Assembly: GCF_009649845.1 (NCBI RefSeq)
Contig: NZ_WJIE01000003.1
Coordinates: forward strand, 124,001 to 188,000
Length of the DNA stretch: 64,000 nt
Source: Polyangium spumosum
GTDB taxonomy: Bacteria; Myxococcota_A; Polyangia; Polyangiales; Polyangiaceae
Direction of reading: 5' to 3'
The notes under the pieces are model-generated. The model saw only the letters and a list, made by a program, of their open reading frames with translations. It had not been told where the DNA came from and did no database searches. This document shows positions 1-64,000 of the stretch, piece after piece. Both the position numbers and the translations under genes were made by a program. The stretch's first letter is position 1, and every line of letters starts with the position of its first letter.

Positions 1-2
1 AG

Positions 3-1685
3 CTGTACCTGCTCCAGACGCGCAACGGGAAACGCACGGGGCGCGCGGGCGTGCGGATCGCGGTGGAGATGGCGAAGGAGGGGCTCATCGATCAACGCGA
101 GGCGGTGATGCGCGTCGACCCGGCGTCGATCGAGCAGCTCCTGCACCCGACGATCGATCCGAAGGCGCCGAAGAAGCTGCTCGCGCGGGGGCTCCCTGCG
201 AGCCCGGGCGCGGCGAGCGGGCAGGTGGTGTTCCACGCGGACGAGGCGGAGCGGAAGGCCGCGCAAGGGCTGCCGGTGATCCTGGTGCGCGCGGAGACGT
301 CGCCCGAGGACATCCACGGGATGAAGGCGGCGAACGGGATCCTGACGGCGCGCGGCGGCATGACGAGCCACGCGGCGGTGGTGGCGCGTGGCATGGGCAA
401 GTGCTGCGTCGCAGGCTGCTCGGCGGTCGCCGTGAGTTACGAGACGGCGACGATGACCGTGACGATCTACGACGAGCTCGGTCGGCCCACGGACACGGTA
501 AGCGTGAAGGCGGGCGACGTGATCACGCTCGATGGCGCGACGGGTTCGGTCTACCTCGGCGCGATCCCGACGGCGCCGGCGTCGCTGTCGGCGGAGTACG
601 AGGAGCTCATGCGCTGGGCGGACACGTCGCGGCGCCTGAAGGTGCTGGCGAACGCGGACACGGGCGCAGACGCGAAGACGGCGCGATCGTACGGGGCCGA
701 AGGGATCGGGCTCTGCCGCACGGAGCACATGTTCTTCGACGACAAACGGATCGCGGCGGTGCGCGAGATGATCCTCGCCCGCGACGTGGAGGCGCGTAAA
801 GCGGCGCTCGCGAAGCTCTTGCCCTACCAGCGCGAGGACTTCGTCGCGATCTTCCAGGAGATGTCCGGGCTGCCCGTGACGATCCGGCTGCTCGATCCGC
901 CGCTGCACGAGTTCCTGCCGCAGGAGCGCAAGCAGATCGAGGAGCTGGCGCAGGTGATGAAGGTCCGGCCGGCGGAGCTCGTGCGCAAGGTGGAGGAGCT
1001 GCACGAGCTGAACCCGATGCTCGGCCACCGCGGCTGTCGGCTCGGGGTGACGTTCCCGGAGATCAACGAGATGCAAGCGCGCGCGATCTTCGAGGCGGCG
1101 TGCGAGGTGGCCGAGAAGGGCGAGGCGCCGAAGCTCGAGATCATGATCCCGCTGGCGATGACGCGGAAGGAGCTCGCGCTGGCGAAGGCGACGATCGTGC
1201 GGGTGGCGAGCGAGGTGTTCGCCGAGAAGGGCCGGTCGGTGGCGTACCTGTTCGGCACGATGATCGAGCTGCCCCGCGCGGCGCTGCGCGCCTCGGAGCT
1301 CGCCGAGGAGGCGGAGTTCATGAGCTTCGGGACGAACGATCTGACGCAGACGACGATGGGGATCTCGCGCGACGACGCGGGGAAGTTCCTCGGGGCGTAC
1401 GTGGAGGCGGGGATCCTGCCGAAGGATCCGTTCCAGAGCCTCGACACGGAGGGCGTGGGCGAGCTCGTGGCGATCGCGTGCGAGCGCGGCCGGAAGACGC
1501 GGCCGAACCTGGAGCTCGGCGTGTGCGGCGAGCACGGCGGTGATCCGGCGTCGATCCGGTTCTTCGAGCGGGTGAAGCTCGACTACGTGTCGTGCTCGCC
1601 GCTGCGGGTGCCGATCGCGCGGCTCGCGGCGGCGCAAGCGGCGCTGGCCGAGGGCGCGGCGACGACGTTGCAGACGACGGCCTGA
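3..1685 (+). CDS. ppdK: Pyruvate, phosphate dikinase, C-terminal part (5' end outside window)
   Basis: Interconverts pyruvate, ATP and phosphate with PEP, AMP and PPi in the cytoplasm. The frame is open from base 3 and begins with the family motif [11 protein letters not shown], so the ATP-grasp N-terminal half lies outside the window. The swivelling phosphohistidine domain is seen at [15 protein letters not shown] (His codon at 370-372). The PEP/pyruvate TIM barrel follows, with the LCRTEHMFF and [10 protein letters not shown] blocks and the C-terminal [10 protein letters not shown] loop carrying the catalytic Cys (codon 1524-1526). These blocks separate it from PEP synthase, which has a different signature, and the sequence is intact to its stop. 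A pspA-family gene follows 62 bp downstream on the same strand. The identification is firm; only the start is missing. Confidence 0.96.
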
Positions 1686-1747
1686 TCCCCCCGCCTCCCC
1701 CCACCCTCCGGCTTTACAGCCGCCGCCTGCCGGTGCACCTTCTCCGC

Positions 1748-2467
1748 ATGGGCATCTTCGACCGGATGGGCAAGGTCATCTCGAGCAACGTCAACGCGCT
1801 CCTCGACAAGGCAGAAGACCCGAAAAAGTCGGTCGATCTGATCATCGAGGAGATGAAGGAGCAGATCCGCGCGGCGCGTAAGGAGCTGGTCGAGGCGGTG
1901 GCGGCCGAGAAGGTGCTGCGCAAGAAGGTCGACGAGATCGACGCCGAGACGCAGAAGTGGGAGCGCCGCGCCGAGCTCGCCCTGAAGGCCGGCGACGAGT
2001 CGCTCGCGCGCGAGGCGCTCGTGCAGAAGAAGCGCATCATCGCCGAGCGCGACCGCGCCGAAGCCCTGCGCGCCGAGCAACGCGCGGCCGCGCTGAACAT
2101 GAAAAAAGAGCTCGAGCGCATGGAGCAGAAGCAGCAGGAGCTCGAGGCGCGCAAAGGGACGATCGCGACGCAGCTCCAGCAGGCGAAGGCCGGCGGCGGC
2201 GCCGAGGGTCTCGGCGGACGTGGGACGGGCGGCGCGTTCGCGGAGTTCCGGCGCATGGAGGACAAGATCGAAGGCAAGGTCGCCGAGGTGGCCGCCGCGC
2301 GCGAGCTCGACGACGCGCTGCGCTCGGGCGGGATGAGCGACATGGAGCTCGAGTCGAAGTTCGCGCAGCTCGAAGGCGGCGGGACGATCTCGAAGGACGG
2401 GAAGCCGTCGAACCCGGAGATCGACGACGAGCTCGCCGCGCTGAAGAAGAAGATCCGGATCGGCTGA
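1748..2467 (+). CDS. pspA: PspA/IM30 family membrane-stress protein
   Basis: A 239-residue cytoplasmic, membrane-associating coiled-coil protein of the PspA/Vipp1 (IM30, ESCRT-III-like) family. In other bacteria these bind anionic lipid and protect membrane integrity. It begins MGIFDRMGKVISSNVNALL, the typical amphipathic helix of the family. A long charged coiled coil (residues about 25-150) follows, then a Gly-rich break near 155-170 and a second helical region. I chose the ATG at 1748 because it starts exactly at the conserved MGIF; an upstream in-frame start would add a low-complexity extension that reads through the ppdK stop region. No pspF/pspBC partners are adjacent. Its TGA and the TCA (antisense stop) of the next, convergent gene share one TGATCA palindrome at 2465-2470, so the genes abut with no spacer. 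Confidence 0.9.
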   Translation: MGIFDRMGKVISSNVNALLDKAEDPKKSVDLIIEEMKEQIRAARKELVEAVAAEKVLRKKVDEIDAETQKWERRAELALKAGDESLAREALVQKKRIIAERDRAEALRAEQRAAALNMKKELERMEQKQQELEARKGTIATQLQQAKAGGGAEGLGGRGTGGAFAEFRRMEDKIEGKVAEVAAARELDDALRSGGMSDMELESKFAQLEGGGTISKDGKPSNPEIDDELAALKKKIRIG

Positions 2468-3418
2468 TCAGGGCATCGCCGACGGGTCGGCGCAGCAGCG
2501 GAAGCCGGTCTGCGAGTTGGCCGATGCGCGCGCGATCGTGCTCGCCGTGGAGCAATCCATGTCGACTTGCTTGCTGGAATAGCCACCTCCGCGGCGCCGA
2601 CAGTTGTGCTCCGCGGGTGTACCGGCGTCCTCGGCCTCGTCGCAGGAGTCTTCCCACTCCCAGACGTTCCCGCTCAGGTCGAAGATCCCGAGGAAGCCAC
2701 CTTCACACGTGGTGACGCCGACCGCGAGGGGCTTGTCGTCGGCGGCGTCCTTGTCCTGCCCGTTGCAAGCGACCGGATCGTACGTGTCACCGTAAGGGTA
2801 GGTCCTCGTGCCCCCGGCGGTACATACGTTGTGCCATTGGCTCAGCGCTTCATCGGCCGCGCTCTCGGAGAATGGCAAAGGCCCGCCGTCGATACGGCCG
2901 CAGAGCCGCTTCTCGTGCGCCGCACAGTACGCGTAGGCGTCGCACCAGTCGACGTTCGCCATGGGCAGGTTGCTCTTCGGCGGGACGGTTTGCGGGAGGA
3001 GGGACGTGTTCCACTCGCATTGCGGAGGCTGGGTGAGCATCGGCATCGTCTCCGCCCAGGAGACGTACGCCGCGCTCGTGACCTCGGTGCTGTCGATGCA
3101 ATAGAAGTTGCCACCGGCCGGAGCCTGCACCTGCACCATACCTGGCTTCCCGGGGCACGCGACGACGGAGGCTCCACCACCCGCGCCGCCTTGTCCGCCC
3201 GAGCCCGACGAGGAGCTCGACGAGCTCGCTCCACCCACGCCGCCCGCGCCGCCCATTCCCCCCACGCCCATTCCACCGCTGCCACCCGCGCCGCCCGCCG
3301 AGCTCGAGCTGCCCGACCCAGCCGACGGCGGCGGAGCATCGACCCCACCCTCGCCAAAACACCCGGCCGCGATCACGAGCGGACAAGCCACGAGCATCAA
3401 GCAAACGGCGACGCGCAT
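2468..3418 (-). CDS. Formylglycine-generating-enzyme-fold (SUMF1/FGE) lipoprotein
   Basis: A 316-residue exported lipoprotein. The N-terminus has a hydrophobic signal ending in a lipobox (VIAAGC, Cys at about 19). A Gly/Ser-rich low-complexity linker follows (residues about 30-85, GGAGG and SSSSSSS runs), then an FGE-sulfatase/SUMF1 domain from about 88 to the end. Domain features include FYCIDSTEVTSAAY, MANVDWCDAYAYC, KRLCGR, LSGNVWEWEDSC and the terminal GFRCC. In myxobacteria such proteins are abundant and mostly of unknown role; some members oxidise Cys to formylglycine, but many only share the fold. The Cys-rich pattern and secretion suggest a surface or periplasmic binding module rather than a sulfatase maturase. 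It lies 92 bp downstream of the CHASE2 sensor on the same strand. Confidence 0.85.
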   Translation of the reverse strand: MRVAVCLMLVACPLVIAAGCFGEGGVDAPPPSAGSGSSSSAGGAGGSGGMGVGGMGGAGGVGGASSSSSSSGSGGQGGAGGGASVVACPGKPGMVQVQAPAGGNFYCIDSTEVTSAAYVSWAETMPMLTQPPQCEWNTSLLPQTVPPKSNLPMANVDWCDAYAYCAAHEKRLCGRIDGGPLPFSESAADEALSQWHNVCTAGGTRTYPYGDTYDPVACNGQDKDAADDKPLAVGVTTCEGGFLGIFDLSGNVWEWEDSCDEAEDAGTPAEHNCRRRGGGYSSKQVDMDCSTASTIARASANSQTGFRCCADPSAMP

Positions 3419-3510
3419 GGCGTCGACGATGACACACGTCGCCCGCGAACCGCAACGGGGGAGCGATGGAGGGACGGACGCACGCGCCGTCCGTCACGCC
3501 ACGCCGACAC

Positions 3511-6009
3511 CTACTTCGCCGTGTTGCGCCCGAGCGCCACGACGTTGTCCACCGCGCTCGCGCTCCCCTCGCCCATCGCCACCTTCACCCGAGGTTTGGC
3601 GCGGAGCAAGCTCACCACCAGCGTGAGGCCCCATCCATCCTCACTGCGAATTTGCACGGCGCCGTGGCTGTCCTCGATCGCCATGATCAGCCGCCCCAGG
3701 ACCTCGAGCCCCGGCGGCGCCGCGCCGGGCGCGATGAGCACACGCTGCAGCGCCGACTCGGGCAAACCAAAACCGAGGCTCCAGTCGAGGATCGAGAGCT
3801 CGACCGCCGTGCTCGTCTCCCGCACCGAGATCACCGGCGGCTGCGCCGAAGGCGACTGGCCCGCCGCCTCGACCATGAACGCCTCGAGCGCCTTCTCCAG
3901 CGCAGACCGATGCCCGATCACGTGGCCCATGCCCCGCATCGGCTCGATCTTCACCTGCCGCCCCGTCGTCCGCGCCGTGCCCGCGACCGCCTGCGCGATC
4001 ACCTCGGAGAGCGGGAACGCGCTCAGCGGATCATGCGTCGGCGCCGTGGCGAGCGCGCGGACGTTCGTGGGTTTGTCCTCGGGCTGCTCGACGACCGACG
4101 CGACGTACCCGACGATCGAGGAGAAGCCGTCCGCCTTCTGCCGGAGCGCTCGTACCGTCAAGACAAACGTCGGCGAGGTGCCCGGCTGGCTGCGGCCCGT
4201 GAGGCCCGCTTCGCTCTGCAGCACCTCGGCCAGGCTCGTCGAGGCCTCCTCCGCCGTGCAGCCCGTGAGCGCGACGAGGATCTGGCTCAGGTGGATCGAG
4301 CCCGGCGGGAGCGCGCCGTCGGCCGACTCGGGCGGGACGGAGACACCACGCGCGCCGAGCCATCGACCAAGCTCGCGGCTCGTGAGCCGCACGTCGCCGA
4401 GCGCGTCCGCATAAAAGAGGCCGACGGGGGAGCTGCGCAGCACCTCGCTGAACGTGGCGATCTCCTTCGCCGCGACGTCGGCGCGGTGCACGAGGCGCTC
4501 GGACGGAGGCAAGGGCGCGTCGAGAAGGCGCGCGCCGGAGATGGGCTCGCCCTCGCCCAGGTTGCCGAGCCTGCGCCGCCGCGCGATGAGCGCGAGCTCG
4601 CGCGCGAGGCGCTCGAGCCGCTCGGGCGACTTGGTGAACGCAGCCTCGGCCTTCGCGCCGCAGAAGAACACGTAACCCTCGGTCTCGCCGAGCGCGATGA
4701 GCGGCACGACGAGCGTGGGCTCGCCGGGGTTCTTCAGGTAGTCCGTGACCACGTGCGGGGCCGCGACGCCGCTGTCGTTGATGTACGGCCTGCGGCGCAC
4801 GTCGCGGCGACGCTCGGCGATGAGGTGCTCGCCGATGTCGCCGTCGTCCCAGAACTTGAGGTGCCACTCGGCCGGAGGCAGCTCCGCGACGAGCACGAAG
4901 TCAGCCGGGAAGAGCTTGCCCGCGAGCCGGCCGAGGCGCGGCCAGAAGGCCGCGTCAGGCTCGGTCTGCACGCGCCGGAAGACGCCGTCGCGGCCGAGCA
5001 GATCCGAGGTGCGGGTGACCGCGCGCCGCCAGCCCGAGAGGTCGAGCGAGAGCGCCACGATCGCGCCCGCGAGCATACCCGCGACGAGGCTCGCCGAAGG
5101 CAAGAGGCCACGCGTCGTCGACGCGGCGAGGATCGCTTGCCCGAGGATCGTCGCGGTCACGCACACGCCGAGCGTGACGAGCGCGGCCTTGATCGACGCG
5201 ACCCTCCGGGCGAACGCGAGGAGCACGACCGAGAGCGCCGCGACGAGCGCGCTGATCCAGCGCGGAGCCTCGCGCCGCGCGCCGCCGTCGAGCAGACCGC
5301 CGAGCGCAGAGGCGACGTGGGTGCCCATGGACGTCGCAGCCGCGCCCTGCGCGCTCGCGCGGGGCTCGAACGGCGAGTCGAGCGCGGCGATCACCACGCG
5401 CCCGGCCGCGACGGAGTGCGGCGTCCGCCCCCCAGCGATGTCGGCGAGCGCGACCTTCGGCACGCTCTCGGCCGGCGCGGGCACGATCCACGGCGCCTCC
5501 TTGATCCCGAGCGCGGCGAGCGCCGGACGATCCGCGGGCGACGCCGCGAAGCCGATCGCCGCGCCCCGCGAGCCTCGCCGCACGATGCCGGGTGGCAGCA
5601 CCTGGAGCGACGCGGCCCGCTCCGTGTCCGGCTTGCTGCGGTTCACGCAGAACGCGTCGAGCGGCGGCACCATGAGCACGCCACGCGCGTGTCCAATCAC
5701 GACGAGCTCCTCCAGCGTGCCGATGCAGTCGCGTTCGGCGAGCACCTCGGGCGAGGTGTGGACGACGAGCACGTGCGACGAGGGGCTCTGGCCCGCGATC
5801 GCGCGCAGGGTGAGCTCACGCGCCTCGTCGTCGGCCGCGCCGAGCGGCGCGATCGCAGCCGTGATACCCGCGACGAGGATGGCCGTGGCTTCGAGGCGAG
5901 CGCGGCTCGAAAGGCGTGAGCGATCCTTCTCGAACGCCATCGGCCGCGGGGCGCGAAACGGCTTCGGGATCTTGCGTGTCTCGAGAAGGCGTCGGGCGAA
6001 ACTTCGCAT
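3511..6009 (-). CDS. CHASE2-type membrane sensor with degenerate histidine-kinase-like C-terminus
   Basis: An 832-residue membrane protein. A first membrane segment lies near residues 40-57. A periplasmic CHASE2-like domain follows to about 250, with SSHVLVVHTSPEVL early and AGRVVIAALDSPFEP late. Three closely spaced hydrophobic helices sit at about 255-330, the usual CHASE2 topology. After them come a GAF-like region (about 350-500), a PAS-like region (about 545-660) and a region shaped like an HATPase (about 690-800; ILDWSLGFGLPES in the G1 position, GWGLTLVVSLL at the G2/end position). I see no H-box phosphoacceptor histidine. The N-box position reads SALEKALEAFM without the usual Asn, so kinase activity is doubtful and a signalling pseudokinase is likely. 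A second possible start is Met25 (5937); neither start has a clear Shine-Dalgarno sequence. Confidence 0.75.
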   Translation of the reverse strand: MRSFARRLLETRKIPKPFRAPRPMAFEKDRSRLSSRARLEATAILVAGITAAIAPLGAADDEARELTLRAIAGQSPSSHVLVVHTSPEVLAERDCIGTLEELVVIGHARGVLMVPPLDAFCVNRSKPDTERAASLQVLPPGIVRRGSRGAAIGFAASPADRPALAALGIKEAPWIVPAPAESVPKVALADIAGGRTPHSVAAGRVVIAALDSPFEPRASAQGAAATSMGTHVASALGGLLDGGARREAPRWISALVAALSVVLLAFARRVASIKAALVTLGVCVTATILGQAILAASTTRGLLPSASLVAGMLAGAIVALSLDLSGWRRAVTRTSDLLGRDGVFRRVQTEPDAAFWPRLGRLAGKLFPADFVLVAELPPAEWHLKFWDDGDIGEHLIAERRRDVRRRPYINDSGVAAPHVVTDYLKNPGEPTLVVPLIALGETEGYVFFCGAKAEAAFTKSPERLERLARELALIARRRRLGNLGEGEPISGARLLDAPLPPSERLVHRADVAAKEIATFSEVLRSSPVGLFYADALGDVRLTSRELGRWLGARGVSVPPESADGALPPGSIHLSQILVALTGCTAEEASTSLAEVLQSEAGLTGRSQPGTSPTFVLTVRALRQKADGFSSIVGYVASVVEQPEDKPTNVRALATAPTHDPLSAFPLSEVIAQAVAGTARTTGRQVKIEPMRGMGHVIGHRSALEKALEAFMVEAAGQSPSAQPPVISVRETSTAVELSILDWSLGFGLPESALQRVLIAPGAAPPGLEVLGRLIMAIEDSHGAVQIRSEDGWGLTLVVSLLRAKPRVKVAMGEGSASAVDNVVALGRNTAK

Positions 6010-6429
6010 CGAGGGGGTACGGGTTCAGCGTGAGCGGCAATTTTCCTGCCACCGGACCGATGCCCGGTAGAGCTCACCCGTCTCGCTGTGGGAACGTCGA
6101 TCGTTGCACTTTCTCGATCCTGGAATATCGACCGGTTTGCTCCCGTGGTGCCCCTACGGGTCTGGATCGCAGCGGTCTCCGGTCCTCACCGTAGATGTTT
6201 GCAGTCCTCACGCAGCCTGGCCGTTATACCTCAAAGTCCCAGCGGCGTGGGCGGATCCATGGGCCGGTTCTCGATGCTACCAGGGCCCGTGCCCAGGATC
6301 CCATTTCTCGGGCCCGTCCAAATACTGCTTTCTTTCCGGACATTTCAGCACGATTCTGCCCCGGACGCGTGCTGCGCATCACCCGGAATCGGTGGATTTT
6401 TTCCCCGCATGGAGGGAGCATCGCCCACC
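6010..6429. other. Intergenic region between divergent genes
   Basis: About 420 bp separates the divergent CHASE2 sensor and sedolisin genes. It is visibly less GC-rich than its surroundings (for example around 6090-6150 and 6320-6400) and must hold both promoters. It ends with a GGAGGGAG ribosome-binding site at 6411-6418. I could not pick out a convincing -35/-10 pair or a sigma-54 (GG-N10-GC) promoter, and I see no RNA gene. Confidence 0.5.
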
Positions 6430-8499
6430 ATGCTCTCCTTGCGATTCCCTTCCTCCACCACGGCGAGGGTGATCACACTGCTCGCCCTCGTGAACGGCAC
6501 GGCCTTCGCCGCAGCTAGCTGCAGCGGAGACGGCGGGGAGACACTCCCCACCGGCGGCACCGGCGCAGGCCCCGCACAAGGCGGCGCAGGCGGCGTCGGC
6601 GGCATCGGCGGCGCAGGCGGCGTCGGCGGGGAAGGAGGGAGCGGGGGCCAAGGCGGAGAGGCCGGCAGTGGCGGCATCGGCGGCAAGGGCGGCGCAGGCG
6701 GCGTCGGCGGCGCGGGTGGCGAAGGCGGTCAGGCGGGCGCGGGCGGCATGGGCGGCATGGGCGGCATGGCCGCGTCGAGCAGCAGCTCGTCGAGCTCGTC
6801 CAGCAGCAGCTCGTCGAGCTCGTCCAGCAGCTCGTCGAGTTCGTCCAGCAGCTCGTCGAGCGGCGCGGGTGGTGGTGAGCCGGACGCGGGCGAGCTGCCC
6901 GACGCGCTGCCGGATTTCACGGACGCCGAGCTCGAACCCGTGACGAGCATCGACGGCATCCCGAACCCGCTGCCGGGCGTCTACTACGACATGGGCGCCG
7001 CAGATCCGGCCGCGGAGTTCCGCTCGCTGATCGCCTTCCCGATGCGGGACAAGATCATCCTCGAGGAGATCGTCCGCAACATGTACGACCCGGGCCATCC
7101 GATGTTCCGGAGCTACATGTCGGTCGATCAGTGGATGACCGCGCACGCGCCGCCGGAGGCCGATCCGCACCTGGTGAAGCTCTGGCTCGAGTCGGAGGGC
7201 TTCCAGGTGCCGTACGTCGCGGCGAACCGGATGTTGCTCCAGTTCAAGGGGACCGTCGCGCAGTTCAACGAGACGTTCCAGACGACGCTGCACGTCTTCG
7301 AGCGCGAGAACCCGCAGCCGGGTGGCCCGCTCATCGACGTGTACGGCACGCTCGAGCCGCTGAAGGTGCCGCTCTGGGTGGCGCAGCGGATCGGCGGCGT
7401 GATCACCTGCGATCTGCCGGCGCCGAAGGGCCCGCTCACGCCCGAGAGCGGCGGCATCGTCGTGCAGGCCCCGCAGAACGTGTCCCAGTACGACTCGACG
7501 CCCGCGAAGATCGCCAAGGCGTACGCGATCGATCAGCTCCACGCGATGGGCTACCGCGGCCAGGGCGTGAAGCTCGGCGTCACCGTGGGCGCGACGTTCC
7601 GGTTCAAGGATCTGCAGACGTTCTGGCAGTCGTTCGGGATCATCCGCGACGATCCCACCGTCATCACGACGATGGAGCCGCTCGGCACGCGGTACGTGGA
7701 GACGACGCTCGACACGCAGTGGTCGGGCGCGATGGCGCCCATGGCGGAGCTGCACGTGTACTCGGGGCCCGACTCGCGCAACACGTCGATGGTCTACACG
7801 TTCAACGAGGCGATCGGCCGCGGCGAGGTCTCGGTGATCACGGACTCGTTCGCGCATCGCGAGGACTCCGAGCCCGCGCCGGTGCGCATCCAGTACAACG
7901 ACTCGGCCCTGCAAGCGGCGGCGCTCGGCATCACCGTGATGGCGGCGTCGGGCGACTCGGCCGGACAGGACACACCCTCGGTGAGCCCGTGGGTGACGGC
8001 CGTCGGCGGCACGCGCCTCCTGTGGAACTCGAGCGGCACGACCGTCACGGGCGAGACCGCGTGGCCCGCGTCGGGCTGCGGCGACTCGCTCACCTTCCTG
8101 AAGCCCGATTGGCAGATGCCGTTCGTGACGAACGTGGAGATCGAGGGGCGACGCGCGACGAGCGACGTCGGCCTCAACGCCTCGCCGTCGTCGCCGTTCT
8201 GGATCTACTACATCAACCCGAACGGACCGGGCTCGACGTGGCAGCGCTACGGCGGCACGTCGTTCTCGTCGCCGGTCTTCGCGGGGCTCCTCGCGTCGGT
8301 GAACAGCTACCGCGCGGCGAACAACCTGCCGAACCTCGGCTGGATCAACTCGATCCTCTACACGAACGACGCAGTGAAGGCGACGTTCAAGGACATCACG
8401 TCGAGCGGCCCTGCGACCAAACCCGCCAAGGCCGGCTGGGATTATCCGACGGGATGGGGGGCGCCCAACGCGATGGGGCTCGCGCTCACCTTCCCCTGA
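6430..8499 (+). CDS. Sedolisin (S53) serine-carboxyl peptidase, secreted lipoprotein with poly-Ser linker
   Basis: A 689-residue exported protease of the kumamolisin/sedolisin family. The ATG at 6430 is preceded by GGAGGGAG and opens a signal peptide with lipobox AAASC. A Gly-rich stretch and then about 30 consecutive serines (coding 6775-6860) form a long flexible tether. A Pro-kumamolisin activation domain follows (about residues 185-330). The catalytic domain carries all S53 landmarks: the E-x3-D pair in VETTLDTQW (Glu424, Asp428), the nucleophile in GGTSFSSP (Ser611), and a C-terminal calcium-site-like DITSSG...GWDYPTGWG. It is therefore probably synthesised as an inactive surface-tethered zymogen that self-cleaves in acid. 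The next gene begins 87 bp downstream after a strong hairpin. A possible role in predation or nutrient release is inference. Confidence 0.9.
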   Translation: MLSLRFPSSTTARVITLLALVNGTAFAAASCSGDGGETLPTGGTGAGPAQGGAGGVGGIGGAGGVGGEGGSGGQGGEAGSGGIGGKGGAGGVGGAGGEGGQAGAGGMGGMGGMAASSSSSSSSSSSSSSSSSSSSSSSSSSSSSGAGGGEPDAGELPDALPDFTDAELEPVTSIDGIPNPLPGVYYDMGAADPAAEFRSLIAFPMRDKIILEEIVRNMYDPGHPMFRSYMSVDQWMTAHAPPEADPHLVKLWLESEGFQVPYVAANRMLLQFKGTVAQFNETFQTTLHVFERENPQPGGPLIDVYGTLEPLKVPLWVAQRIGGVITCDLPAPKGPLTPESGGIVVQAPQNVSQYDSTPAKIAKAYAIDQLHAMGYRGQGVKLGVTVGATFRFKDLQTFWQSFGIIRDDPTVITTMEPLGTRYVETTLDTQWSGAMAPMAELHVYSGPDSRNTSMVYTFNEAIGRGEVSVITDSFAHREDSEPAPVRIQYNDSALQAAALGITVMAASGDSAGQDTPSVSPWVTAVGGTRLLWNSSGTTVTGETAWPASGCGDSLTFLKPDWQMPFVTNVEIEGRRATSDVGLNASPSSPFWIYYINPNGPGSTWQRYGGTSFSSPVFAGLLASVNSYRAANNLPNLGWINSILYTNDAVKATFKDITSSGPATKPAKAGWDYPTGWGAPNAMGLALTFP

Positions 8500-8535
8500 T
8501 CGAGGAACACGCGTTGACTCGACAGCGCGGCCGGG

Positions 8536-8567
8536 CCGGCGCGAAGATGGGGCTCTCTTCGCGCCGG
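8536..8567 (+). terminator. 12-bp perfect hairpin between sedolisin gene and capC-like operon
   Basis: The arms CCGGCGCGAAGA (8536-8547) and TCTTCGCGCCGG (8556-8567) are perfectly complementary around an 8-nt loop, and ATTTCC follows. This is the strongest hairpin I found in a gap. It lies 37 bp after the sedolisin stop and 19 bp before the capC-like ATG. It could terminate the sedolisin transcript, although the T-run is only three long. It could also be a structured leader limiting translation of the downstream operon. Sequence alone does not decide. Confidence 0.45.
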
Positions 8568-8586
8568 ATTTCCTAGCCGCGACGCC

Positions 8587-11500
8587 ATGCTGGCCTCTCT
8601 CGCCGTCTTCCCGCCCAACGGTCTCGATCGAAGCCTGCACGTCGCCGTGCTCATCGGCCTCGTGATCGGGACCGTCTTCACCGAGCTCTTCGGCTGGACG
8701 TACGCGGGCCTCGTCGTCCCGGGTTACCTCGCGACGATCTTCATCGCCGCCCCCGCGACCGCGATCTTCATCATCGTCGAGTCTGTCGTGACGTACTGGC
8801 TCGTCGCGGGCGTGGGCCGGTGGGTCACGCACCTCGGCGCGTGGTCGGCGGCGTTCGGGCGCGAGCGGTTTTACCTGTTCATCGTGGGCGCGGTGCTCGT
8901 GCGGCTGCTCTTCGAGGGCGTGATCGTTCCGCGCGTCGAGGCGCAGTACGGCTACGCGCACTCGCGTGAGCTCTACAGCGTGGGGCTCGTGCTCGTGCCG
9001 CTCGTGTCGAACACGTTCTGGAACGCGGGCATCATCAAGGCGTTCCCGCGCGTCGGGTTCGTGACGGTGTTGACCTGGGTCCTGCTCGTCTTGCTCCTGC
9101 AGACGACGAACCTCTCGGTGTCGCGGTTCCAGGTCATCAACGAGAGCCTGTCGATCAAGTTCCTCGAGTCGCCGAAGGCGCAGATCATCCTCGTCATCGG
9201 CGCGCTGCTCGGCGCGCGGAACAACGTCAAGTACGGCTGGGACTACAACGGCATCCTCGTCCCGGGATTGCTCGCGGTCGCGTGTTACGAGCCCTTGAAG
9301 CTCGTGACGACGACGGTCGAAGCGCTGCTCGTGTACGGCGCATCGAAGGTCTTGATGAGCATGCCGCCCTTCTCGCGCATGCTCATCGTCGGGCCGCGGC
9401 GCATGCTCATGTGTTACATCACGGGCTTCTTCGTGAAGATGATCCTCGGGTTCGTCCTGGCCTATTTCTGGCCGGGTGTACCGATGATCGACTACTTCGG
9501 CTTCGGCTACCTCTTGCCGAGCCTGCTGGCGGTGAAGATGTGGAACAAGGACCACATCGGCATCGTCGTCATGCCGACGCTGCAGGTGTCGATCACGGCG
9601 TTCCTCGTGGGCAACGGGATCGGCTACGGGCTCGTGAAGGCGGAGGGGCTGCTCGTGCCGCGCGCCGCGATCTCGGAGATCGCGATGATCACGAGCGGCG
9701 CGAGCGTGCCGTACGAGCTCACGCTGGGCGACACGGGGCCGAGGCCGAGGCCGGCGGCGGAGCGATCGGCAGGGATCGCCGCGGTGGAGGTGGCGCTCGA
9801 GGTCGCGAGCGAGGTGGACGCGTTCGACGCGGCGCGCGGCGGGGAGGAGGTCTCGCCGCGGACGCTCACGACGGCGAAGACCGCAGGGCTCGTGGTCGCG
9901 CGGGAAGAAAAAGGCGGCTGGGTGGTGGCGCGTCCGCGCGCGTCGGAGATCGATCCGGACGACGTGACGCCCGCGCCACGCTTCGCGGTGCGGCCGAGGC
10001 CGAAGGCGGAGCCGGGGCTCGACGCGCGTCGTGGAGGGACGCTGGTGCTCGCCTCGCCCGAGGGGCCCGGCTCGGCGCTGTCGGCGCTCGCGCACGCGGC
10101 GGCGGAGGCGCTCGAGGCGCGGGCGATCGTGCTCCTGTCACGGCACGAGGGGCAGAGGGCGCTCGACGAGGCGTTCGCGGCGGAGCTCGGCAAGCGGCTC
10201 GGGCTGGAGCAGATGCTCGTGGTCGAGGCCGCGCCGGGAGACACGGCGCCAGGCTTGAGCGCGGTCGGATCGGTGCCCGAGGGCTTCGACGTGATGGCGC
10301 TCGGCCGCATGCTCGGCAAGGACGTGACGCTCTCGTGGCGGGCGCCGGTGCAAGGGGCGTCGCAGCGGCCGTGGTCGAACGCGCCGACGTTGCGTGTGCC
10401 CGTGTCGCTCGCGGAGGAGGTCGGGGGATCGCTGCTCGGCGCGCGGGAGGTCGACGTGTGGCCGCTCGGCTTGCGGCACGAGCTCGTGAGCCGGCTCGTC
10501 GCGCTGACGTCGGTGGGGACGGCGGGTTATCGCGGGCCGACGATCGAGGAGCTGCGCCTCTTCGACGCGACGCTCTCGCGGCGGATGACGCACGTGGGGC
10601 TCGAGCCGAGGTGGACGGCGTGGGAGCGCGCGGTCGCGGCGAGGTTCGGCTACACGATCGTGCGGGTGCACCGGCCCGAGGGCGAGCTCGAGGCGTGGGG
10701 GCTCGTGGAGGACACGACGGGCGGGCGGCGCGGGAACGCGAGCTTGTTCGTGAAGGTGGAGCATGCGGAAGAAGCGGTCGCGCCGGGCGACATCCTCGTC
10801 GAGGTGCCTGCGCCGCGCTGGGAGATCGGGACGTTCGGCGCGGGTTTGTCGCTCTACGACGCGCTCGGGGCGCGCGGGCTCCTGCTCGCGGGCGCGCTGC
10901 CGAGCGCCGATCCGCGCGGGATCGCCGATCCGCGGCGGCGGGTGTCGCGGCGATCGTTCTTCCAGCGCGTGCACGAGGTCTGGCTCGGCGAGGGCAAGAG
11001 CGGCGTCAGCATGCAGGGCATCGCCCCGGAGCGCGACTACACGGGTGACGTCGTGGTCTCGTTCGGGCGTGAGGTGATCCGGCGCGAGCAGGTGCCCGTG
11101 TGGGCGCGGCCGATGGTGGAGGTGTTCGGCGATCTCGGCTTGCGCGTGGGGATGTTCGACGGAGCGCGCGAGCACGCCCCGTACAACGGCTCGGCGGATC
11201 TCTCGATGAGCTACGCGCGCAAGTTCGCCGATGGACGGTTCGCGCTCGTGTACATGTCGGGCGAGCTGCGATCGGCGATGTCCGCCGTCGAGAGCGACGG
11301 CATCCTCACGCCGCGGCTCGGTCGGCTCGGCGTGGATCTCGGCTCGGAGGACGTCGCGTCGCGCGCGTTCGAGCTCGTCGCGTGCAAGGCGGCGCCGCCC
11401 GCGCCCAAGGGGGCGAAGAAGAAGAAGGACGGGAAGAAGAAGGCGGACGACGCGGCCCCGGCGGAGGCCTCGACGTCACGTTGCCCGAGCTTCACGGCGG

Positions 11501-11802
11501 AGGCGGCGGACCGCTGCGACGTCGATGTGCGCCTCGAGAGCTTCGAGCGGTACCTCGATCAGCACAACCCGTTCGATCTGCGGGCGGCGATCAAGGACGA
11601 TCGGGGCTGCCACGTCGAGGTGGTGCGGGACCAGGTGTCCCGGCGGATCTGGGCGCTCGTCGCGGAGCCCGGGCAGGTCGTGCTGGTGCCGCTCGGGAAC
11701 AGCCGGGTGCCGCGGGCGCCGAGGCCGCTCGCCTCGATCGTGCGGGTGCGGCGCGCGGTGGCGACGGGCCTGACCAGCATACGGGTGATGGAAAGCCCGT
11801 GA
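8587..11802 (+). CDS. capC: Tandem-duplicated CapC/PgsC-type membrane protein with large C-terminal extension
   Basis: A 1071-residue protein whose first ~350 residues contain two complete CapC/PgsC units. PgsC is the small membrane partner of the poly-gamma-glutamate synthetase. Unit 1 has GLVVPGYL (41-48), GRERFYLFIVGAVLVRLLFE and SVGLVLVPLVSNTF; unit 2 has GILVPGLLA (222-230), RRMLMCYITGFFVKMIL and FGYLLPSLLA. These match the order of the corresponding blocks in Bacillus PgsC (about 150 aa), so the region looks like an internal duplication. After the last membrane segment come ~700 residues of unrecognised soluble sequence (with GTLVLASPEGPG near 480 and a Lys-rich KGAKKKKDGKKKADD linker near 940). 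No Shine-Dalgarno sequence is obvious before the ATG. The TGA overlaps the next gene's GTG. It is the first of five coupled genes ending in a CapB/PgsB-type ligase. Confidence 0.82.
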   Translation: MLASLAVFPPNGLDRSLHVAVLIGLVIGTVFTELFGWTYAGLVVPGYLATIFIAAPATAIFIIVESVVTYWLVAGVGRWVTHLGAWSAAFGRERFYLFIVGAVLVRLLFEGVIVPRVEAQYGYAHSRELYSVGLVLVPLVSNTFWNAGIIKAFPRVGFVTVLTWVLLVLLLQTTNLSVSRFQVINESLSIKFLESPKAQIILVIGALLGARNNVKYGWDYNGILVPGLLAVACYEPLKLVTTTVEALLVYGASKVLMSMPPFSRMLIVGPRRMLMCYITGFFVKMILGFVLAYFWPGVPMIDYFGFGYLLPSLLAVKMWNKDHIGIVVMPTLQVSITAFLVGNGIGYGLVKAEGLLVPRAAISEIAMITSGASVPYELTLGDTGPRPRPAAERSAGIAAVEVALEVASEVDAFDAARGGEEVSPRTLTTAKTAGLVVAREEKGGWVVARPRASEIDPDDVTPAPRFAVRPRPKAEPGLDARRGGTLVLASPEGPGSALSALAHAAAEALEARAIVLLSRHEGQRALDEAFAAELGKRLGLEQMLVVEAAPGDTAPGLSAVGSVPEGFDVMALGRMLGKDVTLSWRAPVQGASQRPWSNAPTLRVPVSLAEEVGGSLLGAREVDVWPLGLRHELVSRLVALTSVGTAGYRGPTIEELRLFDATLSRRMTHVGLEPRWTAWERAVAARFGYTIVRVHRPEGELEAWGLVEDTTGGRRGNASLFVKVEHAEEAVAPGDILVEVPAPRWEIGTFGAGLSLYDALGARGLLLAGALPSADPRGIADPRRRVSRRSFFQRVHEVWLGEGKSGVSMQGIAPERDYTGDVVVSFGREVIRREQVPVWARPMVEVFGDLGLRVGMFDGAREHAPYNGSADLSMSYARKFADGRFALVYMSGELRSAMSAVESDGILTPRLGRLGVDLGSEDVASRAFELVACKAAPPAPKGAKKKKDGKKKADDAAPAEASTSRCPSFTAEAADRCDVDVRLESFERYLDQHNPFDLRAAIKDDRGCHVEVVRDQVSRRIWALVAEPGQVVLVPLGNSRVPRAPRPLASIVRVRRAVATGLTSIRVMESP

Positions 11803-14309
11803 TCATCCGCTGGTTCATCGTCGCGCTCGTCTTCTTCGGCTGGGCGGCCTTGCTCTGGCCGCTCAGCGCGCCGCCGCCCGCGTCCCACCTCGCGCTGCCG
11901 GCGATGGACGAGATCCTCGCCTACCGCGTCGACCCGGACAAACCCGTCTCCGTGAAGGTGCCCTCGTCGATCGACGCGGTCGTGGTCTCGACCTGGGCGC
12001 TCGTGGCGCGCGCGACCGTTTGTGATCCAAAGGCTCGGTTTTCGTACGGGTTCGAAGCGACGTTCGTCGACGAGAAGGGCAAGGACGTCCAGACGCACAG
12101 GTTCGAGCTCGAGAGCCGGCTCTCCTGCGACGACAAGGACGGCGCCACGGCGGGCGAGTACGCGGCGCGGGTCGCGCAAGGCGACGAGTGGGTGCTCGAT
12201 CCACGCACGACCACGATCACCACGGCGGAGCTGCTCCCGCGCGGCGGCGTGATGCGCATGCGCGGGCTGCCGATCTCGGTGAAGGACGTGCTCTCGCGGG
12301 TGGAAGGCCGCTACCGGCGCGGATCGTACGAGCGCAAGTTCTACGAGATGAGCCTCGACGACGAGGATCGATCCCGCGTCGTCTCCGACATGACCTCGCT
12401 CGGCTTCGAGGACCTGCCCGAGACGGCGCGATCACGCGCGCTCTCGGGCTGGGATCGGCGCCTCGACGCGGCCGGGCTCGAAGGCAAAGACTACACGCTG
12501 CGGAGGCTCCTGCTCCGCAACTACCGCACGCCCTTCCCCGCGGCCGCGGGCACGGTGCCGGGTCACTCGGTCGGCGAGCGGCACGCGGCCGCGATCAACG
12601 TGATGGGCCCGGTCGAGCTCGACGTGCTCGCGCCGCCGGGGCGATCCGTGACGGTCAGCGAAGGCGGAGGCGGCGGCGCGCGTATGCTCACGGTGCCGGA
12701 GGACGGCGTGTTCCACGTGTCGTCGTCGCGCCTGAACCCACGCACGTTCGTGGTCGAGGGCAAGGGCGACGATTTCCTCGTGCGGTTCGTCCTTCCGAAA
12801 CCTTACGAGCGGGCGCAGATCGGCGACCTGATCGCGCTGCCCTTCGAGGGAGAGCGGCTCGAGATCCGGCCCGACGTGCGGGTCGTGAAGTACCTCAAGC
12901 TCGACCCCGAGCGGCCGGTCGTCGCGCGTGTGGCGCCCGAGCAGCCGTACCTCGGCCTCCTGCTCCGCGCGGAGCTTCCCGAGGCGGGCGCGCCCGACTC
13001 GATGGCCGGCACGGTCGTCGCGCGCTGGGGCTCCGGGCCGAACGAGCGCGCCGAGCTGCGACAGACCTTGCCCCGCTCGCGCTTCGAACGCTGGGGCCGG
13101 CCGCGGGATCAAGCCGCCGAGGGCGCGATCGCCGCGAGCGACAAGACCGAGGCCGACGCGACCGATCCGCGCCGCGCGATCCTGCGCATCCCGAAGGGCG
13201 CCACGAAGATCGAGATCCTCGGCGACGCGCACATGCGCGTGCACCTGCGCGTGCTCGATCCCGGCGTGCCCGAGGACATCCTGCGCGTGCCTTACCGCGT
13301 CGAGCTCGCCGAGGACGAGCTCTGGCGCTACGCGCCCTTCGACGTGCGCACCTGGACGCCCATCCGCGCCGAGAACCAGAACGAGCTCGAGCGCCAGGGC
13401 CGCGTCGCCGACCTCTACGAGCAGGTCCGCATCGAGCTCCGGGGCAAACCTTCGCCGAGCGAGGCGGGCCAGAAGCCCGAGCGCACCCTCGTGCCGGATC
13501 AAGCCCCCGTCCGCAGGCGTTTCCTCGCCCCGTACGAGCTCGCCGCGAAGGAGCTCTTGCCGCACGACGGCTGGACGCCGCTCGATCTCGGGAGCGCGCT
13601 GAAGCTCGGGATCGGCTACGCGGGGGAGCGCGGCGGGCGGCTGAAGGTGCTCTACCGGGCGCACCCGTCGCGGCTCGGGAAGATGGCCGAGCTCTGGATC
13701 GACGGCAAAAACATGGTGGAGCAGCCGATCGCGTCGCTCTCGGGCGTGCTCCGGGCGAGCCTCCCGGCGGGCATCCACGACATCCAGGTGAAGGGCATCG
13801 GCGACGGGCTCGTGTATGCAGACGGCTCACCGTGGGAGGGCGGCGCGATCATGCGGCGCCGCGACGTCTTCGAGTTGCCCGCGCGCAGTCCGCTCACCTT
13901 CACGTTCCGGCAGCGCCCGGGCGAGTCGCTCACGCTCGTGCTCTTCGTGATCAGCGAGAGCTCGGCGCGGCCCTTCAAGATCCGCTACAGCATCGACGGG
14001 GGCAACCCCGCGCGGCAGAAGGGCGCGTTTTTCCGGTCGATCACGACGGCGAGCGGCGAGCTCTCGGGCCGCACGGGCGACGCGGGCATGGGTCTGCTCT
14101 GGGAGGCGCGCAGGACGGCGAAGGAGGCGCGGCAAAACCCGGACGGGCTCGCCAAGGTGAAGATCCCGATCGGCGACGACCTCGCGCCCGGCCTGCGGAC
14201 GATCAAGATCGAGAGCTTCGATCGCGTGTGGATCGGGGCGGTGCTCGTGGGACAGGCGCCGCTGCCCGGGGACCTCGAGCCCAGGCTTTGGTCGGAGGAC
14301 GATCTGTGA
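11799..14309 (+). CDS. Membrane-anchored periplasmic protein of the CapB/CapC operon, unknown family
   Basis: I do not recognise the family. The protein is 836 residues if it starts at the GTG at 11799, which overlaps the capC-like TGA (GTGA). This start places a single hydrophobic anchor (IIRWFIVALVFFGWAALLW) at the very N-terminus, which supports it. The rest is hydrophilic, beta-rich looking and cysteine-poor, without further membrane segments, so it should sit in the periplasm. A segment near residues 600-760 has jelly-roll-like alternation (for example LTFTFRQRPGESLTLVLFV). Translational coupling on both sides (its TGA overlaps the next GTG) argues that it is a subunit of the same complex as the CapC-like and CapB-like proteins, perhaps an adaptor spanning inner and outer membrane. 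That role is inference. Confidence 0.78.
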   Translation: MIIRWFIVALVFFGWAALLWPLSAPPPASHLALPAMDEILAYRVDPDKPVSVKVPSSIDAVVVSTWALVARATVCDPKARFSYGFEATFVDEKGKDVQTHRFELESRLSCDDKDGATAGEYAARVAQGDEWVLDPRTTTITTAELLPRGGVMRMRGLPISVKDVLSRVEGRYRRGSYERKFYEMSLDDEDRSRVVSDMTSLGFEDLPETARSRALSGWDRRLDAAGLEGKDYTLRRLLLRNYRTPFPAAAGTVPGHSVGERHAAAINVMGPVELDVLAPPGRSVTVSEGGGGGARMLTVPEDGVFHVSSSRLNPRTFVVEGKGDDFLVRFVLPKPYERAQIGDLIALPFEGERLEIRPDVRVVKYLKLDPERPVVARVAPEQPYLGLLLRAELPEAGAPDSMAGTVVARWGSGPNERAELRQTLPRSRFERWGRPRDQAAEGAIAASDKTEADATDPRRAILRIPKGATKIEILGDAHMRVHLRVLDPGVPEDILRVPYRVELAEDELWRYAPFDVRTWTPIRAENQNELERQGRVADLYEQVRIELRGKPSPSEAGQKPERTLVPDQAPVRRRFLAPYELAAKELLPHDGWTPLDLGSALKLGIGYAGERGGRLKVLYRAHPSRLGKMAELWIDGKNMVEQPIASLSGVLRASLPAGIHDIQVKGIGDGLVYADGSPWEGGAIMRRRDVFELPARSPLTFTFRQRPGESLTLVLFVISESSARPFKIRYSIDGGNPARQKGAFFRSITTASGELSGRTGDAGMGLLWEARRTAKEARQNPDGLAKVKIPIGDDLAPGLRTIKIESFDRVWIGAVLVGQAPLPGDLEPRLWSEDDL

Positions 14310-15463
14310 AGAGTGCGCGTTTGGCAGGGCTCGTCGCGACGACGTTGCTCTTCGGTTGTGGGACGCCCTCCTGCCCGAAGAGCCCGCCCGCGCCTGCGGC
14401 TGCGGCTTGTCCCCCCGCGGAGGCTTCCGCCATGATGACCGGCGTGGACGAGGAGGCGACGAAGGCCCTCGAAGAGAGGCTCGCCAAGCTGCGCAAGGGC
14501 GGTCGCCGGACGATCACGTACAAGGCGCCGACGGACGCGGAAGAGCGCGCCTACGCCGCGTGGGTGCGCGACGCGCTCGTCGCCGCGACCGAACGCAAAG
14601 AGCCGCCGAAGAAGGCGCCCGCGGGGTTTTCGCTCCGGGTGCTCGGCGACGTGTGGCTGCTCGAAGAGGTGCGGAGGAGGAAACGCGGCGCGGGCGTGGT
14701 CGTGATGCGCACGGGGCGCGCGAGGCCGATCTTCGTGGAGGCACCGCACACGTTCCACGACGCAGGCACGTTGCCGATCGCGCTCGCGGTGTTCGAGGCG
14801 CAAGCGGCGCGGGTGCTGCTCGTCAACACGGCGCACCGCTACATCGATCGGCCCGCGGACGCCACGAAGGACGCGGGCGCGAAGGACGAGAAGGCGGCGA
14901 GCGGGAGCAAGGACAAGGCCGCGGAAGAAGGGGACGAGGTCGACGAGAAGGACGAGGCCGACGACGAGAAAGGCGCGGCCGTGGAGGAGCCCGCGGGGGT
15001 CGATCGCGACGAGGCGGACGATCCGAACGTGGCGGCCCCGGTGGTCGCTTCGGACGTGGCCCACGCGGAGCGTTCGTTCTTCCACGCGGCCCACCGCGAG
15101 CTCGTCGCGCTCGTGCGAGGCGCCGTCACCGTGCAGATCCACGGCTTCCGCGACGACAAGTCCGAGGGCACGGGCGTCATCGTGAGCGCCGCCAAGACGA
15201 ACGCCGACGCCGCGGCCCTCGCCGCGCGCCTCGGGCCTGCCGTCGAAGGCACGAAGGTTCGTCTCTACCCGACCGACGTCTCGATCCTCGGCGGCACGAT
15301 CAACCAGCAGGCGCGCACCTGCCGCGAGCTCGGCGCGCCCTTCTTCCACATCGAGATCGCGCGCACGCTCCGCGACGGGCTCGGCGCCGACAAACAGAAA
15401 CGCGCGCGCTTCGCCGCCGCGCTCGACCCGATCTTCGCCCAGCCAAAACCCCCGAACCCATGA
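14306..15463 (+). CDS. Lipoprotein resembling poly-gamma-glutamate hydrolase / amidohydrolase fold
   Basis: A 385-residue lipoprotein (signal with lipobox LLFGC, Cys18), starting at a GTG that overlaps the preceding TGA. A disordered Lys/Asp/Glu-rich insert occupies about residues 188-235. Around it are blocks that recall zinc-dependent gamma-PGA hydrolases and N-formylglutamate amidohydrolase-like enzymes: EAPHTFHDAGT (about 145-155), VQIHGFRDD (about 276-284), and a C-terminal ARTCRELGAPFFHIEIARTLR block whose Arg/Glu pattern resembles the end of that hydrolase family. His and Glu in these blocks are candidate metal ligands. A polymer-cutting enzyme would make sense for trimming or releasing chains made by the CapB/CapC-like proteins. 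The match is by eye and remote; the lipoprotein and operon assignments are firm, the enzymatic role is not. Its stop overlaps the next ATG (ATGA). Confidence 0.72.
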   Translation: MKSARLAGLVATTLLFGCGTPSCPKSPPAPAAAACPPAEASAMMTGVDEEATKALEERLAKLRKGGRRTITYKAPTDAEERAYAAWVRDALVAATERKEPPKKAPAGFSLRVLGDVWLLEEVRRRKRGAGVVVMRTGRARPIFVEAPHTFHDAGTLPIALAVFEAQAARVLLVNTAHRYIDRPADATKDAGAKDEKAASGSKDKAAEEGDEVDEKDEADDEKGAAVEEPAGVDRDEADDPNVAAPVVASDVAHAERSFFHAAHRELVALVRGAVTVQIHGFRDDKSEGTGVIVSAAKTNADAAALAARLGPAVEGTKVRLYPTDVSILGGTINQQARTCRELGAPFFHIEIARTLRDGLGADKQKRARFAAALDPIFAQPKPPNP

Positions 15464-18400
15464 ACGTTCGGTCTGCCCTCGCCGCGGCCCTCGGCCTCGC
15501 CCTCGGCCTCGCGCCCAGGGCGGCGCGCGCCGCCGAGCCGAGCCTCGATCCTCCCGGCTGGGTCGCGCCCTCTCGCGCCCGCGTCGCGCCCTTCTCGCTC
15601 GAGACCCCCACGCGAGGCAGCGCCGCCGAGGTCGATCCGAGCGCGCCGATCTCCCTCGCGAAGGGCTCGGTCTTGCTCCTGCCCATCGAGCCCGGTGATC
15701 GCGTCCGCCTCGAAGGACCCGTCGCCGCCGTGGGCCTCGGGACCGGCGTGCGCGACGTGCCCGATGTGGTGACGTGGCTCCCGCTGCCGAAGACCATCCC
15801 CCCGCGCGCCCCGAGCGGCCCCGAGACCCGCGTCGTCGACGTCCCCATGTGGACCGGCGCCCGGTTCCTCGTGGTCCGGACCGACAAACCCGCCTCGATC
15901 ACCGCCTCGATGGGCAGCCTCCTCCGCTCCTCGCTCGCCTGGCACAGGCTCGACGAGGACGTCACGCGCTGGCTGCGTGATCCATCCGCGCCCCGCCCCG
16001 AGACCACCATCCCCGAGGCCGCCTCGATCCTGCGCTGGCTCTTCGCCGCGAAGAGCGCGCTCGAAGCCGCGCCGCCCGATTCCACCCGCGACTGGCTCAC
16101 CGTCCGCTGGCTCGAGAGCTCCCTCCTCGTCCGCCCCCTCGTCGAGCCCTGGTTCGTCCGCCGCCCGGTCTCCCTCGAAGGCGGCCGTGACGCCCGCGAG
16201 GCCGCGGATCACCTCAGCGCCGACCCCGACGCCTCCCCGTGGCGCCTCGTCCTCGCCTCCCGCGGCGCGCTCGCCGCCAGGGCGAACCGCATCGTCGTCG
16301 ACGCGCCCGCCTCCGACGTCGTTCGCCTCTCCATCCAGGCCCGCGGCATCGGCGCCGCCCGCGCCGTCGTGCGCGCCGGCGACCTCATCGTCCGCGAGCT
16401 CTCCTGGGACGTCGCCACCCGCACCGCCGACGCCGAGCGATGGACCGCGACGCAGACGATCCGCGTCCCCTTGCCGGTCGACCACCGCCGCGTCTCCGTC
16501 GAGGCCCTCGAAGGCGAGATCGCCGTCGCCGCCACCGCCTTCCGCAAGCGCGCCGATGTCCTCGACGTCGTGCCTCGCGCCCGGGACCGCGAAGCCCGCC
16601 TCGACGCCCTCACCGACGGCGCGAAGGAGCCCGCCGCGGCCGCCGCCCTCCGCCTCGCCGCCGCCGCCGATCGCTCGGGCCGCGCGGTTGACGCCCAGGC
16701 CGCCAGGAAACGCGCCCAGGCGAACGACGTCCCCCCCGCCCTCCGCGCCTTCCTCCTCGCCGAATCTGTAAATTGGGCAACAACTCCAGGGGAGGCACGC
16801 GAGGCCGCCGAACGCGCCACAGACCTCGCCCGCGCCCTGCCCGCCGGCGCCGTCGGCCCTGTCCTGCGCGCCGTCCTCGAGCGCCTCGCCGCTTCCCACC
16901 GCGACCCCCTCCCGCCGCCGCGCCCCTGGGAGCGCCCTCTGCCCGAGGCCACCCACGAGGACGACCGCGCCGCCCTCGACGCGCTCCGCGCCATGCTCAC
17001 GCCCCCCGAGGACGGCCGCCGCCCCGCCGCCGCGCCCCTCGCCGAGCGGTATGCCTGGCTCCACGGCGACCTGCCCGGCGCCGCCGACCGCGCCCGACGC
17101 ACCTGGATCCGCGAGGCGCCCTGGGACACCCTCGACCCGCCCTCCGGCTCGGTCGTCTGGAACGACATCTCCGTCCCGTTCGACACCTTCGGCAGCGCCC
17201 GCTGCGCCCTCGTCGGCACGCGTGGCCTGCGCTGGACCGTCCTCCGCGAGGGCCGCGCCGACATCGACGTCCTCCCGCCCCCCGCGCCCGCGACCCACAC
17301 CCGCCTCCTCGTCATTTCCAGCCAGACCGACCCGGCCGCCGAGACCTCCCTCCGCATCGACGGCGTCGCCGCCGCCGTCCACACCGGCGCCGGGCTCGGC
17401 ACCGGCCTCGCCGTCACCCCGGGCCGCCACGCCTTCGAGCGCCCTCTCGGCGCCGTCCCCCTCTTCGCCCGCATCCCTCGCGACGGCTCGGCGCCTTGCG
17501 ACACCCTCCGCGAGCTCACCCGCTGGGTCCGCTTGAAGGGTGACGCCAGGTTCCGCATCCCCGACCCTGGCCGCGCCACCGTCGCCCGCGTCGTCGCGCA
17601 CGCCGCCGAGAGCGGCGCCCGCAAGCCTCGACGCCTCCACATCCGTGTCGGCGACCGCGTCTACGAGGCCTGGGTCGACGCCGGCGCGACCGGCGCGATC
17701 GAGGTCCCCGTCCCCGCCGACGTCGGCGAGCTCCAGGTCGAGACCGAGGAAGAGGCCCTCCTGCGCGTCTCGGCGCGCCTCCACCCGCGCCGCCCCCCCG
17801 AGCCGCGTGTCCCCGCCGCGGCCCGAGAGACCTCCCCCGAGGCCATCGCCCTCCTCCTCGCCCGCGTCCGCGATGCCACCCGCGCCCTCGAAAAGGCCCC
17901 GCCTGCCCAGCAGGACGAGCTCCGAAAACAGCGCGCCGAGGCCCTCGAATCCCTCGGGTATTCCACGCTCGCCGCCCTCGACCGCAAGGGCGAAATCCCC
18001 CTCGAAGCGGTCGAGGAGCCGGACGCCCAGGGCCCCGCGCAGGCCCTCCGCCTGCCTGCCGAGAGCCCCGCCGTCGTCCCCCTCGGCCTCATCCCGCGTA
18101 TCCCGCCCCTCCCCTTGCCGAAGGACCTCGATCCGCTCACCCGCGCCCGCCGCGCCGAGGCCGCCGACGACACCGCCGCCGCCCTGAAGGCCCTCCTCGA
18201 GGGCAACGCCCGCGCCTCCACCCATGCCGACGGCTTGCTCTACGCCGTCCTCGCCGAGCGCACCGGCGCCGGCTGGATCGCCGCCGAGATCTTCGAACGT
18301 ATCGGCTTCGTACACGGCTCCGGCCCTGCCCTCGCCCGCGCCGCCTCCCTCTCCGCCGACCGCGCCGCCGACGACGGCGACCGCGCCCGCGCCCTGCGCA

Positions 18401-20310
18401 GCTACGTCCTCGCGCACCACGCCGTCGAGAACGGCGATCCCGCCTCACACGCCTTCGCGCGCCTCGCGCCTGCCGTGGGTTGGCTCGCCGTCGCCCGCGC
18501 CGACAACGCCGCGGGCACCGCCCTCGTCGACGTCCGCGGGGGCCGCGCCCCTTCGCTCGGCATGAAGGTCCGCCGCGCCCTGCTCGACGCCCCCGACGAC
18601 GCCCTCCTGCTCGCCGAAGGCCAGCACGTCGAGCTCCGCGTCCGCCGGAACAAGCCCACGAACCTCGGCATCACGACCCACTGCCTCGCCCTCGAAGACG
18701 ACCCCGCCTGCCAGCTCACGGTCGAGATCGACGGTAAACCCACGCCTTGTGGAAACAATCCCACATCTACCCACACGGCATGCACCCTCTCCCTCCCGCG
18801 GGGCCGGCACCGCGTCGAGATCCGCGCCCCGCGTGGCCGAAATGTCCTCGGCTCCGCTCGGTTCGAGGGGGACGGCGGCTTCTCCGTGCAGGCCCGCGTC
18901 GTCTCCGAGTGGTTCGAGATCGACCCCGAGCGCCCCCTCGAGCTCACCTTCGCCGCCCCCACCGTCGTCCGCCTCCAGGCCCGCGGCCCCGCCGGCGAAC
19001 CTCGCACCCTCGGCTGGTCCATCGACCCGCACGTCGACCTCCCCAGCACCACCTCCCGCGGCGAGCTCACCCTCGATCCCGCCGCCGATCCGGCCGCGCA
19101 CCTCGTCGGTGGTGACCCGAACACCCTCCTCCCGCTCGGCCAGGAGCTCGAAAAACGTTTCCCCGTCCTGCCCGACGGCCCCCACACCCTCCACGTCACC
19201 TCCCCCGGCGGCCGCGCCCTCGTCCGCGTCCAGCTCGCCGTCCCCGTCGGCTTGCCCAAACCTCGCCGCGTCCCGCCCGTTCCGGCCCTCCGCCCCTCGC
19301 CCACCGGCGCCCCCGAGCCACCCCTCCGCGTCGCCCCCGACATCGTCTCCGACGCCGATCCCGGCCGGGCCCTCCTCTCCGCTTACGCCCGCCTCGTCGA
19401 CCTCGACGTCGGCGACGAGGACAGGCTCACCGGCGCGCGCCTCCTCGAGGTCGGCGTCGCCCTGCGCCGCGAGCTCGAATCCATCCACGCCTGGACCCAG
19501 GGCTCCTTCTTCGCCCGCGCCCGCTTCGGCGCCCCGAGCTTTGGCCTCGCCGGCTCCTTCGACCTCGCCCCGAACGGCTTCGTCCCCGGCCTCTTCGTCC
19601 GCGGCCGCGTCGTCGCCCAGCCGGTGGACACCTTCGGCCTCGGCGCCCGCGGCCTCGCCGGTGTCCTCTGGTCGGTCCCCCTCGCCGACTCCGTCTCCCT
19701 CGTCCCCTGGGGCGGCGCCGCCCTCATCCTCACCGACCCCACCCTCGCCGGCCGCGACGACGCCGACCGCGAGGTCTGGACCCGTTATTCCAGCACCCAC
19801 CCCACCTACGGCGTCGTGGGCCTCCGCGCCCTCTTCCGCCCGGCCGTCGACGCCCTCGCGAGCCTCGGCGTCTCCACCCGCACCACCCCCGACTTCGCCG
19901 GCATCGACCGCGCCGACCTCGAAGCCCAGCTCCACCTCCTCCCGGGCCGTGGCCTCTCGCCCTGGATCACCCTCGGCGCCTTCACCAGCTACCGGCCGGC
20001 CGGCTACGACCGCGCCGAATCCTTCCTTCGCAGCGGCGCGAGCGCCCAGCTCACGTTCTGGACGTGGCTCACCCGCGGCCATCGCCTCAGCGCGGGCGCC
20101 GAGGGTCGGGTCTTGCTCGACGTCCCCCGCGAAGCCTCGCCCTTCCGACTTTCCGGAGGTATCTTCGTGGGATACGACCTCGCGGGTGGCAGGGGCCTTC
20201 GTGACCTGCCGCCGCGGGAGGCACCGTTCCGCGCTCGGCTCGAAGAAGGCAGCGGCCGCGTCGACAGGCGCCGCACCTCCTCCGAGCCGACCTGGGGCAC
20301 GCCGCCTTGA
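15460..20310 (+). CDS. Giant exported protein with repeat-rich periplasmic part and probable outer-membrane beta-barrel C-terminus
   Basis: A 1616-residue protein with a clear signal peptide (NVRSALAAALGLALGLA, ending ARAAEP). The ATG overlaps the upstream TGA. The long middle part contains helical TPR-like stretches (about residues 395-460 and 900-990) between beta-rich segments. The last ~280 residues (from about 1335) look like amphipathic beta-strands alternating with Asp/Gly/Pro turns (for example GSFDLAPNGFVPGLFVRGRV, TFGLGARGLAGVLWSV and LSAGAEGRVLLDV), as in an outer-membrane barrel. Such a TPR-plus-barrel arrangement is used by polysaccharide exporters like PgaA and BcsC, so export of the polymer across the outer membrane is a reasonable inference. 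No named family was recognised. The coding strand is unusually C-rich, giving long open antisense frames that I regard as artefacts. Confidence 0.75.
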   Translation: MNVRSALAAALGLALGLAPRAARAAEPSLDPPGWVAPSRARVAPFSLETPTRGSAAEVDPSAPISLAKGSVLLLPIEPGDRVRLEGPVAAVGLGTGVRDVPDVVTWLPLPKTIPPRAPSGPETRVVDVPMWTGARFLVVRTDKPASITASMGSLLRSSLAWHRLDEDVTRWLRDPSAPRPETTIPEAASILRWLFAAKSALEAAPPDSTRDWLTVRWLESSLLVRPLVEPWFVRRPVSLEGGRDAREAADHLSADPDASPWRLVLASRGALAARANRIVVDAPASDVVRLSIQARGIGAARAVVRAGDLIVRELSWDVATRTADAERWTATQTIRVPLPVDHRRVSVEALEGEIAVAATAFRKRADVLDVVPRARDREARLDALTDGAKEPAAAAALRLAAAADRSGRAVDAQAARKRAQANDVPPALRAFLLAESVNWATTPGEAREAAERATDLARALPAGAVGPVLRAVLERLAASHRDPLPPPRPWERPLPEATHEDDRAALDALRAMLTPPEDGRRPAAAPLAERYAWLHGDLPGAADRARRTWIREAPWDTLDPPSGSVVWNDISVPFDTFGSARCALVGTRGLRWTVLREGRADIDVLPPPAPATHTRLLVISSQTDPAAETSLRIDGVAAAVHTGAGLGTGLAVTPGRHAFERPLGAVPLFARIPRDGSAPCDTLRELTRWVRLKGDARFRIPDPGRATVARVVAHAAESGARKPRRLHIRVGDRVYEAWVDAGATGAIEVPVPADVGELQVETEEEALLRVSARLHPRRPPEPRVPAAARETSPEAIALLLARVRDATRALEKAPPAQQDELRKQRAEALESLGYSTLAALDRKGEIPLEAVEEPDAQGPAQALRLPAESPAVVPLGLIPRIPPLPLPKDLDPLTRARRAEAADDTAAALKALLEGNARASTHADGLLYAVLAERTGAGWIAAEIFERIGFVHGSGPALARAASLSADRAADDGDRARALRSYVLAHHAVENGDPASHAFARLAPAVGWLAVARADNAAGTALVDVRGGRAPSLGMKVRRALLDAPDDALLLAEGQHVELRVRRNKPTNLGITTHCLALEDDPACQLTVEIDGKPTPCGNNPTSTHTACTLSLPRGRHRVEIRAPRGRNVLGSARFEGDGGFSVQARVVSEWFEIDPERPLELTFAAPTVVRLQARGPAGEPRTLGWSIDPHVDLPSTTSRGELTLDPAADPAAHLVGGDPNTLLPLGQELEKRFPVLPDGPHTLHVTSPGGRALVRVQLAVPVGLPKPRRVPPVPALRPSPTGAPEPPLRVAPDIVSDADPGRALLSAYARLVDLDVGDEDRLTGARLLEVGVALRRELESIHAWTQGSFFARARFGAPSFGLAGSFDLAPNGFVPGLFVRGRVVAQPVDTFGLGARGLAGVLWSVPLADSVSLVPWGGAALILTDPTLAGRDDADREVWTRYSSTHPTYGVVGLRALFRPAVDALASLGVSTRTTPDFAGIDRADLEAQLHLLPGRGLSPWITLGAFTSYRPAGYDRAESFLRSGASAQLTFWTWLTRGHRLSAGAEGRVLLDVPREASPFRLSGGIFVGYDLAGGRGLRDLPPREAPFRARLEEGSGRVDRRRTSSEPTWGTPP

Positions 20311-23300
20311 GCCTGAAGTACCCCCTCGCTCCCGCGCTCATCAAACGTAGATCCCGCCACGCCGACGGGCGGGACGCGCTCGCGGTCGAGCTCTTCCAGA
20401 GCATCTCGCCCCTCATGGCGAAGCTGCGTGTCCCCACCGTCTCGCACCTCGCCGAGAACATCGCCGCCGAGCTCGGCCCTGGCCCGCACCCTCCGGGCAT
20501 CCTCATCGCCTCCCTCGTCCGCGCCGCCGACGTCGCCGTCGGCGAGCTCGACCGCCTCAACGGCGAGGGCGCCTCGCTCATGGTCGCCTACCAGGGCGCC
20601 TCCACGCCCGAGGACAAACGCCAGATCCTCATCGCCCACCTCCGCGCCTCGGCCAGGAGCCGCCTCGACGCCCGCCGCGACATCCAGGCCACGAAGCGCT
20701 GGCTCGACATGGAGGCCGTCCAGGAGCGCTTCGCCGCCCGCATCGCCGACCAGGTCGACGCCGTCGAGGTCGCCTACGAGGCGACGATCACCCAGGCCCG
20801 ATCCCTCTCCGAAAACGACGCGTTTCGCCTCCTCTCGGGCGGCGGCGTGCTCGAGTTCGCCATGTCGCACGCCTCGGCCGGGCGCCCTCAGCCCGTCCGG
20901 GTCGCGGCATTACGTGTCCTCTCGGCCCTGCTCGCGCGCCTCGCCCCTTCGCAGCGCCTCGGCCGCTTCGGCGTCGAGCGGGCGCGCCAGGTCCTCGCGT
21001 GGGCGCGTGGTGTCGACGCCATGCGCTGGGCGCAGGTCGCTTCGCTCGAGATCGCCGCCCTCGTCTTCCCTGACGGCGTCCGCGGCGTCATCTCCGAGCG
21101 CCTCCGCATTCGCTCCGGCAAGGACGGCCCCATCATCCGCCGCAATGCCTTGCGGATCCTCGCTACCCTCGGCGACGACCGCGCCCGCCTCGACACCGCC
21201 CTCATCGCGAAGGACGACCCGAGCGAACACGTCCGCCAGGAGCTCGCTCGCTTCCTCGGACAAACCCGCGTCGAAGGTGGGCTCGAAGAGCTCGTCAAGA
21301 TCGTCACCGAGGACAAATCGCCCCGCGTCCGCGGCCTCGGCATGCGCGTGCTCACGAAGCGCGCGGGCGGCTTCGCCTGCGAGGGCCCGCGCGCCGCGAA
21401 CGAGCCTCCCGCCGAGAATGGTGATCCTGCCGCGGCCGAGGCCCTGCTCGGCGTCATCCAGCGCGCCCTCACGAAACCCGAAGACTCGCTCCCCGTGCGG
21501 GTCGCGCTCGAATCGGTCAAGCTCGTCGCTGCGGGCGAAACGCCGATCCTCCGCCGGTCCCATTTCGCCGAGGCCCTCGCCGCGCTCGCCAACAATGAAA
21601 AGGCCGGCGCGGAGCTCACCGAGGGCGCGGCGGCCACGCTCCGCTGGCTCGAGGTCGCGGCCGACCCCGAGCTCGTGGCCCTCGCGCAGCGGTTCAAGGA
21701 CAAACTCGAAAAGATCAAAGAGGGCCGCTCCGCTCGATTCGACGTCCCGCCGAACACCCCGACGCGTGACCTCGAGCGCGCCCTCGCCGTCGCCGCCCGC
21801 GGCGACATGACCGTCTCCCTGCAGAAGCTCGGCCCCGGCAGATACACCCTCTGGCGCGGCGAGCCCCGGCGCTGGCGATTCTGGCGTTTCTTGAACGAGC
21901 TCAAGACGCCCATGCCGGACAAACGCAAAGGTTACCCCCACACCCAGGGCCGCGTCTGGCAGGGCGAGATCGTCGTCCCGCCGTATGGCATGGCCGAGGT
22001 GACGCCCACCCGCGTCCCCGGCGAGCGCCAGCTCTGCCCGCCCGTCGCCGGCTGGGGCCCCTTCTTGCCGCGCGTCGACGAGTTGCTCGCGGTCTGCTCC
22101 ATCTCGGGCAAACCCTTGCGCATGATCACGCCCGTCGGCACCGTCCTTCTCCGCGGCCCGGCCACGCTGAAGGAGCGCATGCGGGTCCGCTGGAGGCTCT
22201 CGCTCGAATATCCTCAGCTCGCCCTCGTCCGCCAGCGCTCCCTCTCGGCCAGCGAGCCGCGCGAGAAAAAGCTCTTCTGGCAAAAGGCCCAGGAGCTCGG
22301 GTTTTCCCTCGACGTCGTCGACACCGAGGGTGAGGTCGAGAATGCCCGCTTCCAGCTCGTCCCCCACCTCCCGCGTAATTTCTACGCCCCGCTCCCCTTC
22401 GCGCTCCCGCCGCTCGCCGAGCACGTCCTCTCGTTCTTGCTCTCGCCCTCGGGCAACACCCCGGCGCACCTCGCCGTCGTCGTGTGGAGCCTCTTTTCGT
22501 ACCTCATGCTCCGCACGGCCGTCATCATGCGTGGCATCGAGAAGGCGCGCGCCGCCATTCCGCTCTCGATCGGCGGCTGGGGCACCCGCGGCAAATCCGG
22601 CTCCGAGCGATTGAAGGCCGCGCTCTTCCACGCCATGCGGTACGACGTCGTCGTGAAGACCACCGGCTGCGAGGCCATGTTCATTCACGCGATGCGGGAC
22701 CTGCCGGCCGGCGAGATCTTCATCTATCGCCCCTACGACAAGGCCACGATCTGGGAGCAGCGGAACGTCCTCTTCACCGGGAAGAACCTCCATTGCCAGG
22801 TCTTCCTCTGGGAGTGCATGGCGCTCCAGCCGCGCTTCGTCGAGACGCTCTGCAACGAATGGATGCAGGACCCGATCACCACGCTCACGAACGCCTACCC
22901 CGACCACGAGGACATCCAGGGCCCCGGCGGCGAGGACGTCGCGCGCGTCATCTCCTGCTTCATGCCTCAGGACGGCGTCACCTTCACCTCCGAAGAGCAG
23001 ATGTTCCCGCTCTTCCTCGACAACGCGCGCCGCAAGAAGACGAAGCTCGTCCACGTCGCGCCCATCGAGGCGGACCTCATCCCCGTCGACCTCCTCCAGC
23101 GCCTCCCGTACCAGGAGCACCCGCGCAACGTCGCGCTCGTCCTCGAGCTCGCCGATTATTTCCAGATCGACCGTGAAAAGGCGCTCGTCGAGATCGCCGA
23201 CCACGTCATCCTCGACCTCGGCGTCTTGAAGACGTATCCCACGGTCGAATACCGCGGCCGCAAGCTCACCTTCTCCAATGGGATGAGCGCCAACGAGCGC

Positions 23301-24674
23301 GCCGGCTTCCTCTCCAACTGGACCCGCCTCGCCTACGACAAACACAACCCCGACGAGACGCCCGACCGGGCCACCTGCGCCGTCGTCAACAACCGCGCCG
23401 ACCGCGTCGCCCGCTCCCGCGTCTTCGCGCAGATCTTCGTCGACGACGCCGGCTGCGACCACATCGTCCTCATCAACACGAACCTCGGCGGCATGATGCA
23501 GTTCATCACCGAGGCCCTCGATAGCTGGCTCGGCGGCACCCGCATCACGGCCGACGCCGACAAGGAAAAGGCCCTCGTCAAGTTCGACGAATACCTCCGC
23601 CGCACCGGCACGCGCGCGGCAGGCGAGGCCCTCGAAGAGACGCTCCTCATCATGCTCAAGGCCCTGCCGATGGAGGACGAGGACGCCCGCAAGATCGTCG
23701 AGGACGCCCGCCCGCTCTTCTCGGCCACGCCCGAGGAGCTCGGCGGCGCGATCGAAAAAGCCTTGTCCGGAAAAACGCCACCCGAGGGCAAGGACGACAT
23801 CCGCCCCGACATCGTCACGCACACGATCCGCTACGCCAAGCGCACGAAGCTCCGCGACGACGCGAAGAAGCGCGTCTCGGGCGCGCTCGACCAGAAGGCG
23901 TGGGCCGAGGCGGACACGATCTTCCGCACCGCCTACCGCGAGCTCTTCCTCGAGCGCGTCTGCGTCCTCTGGAACGCCGGCTCCACGGGGGATCAGGTCA
24001 TCGATTTCATGGTGAAGCAGATCCCGCCCGGGATGGACGTGCGCATCATGGGCACGCAGAACATCAAGGGCACGGGCCTCGATTTCGTGTATCGCTGGCT
24101 CTCGATGGATCGCGTGCGTCATAACATCGAGAAGATGGAGACCACGCCGAGCGCGCGCGCCGAGGTGCTCACGTTCTTCATGTCGTACAACGATTTCAGC
24201 CTGATCGATTGCCGCGAGGCCCTCGACGCGGTCAAGCGCGCGAAGACGAGCGACGACCCCGACTGGCAGAAACACGCCAACCTGATCAACGCCGCCCTCG
24301 AGCGCTTATCGAACCTCGAGCGGGACAAGGTGACGAAGCTCCAGGCGACGGGCAAGGCGGGCCTCGGGCAACGCGTGCTCAACAAGGTCGAGCAGCTCTT
24401 CGACCACCTCGACTCGGTCCGCCGCACGAACACCGCGAAGACCGTGATGGACGACCTCTACGCCGCCCGCGTCGGCCACGGCCAGGCCGCCATTTTGCTG
24501 CGCGACGTCACGGGCCGCTCGAAGGGCGGCTGGCTCTACAAGGATTTGAAGAAATGGCTCGCCAAGCAGGAGGAGCGATTCCCCTGGCTCAAGGGCAAAG
24601 GCGATGAGGAGCCGAAGAAGGACGACAAGAAGGGCGACGCCCCGCCGGCCGGCGACCCCGCGCCGGCCGGCTGA
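20307..24674 (+). CDS. capB: Giant CapB/PgsB-type poly-gamma-glutamate synthetase-like ligase with HEAT-like N-terminus
   Basis: A 1455-residue Mur-ligase-superfamily protein. Residues about 190-480 form HEAT-like helical repeats. A membrane segment (about 722-742) then leads into a CapB/PgsB catalytic domain in the canonical order: P-loop GGWGTRGKS (756-764), KTTGCEA (784-790), ECMALQP (836-842), YPDHEDIQGP (about 872-881), NNRADRV (1028-1034) and, after a long helical insertion, MGTQNIKGTG (1248-1257). PgsB of Bacillus has the equivalents GIRGKS, KTTGTDA, SECMAVNP, EDHMDVMGP, NCRADRV and YGVGNIHG in about 390 aa, so this is a roughly fourfold enlarged version. It would activate a gamma-carboxylate with ATP and add an amino acid to a growing chain at the inner membrane. 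The start is a TTG overlapping the previous TGA; an in-frame ATG lies at 20415. The Lys/Asp/Pro-rich tail is probably disordered. Confidence 0.85.
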   Translation: MSLKYPLAPALIKRRSRHADGRDALAVELFQSISPLMAKLRVPTVSHLAENIAAELGPGPHPPGILIASLVRAADVAVGELDRLNGEGASLMVAYQGASTPEDKRQILIAHLRASARSRLDARRDIQATKRWLDMEAVQERFAARIADQVDAVEVAYEATITQARSLSENDAFRLLSGGGVLEFAMSHASAGRPQPVRVAALRVLSALLARLAPSQRLGRFGVERARQVLAWARGVDAMRWAQVASLEIAALVFPDGVRGVISERLRIRSGKDGPIIRRNALRILATLGDDRARLDTALIAKDDPSEHVRQELARFLGQTRVEGGLEELVKIVTEDKSPRVRGLGMRVLTKRAGGFACEGPRAANEPPAENGDPAAAEALLGVIQRALTKPEDSLPVRVALESVKLVAAGETPILRRSHFAEALAALANNEKAGAELTEGAAATLRWLEVAADPELVALAQRFKDKLEKIKEGRSARFDVPPNTPTRDLERALAVAARGDMTVSLQKLGPGRYTLWRGEPRRWRFWRFLNELKTPMPDKRKGYPHTQGRVWQGEIVVPPYGMAEVTPTRVPGERQLCPPVAGWGPFLPRVDELLAVCSISGKPLRMITPVGTVLLRGPATLKERMRVRWRLSLEYPQLALVRQRSLSASEPREKKLFWQKAQELGFSLDVVDTEGEVENARFQLVPHLPRNFYAPLPFALPPLAEHVLSFLLSPSGNTPAHLAVVVWSLFSYLMLRTAVIMRGIEKARAAIPLSIGGWGTRGKSGSERLKAALFHAMRYDVVVKTTGCEAMFIHAMRDLPAGEIFIYRPYDKATIWEQRNVLFTGKNLHCQVFLWECMALQPRFVETLCNEWMQDPITTLTNAYPDHEDIQGPGGEDVARVISCFMPQDGVTFTSEEQMFPLFLDNARRKKTKLVHVAPIEADLIPVDLLQRLPYQEHPRNVALVLELADYFQIDREKALVEIADHVILDLGVLKTYPTVEYRGRKLTFSNGMSANERAGFLSNWTRLAYDKHNPDETPDRATCAVVNNRADRVARSRVFAQIFVDDAGCDHIVLINTNLGGMMQFITEALDSWLGGTRITADADKEKALVKFDEYLRRTGTRAAGEALEETLLIMLKALPMEDEDARKIVEDARPLFSATPEELGGAIEKALSGKTPPEGKDDIRPDIVTHTIRYAKRTKLRDDAKKRVSGALDQKAWAEADTIFRTAYRELFLERVCVLWNAGSTGDQVIDFMVKQIPPGMDVRIMGTQNIKGTGLDFVYRWLSMDRVRHNIEKMETTPSARAEVLTFFMSYNDFSLIDCREALDAVKRAKTSDDPDWQKHANLINAALERLSNLERDKVTKLQATGKAGLGQRVLNKVEQLFDHLDSVRRTNTAKTVMDDLYAARVGHGQAAILLRDVTGRSKGGWLYKDLKKWLAKQEERFPWLKGKGDEEPKKDDKKGDAPPAGDPAPAG

Positions 24675-24683
24675 ATGCCATTC

Positions 24684-26441
24684 TCATCGCCGATAGAACG
24701 CGCGGTGCCACGCGTGCAGCACGAACAACGAGAACAGCTTCTCCTGCGCTGCGCGATCGCCGCCGCGGGCGCGCTCGCGCAGCGCCTGAACCGGCTCCGG
24801 CCTCACCAGGCCCGCCTCGGCGACGGCGTCGCGGCCGAGCAGCGCGTCGCTGTCGCGGTGATTCGTGAACCAGGTATCCGGCGCGTGGAAGGGAGCCTTT
24901 CGCGCGTCGAGGACGACCGACGGCAAATGGTCACGCATCGCGTGGCGCAGGAGATACTTGTTGAACGTGGGGCCCGTGCGGAACACGTGCGGGATGCGGG
25001 CGGCGAACTCCATCACCTTGTGTTCCATGAACGGCGCGCGCGCCTCGATGCTCTGCGCCATGCTCGTGCGGTCGAGCCGCAAATTGATGCGGTCCGGCAG
25101 CCGCATCCGGGTCTCGATGAGGAGCATCTGCGAGAGCGGGTCGAGCTCCTGCGCTTCCCGTTCGAGCTCGCTGAAGCGTGAATCGGAGACACTCTCGCCG
25201 AGCAGCGCCTCTCGCTCCGCGCGCGAGGGGAAGACGAACTCCTCGTGCAGCAGGTACCTCTCGAGCGGGCTGAGGTCCTTGGCGGCCGGATCGCGGGTCG
25301 CCACGGCGAACTTCCGGTACCCGGCGAACAGCTCGTCGCTCCCCTCGCCCGACAGCACCGTCGTGATGTTTGCCCGGGCCACGGCGCCAAAGACGCAGGC
25401 CGTCGGGAGCAATGCGTCCGTCGAGACCGGCTCCTCGACCGAATACAGAATATCGTCGAGCGACATCGAGTCGTCGCGGTCCAGGTGAATGACGCGGTGC
25501 TCGGCCTGGTAGCGGCTGGCCACCTCTCCTGCGGCCTCCGATTCGTCGATCGCGGCGCCTCGGAATCCTATGGTGAACGCTTGCACCTTCCGGTCTCGAA
25601 GCGCGCTCGCGCCCAGCGCGAAGACGCTGGCCGAATCGACGCCGCCGCTGAGGAGGAACCCCATCGGGACCTCGCTCTCCAGGCGGGCCTGCACGGCATT
25701 TTGCAGGGTGTGCCGGAGCTCCTCCTCCCATTTCCCGAGCTGGGAGGGCGACGACGTCTTCCGGTCGTCGTGCTCGAAGCGCAGCTTCCAGTACGGGATC
25801 GTGCGCGGGGCGGTGTCGGGCTGCACGACGAGCACCGAGCCTGCCGGGAGCTTGTTCACGCCGTCGAGGATCGTGAGCGGCGCGGGGACGTAGCCGAAGC
25901 GCAGGTAATCGGACACGGCCTCCCGGCACACGGCGGGCTTTCGATCGTGCAGGAGGGGCTTCATCTCGGAGGCGAAATGGAGCACGCCGTCGCTCCACCG
26001 GTAAAAGAGCGGCTTCAGCCCGGGCCGATCGCGACCGAGGATCAGGCGGCGCTTCGCTCGATCGTAGAGCGCGAAGGCGAACATGCCGCTGAGCTCGTTG
26101 ACGAACTCGATCCCCCGCTCCTCGTAGAGGTGAATGAGGACCTCTCCGTCGACGCGGGTGCGGAACCGGTGGCGCGCCTTCAGCGTCTCGCGCAGCGCGT
26201 GATGATTGTAGATCTCGCCATTGACGACGACGACGATCTGCTCATCCTCGCTGTAGAGCGGCTGACCGCCGCCGACGAGATCCAGGATGGCCAGCCGGCG
26301 GAACCCGAGGATCGCGTGATCGTCGACGTACCAGCCCTGCGCGTCCGGGCCGCGGTGGCGCATGCGCTCGAGGCTATTTGCTGGAATGGGCGGCGTGGCG
26401 AAAGGCTGATCGACGGAGAATGCTCCGAGAATTCCGCACAT
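24684..26441 (-). CDS. asnB: Asparagine synthetase (glutamine-hydrolysing)
   Basis: A 585-residue cytoplasmic amidotransferase. The Ntn glutaminase domain begins MCGILGAF with nucleophile Cys2 and shows RHRGPDAQG and NGEIYNH. The synthetase domain holds the ATP-pyrophosphatase loop SGGVDS (265-270) and the downstream GEGSDELFAGY block. All catalytic parts are present, so it should transfer ammonia from glutamine to an AMP-activated carboxylate, aspartate in the standard enzyme. GGAG sits 5 nt before the ATG. It lies 35 bp downstream of a KamA-family aminomutase on the same strand and is probably co-transcribed. That raises the alternative that it amidates an unusual substrate such as a beta-amino acid, as AsnB-like enzymes do in osmolyte and natural-product pathways. 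It converges on the capB-like gene, with only 9 bp between the stops. Confidence 0.93.
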   Translation of the reverse strand: MCGILGAFSVDQPFATPPIPANSLERMRHRGPDAQGWYVDDHAILGFRRLAILDLVGGGQPLYSEDEQIVVVVNGEIYNHHALRETLKARHRFRTRVDGEVLIHLYEERGIEFVNELSGMFAFALYDRAKRRLILGRDRPGLKPLFYRWSDGVLHFASEMKPLLHDRKPAVCREAVSDYLRFGYVPAPLTILDGVNKLPAGSVLVVQPDTAPRTIPYWKLRFEHDDRKTSSPSQLGKWEEELRHTLQNAVQARLESEVPMGFLLSGGVDSASVFALGASALRDRKVQAFTIGFRGAAIDESEAAGEVASRYQAEHRVIHLDRDDSMSLDDILYSVEEPVSTDALLPTACVFGAVARANITTVLSGEGSDELFAGYRKFAVATRDPAAKDLSPLERYLLHEEFVFPSRAEREALLGESVSDSRFSELEREAQELDPLSQMLLIETRMRLPDRINLRLDRTSMAQSIEARAPFMEHKVMEFAARIPHVFRTGPTFNKYLLRHAMRDHLPSVVLDARKAPFHAPDTWFTNHRDSDALLGRDAVAEAGLVRPEPVQALRERARGGDRAAQEKLFSLFVLHAWHRAFYRR

Positions 26442-26476
26442 GACTACTCCTCACGGACGGGGGCGCTGGGCCCTCC

Positions 26477-27859
26477 TCATGCGACGCCGACCTCGTCGAT
26501 CAGCGACAGGCGCGTCCTCGGCTTCAGCGGGTTCTCCCTCGAATACTTCATTCGTTCGAGGGAGGGTTCGAAGAAAAACTCCTTTTCGCCGAAGGCGGGC
26601 CGCAGGTGGTCGAGCCAGGTGGCCCGAGGGTCGAACCGCGCGAAGAAGGGCCGCCCGACCCAGGCCGGGTCCCGCGCCTGCGTGAAGCGCAACGCGAACA
26701 CCTTCGTGCCCATGATCTCCGGCGTGCCGTCGATGACGACCTTGCCCGGCGTCGCGCTCATCGAGGGGCCCCGGACCGTCCGGGCGAGCCCCGAGACACG
26801 CGCGTAGGCGTCCCGGAAGATCTCGTGCGCGCGAACGAGGGGCACCTCGAAGTAATGACGCGCCCCGGTATCACGCTCGATGAACATGTAATACGGCACC
26901 GCGCCTGCGCGGACCTGCGTCCGCCACATGTCCTCCCACACCTCGGCCCTATCATTGACGTGACGGATCAGGGGCGCCTGGCACCGCACCGTCGCCCCGG
27001 TCGAGAGGACGCGGGCGAGCGCCTCTTTTGCCGCCGTGGTCGCGAGCTCGCGCGGGTGGCTGTAGTGGGCCATGAATGCGAGGTTCTTTCCCGCGCGGAC
27101 CACCTGCTCGAACAGGCGCAAGAGATCGTCCGCGTCGGCGTCGTCGAGGAACCGGAACGGCCAGTAGGCCATGGACTTCGTCCCGACGCGGATCGACGCG
27201 ACCTGCGGCAGCGCGAGGAGCGGCTCGATGTAGCGGCGGAGCAAGCCCGTCCGCATGACCATCGGATCGCCGCCCGTCAAGAGGACGCTCGTGACCTCCG
27301 GGTGGGCCTGGATATACCGGACAAACTCGTCGACCTCGTTGCTGGCGAACTTCAGGTCGTCGAGCCCGACGAACTGGGGCCACCGGAAACAATAGGTGCA
27401 GTAGGCGTGGCAGGTCTGCCCCTGCGTGGGGAACAGGAGCACGGTCTCCCGGTACTTGTGCTGGAGTCCGCGCACCGGCTGCCCGTCCAGCATGGGGACG
27501 TTGAACTCGAGCTGCCCCGCCGGGTGCGGGTTCAACCGTCCCTGGATCTCTCGCGCCGCGGCCTCCACCGCCGCCGGGGGCGGGTTCGTGGCGAGCAGGC
27601 TCTCCATGCGACGAAAATCGTCATCGCCGAGCATGTCCCGGTGCGGAAACGTCAGCCGGTAGATCGGATCGTCGGGGATGTTGGACCAGTCGATCAGCTC
27701 GTCGAGCACGTAGTTGTTCACCCGGAACGGGAGAACCGCCGAGACGACCTTCATGGCATTCCGCTCGGACGCCGGGAGCGCCGCGAGCTGGGGGATGCTG
27801 TCGATGTCCCTGCGTCGGAACACTTTGAACTGGCTTGGACGCTTCGCGGAAAGGGACAC
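26477..27859 (-). CDS. KamA-family radical SAM/PLP 2,3-aminomutase
   Basis: A 460-residue protein of the lysine 2,3-aminomutase family. The SAM-cluster motif is CHAYCTYCF (Cys150, 154, 157), followed by LLTGGDPMV and a RVGTKSMAYWP block, as in KamA. The PLP-binding lysine is probably Lys373 in MSATPGK, where KamA itself has a Gly-rich PGGGGK loop. The change suggests a different substrate class (lysine, glutamate and arginine 2,3-aminomutases all occur in this family). The product would be a beta-amino acid. The start is GTG at 27857-27859 with AAGGAG five bases upstream and a good promoter with two operators beyond. AsnB follows in the same operon. No acetyltransferase partner (as in N-acetyl-beta-lysine synthesis) is present here, so the pathway is open. 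Confidence 0.88.
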   Translation of the reverse strand: MSLSAKRPSQFKVFRRRDIDSIPQLAALPASERNAMKVVSAVLPFRVNNYVLDELIDWSNIPDDPIYRLTFPHRDMLGDDDFRRMESLLATNPPPAAVEAAAREIQGRLNPHPAGQLEFNVPMLDGQPVRGLQHKYRETVLLFPTQGQTCHAYCTYCFRWPQFVGLDDLKFASNEVDEFVRYIQAHPEVTSVLLTGGDPMVMRTGLLRRYIEPLLALPQVASIRVGTKSMAYWPFRFLDDADADDLLRLFEQVVRAGKNLAFMAHYSHPRELATTAAKEALARVLSTGATVRCQAPLIRHVNDRAEVWEDMWRTQVRAGAVPYYMFIERDTGARHYFEVPLVRAHEIFRDAYARVSGLARTVRGPSMSATPGKVVIDGTPEIMGTKVFALRFTQARDPAWVGRPFFARFDPRATWLDHLRPAFGEKEFFFEPSLERMKYSRENPLKPRTRLSLIDEVGVA

Positions 27860-27876
27860 GGCAACTCCTTCGATCG

Positions 27877-27909
27877 TTTGAGTTCAAATCTTATAATTTT
27901 GACGTCAAA
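27877..27909. promoter_or_regulatory. Paired palindromic operators TTTGANNTCAAA
   Basis: TTTGAGTTCAAA (27877-27888) and TTTGACGTCAAA (27898-27909, a perfect 12-bp palindrome) share both half sites. Their centres are 21 bp apart, two helical turns on the same face. One lies in the promoter spacer and the other over the predicted transcription start, the usual place for repressor operators. No regulator gene of an obvious DNA-binding family lies next to them, so the cognate protein is unknown. Confidence 0.6.
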
Positions 27910-27918
27910 CATTCGCAA
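27890..27918 (-). promoter_or_regulatory. Promoter of the aminomutase-asnB operon
   Basis: Reading the minus strand, TTGCGA (27918-27913) and TATAAG (27895-27890) are separated by exactly 17 bp. They lie 31 bp or more upstream of the GTG start at 27859, inside the most AT-rich stretch of the neighbourhood. This fits a sigma-70-type promoter with a leader of about 24 nt. Palindromes lie in the spacer and over the expected start point. Confidence 0.6.
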
Positions 27919-28252
27919 CAACAAAAACGTCCAAGCTGCGCGTGCGCCCCGGCACACCCCGCCCCAAAGCGCCGAGAAATGCAGCAAATTCGTCTGGTTA
28001 TATGGAAAACAAAACCACGAACGCAAGCGTGCCCACCCCCAGAGCAAGCAAGCTGACCACGTGCCACAAACCACATTTTGGCGACACTGCACGAGGTAGA
28101 GGAGCGCACAGCCCATTCCACCATCCCCGAATTTGATTCGAGCGTCGCGCACGATGGCTCTTGTCGACGGGAGCTCGACTGGGGTAGAGTGGGATCGTTT
28201 TTCTTCCGTGGGGTAGGTGCTTCGGGGGGATGCTCGAACCGAAGGAACCCAC
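27919..28252. other. Intergenic region upstream of the PAS-STAS gene
   Basis: About 330 bp of relatively AT-rich DNA separates the divergent aminomutase operon and the PAS-STAS gene. It should hold the latter's promoter, but I could not choose a convincing one. GAAGGA at 28241-28246 is the ribosome-binding site. The few short open frames here show no coding character, and I see no RNA gene. Confidence 0.4.
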
Positions 28253-29203
28253 ATGGATCATGCCGAGAGACTGCGTCGAATCGCCAATTCCTTGGCGCGT
28301 ATCGCCGAGGAGGCGGTGCCCGACCTGATCCAGGATATCGACGAGGGCCCGCTCGGCGACATCGAACAGAACCTCAATCGCACCATCGAGAGCCTGCGCA
28401 CGCGAAAGCAGGAGCGCCTCCTCTTCTCCGTGGGCCCGGTCGTCGTCTTTCGATGGCGCGCCACCGAGGGCTGGCCCGTCGAGTATGTCTCCCAGAACGT
28501 GATCGATCTCACGGGTTTTCCCATGGAGGATTACCTCGCGGGCGCGCTCAAATACTCCGACCTCGTGTACCCGGAGGACCTGAAACGCGTGGGCGAAGAG
28601 GTCGCCACGTTCAGCGCGAGCGGCGCCGAATGGTTCGCCCACGAGCCCTATCGCCTGAAGCGGCGCGACGGACGAACGCTCTGGATCGCCGATTACACGG
28701 TCATCCGCCGCGACCCGGAGAGCGGCCAGATCACCCATTACTTCGGCTACATCTTCGACATCACCGACCGCATCGAGCAATCCCTCGCGCTCGAGCGCAA
28801 CGAGCGGGCGCTCCGGCAGCTCAAGAGCCCGCTCCTCCATGTCTGGGACGGCGTCCTCGCGATGCCCGTGCTCGGCGCCGTCGACGAGGCCCGCGCCTCG
28901 GCCATGACCGACGCGCTGCTCGCCGAGATCTCCCGCGGCAATGTCCGCGTCAGCATCCTCGATCTGACGGGCCTCGAGGACGTGGACGCCGCGACGCTGG
29001 AGCACCTCATGGCCATGGTCCGCGCCGCCACGCTCCTCGGCTGCCAGTGCCTCGTCTCGGGCATCTCGCCCCGCGTGGCCACGATCATCGTCTCGCTCGG
29101 AATCGACGTCGCGAAGCTCTCCACCTTCGGCACGCTGAGCGCCGCGCTCGGACACGCCCTCGGCAGCGCTGGGCCGCGCCGCCCCTCCCGCCTCAACGCG
29201 TGA
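28253..29203 (+). CDS. PAS-STAS regulatory protein (RsbR-like)
   Basis: A 316-residue soluble protein. Residues about 60-180 form a PAS domain with PAC-type end (VSQNVIDLTGFPMEDYL, RLKRRDGRTLWIADYTVIRR, GYIFDITDR). A linker helix follows, and then a C-terminal STAS domain (about 195-300; RVSILDLTGLEDVDAATLEH). This order occurs in RsbR-type stressosome subunits and related anti-sigma-antagonist proteins, where a PAS ligand or redox signal alters STAS partner binding. No RsbS/RsbT partners are adjacent. The ATG at 28253 has GAAGGA 6 nt upstream and is preferred over an upstream GTG. Its last 11 bases overlap the end of the convergent MpaB/Lcp-family gene. Confidence 0.85.
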   Translation: MDHAERLRRIANSLARIAEEAVPDLIQDIDEGPLGDIEQNLNRTIESLRTRKQERLLFSVGPVVVFRWRATEGWPVEYVSQNVIDLTGFPMEDYLAGALKYSDLVYPEDLKRVGEEVATFSASGAEWFAHEPYRLKRRDGRTLWIADYTVIRRDPESGQITHYFGYIFDITDRIEQSLALERNERALRQLKSPLLHVWDGVLAMPVLGAVDEARASAMTDALLAEISRGNVRVSILDLTGLEDVDAATLEHLMAMVRAATLLGCQCLVSGISPRVATIIVSLGIDVAKLSTFGTLSAALGHALGSAGPRRPSRLNA

Positions 29204-30482
29204 ACGTCTCGACCGCCTTGTACTCCGCGCGCCGGGGCCCGAGGTGCGCGTCGAGCCATTGCTGCGCGCGCCGCCGCGCGAACCGCTCCGCCCAATCGTC
29301 GATCCTCCCGACGTGCTTGCGCGCCGTCTCCAGCGCGAAGACGAGCGGGGCCTGCGCGTACGGGTGAAACCTCCAGAGCCCCGGATCCGGCAAGCCGAAG
29401 GCGCGGAACGAGGCCGAGGAGACGAAGAAATGCGTATAGCCGAGCTCGATGTGGTATTCGAGCCTCTTCCGCAGGGCCACGAGCGGCGGATCCCCCTCGC
29501 GCGGCGCATACGATCGCACGTACGACCGCGCCAGGACCACGCCGTCCTCGCCCGCCTTCTTCGCGCCCTTCTCGAGGGTCGTGAACAGGAGGCGCAGGCC
29601 GTCCTCGTAGGTAGGCGGATACCACCGGGGCTGCATGCCCATCAAATGCCCCACGTACCGCCAGAAATGCATGAGCGCCTCGATCTCCTCGCGGCTCGTG
29701 CGATAACCGAGCTTCTTCAGCGCGACGAGGCCCACGCTGCCCGCCATGAGCGTGACCAGGCCGTCGGCCTGGCTGATCGGGACGCCCCAGGCGTCGAGGT
29801 CCCACGCCGGGTGCCGGAGGAGCCGCTTGCGCACGAATACGTGCATCAATCGGACGCGCAGCGCCGTCTTCCTCCCCGTCCCGCCCGGCCGCAATCCGCC
29901 CGGCTCCGAGACGTCGATCCAGAACGCGACCGTCTCCAGGAAACGCCGGTGCGCCGATTCCCCGGCATACGCGCCGGTGAACGCGAGCGGCTTCGCGACC
30001 GAGCACTCGTGATACCCTTCGAGCGTGGCGGCGCCCGCGAAGCTGAACACGTGCGTCCCGTGGCGCCGCCATACCCGCGCGCCGAGCTCGACCTTCTCCC
30101 AATCGAGCCACGCCGGCTCTGTCTCCACCTCGGCGAAGAGCGCCCGGAGCGACGCGGGCGCGTCCTCGATGGACGCCACCCCGCATTCGAGGGCCCGATC
30201 CACGAGCGCCCGCCCGGCCGCCTGCCCCCGCGCGAGGTAGACGTCCTCGACGAACGCCTCGGCCACGGGATCCGCGTCGTAATAAGAATACGCGAACGTC
30301 CGGACGAGCTCGTCAGGCAATACGGGATCGAAGCCGAGCAGCATCCGGAGGCGCCTGCGACGCTTCTGCGCGCCCGCCTCCTTCATGTTCGTCCAGTACT
30401 GGAATTCGGTCGGAATCCGGTCGACGGACGCCGGCCGGACAAACGCGTCCCCCTCCATCCCCGTCCCCTTCGTGCCCAGCAC
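29193..30482 (-). CDS. MpaB/Lcp-family (DUF2236) putative haem-dependent oxygenase
   Basis: A 429-residue all-helical protein of the DUF2236 family, which includes latex-clearing protein Lcp and fungal MpaB. The family block RVRLMHVFVRKRLL, including the His that ligates haem in Lcp, lies near residues 211-224. It is followed by WGVPISQADGLVTLMAG and WRYVGHLMGMQPRWYPP, both typical. There is no signal peptide, unlike secreted Lcp, so an intracellular oxygenase acting on an unknown, perhaps hydrophobic, substrate is more likely than rubber cleavage. It starts 39 bp after the stop of the AAA ATPase gene on the same strand and may be co-transcribed. Its 3' end overlaps the convergent PAS-STAS gene by 11 bp. 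The haem-ligand assignment is by analogy. Confidence 0.8.
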   Translation of the reverse strand: MLGTKGTGMEGDAFVRPASVDRIPTEFQYWTNMKEAGAQKRRRRLRMLLGFDPVLPDELVRTFAYSYYDADPVAEAFVEDVYLARGQAAGRALVDRALECGVASIEDAPASLRALFAEVETEPAWLDWEKVELGARVWRRHGTHVFSFAGAATLEGYHECSVAKPLAFTGAYAGESAHRRFLETVAFWIDVSEPGGLRPGGTGRKTALRVRLMHVFVRKRLLRHPAWDLDAWGVPISQADGLVTLMAGSVGLVALKKLGYRTSREEIEALMHFWRYVGHLMGMQPRWYPPTYEDGLRLLFTTLEKGAKKAGEDGVVLARSYVRSYAPREGDPPLVALRKRLEYHIELGYTHFFVSSASFRAFGLPDPGLWRFHPYAQAPLVFALETARKHVGRIDDWAERFARRRAQQWLDAHLGPRRAEYKAVETFTR

Positions 30483-30521
30483 GCAATCGAGATCGACGCG
30501 CGCCCCGAAGGATGGGTTTTC

Positions 30522-31802
30522 TCAATCGTCCCAGGGTCGGGACGACTCGAGGAGCCGCATCATTTCGCCCGAGGACACGCTCGGGACCGCACCGCTCTCG
30601 CTCTCCCCCTCCGATACCACGTGCCGCATCCTCGTCGAGCGCATCCCGTCACGCCCGCGCACGAGGTCGGCGAACACGATCGCCCGGGGCAAACCGCGGA
30701 GCGACGCGATGATCGCGGTCGAATGCGTGGACAGGAGCACTTGCGGTACGGTCGTCACCTCCCCGAGCGTCGGCGACGTCGCCGAGAGCAGCGAATCCAC
30801 GAGCGCGCGCAGCCTGCCCGGATACACGCCGTTCTCGGGCTCCTCGATCGCCACGATCGCCCCCCGCCGCGCCGATCGCAAGAGCGTGAAGAGCGCGAGC
30901 AGCCGGAGCATTCCGTCCGAGAGGAGCCGGGCCGGCAGGCGCTTCGTATCCATGAAATCGGCCTCCAGCCGGAGCTCGTCCTCGAAGGGCGTCACCTCGA
31001 AGCCACGAAACCCGGGCAGGAGCGTCTCCATGTCCTTCCGGATCGCCGCGCGCGACTCCGGCCCGAGCGCGGCGAGCACGGTCGGCAGGTTCGATCCGTC
31101 CTCCGCCAGCGTCGTACCGGCCGCTCGGTCGCTCGGCTTCGTGAGCCGATGCGGCTCGAGGTGCAGGAGCCGAAAGCTGCGGAGCTCGCGGCTCGTCGCC
31201 TCGACGAGCGCCGTCACGAGCGCATAAGGGAGCGAAAGCAGGCTGCGGTCCCGCCCGATGTCCACCGATAACGAAGGGCCGCCGTCGCCCGGCTCCATCC
31301 GCACGATCCGCTCCGGCCCCGAGGCCCCTTCGAGCTCGACGCAGAGCTCCGCCGTCCCGTACCGCGCGAGCGGCCCCCAATGCGGGTGATGCTCGATCCA
31401 CGCGTCCGCGCCCTGCCGCAGCGGCAAGAGCCGCTCCCGCGTGATCACGAGCCCGTCGAGCCCCCCGCGCTCGATCGTCCGCTCGATCTCGACCTCGTAG
31501 CGCACGCGCGACTGCCCGAGCTCGTGCCTCGACGACCCGGGCAAGAGCAGGAGCTCGACGGCGAAGCGCATCGAACGCTCCACCCCCTCGGGCGTGCGCG
31601 CGAACTGGTCCCGAATACGCCCTCGTCCGCCCTTGAACGCGGTGACCAGGTTCGTCTCCGCCACCTTCGCGAGCAGGGCGAGCGCGTCGAAGAGATTGGA
31701 CTTCCCCGCCCCGTTCGGCCCGACGATCGCGGTGAGCGGCTCGAGATCGAGCGAGAAGGCGCGCAACGACTTGAATCCGTCGATCTCGATGCGTGTGATC
31801 AT
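30522..31802 (-). CDS. AAA_21-type ABC/SMC-like ATPase
   Basis: A 426-residue soluble ATPase of the RecF/OLD/SMC-like ABC superfamily. The N-terminus ITRIEIDGFKSLRAFSL leads into Walker A GPNGAGKSN. The late part has Walker B AIVAIEEPENGVYPGRL and the H-loop LLSTHSTAI, separated by a helical insertion. There is no TOPRIM nuclease domain, so this is not a full OLD nuclease. I chose the ATG at 31802, which starts exactly at the conserved fold; an in-frame ATG nine codons upstream (31829) is also possible. Proteins of this type occur in defence systems and housekeeping contexts, but no recognisable effector gene is adjacent. The neighbours are pbpC upstream (42 bp from the longer start) and an MpaB-family gene downstream, which give no functional hint. 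Confidence 0.8.
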   Translation of the reverse strand: MITRIEIDGFKSLRAFSLDLEPLTAIVGPNGAGKSNLFDALALLAKVAETNLVTAFKGGRGRIRDQFARTPEGVERSMRFAVELLLLPGSSRHELGQSRVRYEVEIERTIERGGLDGLVITRERLLPLRQGADAWIEHHPHWGPLARYGTAELCVELEGASGPERIVRMEPGDGGPSLSVDIGRDRSLLSLPYALVTALVEATSRELRSFRLLHLEPHRLTKPSDRAAGTTLAEDGSNLPTVLAALGPESRAAIRKDMETLLPGFRGFEVTPFEDELRLEADFMDTKRLPARLLSDGMLRLLALFTLLRSARRGAIVAIEEPENGVYPGRLRALVDSLLSATSPTLGEVTTVPQVLLSTHSTAIIASLRGLPRAIVFADLVRGRDGMRSTRMRHVVSEGESESGAVPSVSSGEMMRLLESSRPWDD

Positions 31803-31870
31803 CCCGAGGTTCGCCCCTCCGCCCGGCATGCTAGGGCGGCTCCCCCCGGCGTGTCAAACGCCGTATTCGT

Positions 31871-34303
31871 TCATCGCACGGAGAAGCTCGTTTTTGCCGT
31901 TCGAACCGCGAGGAGGGCATCGACCGGGCGTACCACGAGCTCGTGATCCCCCCGCGTCGCGTGATACCGGACCCGGAACGGGAAGCGGGATCGGCCCACG
32001 ACCTCGCCATCCACCACGAACTCGACCTCGCCGACGCGCGGCTCCCCGGCGGCCGACGCCGAGAGCACGATCGCTTGCGCGGCGCCCGCCTCCTCCGCGT
32101 ACACGAAGACGCTGCCCGCCGCGGGCCCGTCGATTCGAAGGGCCGGCTCCGCGTGCGTCGCGTCCCCGCAGCCCCGCACGGACGAACGCGAGAGCCAGGG
32201 CAAACCAAAGGGATCACGGCCCGGCGCGCCGAGCGGCAGGGCCCCGAGAAAGCCCTCGTAGGCCTCCGGCAACACCACGATCGTGCGGCTCCCCCGCGAA
32301 TCGCAGGAGAACGGCGCCTCGCCCGGGCGCGCCCCCTCCCGCGTGCTGGCGCGCACGTGCCAATCACACGTCTCCTTGGGCGCCTCTCCGCGAATAAAAT
32401 GCCGCGACGCGTGATCCACGCAGGCGGGCCCGGGGAGCTTTCCCGTGAGGGGACAAACCTCCGCAGATTCGAGGTGCGCCTCGTCCCAGAGCGGCGCGCG
32501 CGAGGGCATATCCTCCATGGCGCGCCGCATCACGTCGGCGAAGAGCGGCCCCGCGCCGCTCGCGCCGGTGAGCTTTTGCGTCGGCGCGCCGTCCGCATTG
32601 CCGATCCATACCGCCACGGTCCGCTCGTGCGTGAATCCGACGCACCACGTATCGCGGTGCCCCGAGCTCGTCCCCGTCTTCACGGCCACCGGAAACCCGA
32701 GGTCGAACGGCCCTCGCCCGTGCAGCCCCCGCACGCGCGCCAGCGGATCGGAGAGCGACTCCGTCACGAGCGAGGCCACGGCCGCATCCATCACGCGCAC
32801 GGGCTCGCCCGCCGGCTCCTCGCCGGAGACGATTCTGGTCGGAATCCGCTCTCCGCCCCGCGCGAGCGCCACGTACGCGCCCGCGAGCTCGCGCAGCGTC
32901 ACCTCGCCGGTCCCGAGCGCGAGCGACAAACCATAATGCTTCGCTTCCCGATCGAGGCTCGAGAACCCGAGGTTCCTGAGCGATTCGAGCAGCCGCCCCT
33001 CCCCCACCTCCGCCGCGAGCCGCACCGCGGGCACGTTCAGGCTGCCCGCGAGCGCCTCCCGCGCGCTGATCGGCCCCTCGAATGTCCCGTCGAAATTGCC
33101 AGGCGCGTACGTCCCGCCCTGCTCGCTGAATCGCGTCGGCACGTCCGCGAGCGGCTCCGCGGCCGAATGCCCGTCGGCGAATGCGAGGGCATACACGAAC
33201 GGCTTCAGCGTCGACCCCGGCTGCCTCCGGGCCCGCACCATGTCGACCTGCCCCGCGATCGAAGGGTCCCAGTACGAACCACTCCCGACCCAGGCGAGCA
33301 CCTCCCCGCCCTTGTTGTCGACCACGATCACCGCCGCATTCTTCGCGCCCAGCGAGGCGAGCGCCGCGAGGTGCGTGCGCACGAGCCCCTCGGTATCCTC
33401 CTGCAATCGAAGATCGAGCGTCGTCTTCGTCACCCCGTGCCCCCGCTCGCCCGGCTTCGACACCTCGCGCAGGGTCGCGTCGACGAAGTGTGGCGCGTAA
33501 AACGGCCTCTGGACCCTCCGCACCACGATCGGCTCGTCCACGGCGCGCGCGTGGTCGGCCTCGCTCATCACGCCCCCCTCGCGCAGATCGTCGAGCAGCG
33601 CCCGCTGCCGGAGGCGCGCGCGCTCCGGATGATCATACGAACCGAGAAACGAAGGCGCGCGCGGCAGCACCGCGAGCCACGCGGCCTGCGCCCAGCTCAG
33701 ATCCTTCGCCGAGACCCCGAAATACCCGAGCGCCGCCGCCTCCGGCCCGGTGAGCCCGTGGCCATACCCGAGCCGGTTCATGTATGCCTCCAGGATCGTC
33801 CGTTTGTCCACGGCCTCCTCGAGGTTCTGCGCCCGCGCCGCCTCCGTGACCTTGCGCTCGAGCGTCCGCGGGGACGGTTTTCCCTCGGCGTCCAGCAATT
33901 TCACGAGCTGCTGGGTGATCGTGCTCGCGCCGGACACGATACGCCGGCCCTTGAGGTTCTGCCCGATCGCCCGCGCGATCGCTCGCCCGTCGACGCCGTC
34001 GTGCTCGAAGAAACGTTTGTCCTCGCTCACGAGCGTCGCGAGCACGATACGATCGCCCATTTGATCGAGCGAGACGGGCCTGCCGCGTTGCTCGGCCTCG
34101 GAGCCGATCTCGCGCAGGAGGCGCCCCTCGCGATCGACGATTTGATGCCCCTCGTGCCAGCGGTCCGCGAGGCTCGCCGAGGGCTCCCCCGCCGCGGCGC
34201 GCACGTGCTGCGATGCGACGGCGACGCCGAGGACGACGCAGGTGATCACGCCCGCCGCGAGGGCGAGCCGCCCGAGGGCCTTCCTGGAGGGTCGCCATTT
34301 CAT
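31871..34303 (-). CDS. pbpC: Penicillin-binding protein 1C
   Basis: An 810-residue bifunctional peptidoglycan synthase anchored by one membrane segment (about 11-30). The GT51 glycosyltransferase domain shows EDKRFFEHDGVD (catalytic Glu near 94) and GASTITQQLVKLL. The transpeptidase domain has the SxxK box STLK (Ser364, Lys367), SLN (421-423) and KTGTS (542-546). A C-terminal PBP1C-specific Cys-containing region follows (CPLTGKLPGPAC) with a beta domain. All catalytic motifs are present. It begins inside the stop of the upstream alpha-2-macroglobulin gene (ATGA). The two families are commonly paired in bacteria, and the macroglobulin is thought to protect the periplasm while PBP1C repairs the wall. 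Confidence 0.95.
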   Translation of the reverse strand: MKWRPSRKALGRLALAAGVITCVVLGVAVASQHVRAAAGEPSASLADRWHEGHQIVDREGRLLREIGSEAEQRGRPVSLDQMGDRIVLATLVSEDKRFFEHDGVDGRAIARAIGQNLKGRRIVSGASTITQQLVKLLDAEGKPSPRTLERKVTEAARAQNLEEAVDKRTILEAYMNRLGYGHGLTGPEAAALGYFGVSAKDLSWAQAAWLAVLPRAPSFLGSYDHPERARLRQRALLDDLREGGVMSEADHARAVDEPIVVRRVQRPFYAPHFVDATLREVSKPGERGHGVTKTTLDLRLQEDTEGLVRTHLAALASLGAKNAAVIVVDNKGGEVLAWVGSGSYWDPSIAGQVDMVRARRQPGSTLKPFVYALAFADGHSAAEPLADVPTRFSEQGGTYAPGNFDGTFEGPISAREALAGSLNVPAVRLAAEVGEGRLLESLRNLGFSSLDREAKHYGLSLALGTGEVTLRELAGAYVALARGGERIPTRIVSGEEPAGEPVRVMDAAVASLVTESLSDPLARVRGLHGRGPFDLGFPVAVKTGTSSGHRDTWCVGFTHERTVAVWIGNADGAPTQKLTGASGAGPLFADVMRRAMEDMPSRAPLWDEAHLESAEVCPLTGKLPGPACVDHASRHFIRGEAPKETCDWHVRASTREGARPGEAPFSCDSRGSRTIVVLPEAYEGFLGALPLGAPGRDPFGLPWLSRSSVRGCGDATHAEPALRIDGPAAGSVFVYAEEAGAAQAIVLSASAAGEPRVGEVEFVVDGEVVGRSRFPFRVRYHATRGDHELVVRPVDALLAVRTAKTSFSVR

Positions 34304-37300
34304 TGGATCGTCACCTGCCCCGCGTCGCTGTACCCGGCGCCGTCGGGCTCGTACATGAGCTCGCCTACCGCCGCCGGCAGCGCGAAGACGCCCGGCGTCG
34401 TCGCCCGCACGAGGAACGTCGCGGCGACCGAATCTCCCCAGACCTTGTCGAAGTAAATGTTCACGCGGTCGTCCCGCATCTCGATGTGGCTCGCCTCCGA
34501 CGATTCCCAGCGAAGCGCGGAGTAGAACGGATGATGGGAATCGATCCCCGGCGCGCTCGCCACCGTCGCGAGGTCGGGCTGCACCGGCTCGAAGCCCGCG
34601 GGCAAACGATCCGTGAGCGCGACATACCCGCGCCGCTGGTCGTCCACCTCCGGGAGCCGCGCATAGAGGGCCACGCGGAGGAGGTCGCCCGCCTTGATCT
34701 TGGAGAGATCCACGGCGCCGCCGCGCGGATCGCTGATCACGCGGTACACGGACGGTCCATTCTCGCCCCGGGTCCCGGCCGGCGAATCCGCGGCCGCGAT
34801 CGCCCGCTGCCAGGCCGACGCGATCGCATACCCGACCGAACGATCTCCCTCGGCCTCCAGCACGAGCTTCGCCTTCTTGCCCCGCACGCGGCTCAATGGA
34901 ATGGCGAACTCTTTGCTTCCGAAGCCGAGATCCGCCGAGGGAGCGAGGACCTCCCCGTCGAGCTTCACGCGAACGGTCACGCCGTCGTCCGTGCTCGCTT
35001 CGAGGTGCTGGCCGAGCGCGAGGAGCGAATACGCCGTCGCCTGGGTCGTGTACGCGTCCATGTCGGCCGCGATCTCGCGCAGGAGCAGCGGGAGGATCGG
35101 CGAGGACCGACGCAGCCGCGCGAGCGCGATGGCCGCCTGCGCGCGGGATCGCGCGGGCGAGCCGTAATAATAGAAATCGTTCATCCGCTTCGTGTTCACG
35201 AGCGCGCCGCGCGCGTCGAAGCTCGCCTCGATCAGGTCGAGCAGCGCCTTCACGCGATCCTCCTGGCCCGGGAGCGACGCGAGCGCGAGGGCGAGGCTGC
35301 CGAGCCCGAAGACGCTCTGGTTGTCCTTCCGATCGAAGAGCGCGTCCGCCGCGCTCCGATCGAGCGCGCCCGCGTCGGCGAGGCTCTCGGCGATCGCGGC
35401 CGAGACCTCGGGCGCGGTGTCCTCGTCGAGCATTCGATCCGCGAGGAATTGCTGCATTCCCTCGAGCAGGCCGACGGGCGGGTTCACGCCGGCCTTCTTC
35501 GCGAGAAGGACGGCCCGGATCGCGTACGCCGTGCCATACACGTTCGGATCATCGCCGCCAGGCCAGTAGGCGAGGCCGCCCGAATCCGTGCGCATGGTCG
35601 CGAGCCGCTGGATACCCGACGCGATCCGCTTCTGGAGCTCCCCCGGAGAGAGGCGCGTGACGCCGATCCGCGGCAGGATCGTGCGCGCCGCGATGAGCGG
35701 CAGCGTGCTCGACGTCGTCTGCTCCACGCACCCGTGCGGATACCCGAGCAGCCATTCGAGCCGCGCCCCGAGCTCGGGCCAGAGGTGCTCGCCTACCTTC
35801 ACCGTGACGAACCCGCCCCGATCGATCACGCCGGGAGGTACGTCCAGCAAGACCTCTTGTTGCCGGAGAAACGCCCCGCCGAGCCGCGGACGCTCGTCGA
35901 TCCCGGGCTCGTCCACCGAGAGCTTCGCCTCCACCTCGTCGAGCCTCTTGCCCGCCTCGTCCTCGGCCGAAAACACGAGTGGGAGCGCGCCCGCGGCCGC
36001 CGGCTCGAGCGGGAATCCCACGCGCGCCTTGCCGCCCGCCGGCACGTTCACCGTCTGCGAGCGCGCCCCGAGCCGCACCGTCGCGCCGAGCGCATTCGCC
36101 GTCTCGTTGTGGAGCATCGCCGCCGCCTCGAATCGATCTCCCACGCGCGCGAATCGCGGCACGACCGGCACGAGCATCACCGGCTTCTTCACGAAGAAGC
36201 TCGACTCGTTCTGCGCCCCTTTGCCCTCGCGATCGAGCGCGACCGCCATGATCCGGAACTCCGTGAGGTTGTCCGGGAGCTTGAACCGCACCTTCGCTTT
36301 GCCCTGCGCATCCGTGCGCACGTCGGGCAAAAACAGCGCGGTCTCCACGAATTTCTTGCGCGCCTCGGTGATCGTCGAGAGCGCCGCGCCGCCGCCGTCG
36401 CCGGGCACGTGGCTGCGCTCGAAGAGCTCGCCGAGGTCGCTCCGCGAATCACGCACGCGGAAGGAAAGGCCTCGGCCGGGCCGGAGCGCCGCGGCCGGAT
36501 CGATCGGGTGGAAATCCGTCAATCGAAGGACGCCCTCGTCCACGACCGCGAGCGCGACCTCGGCGTCCCCCTCGGGCTTGCCGCCGTCCTTCACCTCGAC
36601 GCTGATCTCGGCCTCCTCACCCGGTCCGTAAAAAGGTTTGTCGCTCCGCGTCGCGACCGAGAGCCGGGCGCCCGCCATCGCCACGGGCAGGCGCACCGCG
36701 CCGATCTTGTAATCGGTCGCGACGCGACCCTTCGCGCCGATCGGCAGGAGCGTCGCCGTCGCGTGCACGTACGGCGCGTGCTCGGCCCGGAGCGGCACCT
36801 CGATCACCGTCGCGCCCGCCTTGACCCGCATCGCCCGTTTTTCGATCAGATCGCCCTGCTCGAGGGTTGTCACGAGCGTCGCCTCGGGGAACGGATTACG
36901 CACCAGGATCTTCGCCGTCTCGCCGGGCGCATATCTCGATTTGTCGGCCGCGAGCTCCAGCGCGTGGGGCCGCTCCGGCGCGGCCGGCAGCGCGTCCCCC
37001 TCGCTCCCGTACGCCCAGAGCCCCATGGCGCCGCCGGGCCGGCCGTCGACCTCGGCCGTGATCTCGTAGCTGCCCGAGCGGCCGATGTTCACGGTGCATT
37101 TCACCGGCTGCCGCGCGCTCGTGGCCGTGCAGCGGCCGGCCTCGATCCGCTTCGACGTCCAGTCCCATTCGAGCGACCCGCCCGCGCCGCGCCGCTTCGC
37201 GTATTGCCACTCGATCCGCTCGAGCTTCGCCGTCACGGTTTGTCCCTCGACGGGCTTGCCCTCCGGATCGATCACGCCGAGCTCGACGGGCACGTCGTCG

Positions 37301-40044
37301 CCGACCCCGTACCACGTCGAGGGGAGCTTGAGCCCCGCATATCGTTTGGCGGGATGAACCACGACGCTCCCCCGCCCTGCGACGTGGCGGTGCGAGGCGT
37401 CGGTCACGTCCGCCTCGATCACGAACCTCTGCGGCCCGAGCGCGGGCGCGACCTCGAGCGCCTGCACGACCGCGAGTTTCCCCTCGGCGGAGAGCGACCC
37501 CTCGCCCGCGCGCGACCACGGCTGCTCTTCGTCGTCGAACCAGCGAGGCGCGCGCCGGAACGAGAGCCCCGCCGAGGTCAAGGGCCCCTCGGGGAATGGC
37601 GCGCCTTCGCGCCGCACCGTCCACGACGCCGTCGCGCCGTCCATGGGCGCGCCGAAGAGATACCGGGCGCGCACCTCGGCGCGCAGCGTATTCCTGGCGT
37701 CCGCGGCCGCGTCGACGTCGACGACGAATCGAGGCGGCTCGAACTCCGCGACCTGCACGATCGTCTTCGCGAGCGACTCCTCCGTCTTCTCCGGCTGCGA
37801 AAGCAGGATCTGGTGCCGGCCGATCTTCGCGTCCGCCGGAATGGCGACCGTCGCGGAGACGCTCCCCATGTCGTTCGTCGTGAGCGTCTGCGAAAAGACG
37901 TCATCGCCCGTCGGCCCCACGACGTGCAATCGCAGGGGCGCGCCCACGATCGGCGAGAGCAGCGCCCCATCGGGCTTGCGCACGGTGGCCTTGACGAACA
38001 CGCTCGACCCGGGCCGATAAATGCCACGGTCCGTCAGGACGAACGCCCGGCCGAACGAGGAGGGGGCGTCCTCGCCCGAGGCGAGGTCGGGGAAGATTTG
38101 ACGCTCCGAGATCCCCTCGCCGCCGAGCGGGAGAATAAAATCCGCGTCCTGCGCGCGCACGTCGAGGAAAGGCCTCTCCGTCGTGCGCAGGTCGAAGGGC
38201 AGGAGCGCCACGCCCGAGGCGTCCGTCGTCACGCCCGCCGAATCCTCGTCCCCGGAGAGTCGCACGAGCGCGCCCGGCACCGGCGCGCCGCCCGCGAGCC
38301 GCGAGACCTGCACGATCGTCGCATTCGGCGTCGCGCGTGTGTGCACGGCGAGCGAACGCTCGTCGCCGGGGCGAATCAGAGCGACGAGCGGCTTTCCCGC
38401 CTCGCTGCCCCGCGGCATCTTCGCGAGCTTCGCGTTGTGGGCGAGCTCGTCGGCCACGATCGTGGTGACGTAGCTCCGCCCCGCCGAGAGGTGCTTCGAG
38501 AGGTCGATCTGCGTCGTGACGAGCTTGTTTCGCTCGGCCTTGACGGCGATGGGGATCCGCACCGGCGCGGCCTCGGGGGGCAACTCGCGCGTGCGCACCC
38601 GCCGGAGCGCGGCCTCCTGCGCGGCGCGATCCGCGGAGTCGACGGGCCAGGCGAGCAGCGAGGCCTTCGAGACGTTGCGCGAGGTCACGACGAAATGGCG
38701 CGTCGTCTCCGGGTCGAGCCACAACATGCCGTCCGCCATGGTCACGCTCGCGGGCATCGGGGCCATCTCGACGCGGAAAGACACGGGCTTCGCGAGGCGG
38801 CTTTTGTGATCATCGACGAGCCCGTCGACCGTGACCTCGTACGATTTCGAGGGCTCGAACTCCCCGCGGATCACGATTTCGTCGTCCCAGCGCTCGTTCC
38901 GCACGCTCATGTTCCGCACGGGCGGGCTCACGCGAACGCGGGAGGCGAGTTTGTCGTCGGCGGTCGCGATGGGATGATTGAACGACACGCGAATCTCGCG
39001 CCCCGCCGTGAAGAGCTTCCCGTCCTGGAACGTGCACGACCGCTGCCGGCCGTCGTCGTCCCAGTACCATTCGCAGGTCACGTCGCGGAACACGAGCGGC
39101 TCGGCCACGGTCACGTCGACCTCGCGCGCCTGATGGAGCTTCTCCAGATGACGAGGTTTGGCCTGGAGGACGAGCCTCTTGCCCGCCGGCAGGGGCGAGG
39201 CGGGGCGGACGAGCACGACGAAATTCGGATCGACCTTGATCCCCTGGAACGTCGGCGCCTTCGGGTGGTCGAGGACAATCGAGACGGGCACCTTGGTGGC
39301 CGCGTCCCTCAGCGTGATCAGGCTGCGCGCGAGGGGGAGGTCGATCGGCTGATCGTAAAGCACGGCGAACGTCTCGCGCGCGCCGATCTCGCGGCCGTCG
39401 TTCGGGTGCATCGCGATCACGCGGTGGCGGCCGGGGACGGGCAGGTATCCGAGATCCTTTCCGGCGATCGTGACGCCCGGGGTCGCCTTGAATTGCGCTC
39501 TCCACGCCTGCTTCAGGGAGGCGCCCGCGGGCGTCTTCAATTCGCCGAGCTCGACCGCGTACGTGGTCTCCGTGTCGAACGGGCGCTTCGCCACGAATTC
39601 GAGCGTGGTGTCGTCGATCCAGCGCGCCTCCCCCTCCACGCTGGGCGTCAAGCGAATCGTGCCCTCCGCGGCCTTCGTGGGCCTCTTCGCGGCCGGATCC
39701 GCCGCGGGGCGCGCGACGGGCTGATTGAAGACGATACGGAACGAGGTGCCGTGGAAGGAGAATGTGCCGTCGCTGTCGAGCCCCGGGCTGCGTACGGCGA
39801 GGTCGGCGGAAGAGCGATCGACCTCGTAACCATGCACCGGGAGACGAGCATTCCGCGAGACGGCCGGAGGAAACACGAGCGGCTCGTCGCCCTCGTGCAC
39901 CGCCCGCTCGATCAAGACGGGCGGCGGGGGTTGTCCGGGCACGGTGGTGGGAACGGACGGCGTGCTGCTGCAGACGAGCCCGAACGAGGAGGCGAAGAGC
40001 ACGGCCGGGACGAGCCAGAGGGGACGGGTGCGGGCGGAGGGCAT
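34300..40044 (-). CDS. Bacterial alpha-2-macroglobulin, large lipoprotein with thioester
   Basis: A 1914-residue protein. The ATG at 40044 has GGAAGGAG eight bases upstream and opens a lipoprotein signal (lipobox FGLVC), so I prefer it to an ATG 37 codons earlier. MG-type domains fill the first half. PDVRTDAQGKAKVRFKLPDN lies just after the bait region. The thioester motif GCVEQ follows near residue 1435 (CxEQ form), with an alpha/alpha-toroid thioester domain (TMRTDSGGLAYWPGGDDP) and a C-terminal receptor-like domain. Bacterial members tethered in the periplasm trap invading proteases covalently after bait cleavage. The CxEQ motif is intact, so trapping should be possible. The overlap with pbpC implies coupled expression. 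Confidence 0.94.
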   Translation of the reverse strand: MPSARTRPLWLVPAVLFASSFGLVCSSTPSVPTTVPGQPPPPVLIERAVHEGDEPLVFPPAVSRNARLPVHGYEVDRSSADLAVRSPGLDSDGTFSFHGTSFRIVFNQPVARPAADPAAKRPTKAAEGTIRLTPSVEGEARWIDDTTLEFVAKRPFDTETTYAVELGELKTPAGASLKQAWRAQFKATPGVTIAGKDLGYLPVPGRHRVIAMHPNDGREIGARETFAVLYDQPIDLPLARSLITLRDAATKVPVSIVLDHPKAPTFQGIKVDPNFVVLVRPASPLPAGKRLVLQAKPRHLEKLHQAREVDVTVAEPLVFRDVTCEWYWDDDGRQRSCTFQDGKLFTAGREIRVSFNHPIATADDKLASRVRVSPPVRNMSVRNERWDDEIVIRGEFEPSKSYEVTVDGLVDDHKSRLAKPVSFRVEMAPMPASVTMADGMLWLDPETTRHFVVTSRNVSKASLLAWPVDSADRAAQEAALRRVRTRELPPEAAPVRIPIAVKAERNKLVTTQIDLSKHLSAGRSYVTTIVADELAHNAKLAKMPRGSEAGKPLVALIRPGDERSLAVHTRATPNATIVQVSRLAGGAPVPGALVRLSGDEDSAGVTTDASGVALLPFDLRTTERPFLDVRAQDADFILPLGGEGISERQIFPDLASGEDAPSSFGRAFVLTDRGIYRPGSSVFVKATVRKPDGALLSPIVGAPLRLHVVGPTGDDVFSQTLTTNDMGSVSATVAIPADAKIGRHQILLSQPEKTEESLAKTIVQVAEFEPPRFVVDVDAAADARNTLRAEVRARYLFGAPMDGATASWTVRREGAPFPEGPLTSAGLSFRRAPRWFDDEEQPWSRAGEGSLSAEGKLAVVQALEVAPALGPQRFVIEADVTDASHRHVAGRGSVVVHPAKRYAGLKLPSTWYGVGDDVPVELGVIDPEGKPVEGQTVTAKLERIEWQYAKRRGAGGSLEWDWTSKRIEAGRCTATSARQPVKCTVNIGRSGSYEITAEVDGRPGGAMGLWAYGSEGDALPAAPERPHALELAADKSRYAPGETAKILVRNPFPEATLVTTLEQGDLIEKRAMRVKAGATVIEVPLRAEHAPYVHATATLLPIGAKGRVATDYKIGAVRLPVAMAGARLSVATRSDKPFYGPGEEAEISVEVKDGGKPEGDAEVALAVVDEGVLRLTDFHPIDPAAALRPGRGLSFRVRDSRSDLGELFERSHVPGDGGGAALSTITEARKKFVETALFLPDVRTDAQGKAKVRFKLPDNLTEFRIMAVALDREGKGAQNESSFFVKKPVMLVPVVPRFARVGDRFEAAAMLHNETANALGATVRLGARSQTVNVPAGGKARVGFPLEPAAAGALPLVFSAEDEAGKRLDEVEAKLSVDEPGIDERPRLGGAFLRQQEVLLDVPPGVIDRGGFVTVKVGEHLWPELGARLEWLLGYPHGCVEQTTSSTLPLIAARTILPRIGVTRLSPGELQKRIASGIQRLATMRTDSGGLAYWPGGDDPNVYGTAYAIRAVLLAKKAGVNPPVGLLEGMQQFLADRMLDEDTAPEVSAAIAESLADAGALDRSAADALFDRKDNQSVFGLGSLALALASLPGQEDRVKALLDLIEASFDARGALVNTKRMNDFYYYGSPARSRAQAAIALARLRRSSPILPLLLREIAADMDAYTTQATAYSLLALGQHLEASTDDGVTVRVKLDGEVLAPSADLGFGSKEFAIPLSRVRGKKAKLVLEAEGDRSVGYAIASAWQRAIAAADSPAGTRGENGPSVYRVISDPRGGAVDLSKIKAGDLLRVALYARLPEVDDQRRGYVALTDRLPAGFEPVQPDLATVASAPGIDSHHPFYSALRWESSEASHIEMRDDRVNIYFDKVWGDSVAATFLVRATTPGVFALPAAVGELMYEPDGAGYSDAGQVTIQ

Positions 40045-40200
40045 GGTCCACGCTCCTTCCACGCCCTGCGCCCGGCCAGGAGATGAATAAAAACGTGTGG
40101 TTACGTGCTCCGGCGTGTGTCCGACGGGCCGCGGCGTGTGGGAGCCGCGCCGCACGCGCCGCCGACGAGCGGGCGAGCCTGATCGGCTCCGAGCCCGCGT

Positions 40201-40410
40201 TTACTCCTGCTTCATCTCCTGCTCGGCCTTGTCGCCGGCCTCCTCCGCCTTGTCGCCGGCCTCTTCCATGGCCTCTCCAGCCTTCTCGCCCGCCTTCTCG
40301 GCGTCCTCTTCGACGGCCTCCGGCGTCTTCGCGCCCTCGCCGCTCCCGCCCCCGCACGCCGCGAGGCCCAACCCGAATGCAACCATCCCGAGCGCCATGA
40401 GGTGTTTCAT
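40201..40410 (-). CDS. Small hydrophilic repeat lipoprotein
   Basis: A 69-residue lipoprotein. KHLMALGMVAFGLGLAAC is a clear signal with lipobox (Cys19). The rest is almost entirely Glu/Lys/Ala with a repeated DKAEEAG/EKAGEAM pattern of about 7 residues, which would form a highly charged amphipathic helix, similar in character to LEA-type or small spacer lipoproteins. No family was recognised. A Met eight codons upstream (40434) is an alternative start. It is flanked by the alpha-2-macroglobulin gene and the Tim44-like gene on the same strand, with a gap of about 90 bp upstream containing hairpins. Confidence 0.7.
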   Translation of the reverse strand: MKHLMALGMVAFGLGLAACGGGSGEGAKTPEAVEEDAEKAGEKAGEAMEEAGDKAEEAGDKAEQEMKQE

Positions 40411-40453
40411 GCCCACGGGCAATCCAAGAAACATGCCGCTCGGGACGAGCGCA

Positions 40454-40496
40454 CGGGCGTGCAGAAACACGCCCGCCGGACGACGACCGGGCGGGC
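40454..40496 (-). terminator. Overlapping hairpins downstream of the Tim44-like operon
   Basis: CGGGCGTG (40454-40461) pairs with CACGCCCG (40468-40475) around a 6-nt loop. GCCCGCC (40471-40477) can instead pair with GGCGGGC (40490-40496). The two stems are mutually exclusive. They sit just after the stop of the Tim44-like gene on the minus strand and before the small lipoprotein. There is no T-run, so termination or attenuation is only a possibility. Confidence 0.3.
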
Positions 40497-40499
40497 CGA

Positions 40500-42269
40500 T
40501 CAACCGGTGTACACCTCGTCCTGCTCGATCCGGCTCAGCACCCAGTCGAACGTGCTCGCCTCGACGAGCGTCCCGCAATGACCGCAGCGCTCGGCCATCT
40601 CCATGGTGAGCGTCGCGCCGCATTGCGGGCAGGCCGGCTGCGCGCGCGTGGGGCCGTGCCTGGCCGCGCTCCGCACGAGGGTCCAGTATTCGGTGTACGC
40701 GCGCTCCTTTGCCCGATGGCCCCCGACGACCACGCCGTCCACCGTCCGGACGGTGTAATCGAGCCCCGTCGCGTGCACCCGCACGGTCGCGGCCTCGTAC
40801 CACCGGTCCGCGGCGATCCGCACGAGCTCGATGCGCAGGATACGCGCATTCTCGGTGACGTTGCGCAGCCCTTGCTGCCGGTAGGCCTCGATCCAGTAGC
40901 TCTGCGCCCTCCACAGCCGATCCGTGAGGCACGGGCGGGCGCGCTGCCATTCGAGCGACGTCCACGCGTGCTGCATGGTCGCGAAGATCCATTGCACGCG
41001 CCCGAAGAACGCCTGCTCGTTGAAGGACGGATCGCGACGCGCCATCTCGATTCTCGCGGCGGAGAGCCCCGGATCGAGCACCGTGGGCAGCTCGGTGCCC
41101 TCCTCCTCCGTCGTGCCGGTGAGCATCGGGCCACGCGTCTCGCGGGCGAGGAGGTCGATCTTCTCGACGACCCAATCGAACTGGCCCGAGTCCACGGCCT
41201 GGCTGCAATACGTGCAGCGCCCGTGCGTCGTGCGCTCGAGCGGGGCGCCGCAGTTGGGGCAGGCGAACGAGCGGACCCGATCGGGCGAACGCGAGCGCGC
41301 GCCGAAGGACCGCACGAAGGTCCAGCGCTCCAGCGCGTAATGGGAGACCGGGGCGGCGCCCGGCGGCTCCTCCGTAGAATTGGACTCGAGCTCCACGACG
41401 AGCCGGCTCTGCTGCGTCCGACCGTCCGTCGCGAAATGGACGAGCCGGAGCGCCCCCACGATCACCGTGCTGACCGGCACGCGCGGCAAGCTGCCGAGGG
41501 TGCTCCGCGCCGCCGGGCGGAGATAAGGGGAATACTTCTCGAGGGCATTCGAGCCACGCGCCGTGTGCGCCTCGACGTAGAGCGCGGTGATGAAGTCTTC
41601 GAGGAGGATGACCGAAAAATCGGGGTCCTGTCCGCGCAGCCACTCCATTTTGCGGCGGACCTCGGCCGGGCTCTCCTCCGGCACGTGGGAGGCGCCTGGC
41701 GAGACGAAATGGCCGGCGGACGACCAGCCGACGTCGAGCATCAAGCGCCTTCGTTGCCTCCGGAGGAACAGCCCGATGAGGAACATGGGCGTCGCGAGCA
41801 CGCCCGCGCCCACCGCGAAGAAGCCCGCGCCGAAGACGAACCCGAAGATCCGCTCCCCGGTCGACGTCGTGTCGGGCCCGATCGGAATGGGCGCGTGCGG
41901 CGCGGGCGCCGGATACAAGGAGACGCTGGGCGACGCATTCTGTTTGGCACGAAGAACACCGCTCTGGTCTCGGAACGCCCAGACGGTTTTTCTCGGCGTG
42001 ACCTCGCTCCTCGAGCCGCTCCCGGCGCTCCCACCGTACGTTGTTGGCCGGCTGCTCCAGCTCGATCCGGAGGAACGGCTGCCGCTGCTCGACGAACGGC
42101 TGCCGCTGCTGCTGCTGCTCGACGAACGGCTGCTGCTTCCGGACGAACGCGAGCCGCCCTTGAACGAGCTGCCGCCGCCGGGGCGCGCGGAGGCGTCTTC
42201 GCTCGGGCACAAAAGCAGGAGCGAGAGGAGCGCCGATCCGAGGAGCCGCTCGATCCGTCTCATGGTCAC
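40500..42269 (-). CDS. Tim44-like domain protein with two zinc ribbons
   Basis: A 589-residue exported or membrane protein. A signal (LLGSALLSLLLLCPSEDASA) is followed by a Ser/Gly/Arg-rich linker (about 30-85) and a membrane helix near 130-160 (GFVFGAGFFAVGAGVLATPM). Two copies of a module follow, each a Tim44-like domain and then a CxxC-x(n)-CxxC zinc ribbon and the tail FDWVxxxI (copy 1 ribbon: CPNCGAPL ... CTYC near 333-350; copy 2: CPQCGATL ... CGHC near 545-563). The copies look like an internal duplication. Bacterial Tim44-like proteins are often found beside TPM-domain proteins, as here, and are thought to act in membrane protein handling, but no role is proven. Its ATG overlaps the stop of the upstream TPM gene by 4 nt. 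Confidence 0.82.
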   Translation of the reverse strand: MTMRRIERLLGSALLSLLLLCPSEDASARPGGGSSFKGGSRSSGSSSRSSSSSSSGSRSSSSGSRSSGSSWSSRPTTYGGSAGSGSRSEVTPRKTVWAFRDQSGVLRAKQNASPSVSLYPAPAPHAPIPIGPDTTSTGERIFGFVFGAGFFAVGAGVLATPMFLIGLFLRRQRRRLMLDVGWSSAGHFVSPGASHVPEESPAEVRRKMEWLRGQDPDFSVILLEDFITALYVEAHTARGSNALEKYSPYLRPAARSTLGSLPRVPVSTVIVGALRLVHFATDGRTQQSRLVVELESNSTEEPPGAAPVSHYALERWTFVRSFGARSRSPDRVRSFACPNCGAPLERTTHGRCTYCSQAVDSGQFDWVVEKIDLLARETRGPMLTGTTEEEGTELPTVLDPGLSAARIEMARRDPSFNEQAFFGRVQWIFATMQHAWTSLEWQRARPCLTDRLWRAQSYWIEAYRQQGLRNVTENARILRIELVRIAADRWYEAATVRVHATGLDYTVRTVDGVVVGGHRAKERAYTEYWTLVRSAARHGPTRAQPACPQCGATLTMEMAERCGHCGTLVEASTFDWVLSRIEQDEVYTG

Positions 42270-42892
42270 CTCACCTCGTCGCTGAGCTCGTTGATGTCGT
42301 CCACGCGCGGCGGCAGCGCCTCCTTCAGCCAGGCGCCGAGGCCCCGTACCGCCGCGGCAAACCCCTCCATGGGCAAACGCTCCGCCACGGCGCGCTCGAT
42401 CTCGCGAATGGCCCGGCCGGGCTGATCTTCACTTTCGCGGCGGAGGATGCCGATGTCGGTGACGACCTCGGCGCGGCGCTCGAAGACGGAGATGTAAATG
42501 AGGATCCCCGTACGATCCCGCGTCCCCGCGATACCCTGGTCCAGGAACGCCTCCCGCGCGGCCGAGCGCACCTGCCGCGCCATGAGCGCCTCGGAGAGCA
42601 GGAGCCGGCGCAGCGGCGCGACGTTCGCGCAGAAGACGGCCCCCGCGACGAACAAAAGGAGCAAGGCCGGCGGCACGAGGTCGTCCGTGAACTCCGTGGG
42701 CGCATAAATGTAGACGCAGAGGCCGAGGAACGCGCATATCGCGCCGAACAGGTGGTCCGCCTGGCGATACACCCCCGACCGGGGCCGCACCGTGACCACG
42801 ATCTCGGCGGAGCACGTGGCCTCGATCTCCTTGATGAGGCCCTCCACCTGCTCCCGCTCCGGCCCGTCGTTTCGCCACGATATCGATGCCAT
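42266..42892 (-). CDS. TPM-domain membrane protein
   Basis: A 208-residue protein of the TPM (DUF477) family. Residues about 10-60 start the TPM fold (EIEATCSAEIVVTVRPRSG). Two hydrophobic segments (about 48-66 and 73-92) insert in the middle. The second half has the family block DRTGILIYISVFERRAEVV and an amphipathic C-terminal helix. TPM domains occur in photosystem II repair protein TLP18.3 and in bacterial membrane-associated proteins of unclear activity; phosphatase activity has been reported for some. It lies 2 nt after the lipoprotein gene and overlaps the Tim44-like gene by 4 nt, so the three form one operon. Confidence 0.85.
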   Translation of the reverse strand: MASISWRNDGPEREQVEGLIKEIEATCSAEIVVTVRPRSGVYRQADHLFGAICAFLGLCVYIYAPTEFTDDLVPPALLLLFVAGAVFCANVAPLRRLLLSEALMARQVRSAAREAFLDQGIAGTRDRTGILIYISVFERRAEVVTDIGILRRESEDQPGRAIREIERAVAERLPMEGFAAAVRGLGAWLKEALPPRVDDINELSDEVR

Positions 42893-42894
42893 GA

Positions 42895-43704
42895 TCAGTT
42901 CCCGGTGGGGAGGTCAGGGAGCACCTTGCGCGCCGCCGCCTGGAGCGCGTCATCGATGTTGCCGTCGAAATTGCGCTCGAGCCCGCCCTTGACGTTCACC
43001 CCGCTCGTGGTGACGTCGACCATGGCGCTGCTCTCGGCCACGAAAACGAACCCGCCGAGGTGGCGCTGCGTCTCCACGTCGAAGACGAGCACGTCCGCCT
43101 TCAGATACCCGCCGTCGAATCGATGACAGGTCTCGCTCGCGCTCGCATTGCCGCCGTCCGCGCCCGCGTCTCCCACGCTGCACGAGATCGAGGCCCGCGG
43201 GTCCGAGGGCTCCACGAACGCGAGGGAGCGAATCACGAGCAGGTACCGCAATGCCTGACAGAGGCCGAGCACCTCGTCCGCGCCATGGCTGCTCATCGGC
43301 GGCGGCGGCGTCAATCGCGGGTACGCCGCGTTGTACGGCTCCCGATGGGTCGCGAACACCGACGCGCATCGATTGATCGTCTTGCTCAGCGACGCCCGAT
43401 GTCGGATGTTCCCGAGCTCCGTGAGGTCGTCGAGATCCTCCAGGTGAACGATGGAGGCATTGACACCCACGGCGCCCGCTTTCCACGCGAGCACGGGGGC
43501 AGGGCCGCCCGCGATGTGCACGGCGTCGCTCGATACCGCGGGCAGGGCGCGGGCCTGCTCGCGCAGGGCCTTCACCTTGGCGAGCTTCGCCTCGACCGGG
43601 GCGCGATGCTCGGCGAGGACGTCCCTCAGGTCCTTGCCAAAACAACTCACCGCGAATGCGGGAACGAGGAGGAAAACGAAAAAGCGAGCCGCCCGGAGAG
43701 GCAT
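42895..43704 (-). CDS. Hypothetical lipoprotein, first gene of the TPM/Tim44 operon
   Basis: A 269-residue lipoprotein (signal ending in lipobox FAVSC, Cys21) that I do not recognise. A helical charged segment follows the lipid anchor (about 25-55). A mixed alpha/beta body then contains four further Cys (in NRCASVF, GLCQALR, ISCSVG and ETCHRF), which could form two periplasmic disulfides. The GGAGGAGG ribosome-binding site (43728-43735) lies 23 nt before the ATG, further than usual. A perfect 6-bp hairpin (43705-43710 with 43721-43726) fills the gap exactly and would bring site and start together if folded. The TPM gene starts 2 nt after its stop. Confidence 0.75.
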   Translation of the reverse strand: MPLRAARFFVFLLVPAFAVSCFGKDLRDVLAEHRAPVEAKLAKVKALREQARALPAVSSDAVHIAGGPAPVLAWKAGAVGVNASIVHLEDLDDLTELGNIRHRASLSKTINRCASVFATHREPYNAAYPRLTPPPPMSSHGADEVLGLCQALRYLLVIRSLAFVEPSDPRASISCSVGDAGADGGNASASETCHRFDGGYLKADVLVFDVETQRHLGGFVFVAESSAMVDVTTSGVNVKGGLERNFDGNIDDALQAAARKVLPDLPTGN

Positions 43705-43743
43705 GAAGGCCAGTCTACCAGCCTTCGCCTCCTCCGTGACCTG

Positions 43744-44136
43744 CTAACAAGCGCCGGCGCAGCCGCGGACGCTGTGGAACCAGAGGCCACCCTGGCTCTC
43801 GCAGGTGTCGCGCTCGAGCTTGATGGTGCAGCAGCGCTTCGCGTCACCGCCGCAGACCTGCTCGACGGGGCCGCTCCGCAAGCAGCAGACCTCGGTGTCC
43901 TCGTCGAGCGGCACGTCCATCTTCGGCTTCTCGGGCGCCGATGGGAGCGAGACCGAGGGCGGCGCAGGCACGTCCATCGAAGGGAGCTCGGGCGCCTGGG
44001 GCATCTGCGGGAGCTGGACCTTCGGCGCCTGGGGCGCGTCGGGAATGGCGACGAGCTGGCAACCCAAGGGCCCTCCCGCGAGGGCAACCAGGACGAAGGG
44101 CACGCAGAGGGCGGCGAGATGGCGGAGCGACTTCAC
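43744..44136 (-). CDS. Cys-rich lipoprotein with Pro-rich linker
   Basis: A 130-residue hypothetical lipoprotein. I chose the GTG at 44136 because it opens a signal (SLRHLAALCVPFVLVALAG) with lipobox PLGC, and AAGGGG lies just upstream. A Pro/Gln/Leu-rich spacer with a repeated PxAPxxP pattern (about 35-80) follows. The compact C-terminal part contains nine or so cysteines (CCLRSG, VCGG, RCCTIK, CESQGG, CAGAC), suggesting a disulfide-stabilised periplasmic or surface domain. No family was recognised. It is divergent from the small gene at 44289, separated by about 150 bp without a recognisable promoter. Confidence 0.65.
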   Translation of the reverse strand: MKSLRHLAALCVPFVLVALAGGPLGCQLVAIPDAPQAPKVQLPQMPQAPELPSMDVPAPPSVSLPSAPEKPKMDVPLDEDTEVCCLRSGPVEQVCGGDAKRCCTIKLERDTCESQGGLWFHSVRGCAGAC

Positions 44137-44288
44137 GATCCCCTTGCATCGCCGAGGGACGGGCACCTCGGCCGACAGTTCAGGCAAGTTGTGTCTCACG
44201 AACGGGCTCCGGTGGCAAGATCCTGCACGCGACCCCTTCCGGCGCGGCCGAGGCGGCCCCAGGTGCAGGCGGGGAGGAGGCTCCACCC

Positions 44289-44465
44289 ATGCCGAACCAG
44301 GAGTACGGCCACGACCCGAAACGAACGGTGGGCGTGCGCCAGCGGGAGATGCAACACGGAGAGGCCGAGCGCGAGCGCGAGCGGCAACGCGCCGAGCCGA
44401 CGATCGACGAGCTCATCGAGGAGCACGACCCACGCTCGAGCGCCGAAGAATCGGAGGAGATCTAG
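44289..44465 (+). CDS. Small charged hypothetical protein
   Basis: A 58-residue protein, dominated by Arg and Glu and without hydrophobic segments. GGAGGAGG lies eight bases before the ATG, which is the main reason to believe it is translated. The sequence QHGEAERERERQRAEPTIDE suggests a helical, possibly partner-binding peptide. No family was recognised. The YwiC-like membrane protein gene follows 46 bp downstream on the same strand. Confidence 0.55.
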   Translation: MPNQEYGHDPKRTVGVRQREMQHGEAERERERQRAEPTIDELIEEHDPRSSAEESEEI

Positions 44466-44511
44466 CCAAAGGAGCCGCTCACGGCCGTTGCCAGCCGGGG
44501 CGCGGAGTGCG

Positions 44512-45324
44512 ATGGGAAGGAGCATGTCCTCGGCCCCGCTCGCCGCCTCGGCTCCTGCGCGTTCGCTCGCGCCGCGGGAGCATGGCGCTTACGGTCAGCT
44601 CGGCCTGCCGCTCGTGGCCGGCCTCGCCCTCGGCCGGCCGGGGATCGCGGCGTTTGGCCTCGCGATCGCGTGGGTGGCCGCGTTCCTCGCGCACGAGCCT
44701 CTGCTCGTCCTGCTCGGCCAGCGCGGCAAGAAGGCCCGCGCGCAGGACGGCCCGCGCGCGGCCAGCCGCCTCGCCGTGCTCGCCTGCGTGATGGTGCTCG
44801 CGGGCGTGGTCGGTTTGCTCTTCGCGCCGCCCGAGGCGAGGCTCGGGCTCGTCCCGCCGGCGCTGCTCGGGCTCGTGGTCATGGCGTTCGTCTGGCGGAA
44901 GGAAGAGAAGACGACGGCGGGGGAGATCGTCGCGGCGGCGGCGCTCTCGGGGGCGGGTTTTCCGGTGGCGCTTGCGGGCGGCGTCGCGGTGTTGCCCGCG
45001 GCGGTGGCCTGGATCGTGTGGACGACGGCGTTCCTCATGTCCACGCTCGCGGTGCGCGCCGTGATCGCGCGGGCGAAACACGAGGGGAGCGTGCTGCTCG
45101 TCGCCGCGTACGTCGTGACGATCGGCCTCGGCGCGGCGAGCGTGGTCCTCGCGCTCCGGGGCGTGCTCCCGCTCGGCGCGCCGATCGCGCTCGCGCCGTT
45201 CGTGATGCTCTCGCTCGGGGTCAGCGTGTTCCGGGTGCACACGCGGCATTTGCGCCGCATCGGGTGGGGGCTCATGGGCGCGTGCGTGGCGACGCTCGGG
45301 GTCCTCGTCGCCACGCTGCGCTAG
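44512..45324 (+). CDS. YwiC-like integral membrane protein
   Basis: A 270-residue protein with about eight hydrophobic segments, of the YwiC-like family. The family signature PREHGAYGQLGLPLVAGLALG lies just after a short N-terminal tail. The cytoplasmic loop QRGKKARAQDGPRA and a second basic loop near WRKEEKTT alternate with the helices. Bacillus YwiC lies near nitrate respiration genes, but the biochemical role of the family is unknown and there are no such genes here. The ATG at 44512 has GGAG 4 nt upstream. The ATG at 44524 is also possible, though its AAGGAG is only one base away. It converges on the zinc-ribbon protein gene with a 12-bp gap. Confidence 0.8.
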   Translation: MGRSMSSAPLAASAPARSLAPREHGAYGQLGLPLVAGLALGRPGIAAFGLAIAWVAAFLAHEPLLVLLGQRGKKARAQDGPRAASRLAVLACVMVLAGVVGLLFAPPEARLGLVPPALLGLVVMAFVWRKEEKTTAGEIVAAAALSGAGFPVALAGGVAVLPAAVAWIVWTTAFLMSTLAVRAVIARAKHEGSVLLVAAYVVTIGLGAASVVLALRGVLPLGAPIALAPFVMLSLGVSVFRVHTRHLRRIGWGLMGACVATLGVLVATLR

Positions 45325-45336
45325 GCGTCGGGCGGG

Positions 45337-45948
45337 CTAGTTTTCCTGGCAATCGAGCTTCTGCGTGCTGCACTGCGTATCGAGGCAGGCCTGGCAATCG
45401 GCCGGCGTCGCGACGCCCGTGCAGAAAGAGTTGTCCTGGCATACGGCCGCGCAGACGTCCTGGCAGGCGCATTGCTTGAGCGCCTGGAACGCCGTGAGGG
45501 CCGGGCCTTCGCAGACGTCGACGTCCGTCGTGCCCAGCGTGGACAGGCCCATCGCGCAGGAAATACACGCCCCGCCGTCGCCCGCGTCCGGCTCGTCCCA
45601 GGCCTTGCCGTCGACGCCGTCGCAGTTCTGATCGATCCCGTCGCCCTTCGGATCCTCGGCGCCCGGGTGGATGTCCCTGTTCGTATCGTCGCAATCGCTG
45701 TTGCCGTAGTCGTTGCAGGCCGGGACGCCGTCGCCGTCGGCGTCCACGCTCGACTCGCACGGGGGCAGGCCATAACAAGCCATGAGCGTGACGGCCATCG
45801 CCCCGCCCGTCGCCAGGGCCGCGAGGCTCTTCCCGAGGCCCGCGAGCGCCGAGGGCGCCCCGCTCGTGGCCACGGCCGCGCCGCAGTGGGGGCAGCTCGA
45901 GGCCGATCCGGGGACGAAGCCTTCACAAGATACGCAACTCTTCAACAT
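45337..45948 (-). CDS. Zinc-ribbon, single-TM protein with MopE-like Asp-rich metal-binding motif
   Basis: A 203-residue protein. It begins MLKSCVSCEGF with a paired-Cys zinc ribbon (CVSC ... CPHC, residues 5-22). A membrane helix follows (about 45-62), and then an exported Asp-rich segment (VDADGDGVPACND, DCDDTNRDIHPGAED, GIDQNCDGVDG) that matches the putative metal/calcium-binding repeats of MopE-type proteins common in myxobacteria. The C-terminal third holds ten or so Cys in paired spacing (CACQDVCAAVCQ, CQACLDTQC), likely disulfides. An upstream in-frame GTG (45972) has no better ribosome-binding site, and the ribbon makes a natural N-terminus. The role is unknown. Confidence 0.75.
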   Translation of the reverse strand: MLKSCVSCEGFVPGSASSCPHCGAAVATSGAPSALAGLGKSLAALATGGAMAVTLMACYGLPPCESSVDADGDGVPACNDYGNSDCDDTNRDIHPGAEDPKGDGIDQNCDGVDGKAWDEPDAGDGGACISCAMGLSTLGTTDVDVCEGPALTAFQALKQCACQDVCAAVCQDNSFCTGVATPADCQACLDTQCSTQKLDCQEN

Positions 45949-46030
45949 GCAAGGAAGAATGTCATGAGCCACGCGGAGGAGGCAAGCGGAACGCGGCGTG
46001 CCGCGCCGGGCTCGGCTCCGCCGCTCGTGC

Positions 46031-46059
46031 TTGACGGCCCGGCGGGGTTCTTCTTTATT
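46031..46059 (+). promoter_or_regulatory. Putative sigma-70 promoter of the hybrid kinase gene
   Basis: TTGACG (46031-46036) and TTTATT (46054-46059) are separated by exactly 17 bp in the only AT-rich spot of the divergent gap. The predicted start lies about 45 nt before the ATG at 46110. The -35 matches well and the -10 only partly. Confidence 0.45.
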
Positions 46060-46109
46060 GGACCTTCCCCCCTCGCCGATCGTCCCCGATCCGAAAGAGG
46101 GGACGCACC

Positions 46110-49514
<3,405 letters not shown>

Positions 49515-49546
49515 GGCGCAAAACGGTGGTACCCTCTGCCCCCGCC

Positions 49547-50779
49547 ATGCCCCTCCGCCGCGTCCCCGTGATCCCCGACGAATACTTCCCCGCCTATGTC
49601 GTCTGGGAGCTCACCCTCCGCTGCGATCAGCCCTGCGCCCATTGTGGATCACGCGCCGGGGGGCCGCGGACGACCGAGCTCGGGACGGCGGAGGCGCTCG
49701 GCGTCGTCCGGCAATTGAAGGAGCGCGGCGCGCGGGAGGTCGTGCTCATCGGCGGCGAGGCGTACCTGCACGAGGGTTTCCTCGAAATCGTCCGGGCCCT
49801 GCGTGAGGCGGGCATCCGGCCGACGATGACCACGGGCGGCCGCGGGATCGACGCGCCGCTCGCGCGGGCCATGAAAGACGCCGGGCTGCACAGCGTCTCG
49901 GTGAGCGTCGACGGGCTCGCGCCCGCGCACGACCTCATCCGGCGCGCGAAATCGAGCTTCGAGAGCGCCACGCGCGCGATCGGCCACCTGCGCGGGGCGG
50001 GGCTGCTCGTCGCGGCGAACACGAACGTCAATCGTGTCAATCGGGGTGACCTCGAGCCGCTCTACGAGCACCTCCGGGCCCAGGGCATCGTCGCCTGGCA
50101 GGTCCAGATCACGGCGGCCCTCGGCCGCGCCGCGGATCGCCCGGACATGCTCCTGCAGCCGTACGATCTGCTCGACCTCGTGCCGCGCGTGGCCGCGCTG
50201 AAGCGCCGCGCCTTTCGTGACGGCATCACGCTGATGCCCGGCAACAACCTCGGCTACTTCGGGCCCGAGGAGGCGCTCTTGCGCTCGGTGAAGGAGGGCG
50301 GGCGCGACCATTTCGTGGGTTGTCAGGCGGGAAAACGTGTCCTCGGCATCGAATCCGACGGCGCGGTGAAGGGTTGCCCGTCCTTGCAGAGCACCCCGTA
50401 CGTCGGCGGCTCTTTACGCGAGCGCCCCCTCGGCGTGATCTGGGACGAAGCGCCGGCCCTCGCCTTCGCGCGCCATCGCACGCCGGACGACCTCTGGGGA
50501 TTCTGCCGCGCCTGCCCCTTCGCCGAGGTCTGCATGGGCGGCTGCACGTTCACCGCGCACGCGCTCTTCGGGCGCCCCGGCAACAACCCATATTGCCATT
50601 TCCGCGCCCGCACCCTCGCCGCCGAGGGCAAACGCGAGCGCCTCGTCCCCGCCGCGCCCGCCGAGGGAAGACCCTTCGATCACGGCCTGTTCGAGCTCGT
50701 CCTCGAGAGCACGGACGCCCCCGAAAGCGCGCCGCTCGGCCCGCCGGAGAGGCTCGTGCAGATCACGCGGCGGCCGTGA
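49547..50779 (+). CDS. Radical SAM/SPASM protein of unknown substrate
   Basis: A 410-residue iron-sulfur enzyme. The SAM-cluster motif CDQPCAHC (Cys26, 30, 33) is followed by VVLIGGEAYLHEGF and a SVSVDGL block typical of the SPASM subfamily. The C-terminal SPASM region carries further cluster ligands (VGCQAGKRVLGIESDG, CPSL, CRACPFAEVCMGGC). Family members modify ribosomal peptides or act in haem and cofactor synthesis. I found no precursor peptide or maturation partner beside it, so the substrate is open. It follows the hybrid kinase by 32 bp on the same strand and may be co-transcribed. The start at 49547 lacks a strong Shine-Dalgarno sequence but is the natural domain start. It converges on the small toxin-like gene. 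Confidence 0.85.
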   Translation: MPLRRVPVIPDEYFPAYVVWELTLRCDQPCAHCGSRAGGPRTTELGTAEALGVVRQLKERGAREVVLIGGEAYLHEGFLEIVRALREAGIRPTMTTGGRGIDAPLARAMKDAGLHSVSVSVDGLAPAHDLIRRAKSSFESATRAIGHLRGAGLLVAANTNVNRVNRGDLEPLYEHLRAQGIVAWQVQITAALGRAADRPDMLLQPYDLLDLVPRVAALKRRAFRDGITLMPGNNLGYFGPEEALLRSVKEGGRDHFVGCQAGKRVLGIESDGAVKGCPSLQSTPYVGGSLRERPLGVIWDEAPALAFARHRTPDDLWGFCRACPFAEVCMGGCTFTAHALFGRPGNNPYCHFRARTLAAEGKRERLVPAAPAEGRPFDHGLFELVLESTDAPESAPLGPPERLVQITRRP

Positions 50780-50803
50780 AGGCTTCGGGGGGCGGGGTCG
50801 TGG

Positions 50804-51052
50804 CTATCGCGCTCTGACGACGTTGAGCACGATCAGCTTGTGCGCAGCGCGGTCGACGTATGCATACGCGACGGCTCCGCGGACGTTGATGCTGATCCAG
50901 TCCGGCGTATCAGCGCGAGTCCTTCTGATATCCCCGCTGCCATCTGCGGCCGCCGCGTAGACGGCCGTGCATATCGCTTGCGCAACCGCCTTGTCCAGGT
51001 TGCGGACCTGGACGTCGTGCACACGCCGCCAGACGACCTCGAACGGCTTCAC
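50804..51052 (-). CDS. Putative RelE/ParE-type toxin
   Basis: An 82-residue protein with the shape of RelE/ParE-superfamily toxins: an N-terminal strand and basic helices (FEVVWRRVHDVQVRNLDKAV), a helical hairpin, and a C-terminal sheet (WISINVRGAVAYAYVD, LIVLNVVRAR) in the place where these toxins have Rxx-V-Y-xxD-xxxxI-xV-xxR. It starts with GTG, 3 nt after the TAG of the upstream 71-codon gene, with no good ribosome-binding site of its own, so it is probably translated by coupling. That arrangement (small acidic partner first, basic toxin second) is typical of type II toxin-antitoxin pairs. The call is by pattern only; a small unrelated protein is the alternative. Confidence 0.55.
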   Translation of the reverse strand: MKPFEVVWRRVHDVQVRNLDKAVAQAICTAVYAAAADGSGDIRRTRADTPDWISINVRGAVAYAYVDRAAHKLIVLNVVRAR

Positions 51053-51055
51053 GAA

Positions 51056-51271
51056 CTACGGACCGATGCCAAGATCGGCGACGAATTCTTCGTGCCCGAT
51101 CCAGTCGTCAGCGGTGCGCAGAATCCATTGCAAGGACTCGAACTCCTCGTCGGTCACCGGATCCAGCGGAGCACACGCGACGGCAGCGACGAGAGGGTGG
51201 GTGGCCTGCACCCCACTCTTCGACGCGGGCTCGTCCGCCTCGTCTCTCGCCAGGTCCCTCGCCGTCGTCAT
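51056..51271 (-). CDS. Putative antitoxin (acidic partner of the RelE/ParE-like gene)
   Basis: A 71-residue acidic protein, starting at an ATG with GGAGG five bases upstream. No helix-turn-helix or ribbon-helix-helix DNA-binding motif is evident. The C-terminal half (DPVTDEEFESLQWILRTADD, then WIGHEEF) is an acidic helix of the kind antitoxins use to wrap a toxin. The stop lies 3 nt from the toxin-like start. Upstream are an inverted repeat (51373-51394) and a long array of palindromic repeats that may be its operator region. The assignment rests on size, charge, order and coupling, not on a family match. Confidence 0.5.
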   Translation of the reverse strand: MTTARDLARDEADEPASKSGVQATHPLVAAVACAPLDPVTDEEFESLQWILRTADDWIGHEEFVADLGIGP

Positions 51272-51372
51272 GCTGCCTCCGCTGCGTCGTTGTCCACCTC
51301 TGTACCAGAGTTGGTCCGAGTTTTCCACCCGCTCGCACACGTAGACGCGTGCAAGTGCATACCACGGGACGA

Positions 51373-51394
51373 GACGGACGGACGTTCGTCCGTC
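51373..51394. repeat. Inverted repeat upstream of the putative antitoxin
   Basis: GACGGACG (51373-51380) and CGTCCGTC (51387-51394) are perfect complements around a 6-nt spacer. The half site shares the core GGACG with the palindromic array that starts 33 bp further on. It lies about 100 bp upstream of the putative antitoxin start and may be an operator. Confidence 0.5.
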
Positions 51395-51427
51395 GACACA
51401 CATGGCCGACACTTCGTCCTCCGGGTA

Positions 51428-51720
51428 GGACGATCTCGTCCTCTGGCAGGACGATCTCATCCCCCTGATGGGCGACCTCATCCTCTGGCAGGACGATCTC
51501 GTGCCCCTGGGCAGGACGACCTCGTCCCCCGGGCAGGACGATCTCGTCCCCTGGCAGGACGATCTCATCCCCCTGGCAGGACGACCTCGTCCCCGGGTAG
51601 GACGACCTCATCCTCTGGCGGGACGATCTCATCCCCCGGGTAGGACGATCTCCTCCTCTGGCAGGACGAGGTCGTCCCCCGGGTAGGACGACCTCGTCCC
51701 CGTCGTCGACGACCTCGTCC
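51428..51720. repeat. Tandem array of about 13 palindromic 21-23-bp units
   Basis: Thirteen full units and a terminal partial one begin at 51428, 51449, 51470, 51491, 51514, 51536, 51557, 51579, 51600, 51621, 51643, 51664, 51686 and 51707. Each starts GGACGAYCTCRTCC or close to it, a 14-bp dyad (GGACGA-NN-TCGTCC). Six units are perfect (those at 51428, 51514, 51536, 51579, 51664 and 51686). A variable CTGGCA/CGGGTA connector completes the unit. Lengths alternate between 21, 22 and 23 bp, so no single reading frame runs through as a clean protein repeat. The period is about two helical turns. The array ends exactly at the stop of the upstream gene (51721) and leads into the putative toxin-antitoxin gene pair. 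Confidence 0.9.
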
Positions 51721-52830
51721 TCACGGCATCGGCGGAGGCACCAGCGGACCGAGCGCGCGAAGCTCGTCCTCGAGGAACGATTCGACCCCCCGCCGCGCGT
51801 CCTTCCCCGCCCCCTCGTCCCCGAGGTCCGCGGCGAACGCGTCGTGCCGCAATGCGAGCTCGCTCCGCCGCACGTACGAAGGATCCGACCGCAGCGCCGC
51901 CGCCCACGTTATGCCGAGCGCCGCTTCACGTTGCTTCTTGTCGAGCGTGTGTTTCTTCGCGAGCACCACCTTGCCCCCCACGTTCACCGCCGTGATCGCC
52001 TCCGTGCGGTGATTCATGGGCAACGTCAGCTTCGCCGCCGCGACCGCGAGCAGGTCGCTCGACTCCTTTTCCCCCTCCAGCACCCAGCGAATCCCGTCCA
52101 CGCACGGCGCGCCGAACGCCCGCGCCGCCTCGATACGCTGCCGCGCCTCCCCGTGCGCCGCCGTGATCTCCTCGGCCGGCAAGGACGTCTTTTTGCCGAT
52201 CAAGAGGACCGCCTGCTCCTCACGCGGGTCGACCCCCTCCAGCATCGCCGCGTAAAACGCGCCCCGCAAGACCGCCCGCGCGATCTTCGGCGGCAAACCC
52301 TCCGGCACCTCGAGCGCCTCCGCCTTCACGGGCTCCTCCTTCGAGAGCGCCTGCTCGTCCTCCTCGGGCAATCCGAGCGACGCGATGAAGCAGCCGCATT
52401 GCGACTTCGCCTCCATCTGGAACGAGCCCGTCGCCCCGAGCACGGCCGTGAGCGCGCGCGCGGCGAACCCCCCGAACGACTTCACCCGCGCCACGTCCTT
52501 CTCGCTCGGCTTCGTCGTGAAGAGCGAGCGCACGCCCCGCGCCCCGCCTTCGAGCGAGATCCCCTCGTCGATCACGTCGGCCATCGCGAGCCACCGCGGC
52601 GGCTGGATCGGGGCCATCGCGGCCGCCATCTTCACGAGCCACGTGTCCCACGCGCCGAGGTGCTCCGGCGGCGCCCCACGCGCGGCCGCCTGCAGCGCAG
52701 GCGCGCGCCGCTTCGCGAGCGCACGCAAGGTGCCGTCGTCGAGGCGGGCGGTCGAGGCAATCGCAAAAAACACGTCGTCGCAAAGGCTGCGCGCGGCGTT
52801 CACCAGGCAGATGTTCGGCGGTAGGGCCAC
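51721..52830 (-). CDS. Hypothetical protein
   Basis: A 369-residue soluble protein that I do not recognise. It is mainly helical, without signal peptide or membrane segments. One early stretch is Cys-bearing (CLVNAARSLCDDVFFAI). A Glu-rich region lies near 155-180 (LPEEDEQALSKEEPVKAEAL), and a basic helix near the end (KKHTLDKKQREAALGITW). Cys and Gly at QCGCFIASLG are near 145. The coding bias fits the neighbours, so it looks native. Its stop lies directly against the palindromic repeat array, which therefore occupies its 3' flank. The upstream neighbour on the same strand is an alpha/beta hydrolase, 81 bp away. Confidence 0.7.
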   Translation of the reverse strand: MALPPNICLVNAARSLCDDVFFAIASTARLDDGTLRALAKRRAPALQAAARGAPPEHLGAWDTWLVKMAAAMAPIQPPRWLAMADVIDEGISLEGGARGVRSLFTTKPSEKDVARVKSFGGFAARALTAVLGATGSFQMEAKSQCGCFIASLGLPEEDEQALSKEEPVKAEALEVPEGLPPKIARAVLRGAFYAAMLEGVDPREEQAVLLIGKKTSLPAEEITAAHGEARQRIEAARAFGAPCVDGIRWVLEGEKESSDLLAVAAAKLTLPMNHRTEAITAVNVGGKVVLAKKHTLDKKQREAALGITWAAALRSDPSYVRRSELALRHDAFAADLGDEGAGKDARRGVESFLEDELRALGPLVPPPMP

Positions 52831-52911
52831 GGCCGAGGTTTTATCAGAACGACCGGCCGCTCGAAAGCAGGGAAACCCGCCTCGGGAGGGAGGCGCGCCG
52901 ACCCGATCGGC

Positions 52912-53694
52912 TCACGGCCGGTGGGCGGCGAGGAAGGCTTGCAAGAGCGCGGCCGTCTCGCGCGGTCGCTCGACCTGCACGTAGTGCCCCGGCCCGGGCA
53001 GGTAGGCGAAACGAGCGCCGCGGACCTTCGAGACGATCTCGCCCTTCAGCGCGGCAGGCGGCAAGAAGGGATCGTCGGTGCCCACGACGAGCAGCGGCGC
53101 CTTGATCTGCCCGAGCACGTCGGAAAACCCGCCCGTGCGCCACACGTCGAACGAGAGCCGCACGGCCGCAGGCAACGTGCGCGCACCGTCGTCGAGCAGG
53201 CGCTCGAGCGAGGCGGGCGCGAGCTCCTTGCAGGCGAGGCCGAGGATCGTCCGCTGCGCGTCGCGGTTGCCGCCGGCGCTCGAGAAGAGGCCGATCGCCT
53301 CGGGGGGCAGCGGCGCGCCGCTCGCGGGCACGGGGCAAAGCAGCACGACGCCGTTCACGCGATCGGCGTGGTGGGCGGCGAGCCACTGGGCGATCTGGCC
53401 GCCCATGCTGTGGCCGACGACGGTGAAGGACTTGATGCCCTCGGCGTCCGCGATCGAGAGGACATCGTCCGCATAACGCTTGATCGAGTAGCCCTCCTCG
53501 GGTTTGTCGGACTGGCCCGCGCCGCGCAGGTCGGGCACGATGATGCGCAAGCCGTCGCGCTCGAGGTGCTCGAGCAGGTCGTCGTGGACCGCGCCCGAGA
53601 CCATCCAGCCGTGGACGAGGAACACCACCTCGGGGCCCTCCCCGAAGCTGCGGTAAGCGATCTTGATTCCGTCGTTCGCCTGCGTGACGTGCAT
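52912..53694 (-). CDS. Alpha/beta hydrolase
   Basis: A 260-residue cytoplasmic hydrolase. Residues about 24-35 hold the oxyanion strand VVFLVHGW. The nucleophile elbow is GHSMGG, the acid is probably Asp in VGTDDPFLPP, and the catalytic His is in GPGHYVQVE near the end. The order matches haloperoxidase/esterase/meta-cleavage-type hydrolases, so the substrate cannot be named. I chose the ATG at 53694 because GGAGGA lies seven bases upstream and the fold starts there; an earlier in-frame start adds nine residues. It lies downstream of the transhydrogenase gene on the same strand, with about 110 bp between. Confidence 0.88.
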   Translation of the reverse strand: MHVTQANDGIKIAYRSFGEGPEVVFLVHGWMVSGAVHDDLLEHLERDGLRIIVPDLRGAGQSDKPEEGYSIKRYADDVLSIADAEGIKSFTVVGHSMGGQIAQWLAAHHADRVNGVVLLCPVPASGAPLPPEAIGLFSSAGGNRDAQRTILGLACKELAPASLERLLDDGARTLPAAVRLSFDVWRTGGFSDVLGQIKAPLLVVGTDDPFLPPAALKGEIVSKVRGARFAYLPGPGHYVQVERPRETAALLQAFLAAHRP

Positions 53695-53804
53695 GGGTCT
53701 CTCCTCCGCTCGAAGAGACACCTTATGCGCCCCTCGCCCCGCGACTCAAGAGCGAATGCGCGTGCCGTGGCGAACAGCGCCGCGGCGCGGAGGACGAACC
53801 CGCC

Positions 53805-55199
53805 TCAAAACACCCGGTTCAGCCCGTTCAGCGCCGCCACGCGGTACGCCTCGGCCATCGTCGGGTAGTTGAACGTGGTGTTCACGAAATACAGGAGGCT
53901 GTTCGCCTTGCCCTCCTGCGACATGATCGCCTGGCCGATGTGGATGATCTCGCTCGCGTTGTCCCCGAAGCAATGCACGCCGAGCAGCTCCAGCGTCTCG
54001 CGGTGGAACAGGATCTTGAGCATCCCCACGGTCCGCCCCGTGATCTGCGCGCGGGCGAGCGACTTGAACTGCGCGTGGCCCACCTCGTAGGGGATCCCCG
54101 CCTTCGTCAACTCACGCTCGGTCCGGCCCACGGAGGAGATCTCGGGCGAGGTATAGATGCCCGTCGGGATGTCCTCGACGAGCCTCGTCTCGAGCCGGCC
54201 CTCGACGAGGTGCGTCGCGGCGAAGCGGCCCTGATCGTAGGCCGCGCTCGCGAGCGAGGGGAAACCCACGATGTCGCCCACCGCGTAGATGTGCGGCACG
54301 GACGTCTGGTAGGCCTCGTTCACCTTGATGTTGCCGCGAGAATCGAGGGGGACCCCGAGGTCCTCGAGCCCCATCCCATTCGAATTGCCCGTGCGCCCGT
54401 TCGCCCAGAGCAGGACGTCGGCCTTGATCTTCTTGCCGCTCTTGAGGTGCAGGACCACGCCGTCGTCCTGGCCCTCCACCCGCTCGTACTCCTCGTTGTG
54501 CCGGATGAGGCAGCCCATGTCGCGCAGGTGATACGCGAGCGCGTCGACGATCTCGTCGTCGAGGAACGAGAGCAGTTTGTCGCGGGTATTGATGAGGTTC
54601 AGCTTCACGCCGAGCATGCGGAACATGCTCCCCCACTCGCAGCCGATGACGCCCGCGCCATACACGATCATCGACTGCGGCATCTCCTCCATCCCGAGGA
54701 TCGTGTCGGAGTCGTAGACGCGCGGATGCGTGAAATCGACGTCCGGCGGGTGATACGGCCGCGAGCCGGCGGCGATGATGAACGCCTTGGCCGTGAGGAC
54801 GTCGACCGCGCCCTTCGGCTGCCCGACCTCGACGGTGTTCGCGTCGAGGAAACGGGCGCGGCCCTCGACGACCTCGACCTTGTTGCGCTCGTAGAACGTC
54901 TGCCGCATGTCGGTCTGGCGCGCGATGACGCTGCCCGCCGTGCGGGTGAGGTCGCCGAACGAGGGCTGCGCGTCGGGGCTCGCCCGGAACCCAGGGACGT
55001 GGCGCATCTCCACGAAGCGCTGGATCGCGTGGCGAAGCGCCTTCGAAGGGATGGTGGCCGTGTGCGTGCAAGCGCCCCCGACCAGGTGGCGCTGGTCGAC
55101 GACGCAGACGCTGCGGCCCTCCTTGGCGCACTTCATCGCCGCCCCTTCCCCGCCGGGGCCGCTGCCGATCACGATGACGTCGAATGCTCGCGAGCTCAT
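53805..55199 (-). CDS. sthA: Soluble pyridine nucleotide transhydrogenase
   Basis: A 464-residue FAD-dependent enzyme that balances NADPH and NADH in the cytoplasm. The FAD-binding loop [11 protein letters not shown] lies at 12-22. In place of the redox disulfide of lipoamide dehydrogenases, the sequence reads [16 protein letters not shown] with only one Cys, as in SthA. The NAD(P) loop is [13 protein letters not shown] (about 178-190), the second FAD block is [16 protein letters not shown], and the dimer-domain end is [20 protein letters not shown]. Length and motif set match E. coli SthA closely, so the assignment is firm. It stands alone, with folC upstream on the same strand 48 bp away. 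Confidence 0.96.
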
Positions 55200-55247
55200 C
55201 GGCGCGCACTCTACGCCGCGCCGGCAAATCTCGCAACGAAGCGGCTC

Positions 55248-56570
55248 CTACAAGGCGACGACCGGATCACAGGCCAAGCCCAGCAGCTCGCCGCGGATCT
55301 CGCCCACGAGATAAATCGACCCCGCCACGACGACGAGGTCCGATGGGCCCGCCACGACGAGCGCCCGCCGGATCGCCTCGCGCCCCTCGGGCGCCACGAG
55401 CCCGGCAAAACGCGCCGAAAGCTCGGTCGCCTTCACCGGCGCCCGCCCCTTCGGCTCGGCATAAATGCGCCGATCGGCGAGCGGGCCGAGCACGTCGAGC
55501 ATACCCACCCACGCCTTGTCCGCGAGCGCCCCGAAGACGAGCACCACCCGATCGGGCGATAGCCCGAGGGAACACACGTGCTCGGCCAGCGCAGCGGCGC
55601 CGTGGGGATTGTGCGCGCAATCGAGGAGGACGGTTTTTCCTGCCCTCTCGATGCGCTCGAGCCGCCCCGGCCAGCGCGCCGCCGCGAGGCCCCGCGTGAT
55701 GAGCTCCGGCCGCGCTTTCAACGCGGGCATCGACGACACCACGAGCGCCGTTGCCACCGCCGCATTGCCGATTTGATGCGCGCCGGCGAGCCCGAGCTCG
55801 GCCTCGACGACCTCCGGCAAGAGCCCCTCGATCCGCGCACGCCCGTCCGGGAGCGCCCGCGCCTCGAACACGCAGACCCCGTCCGCATTCGTGGCCCGCT
55901 CGCTCGGCCGCGCCACGCGCAGCACCGGCCCCGCGCCCACGTCCCTCGCCACCTCGAGCGCCGCCGCGAGCGCCTCGTCGTCGAGCGGACCCAGCACGAC
56001 GGGCACGTCGCGCCGGAAGATGCCCGCCTTGTCCCGCGTGATGGCCCCGCGCGTCTCGCCGAGCAGCGCGGTGTGGTCGAGCGCGACCGACGTGATCGCC
56101 GTCCCGAGCGGCCGTTCGAGCACGTTCGTCGCGTCGAGCCGCCCCCCGATCCCGACCTCGATCACGCCCACCTCGACGTCCGCCGCGTCGAACGCGACGA
56201 ACGCCGCGAGCGTCATCGCCTCGAAAAACGTGAGCCCCTCCGGCGCGACCACGAGCACCCGCTCGAGCGCGTCCGCGAGCGCGAGCTCCGCAATGGGCTC
56301 GCCGTCCACGCGGATACGCTCGGCGAAGCGGCAGAGGTGCGGCGACGTGTAAAGCCCGGTCCGGAGGCCCGCCTCCCGCGTGATCGCCTCGACCATCGCG
56401 CTCGTCGAGCCCTTGCCGTTCGTCCCCGTGACATGGACGAACCGCCGCTTCGCCTCGGGGTTGCCCAGCGCCGCGAGCGCGGCGTGCATGCGATCGAGGC
56501 CGAGCGACATGCCCCGGCCCGCGCGACGCATGAGGTCGTCGACGAGGGGGATCAGGCGTGAAGAGGTCAT
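55248..56570 (-). CDS. folC: Dihydrofolate synthase / folylpolyglutamate synthase
   Basis: A 440-residue Mur-ligase-family enzyme that adds glutamate to dihydropteroate and then to tetrahydrofolate. The ATP loop is GTNGKGSTSAM (49-59). The second block is TSPHLCRFAERIRV, the central-domain marker is GIGGRLDATNVL, and the C-terminal domain has LLDCAHNPHGAAALAEH. It starts 4 nt after accD's stop. AccD-FolC adjacency is common in bacteria, and here the genes form the end of the scoA-scoB-accD-folC operon. It is a distant relative of the CapB-like ligase in this window but carries the normal folC motif set and length. Confidence 0.94.
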   Translation of the reverse strand: MTSSRLIPLVDDLMRRAGRGMSLGLDRMHAALAALGNPEAKRRFVHVTGTNGKGSTSAMVEAITREAGLRTGLYTSPHLCRFAERIRVDGEPIAELALADALERVLVVAPEGLTFFEAMTLAAFVAFDAADVEVGVIEVGIGGRLDATNVLERPLGTAITSVALDHTALLGETRGAITRDKAGIFRRDVPVVLGPLDDEALAAALEVARDVGAGPVLRVARPSERATNADGVCVFEARALPDGRARIEGLLPEVVEAELGLAGAHQIGNAAVATALVVSSMPALKARPELITRGLAAARWPGRLERIERAGKTVLLDCAHNPHGAAALAEHVCSLGLSPDRVVLVFGALADKAWVGMLDVLGPLADRRIYAEPKGRAPVKATELSARFAGLVAPEGREAIRRALVVAGPSDLVVVAGSIYLVGEIRGELLGLACDPVVAL

Positions 56571-56574
56571 CCGA

Positions 56575-57432
56575 TCAGCGCGGCATCCGAGCGGCGCGCC
56601 CGTCCTGCAGGTGATCGAGCAAGAGCCCGATCGTCTGCTTCATCATGAGCCGAGGGACGATCGCGTCGATCATGCCGTGCTCCAGCAAGAACTCTGCGCG
56701 CTGGAAGCCCGGCGGCAAGGTCTGCCGGATCGTCGTCTCGATGACCCGCGGCCCCGCGAAGCCGATGAGGGCCTTCGGCTCGGCGATGTTGACGTCGCCG
56801 AGGAACGCGAAGCTCGCGGCCACGCCGCCGGTCGTCGGGTGCAAGAGGACCGAGAGGAAGGGCAGGCGCCGCTGCCGGAAGCGCTCGAGCGCCGACACGC
56901 TCTTCGCCATCTGCATGAGCGAGAGGATGCCCTCCTGCATACGCGCGCCGCCCGAGGCCGAGAGCAAGACGACCGGCAGCTCCTCCTCGGCGGCGCGCTC
57001 GAAGAGGCGCGTGATCTTCTCGCCGACGACCGAGCCCATGCTCCCGCCCATGAAGGCAAAGACGAACGCGCCGTAGCCGATCGGCCGGCCGCCGAGGCTC
57101 GCCTTGCCGATCTCGATGCCCTCACGCGCGCCGGTCTTCTTCTGCGCGGCGCTGATCCGGTCCCTGTAGCTCCGGCCGTCGCTGAAGCGCAGCGGGTCGT
57201 CGGGCGCGAGGTGCTCGTCCCAGGCTTCGAGCGCGCCGTCGTCGCAGAGCAGCGCCCGCCAGCCCTTCGCGGAGAGCTTGTGGTGGTGGTCGCAGCGCGG
57301 ACAAACCTCGAAGCTCGCGGCGAGGACGTCGGCCGTGATGGTCTCGCCGCAGCCCTCGCAGCGCCGGAAGACGCCCGCGCCGATCGAGCGCTTTTCCCCG
57401 GCGCTGGGCGGGTTTTTGTCGGGCCAGCTCAT
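56575..57432 (-). CDS. accD: Acetyl-CoA carboxylase, carboxyltransferase beta subunit
   Basis: A 285-residue subunit that, with AccA, transfers carboxyl from biotin to acetyl-CoA for malonyl-CoA and fatty acid synthesis. The zinc finger CEGC...CPRC (Cys25, 28, 44, 47) is complete. The crotonase-type core shows [35 protein letters not shown] and FAGPRVIE, as in E. coli AccD. The start at 57432 overlaps the scoB stop (ATGA); a longer in-frame upstream extension would read into scoB and is not real. AccA is not next to it. Confidence 0.96.
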
Positions 57433-58109
57433 GTGGACGAGGCTTGGGCGCCGCCGAGGTCGATCTCCTTCACGTCGTGCGGCACCTTGAGCGCCGGCTC
57501 GGTCTTCGCCTGCACCTCGCGCGCGGAGACCCCCGGCGCGAGCTCGCGCAGGACGAGGCCCTCGGGCGTGACGTCGATGACCGAGAGGTCCGTGATGATC
57601 CGGTGCACGACGCCCCGGCCCGTGAGCGGCAGGGCGCACTCGCGCAGGATCTTGGGCGAGCCGTTCTTCGCGGCGTGGTCCATGATCACGACGACGCGCT
57701 TGGCCGAGACGACGAGGTCCATCGCGCCGCCCATGCCCTTGACCATCTTGCCCGGGATCATCCAGTTCGCGAGGTCGCCCTTCTCGGAGACCTCCATCGC
57801 GCCGAGGATCGCGAGGTCGATGTGGCCGCCGCGGATCATCGCGAAGCTCTCCGCGCTCGAGAACGTGGCCGAGCCGGGCATCATCGTCACGGTCTCTTTG
57901 CCAGCGTTGATGAGGTCCGCGTCCTCCTTGCCCGACTCCGGGTAGGGGCCGATGCCGAGCAGGCCATTTTCGCTCTGGAGCACGACGTCCATCCCGCTGG
58001 GGATGAAGTTCGCGACCAGGGTCGGCATGCCGATGCCGAGGTTCACGTAGAAGCCGTCACGCAGCTCCTGGGCCGCGCGGCGTGCGATCTGCTCTCGCGA
58101 GAGGCTCAT
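57429..58109 (-). CDS. scoB: 3-oxoacid CoA-transferase, subunit B
   Basis: A 226-residue subunit of a succinyl-CoA:3-oxoacid (or related) CoA-transferase. The active-site Glu lies in SENGLLG (Glu47). The family blocks [26 protein letters not shown] and [14 protein letters not shown] follow. With subunit A it moves CoA between succinate and acetoacetate-type acids in the cytoplasm. The start follows 3 nt after the scoA stop and its own stop overlaps accD. That order ties ketoacid activation to malonyl-CoA formation, probably to feed acetoacetate-derived acetyl-CoA into lipid synthesis. Confidence 0.94.
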
Positions 58110-58112
58110 CGG

Positions 58113-58880
58113 TTACTCCTTCGCTCCCGCTGCGGGCTTCTGGACGGTCCTGCGCTCGATGCGCTTTTCGTACTTCGCGCCCTGGACCACGCGGTGCACG
58201 TAGAGGCCCGGCGTGTGGATCGTGTCCGGATCGAGCGAGCCGACCTCCACGAGCTCCTCGACCTCGGCGATCGTCACCTTCGCGGCCGTGGCCATCATCG
58301 GGTTGAAGTTCATCGCCGTCTTTCGGTAGACGAGGTTGCCGTACCGATCCCCCTTCCAGGCCTTCACGATGGCGAAGTCGCCCTGGATCGCGGGCTCGAG
58401 CACGTAATCCCGACCATTGAAGGATCGGATCTCCTTCTTCTCGGAGTACTTCTTCACCGAGCCATCGGCGTTGTAGAGGACGGGCAGGCCGCCCTCGCTG
58501 ATGGCCGTGTGCGCGCCCGTCGGGGTGTAAAACGCCGGAATGCCCGCGCCGCCGGCCCGGATGCGCTCGGCGAGCGTGCCTTGCGGCGTGAGCTCGACCT
58601 CGAGCTCACCCGAGAGGTACTGGCGCTCGAACTCCTTGTTTTCGCCGACGTAGGACGAAATCATCTTCCGGATTTGCTTGTTCCGGAGGAGCACGCCGAG
58701 GCCAAAATCGTCGACGCCGCAGTTGTTCGAGACGACGACGAGGTCCTTCGTGCCGAGCTCGCGCAGCGCGGCGATGCAGTTCTCGGGGATCCCGCAGAGG
58801 CCGAAGCCGCCCGCGAGGATCGTCGCGCCGTCGGGGATGTCCCGACACGCGTCGAGGGCGCTCTGGTAGACCTTGTTCAT
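58113..58880 (-). CDS. scoA: 3-oxoacid CoA-transferase, subunit A
   Basis: A 255-residue alpha subunit. The N-terminal block [20 protein letters not shown] contains the CoA-binding Gly-rich loop. It is followed by [17 protein letters not shown] and [20 protein letters not shown], all typical of ScoA/AtoD, and [20 protein letters not shown] near the end. The ATG at 58880 fits the family start; an upstream in-frame extension is unlike the family and overlaps the divergent gene's region. It is the first gene of the scoA-scoB-accD-folC operon. The promoter must lie in the short divergent gap 58881-58966, where I see no clear consensus. Confidence 0.94.
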
Positions 58881-58966
58881 ACGGCCCGGAGTGCTACCAG
58901 AGCCGCGCCCAGGTGGCCAGGGGGATCCCTCGAACTTGGCCCCGCCCGCGGCGCAGGCGTATTCCC

Positions 58967-60211
58967 GTGGCCGTGAGCCGCCCCTTCCGCTCCCTCGCCG
59001 CCGCGCTCGCGATTGCGCTCTGCGGCATGCCCACGACGCCCGCCGAAGCCGCGCCTCCCGCGCCCGCCGCGCCGCAGGCCGCCCGCGCAGGGGCGCACAA
59101 GCCCCCGAGCCCTGCACGACGCGCCAGGACGGAGCCGCCAGCGACGGGACGCTCGGGACGGGCGAGCAAGGGCAAGCCCGAGGCGACGCGCCCCGCGAAG
59201 AAGCCCGCGCCTCCGCCGCGCGCCGATTCCGTCGGCCCGCCGAACGACGGACGCCTCGAAGGAGGCATTCGGCTCGATACGACGAAGAAGCCCTACCTGC
59301 GCGTCGTGCCGGCCTACAATTACAAGGACATGGACACGCGCTGGGGCCTGCCCGCGCTCGTCCACGCGCTCGATCGCGCGGCGAAGGCCGTGCACAAGAA
59401 GTTCCCGGGCGCGGTGCTCGGCGTCGGCGACATCTCGCGCAAGGGCGGCGGCGAGCTCGCGCATCACCACTCGCACGAGAGCGGGCGCGACGCGGACCTC
59501 GGGTTTTACCTGGTCAATGAGAAGGGCCAGCCCGTGCTGCGCCACGGGTTCGTGAAGGTCGACGAGAAGCTCACGGTCCCGAGCGTGCCGGGCGCGCGCT
59601 TCGACGTCCCGCGGAACTGGCTCTTTCTGCAGAACCTCCTGCTCGACCGCCAGGCGCGCGTGAGCCACGTCTTCGTGGCCGACCCGATCAAGCACGCCCT
59701 GCTCGCCCACGCCCGCGCGCGCGGCGTCTCCCGCGCCCTCTACGTGCGGGCCGCGCAGGTCATGATGCAGCCCACGGGCGGTTTGCCGCACGACGACCAT
59801 TTCCACGTGCGTATCTCGTGCCCGCCCTCGATGAAGAAGAGCTGCGTCGAGATCGCCAAGAACGCGCCGAGCAAGGCGCGGCTGAAGATGGCGAAGAAGG
59901 GCAAACGCGGCATGAAGACCCCGGCGCGCCGCGCCGCCGCGCCCCCGCCGGCGGCCCCGCGCCGCACCTCCGAGGTGCAGACCAAGGGCGAGCGCACGGG
60001 CGGCATTTACCTCTCCCGCACCACGAAAGCGACGACGGGCCCGGACGTCCCGGTCTCGCTCTGGGCGCTCGCAGGCGCCGCAATCGGCCGGGGCGACGCG
60101 GCGCGCGCCGCCGCGGAGAAGGCCAACGACGGGCGCGACGAGGCCGCCTCCGACGCCGCCGACGTGAAGGAAGCCGTCGACGAGGAAGGCGCGCCGCGGA
60201 TCACGCGGTGA
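58967..60211 (+). CDS. Penicillin-insensitive murein endopeptidase (MepA-type, LAS family)
   Basis: A 414-residue exported protein. The GTG at 58967 opens a signal peptide ([22 protein letters not shown]). A Pro/Arg/Lys-rich disordered stretch (about 30-90) follows, then a MepA-like LAS metallopeptidase domain (about 95-290). The zinc motifs are [13 protein letters not shown] and, later, [12 protein letters not shown]. MepA cuts D-Ala-mDAP cross-links in peptidoglycan. The remaining 120 residues are basic, then Ala/Asp/Glu-rich, and have no counterpart in E. coli MepA; they may bind wall or anionic polymer. A GTG at 58913 would add residues before the signal and is less likely. The gene is divergent from scoA. 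Confidence 0.85.
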
Positions 60212-60297
60212 CGAAACATTGGCGCCCGAACCATCTGGCGCCGCCGCGCGCGAGCCCTGTTGCGCCGGGCGGGCCGTCGCTGGTACGTTGACCGGTC

Positions 60298-60855
60298 ATG
60301 TCTCCGGGTCGACTCAGCCCTTTTCCGAAGCGCAAGAGCAGCACGAAGGTCCGTGCCCAGAGGCCGGGGTCGATCGCGCCGCCGCGCGCGAGCGTCCCGC
60401 CGCCGCTCTTTGATCCGGCGAGCGAGCTTCAGGCCGTGCTCGCCGAGCTCTCGCCGCACGGCGTCGCCGCCCTCCTCGCCCACGCGCGCAAGCTTCGCGA
60501 CGACGAGCGCCGCCGCGGCGCGACGCCTCCGCTCATCGTGCTCTCCCCGCGTGATTTCGCGGCCCGCGTGGTGCATGCCGCGAGCGAGGTGATCGTGGCG
60601 CGGGACGAGGGCAAGGTGTTCGTCGCCGCGCTCTTCCGTTCGCTCGAGGAGCGCGGCGAGGCATCCGGGCTCGGGCTCGCCGAGTTCAAGAACCGGCTGC
60701 TCATGGCGCACCAGGCGGGGCTGCTCGTCCTGAGCCGCTTCGAGCCGAACGAGCGCGCCGACGCCGCGACCGTCACGGCCTCCGAGATTCGCCACCTCGG
60801 CGCGATGTACCACCTCGTGCTCGTGCGCCGTTCCAAAGGAGAGAGCTCGAAGTAA
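60298..60855 (+). CDS. Hypothetical protein
   Basis: A 185-residue cytoplasmic protein that I do not recognise. The N-terminus is basic and disordered-looking (Pro/Arg/Ser/Lys, about 1-38). A helical body follows, with AARVVHAASEVIVARDEGKV and a winged-helix-like end (LGLAEFKNRLLMAHQAGLLV, LSRFEP) that resembles small replication- or transcription-associated wHTH proteins. Nothing in the motif set fixes a function. It lies 86 bp downstream of the MepA-type gene and 13 bp before the next gene on the same strand, so it may be co-transcribed with the membrane protein. Confidence 0.7.
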   Translation: MSPGRLSPFPKRKSSTKVRAQRPGSIAPPRASVPPPLFDPASELQAVLAELSPHGVAALLAHARKLRDDERRRGATPPLIVLSPRDFAARVVHAASEVIVARDEGKVFVAALFRSLEERGEASGLGLAEFKNRLLMAHQAGLLVLSRFEPNERADAATVTASEIRHLGAMYHLVLVRRSKGESSK

Positions 60856-60868
60856 ACTCGGGGCGACA

Positions 60869-61636
60869 ATGGCGCCTCCGGCCGACGAAGAGAGCCCCCC
60901 GCATGGCTCGGCGACGCCGCCGCTCGCCGTGCGCGCCGCGGCGCTCTTCGTGATCGGCTCGGTCGCCTGCTCGTGTTTGCTGCTCGGCGCCGCGATGGCC
61001 CTGTATCCCGGCGGCACGTGGCTCGATCGGGCCGCCGCCGGGCACGACTTCTTCCGCAATTTCCTCTGTGACCTGACGGCCGATCGTGCCCTCGATGGGC
61101 GGACGAACCCGGGCGCGTGGCTCGCCAAGGCGGGGATGATGGCCCTCGCGGCGGGCACGTTGCCGTTCTGGTTTCTGGTCACGCGGCTCTTCGCGGCGCG
61201 GGTCGGGCTCTCGGTCGCCGTGCGTGTCTTCGGGCTCGCCTCGGCGCTCGCGGCGACGCTGGTCCCGCTCGCGCCCTCGCAGCGGTATGGTTTGCTCCAC
61301 GCGCTGCTCATTCTCGTCGCGGGGGCGCCGGGGCTCGTCGCGGCCGCGCTCGCCACCTTTGGATTGCTTTCGGCGAAGGGCGGCCCGCGAGCGCCCGCGC
61401 GCCTCGCGGCATGCACCGTGGGCCTCGCGGCCCTCGACGGCGCGCTTTATGCGGCGCACGTCGCCTCGGGGGAGGAGGTCCCCTCGGCGCTGCTGCCCGC
61501 GCTGCAAAAGCTCGCCGCGCTCGCGCTCGTCGCCTGGATGACGGGCACGGCGGTGATCACCGCGACGCTCAATCGTCCTTCGTCGCGCAGGACATCTCCA
61601 GGAGCCCAAAAGGCACGGCCCTCGCCCCGCCGGTGA
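60869..61636 (+). CDS. Multi-pass membrane protein (DUF998-like)
   Basis: A 255-residue integral membrane protein with about six to seven hydrophobic segments (for example AALFVIGSVACSCLLLGAAM, MMALAAGTLPFWFLVTRLF and LLHALLILVAGAPGLVAAAL). FFRNFLCDLTADRALDGR lies in the first loop. The arrangement resembles DUF998-type membrane proteins, whose role is unknown. A basic, disordered C-terminal tail (SSRRTSPGAQKARPSPRR) runs into the 3' end of the convergent lipoprotein gene, overlapping it by 68 bp. That is unusually long for this window, so the true stop or the neighbour's end deserves checking. Confidence 0.72.
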   Translation: MAPPADEESPPHGSATPPLAVRAAALFVIGSVACSCLLLGAAMALYPGGTWLDRAAAGHDFFRNFLCDLTADRALDGRTNPGAWLAKAGMMALAAGTLPFWFLVTRLFAARVGLSVAVRVFGLASALAATLVPLAPSQRYGLLHALLILVAGAPGLVAAALATFGLLSAKGGPRAPARLAACTVGLAALDGALYAAHVASGEEVPSALLPALQKLAALALVAWMTGTAVITATLNRPSSRRTSPGAQKARPSPRR

Positions 61637-62813
61637 ACCGGAAGTTCCAGAGGTATTCGCCCTCGGGGCAGGTCGAGCCGTGGAAGAAGTCCACCTCCGT
61701 CACGCAAAACCCGCTCGGACAGTCCGGGCAATCGGGCGAGGTGCGGCACGCCTCGAGGTCGGCGCCCTCGTGCTGGACGATCTCGCAACGACGCAGCTTC
61801 TCACCACCATACTCGGCGAACGCCTCCCCCTCGGTCGGATCACGCCATCCTTTGGCCGGATCACATTGCTCGAGGTCCGGCTGCGCGACGTGGAACTTGC
61901 ATTCGGCGCGCCCGCTCGCGTCGATCTGGAGGGGTCGCTCCAGGCAGGGGAGGCCGCAGCTCAGGAAGTAAGACGTCCCGAGCATGTTCGCCCACGCCGT
62001 TTTGTCGTCGCACGGCCACGCGTAATCGGTCGAATACACGAGCTTGCCCCACGCTTCGAGGCGCGTCTTGCCTTGCTTGAAGATCTGGCATCCGAACTCC
62101 CCCGCGTTCGACGGCACGACGAGGCTCATCCGGTACGTCGAATCGCGCGCGAGCTCGCTCGGGAGCAGATCCGCGGGGGGCGCCACGTCCTCGTCGTCGC
62201 GCGTGCTCGCGAGGAGCAGCGCATGCATCGTGCCTCGCGCGAGCGACGCGACAAACTCCGCCTCCGCGTCGGTCTCGGGCGCATGCAATCCCTCCATGAG
62301 ATCGAGCGCGCGGCGCGCCGCCCGCAGCGGCCGGTAGCTCTCGCCCGGCGCCGCGAGCCGCGCCTCCAGGGCCTCGGCGGCCGCGGCCACGACGGCGTCG
62401 ACCTCCTCGGCCTTCGAGGTGATCGTCTTCCACGCGAGCGCCGGCCGGTCGATCGGCGTGACGAGCGAAAGCGCGGTCGGGGCGCTCGGACGCACGATGA
62501 CCACCTGATCATCACCCGGGCGCCATTCGGCGGGATCGTTGGTCCCCCAGCAGCCGTCCTCTCGAGACCGCACGTTGCCGAGCAGGGCCGCGCGGAGCGC
62601 CTCCGTCGCGTGCTGCCGGAGCTCGGCCGCCTCCGGCGTATCTGCGTCATCGACGACGAGCACGTATACGTTCGGCGTCCCCCGGCCGACGTACATTTGC
62701 GATTCATAGAGCGCCGTCGTGCTCGGCGTGACCGGCACGGCCGCCGGCCCATCACACGCCGTCGCCGCCAGACCCGCGGAAAAGGAAAGAAAGAGCGTCG
62801 GTACCCACTTCAT
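61569..62813 (-). CDS. Hypothetical Cys-rich lipoprotein
   Basis: A 414-residue exported lipoprotein. The ATG at 62813 opens a signal with lipobox (KWVPTLFLSFSAGLAATAC). The N-terminal half looks like an alpha/beta domain with a strand-Asp-Asp pattern (VYVLVVDDADTPEAAELRQH), possibly a VWA-like or ligand-binding fold. The C-terminal third is Cys-rich in CxxC-like spacing (CRTSPDCPDCPSGFC, YFLSCGLPCLERPL), suggesting disulfides. No named family was recognised. Similar myxobacterial surface lipoproteins have no proven roles. Its final 68 bp overlap the convergent membrane-protein gene. Confidence 0.7.
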   Translation of the reverse strand: MKWVPTLFLSFSAGLAATACDGPAAVPVTPSTTALYESQMYVGRGTPNVYVLVVDDADTPEAAELRQHATEALRAALLGNVRSREDGCWGTNDPAEWRPGDDQVVIVRPSAPTALSLVTPIDRPALAWKTITSKAEEVDAVVAAAAEALEARLAAPGESYRPLRAARRALDLMEGLHAPETDAEAEFVASLARGTMHALLLASTRDDEDVAPPADLLPSELARDSTYRMSLVVPSNAGEFGCQIFKQGKTRLEAWGKLVYSTDYAWPCDDKTAWANMLGTSYFLSCGLPCLERPLQIDASGRAECKFHVAQPDLEQCDPAKGWRDPTEGEAFAEYGGEKLRRCEIVQHEGADLEACRTSPDCPDCPSGFCVTEVDFFHGSTCPEGEYLWNFRFTGGARAVPFGLLEMSCATKDD

Positions 62814-62937
62814 GGCCGTCGCGTGCGGCAAACGGCATGCCCATGGTCCAGCGTGGTACTTGCCCTCGAAATCGCCGGTGTTCGTGCGCCCGGCGGCAAC
62901 TCGACGGCGCCCCGCGCCTACGTCGTTGGCAGTCCCA

Positions 62938-64000
62938 TCAACTGAGGAGCGCCATCAAATCGTCGCGCGTGATCCCCGCCGCCTGCGCCGCCTCGCCGAG
63001 CGCCGCGTCGGCCACGAGCCGCTTTTTCTCCTGCAACGCGAGGATCCGCTCCTCCACCGTGTCCTTGGCCACGAGCCGATACACGAAGACGGGTTTGTCC
63101 TGACCGATACGGTGCGCGCGGTCCGCGGCCTGGTCCTCGACGGCCGGGTTCCACCACGGATCCATCAAGAACACGTGATCGGCGGCGGTCAGGTTGAGGC
63201 CCGTTCCGCCGGCCTTGAGCGAGAGCAGCATCACGGGCGGGCCCCCTTCGGCCTGGAACGCGTTCACCACGCCCGCGCGATCCACGGTCGAGCCGTCGAG
63301 CCGATTGAAAGAAATCCCGGCCTCGGCGAGGTGCGGCTCGATGAGGTCGAGCAGCGACGTCCATTGCGAGAACACGAGCGCCTTGTGGCCGTCCGCCGCC
63401 GCGTCGGAGAGCGCCTCGACGAGCGCCTCCACCTTCGACGACCCCGAAGCCGCCTGCCCCGGCACGAGCGCCGCGTGGCAAGCGGCCTGCCTCAGCCGGA
63501 GCAGCGCCTCGAGCGCGGCGAGCACGCTGCCGCCCTCGGCGAGGCGCTTCACCACGTCATTCAGCGTCGCCGCGCGCACGGCGTCGTACACCGCGCGCTC
63601 CTTCTCGTCGAGCTCCACGCTGAGCACGCCGTCGGTGCGCGGCGGCAGCTCGGGCGCGACCTCGCGCTTCAGCCTGCGCAGCACGAAGGGGCGGATCCGC
63701 TCCCGCAATCGCTCGGCCGCGCCGGCGTGGCCGTCCTCGATCGGCGCGGCGTAACGCGCCTTGAAATCGCCCCGCCCCCCGAGGAGCCCGCGGTTCGCGA
63801 AATGCATCTGGCTCCAGAGCTCCTCGAGCCGGTTCTCCACGGGCGTGCCGCTGAGCGCCACCTTGAATTTCCCGCGCAATGCATACGCGGCCCGCGCGAC
63901 CTGGCTGTCGGGGTTCTTGATGGCCTGCGCCTCGTCGAGCACGATCGTGTCCCACTCCACGGCCGAGAGCGCCTCGACGTCGATGCGCATCATCGAATAC
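62938..64000 (-). CDS. SNF2-family helicase, C-terminal part (5' end outside window)
   Basis: The frame is open to the window edge, so the N-terminus is missing. What remains (about 354 residues) is the end of the first RecA-like domain and the complete second one. It has DEAQ box [12 protein letters not shown], motif [40 protein letters not shown], motif [22 protein letters not shown] and [19 protein letters not shown], and motif [13 protein letters not shown]. This is the standard Swi2/Snf2 DNA-translocase pattern of bacterial HepA/SNF2 proteins. There is no nuclease domain at the C-terminus. The target complex cannot be inferred from this fragment. Confidence 0.93.

Follow-up and report, generated by a model that had tools for sequence, protein, structure and literature searches.

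How a diderm bacterium would move a polyglutamate-like polymer across its outer membrane is the question raised by a five-gene locus in the 64,000-nucleotide stretch of DNA analysed here (the window). The available text of a genome survey places poly-gamma-glutamate (PGA)-type capsule loci in most phyla and gives a model in which CapB and CapC are mandatory and CapA and CapE accessory; diderms are stated there to require at least one more protein for passage through the outer membrane, and no outer-membrane component for PGA is named in that text (PMC5542703). Fusobacterium nucleatum is the sole Gram-negative PGA producer named in the accessible parts of two reviews (PMC3815933, PMC4928254). 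A search of the open-licence PMC literature found no description of a Gram-negative PGA outer-membrane exporter. The locus probably encodes a machine which spans both membranes, and which makes and exports PGA or a close gamma-linked polyamide.

Operon layout and the CapC- and CapB-type proteins

The host of the locus, Polyangium, is a soil myxobacterium. Five co-directional genes occupy positions 8587–24674 of the window, with a 4 bp stop/start overlap at all junctions, in agreement with the gene number, direction and coordinates given in an earlier sequence-only reading of this DNA. These genes and a divergent neighbour are as follows.

Sensor-kinase-like gene, 3511..6009, minus strand: 832 aa, membrane protein, divergent from G1
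G1, 8587..11802, plus strand: 1071 aa, membrane protein with two CapC/PgsC domains in tandem and a pseudo-hydrolase domain at the C-terminus
G2, 11799..14309, plus strand: 836 aa, single membrane helix at the N-terminus, with the large remainder probably periplasmic
G3, 14306..15463, plus strand: 385 aa, lipoprotein-like hydrolase with a predicted gamma-PGA hydrolase/N-formylglutamate amidohydrolase fold
G4, 15460..20310, plus strand: 1616 aa, exported, with predicted beta-sandwiches and helices of TPR-like appearance and, at the C-terminus, a predicted 14-strand outer-membrane barrel
G5, 20307..24674, plus strand: 1455 aa, extended PgsB/CapB-type amide ligase

A promoter scan found no promoter, and the number of terminator-like sites (9) was close to that expected by chance (6.3 in shuffles, SD 3.1). 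No glycosyltransferase match was present in any of the five proteins in Pfam or NCBIfam.

The assignment of a CapC-type protein to the first gene and a CapB-type ligase to the last is supported by Pfam and NCBIfam profiles, with both equivalog cut-offs missed. G1 belongs to the CapC family (PF14102, 157.4 bits against a gathering threshold of 27, E 2.5e-46), which it matches in two stretches, and scores below the PgsC equivalog cut-off (TIGR04011, 83.1 against 96.45 bits, E 2.1e-23). Residues 738–1061 of G5 match PgsB (TIGR04012, E 1.5e-55), again below the equivalog cut-off (188.5 against 222.7 bits). The motif GGWGxRGKSG is kept in five aligned G5 sequences, and the ligase core is preceded by a conserved EVTPTRVPGER region and a HEAT-like region (HEAT_2, E 7.8e-6, 26.5 bits, just under the cut-off of 27.7).

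In a quick tree, a very long, fully supported branch separates the G5 ligase core from classical Myxococcota PgsB. This distance and the two missed cut-offs would be in keeping with the same machine making another product, such as a mixed gamma-peptide or a polymer of modified glutamate or of a different amino acid, with a hydrolase to match. The Mur-ligase superfamily has enzymes with other amino-acid substrates. Such a product is possible, if rather unlikely in view of the fold of G3, the barrel of G4 and a CapA-type partner, described below.

The C-terminal domain of G1 is related to G3 (hhalign probability 97.5, E 7.8e-12), and in MAFFT alignment columns of these distant sequences the presumed catalytic positions of G3 are lost from it. 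By sequence comparison, the domain is a degenerate G3 copy that lacks the presumed catalytic residues. Hydropathy and charge gave no decision on its membrane side, which may be the cytoplasmic one, and the topology adopted for G1 in the mechanism below is one that we infer.

The three middle proteins

G2, G3 and G4 have no match near cut-off in Pfam or NCBIfam, and PHROGs and PDB sequence searches likewise gave no useful match for the middle genes. For G2, which has one membrane helix by hydropathy (residues 1–19), nothing useful was found in Pfam, NCBIfam or PDB sequences; it is placed between G1 and G3 in L031–L035, L037, L040, L041 and L045. A homology between G2 and G4 (hhalign probability 48%) was not accepted.

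G3 starts with a lipobox-like LLFGC (by eye), and its Halomonas homologue (L114) has no lipobox-like start. The protein had been called hydrolase-like, and its predicted structure indeed matches hydrolase folds. The AlphaFold2 model (pLDDT 80.7) aligns with 2odf (Z 14.7), 3a9l (Z 13.9) and 5onj (Z 13.3) in VIA-align; these and 21dc fall at Z 13.3–14.7 over 174–185 residues with rmsd 3.1–3.9, and 2q7s gives Z 13.6 with rmsd 2.7 over 176 residues. PGA hydrolases and N-formylglutamate amidohydrolase tie as top matches, and the modelled fold of G3 is that of PghP and N-formylglutamate amidohydrolase. Residues H148, D152, H279 and E350, candidates for a zinc site and a catalytic Glu, are invariant in 41 sequences (alignment A6, composed of the window and 40 of 46 listed G3 frames, with near-duplicates and one fragment, L155, left out). 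A fold shared with hydrolases of glutamate compounds (PghP, YndL and N-formylglutamate amidohydrolase) argues against a polymer of another kind.

G4 has a signal-like start (by eye). Modelling of residues 880–1616 (pLDDT 85.3, pTM 0.52) predicts a C-terminal 14-strand barrel at residues 1305–1574, in line with the probable outer-membrane barrel proposed earlier for this 1616-aa protein. The barrel matches CymA (Z 18.8), OmpG (Z 17.0–18.1), PelB (9h80, Z 14.3) and, both at Z 14.1, BcsC (6tzk) and 4y25, titled polysaccharide outer membrane secretin, which we take to be PgaA; the CymA, OmpG and FhaC barrels match as well as or better than the polysaccharide exporters. The arm of G4 has helices at model positions 9–126, which are TPR-like by eye and without a TPR profile match in Pfam.

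The inward face of the barrel carries 16 K/R against 8 D/E in the window protein, and K/R exceed D/E in 47 of 52 G4 sequences (alignment A7, composed of the window and 51 of 56 listed segments, with near-duplicates left out). A net-positive lumen would suit a polyanion, and this too weighs against another polymer. The G4 segments were picked by position, as the last 740 residues encoded by the frame that precedes G5, and profile searches among them therefore test homology and not presence: a Myxococcota profile detects 30/30 other C-termini, a set which includes one labelled Myxococcota in the tree (L139), and the reverse profile detects 22/22.

These features of G4 bear on a reading in which short gamma-glutamyl chains are attached to an envelope component, with G4 mainly an outer-membrane anchor or receptor. 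This is unlikely, as the barrel is like those of porins and exporters and a helical arm lies ahead of it, which is also the arrangement in PgaA and BcsC. A short chain length could nevertheless be set by G3, and wall-bound PGA is described for some Gram-positives in the accessible part of one source (PMC5751247).

Conservation of the gene order and linked genes

The middle genes, on whose conservation with G1 and G5 the sequence-only reading depended, are found in order with them in both related and distant genomes, and the reading holds on this point. Myxococcota share this order with Gamma- and Betaproteobacteria, Nitrospirota and Planctomycetota; the five-gene system is not special to Myxococcota. 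The synteny sample comprised 54 loci with at least 9 kb upstream of G5. Broadened profiles detected G3 in 48/54, G2 in 47/54 and G4 in 48/54 of these, and since such profiles were partly built from the same loci, the genes were recounted with profiles made only from the window and from relatives in its order. This gave G3 in 48/54, G2 in 33/54 and G4 in 25/54 loci, or 42/48, 27/48 and 19/48, respectively, on removal of six loci that had supplied profile rows or are congeneric with them (L077–L080, L088 and L090). No G4 match was found with the broadened profiles beside G5 in six of the 54 loci (two from Sorangium, L115, L121, L134 and L141).

The two Sorangium loci have none of G1–G4 beside G5, and in genomes G023 and G036 the genes are scattered. 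Both observations could indicate an ordinary capBC pair into which envelope genes of no related function have come to lie. A chance neighbourhood of this sort is nonetheless very improbable, because G3 and G5 are still retained elsewhere in G023 and G036, where linkage is lost, and because Polyangium, Methylovulum, Halomonas, Marinobacter, a Nitrospirota genome and a Planctomycetia MAG all share the order.

Classical operons had been described as short and as confined to cells that need no outer-membrane exporter. Short operons are not confined in this way, since short capB-capC pairs are present in Myxococcota. In 20 kb around each of three such pairs (L047–L049), profiles of G2, G3, G4 and CapA found nothing, so a CapC/CapB pair is not always accompanied by this exporter. 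These two-gene loci contain the same two core families as the operon, but with a single CapC domain and a ligase of about 400–420 aa.

The reported lack of a CapA/PgsA homologue is correct for the operon but not for the genome, which encodes elsewhere a 793-aa PF09587 protein with a signal-like start. In several relatives the CapA-like protein adjoins the operon. Among Myxococcota, it is present (long CapA, at least 478 bits) in 19/35 genomes with tandem CapC (a single frame of at least 745 aa with two CapC matches) and in 2/342 others (Fisher p 1.7e-20, kinship ignored). Six tandem-CapC genomes had supplied the seed sequences of the CapA profile, and a recount dropping five seed or same-genus genomes gives 14/30 versus 2/342 (p 1.8e-15, kinship again ignored). 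A long CapA match is absent from 16/35 tandem-CapC genomes; G061 and G238, which have tandem CapC and lie outside the long-CapA list, contain a linked, lower-scoring CapA. From these sequence comparisons, the CapA-like protein appears to belong to the system, with a putative joint function with G1 and G5. Its co-occurrence counts against another polymer, and its CarboxypepD_reg domain and a weak match to CBM_4_9 (below cut-off, E 0.0026) would fit the decoration of an envelope component.

The divergent 832-aa neighbour of G1, itself without a Pfam match, aligns with operon-linked kinase-like proteins (hhalign probability 98.5, E 3.2e-15). Its homologues are divergent beside G1 in L037, L041, L042 and L045, and divergent with a peptidase gene in between in G003, G004 and G023. 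It is likely to be a regulator. For kinase-like neighbours in Alphaproteobacteria and Acidobacteriota, a CHASE2 kinase label given by eye was rejected, as Pfam CHASE2 was found only in L183 (E 2.1e-4, below cut-off); HATPase_c was found among them in L141 only.

Proposed mechanism and comparison with known systems

In the favoured reading, a machine for PGA or a close gamma-linked polyamide, G5 would act as an ATP-dependent PgsB-type ligase adding residues at the cytoplasmic face, and the tandem CapC domains of G1 would form the inner-membrane part of the synthase or conduit. The C-terminal domain of G1, having lost the presumed catalytic residues, may bind and guide the chain, with G2 as a putative link across the periplasm. 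G3, as an active hydrolase, could trim or clear the chain in the periplasm, a role performed for polysaccharides by BcsZ and AlgL. The helical and beta-sandwich arm of G4 would then collect the chain and pass it out of the cell through the 14-strand barrel with its positive lining. The separately encoded CapA-like protein and the sensor-kinase-like neighbour may be further parts of the system.

With somewhat less confidence, we favour the view that the locus represents a new class of outer-membrane exporter for an amide-linked polymer, in which synthase, hydrolase and barrel genes occur together in at least five phyla, and a dead, CapC-fused hydrolase takes up the chain and delivers it to its active counterpart and to an exporter of 14 strands. 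If true, this would be the missing answer to the secretion of polyglutamate by diderm bacteria. A similar gene set in distant phyla could explain how polyglutamate-like polymers cross the outer membrane. It hints at possible new Gram-negative PGA producers, and makes the export question testable in species of Halomonas, Marinobacter, Ramlibacter and Corallococcus; Halomonas daqiaonensis, Marinobacter alexandrii and Ramlibacter rhizophilus are among the non-pathogenic carriers of the genes.

The system has a PgsB-type ligase, a CapC-type membrane protein and a CapA-type (PF09587) partner in common with the Bacillus PgsBCA(E)/CapBCA(E) systems. Unlike in these, two CapC copies are joined to a pseudo-hydrolase in one protein, about 700 residues precede the core of the ligase, the CapA-like protein is of greater size and encoded away from the operon in this genome, and there are three extra envelope proteins, including a predicted outer-membrane barrel. 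G3 resembles the PghP/YndL gamma-PGA hydrolases and N-formylglutamate amidohydrolases in predicted fold, with an invariant His/Asp/His/Glu set, but lacks a Pfam or PHROG sequence match to them and has in addition a conserved region ahead of the fold and an export signal-like start.

In PgaABCD, Bcs, Alg and Pel, an inner-membrane synthase is combined with a periplasmic hydrolase or modifying enzyme and with a helical arm and outer-membrane barrel. The five-gene operon, in its predicted roles, has a similar overall layout, with an amide ligase in place of the glycosyltransferase. No sequence relation to these polysaccharide systems was found. The closest barrel folds of G4 are CymA and OmpG, and it has 14 predicted strands, in contrast to the 16 of the PgaA and BcsC barrels.

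The gene block and its two ends

The genome carrying the window (10.76 Mb, 61 contigs) has a tandem CapC gene as its only detected CapC. It opens a block of five genes.

8587-11802, +: G1, tandem CapC with a C-terminal domain; 4-bp overlap with G2
11799-14309, +: G2, protein with one membrane helix; 4-bp overlap with G3
14306-15463, +: G3, hydrolase-like protein; 4-bp overlap with G4
15460-20310, +: G4, barrel protein; 4-bp overlap with G5
20307-24674, +: G5, PgsB-type ligase, last gene of the block

Profile matches uphold the sequence-only reading of a CapC-type first gene and a CapB/PgsB-type last gene: G1 has two CapC domains (PF14102, E 2.5e-46) followed by about 700 more residues, and G5 residues 738-1061 match PgsB (TIGR04012, E 1.5e-55). 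Neither G1 (PgsC) nor G5 (PgsB) reaches the NCBIfam equivalog cut-offs, so they count as kin of the PgsC and PgsB equivalogs and not as members. N-terminal to its PgsB part, G5 has a strongly conserved stretch around EVTPTRVPGER and a HEAT-like region scoring 26.5 bits, slightly below the Pfam cut-off of 27.7. Over the ligase core it shares 99% identity with the Polyangium fumosum protein, and Polyangium strains give the best matches in the named genome collection, which places the window in that genus or very near it. In a quick tree of ligase cores, a very long, fully supported branch parts 81 extended forms from 18 classical Myxococcota rows, the latter including three pairs that are one gene fetched twice. 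G2, G3 and G4 gave no useful sequence match in Pfam, NCBIfam, PHROG or PDB searches.

Many Myxococcota carry short two-gene capB-capC loci, and one genome (G014) has both these and the tandem type. This runs against the earlier proposal that short classical operons belong to cells needing no outer-membrane exporter. Near the three short loci read (L047, L048 and L049) the partners of the five-gene system were not found, which suggests that a capBC pair has some function independent of this exporter.

Predicted structures of G3 and G4

Closest fold matches of the predicted G3 and G4 structures
G3: Atu2144, 2odf, Z 14.7 (best)
G3: phage gamma-PGA hydrolase, 3a9l, Z 13.9
G3: N-formylglutamate amidohydrolase, 2q7s, Z 13.6
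G3: YndL with PGA ligand, 5onj, Z 13.3
G3: second phage PGA hydrolase, 21dc, Z 13.3
G3: carboxypeptidase, next after the five above 13, Z 11.5
G4 barrel: CymA, Z 18.8 (closest)
G4 barrel: OmpG, Z 17.0-18.1
G4 barrel: FhaC, Z 14.7
G4 barrel: CdiB, Z 14.4
G4 barrel: PelB, polysaccharide exporter, Z 14.3
G4 barrel: 4y25, polysaccharide exporter PgaA, Z 14.1
G4 barrel: BcsC, polysaccharide exporter, Z 14.1

The G3 model, built from 41 sequences (pLDDT 80.7), has a predicted fold that fits a poly-gamma-glutamate (PGA) hydrolase and an N-formylglutamate amidohydrolase alike; fold similarity cannot tell them apart. All 41 sequences keep H148, D152, H279 and E350. PghP, according to PMC4497714, is a zinc enzyme that cleaves gamma-PGA. 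Of the earlier label 'hydrolase-like lipoprotein', the first part agrees with the predicted structure. The second is less general: the G3 start in the window resembles a lipoprotein signal, but by eye the corresponding cysteine is absent from the Halomonas homologue. A second, distant G3-like hydrolase lies elsewhere in the same genome (G000:C2:526938-527738, E 2.3e-19).

The G1 domain that follows the two CapC copies shares homology with G3 (hhalign probability 97.5, E 7.8e-12). When 40 such domains (the window and 39 loci) were aligned with 11 G3 rows, Glu 350 was found in 0/40, His 279 in 1/40 and His 148 in three of the 34 that span the position, whereas all 11 G3 rows retain the three residues. 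A hydrolase that looks active is thus inherited together with a degenerate copy of it fused to the membrane component.

The model of G4 residues 880-1616, made from 52 sequences (pLDDT 85.3, pTM 0.52), shows helices at the N-terminal end and beta-sandwich strands, and model positions 426-695 form 14 long strands. The predicted 14-strand barrel agrees with the probable outer-membrane barrel first read from sequence in this large exported protein. With facing assigned by hydropathy and G4 barrels alone compared, the lumen side of the window protein has 16 K/R versus 8 D/E, and K/R outnumber D/E in 47 of the 52 sequences. Such a net-positive lumen would suit a polyanion cargo, with which it is compatible without being proof of it. 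Some Methylococcaceae encode G4 as two proteins, with the barrel part separate. At L109, L110, L112 and L116 (Methylococcaceae/Crenothrix) these are adjoining genes with the barrel part in the second, which at L109 has a lipobox-like start.

Conservation, neighbouring genes and a probable CapA-type partner

CapC occurs in 25 of 59 relatives, in tandem form in 17, the window's own genome among these. In the 16 tandem loci fetched from other genomes, all five genes stand in order in seven (L031-L035, L037, L040), and two (L041, L045) have G1-G4 before the contig ends. L039 runs from G1 and G2 through about 7 kb of inserted DNA to G4; L042 has G1 and G2 only; the remaining five are on short contigs. 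At one of these five, L044, G1 and G3 are present and no G2 was found by tblastn. The L039 and L042 genomes have G3 and G5 at other places. The L039 insertion (genome G023, about 8170-15740) contains, among other genes, one that is ATPase-like (GENGTGKT motif), and by eye looks like a defence-type insertion. In the same genome G5 lies in two overlapping frames (L176, G023:C5:1201047-1205584; profile positions 14-781 and 772-1423), either a split gene or a frameshift.

A scan of the genomes of 84,980 species with two G5 peptides gave at least 258 relatives. The best 80, which were kept, belong to Myxococcota, Pseudomonadota (alpha, beta, gamma and others), Nitrospirota, Planctomycetota, Acidobacteriota, Thermodesulfobacteriota and a Wallbacteria MAG; 54 of their loci have at least 9 kb upstream of G5. 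Profiles drawn from the window and from relatives in its order detected G3 in 48/54, G2 in 33, G4 in 25 and all three in 22; without six loci supplying, or congeneric with, profile rows, the counts were 42, 27, 19 and 16 of 48. Broader profiles, built partly from the counted loci, gave 48, 47 and 48 of 54 for G3, G2 and G4. The G1 end was detected in 38 of the 54, and in most others was probably missed because the 10-kb flank stops short of G1. The broad profiles place G2, G3 and G4 ahead of G5 in members of five phyla: Myxococcota, Pseudomonadota, Nitrospirota (L108), Planctomycetota (L135, L152) and Thermodesulfobacteriota (L136). No G4 match adjoins G5 at L081, L083 (Sorangium), L115, L121, L134 or L141; L121 has a G4-like frame farther upstream. 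The variants L115, L134 and L141 (alphaproteobacterial/acidobacterial) have kinase-like and receiver-like genes in the cluster. The Myxococcota G4 profile matches 30/30 other G4 C-termini (E <=2.6e-30), and the reverse profile 22/22 Myxococcota C-termini (E <=7.5e-6). The middle genes stand with G1 and G5, in order, in distant genomes as well as in relatives.

Genes flanking the block
3511-6009, -: sensor-like gene
6088-8499: peptidase gene of kumamolisin type, coding a pro-kumamolisin domain plus Gly-rich and poly-Ser tracts; it separates the sensor-like gene from G1
24684-26441, -: asparagine-synthase-like gene, convergent with G5
29193-30482, -: MPAB/rubber-oxygenase-type protein (PF09995)
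31871-40155, -: penicillin-binding protein gene (transglycosylase/transpeptidase) adjoining an alpha-2-macroglobulin gene

Homologues of the 3511-6009 gene lie divergently beside G1 in L037, L041, L042 and L045; genomes G003, G004 and G023 have the window-like layout, with an S53-type peptidase gene in between; and L038 and L043 have partial matches upstream of G1 on its strand. The protein is related (hhalign probability 98.5, E 3.2e-15) to operon-linked kinase-like proteins of two Alphaproteobacteria, one Acidobacteriota genome and two Myxococcota MAG-type genomes, and is likely to be a regulator of the system. The peptidase gene is also found at the same place in other Polyangium genomes (~73%) and in G023 (57%). 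A tblastn search of the related loci read did not find the 24684-26441 gene beside the operon in any of them.

The strongest correction concerns the remark that no CapA/PgsA homologue is visible. PF09587 (CapA) was indeed not found in the operon, but the genome has three matches, one of them in a 793-aa CapA-like protein with a signal-like start (L164:5357-7738). Long homologues occur in the tandem-CapC genomes G004, G014, G021, G023, G036 and G042. In a set of 377 Myxococcota genomes, a long CapA match occurs in 21, tandem CapC in 35 and both in 19 (Fisher p 1.7e-20, ignoring kinship), leaving 16 of the 35 without a long CapA match. When the sampled seed genomes and their genus are set aside, the figures become 16, 30 and 14 of 372 (p 1.8e-15, again ignoring kinship). 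A CapA-like gene adjoins the operon in genomes G093, G107, G129, G258, G061 and G238, and at L107, L123 (Methylococcaceae), L134 (Silicimonas), L144 and L147 (Ramlibacter); genome G167 gave no CapC match and has the gene next to a G3. The third classical PGA component thus appears to be part of the system, though unlinked in Polyangium.

Proposed working and comparison with known systems

Anatomy, homology, predicted folds, the residues that G3 retains and G1 has lost, gene order and co-occurrence were computed here, and a working may be proposed beside them. G5, together with the CapC domains of G1, would build and translocate a gamma-linked polyamide; the dead G1 domain and G2 would take up and guide the chain, which the degenerate copy may itself bind; G3 would trim or clear it, and G4 would export it. 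A description of this system was not found in the part of the open-licence literature consulted.

The layout of the Pga, Bcs, Alg and Pel systems is probably shared by the five-gene system. The proposed analogy with PgaABCD or Bcs, for a polyamide, would hold for layout but not for class, since the synthase here is a ligase. Set against the PgsBC kind, the system is a variant that misses the equivalog thresholds and has an enlarged architecture.
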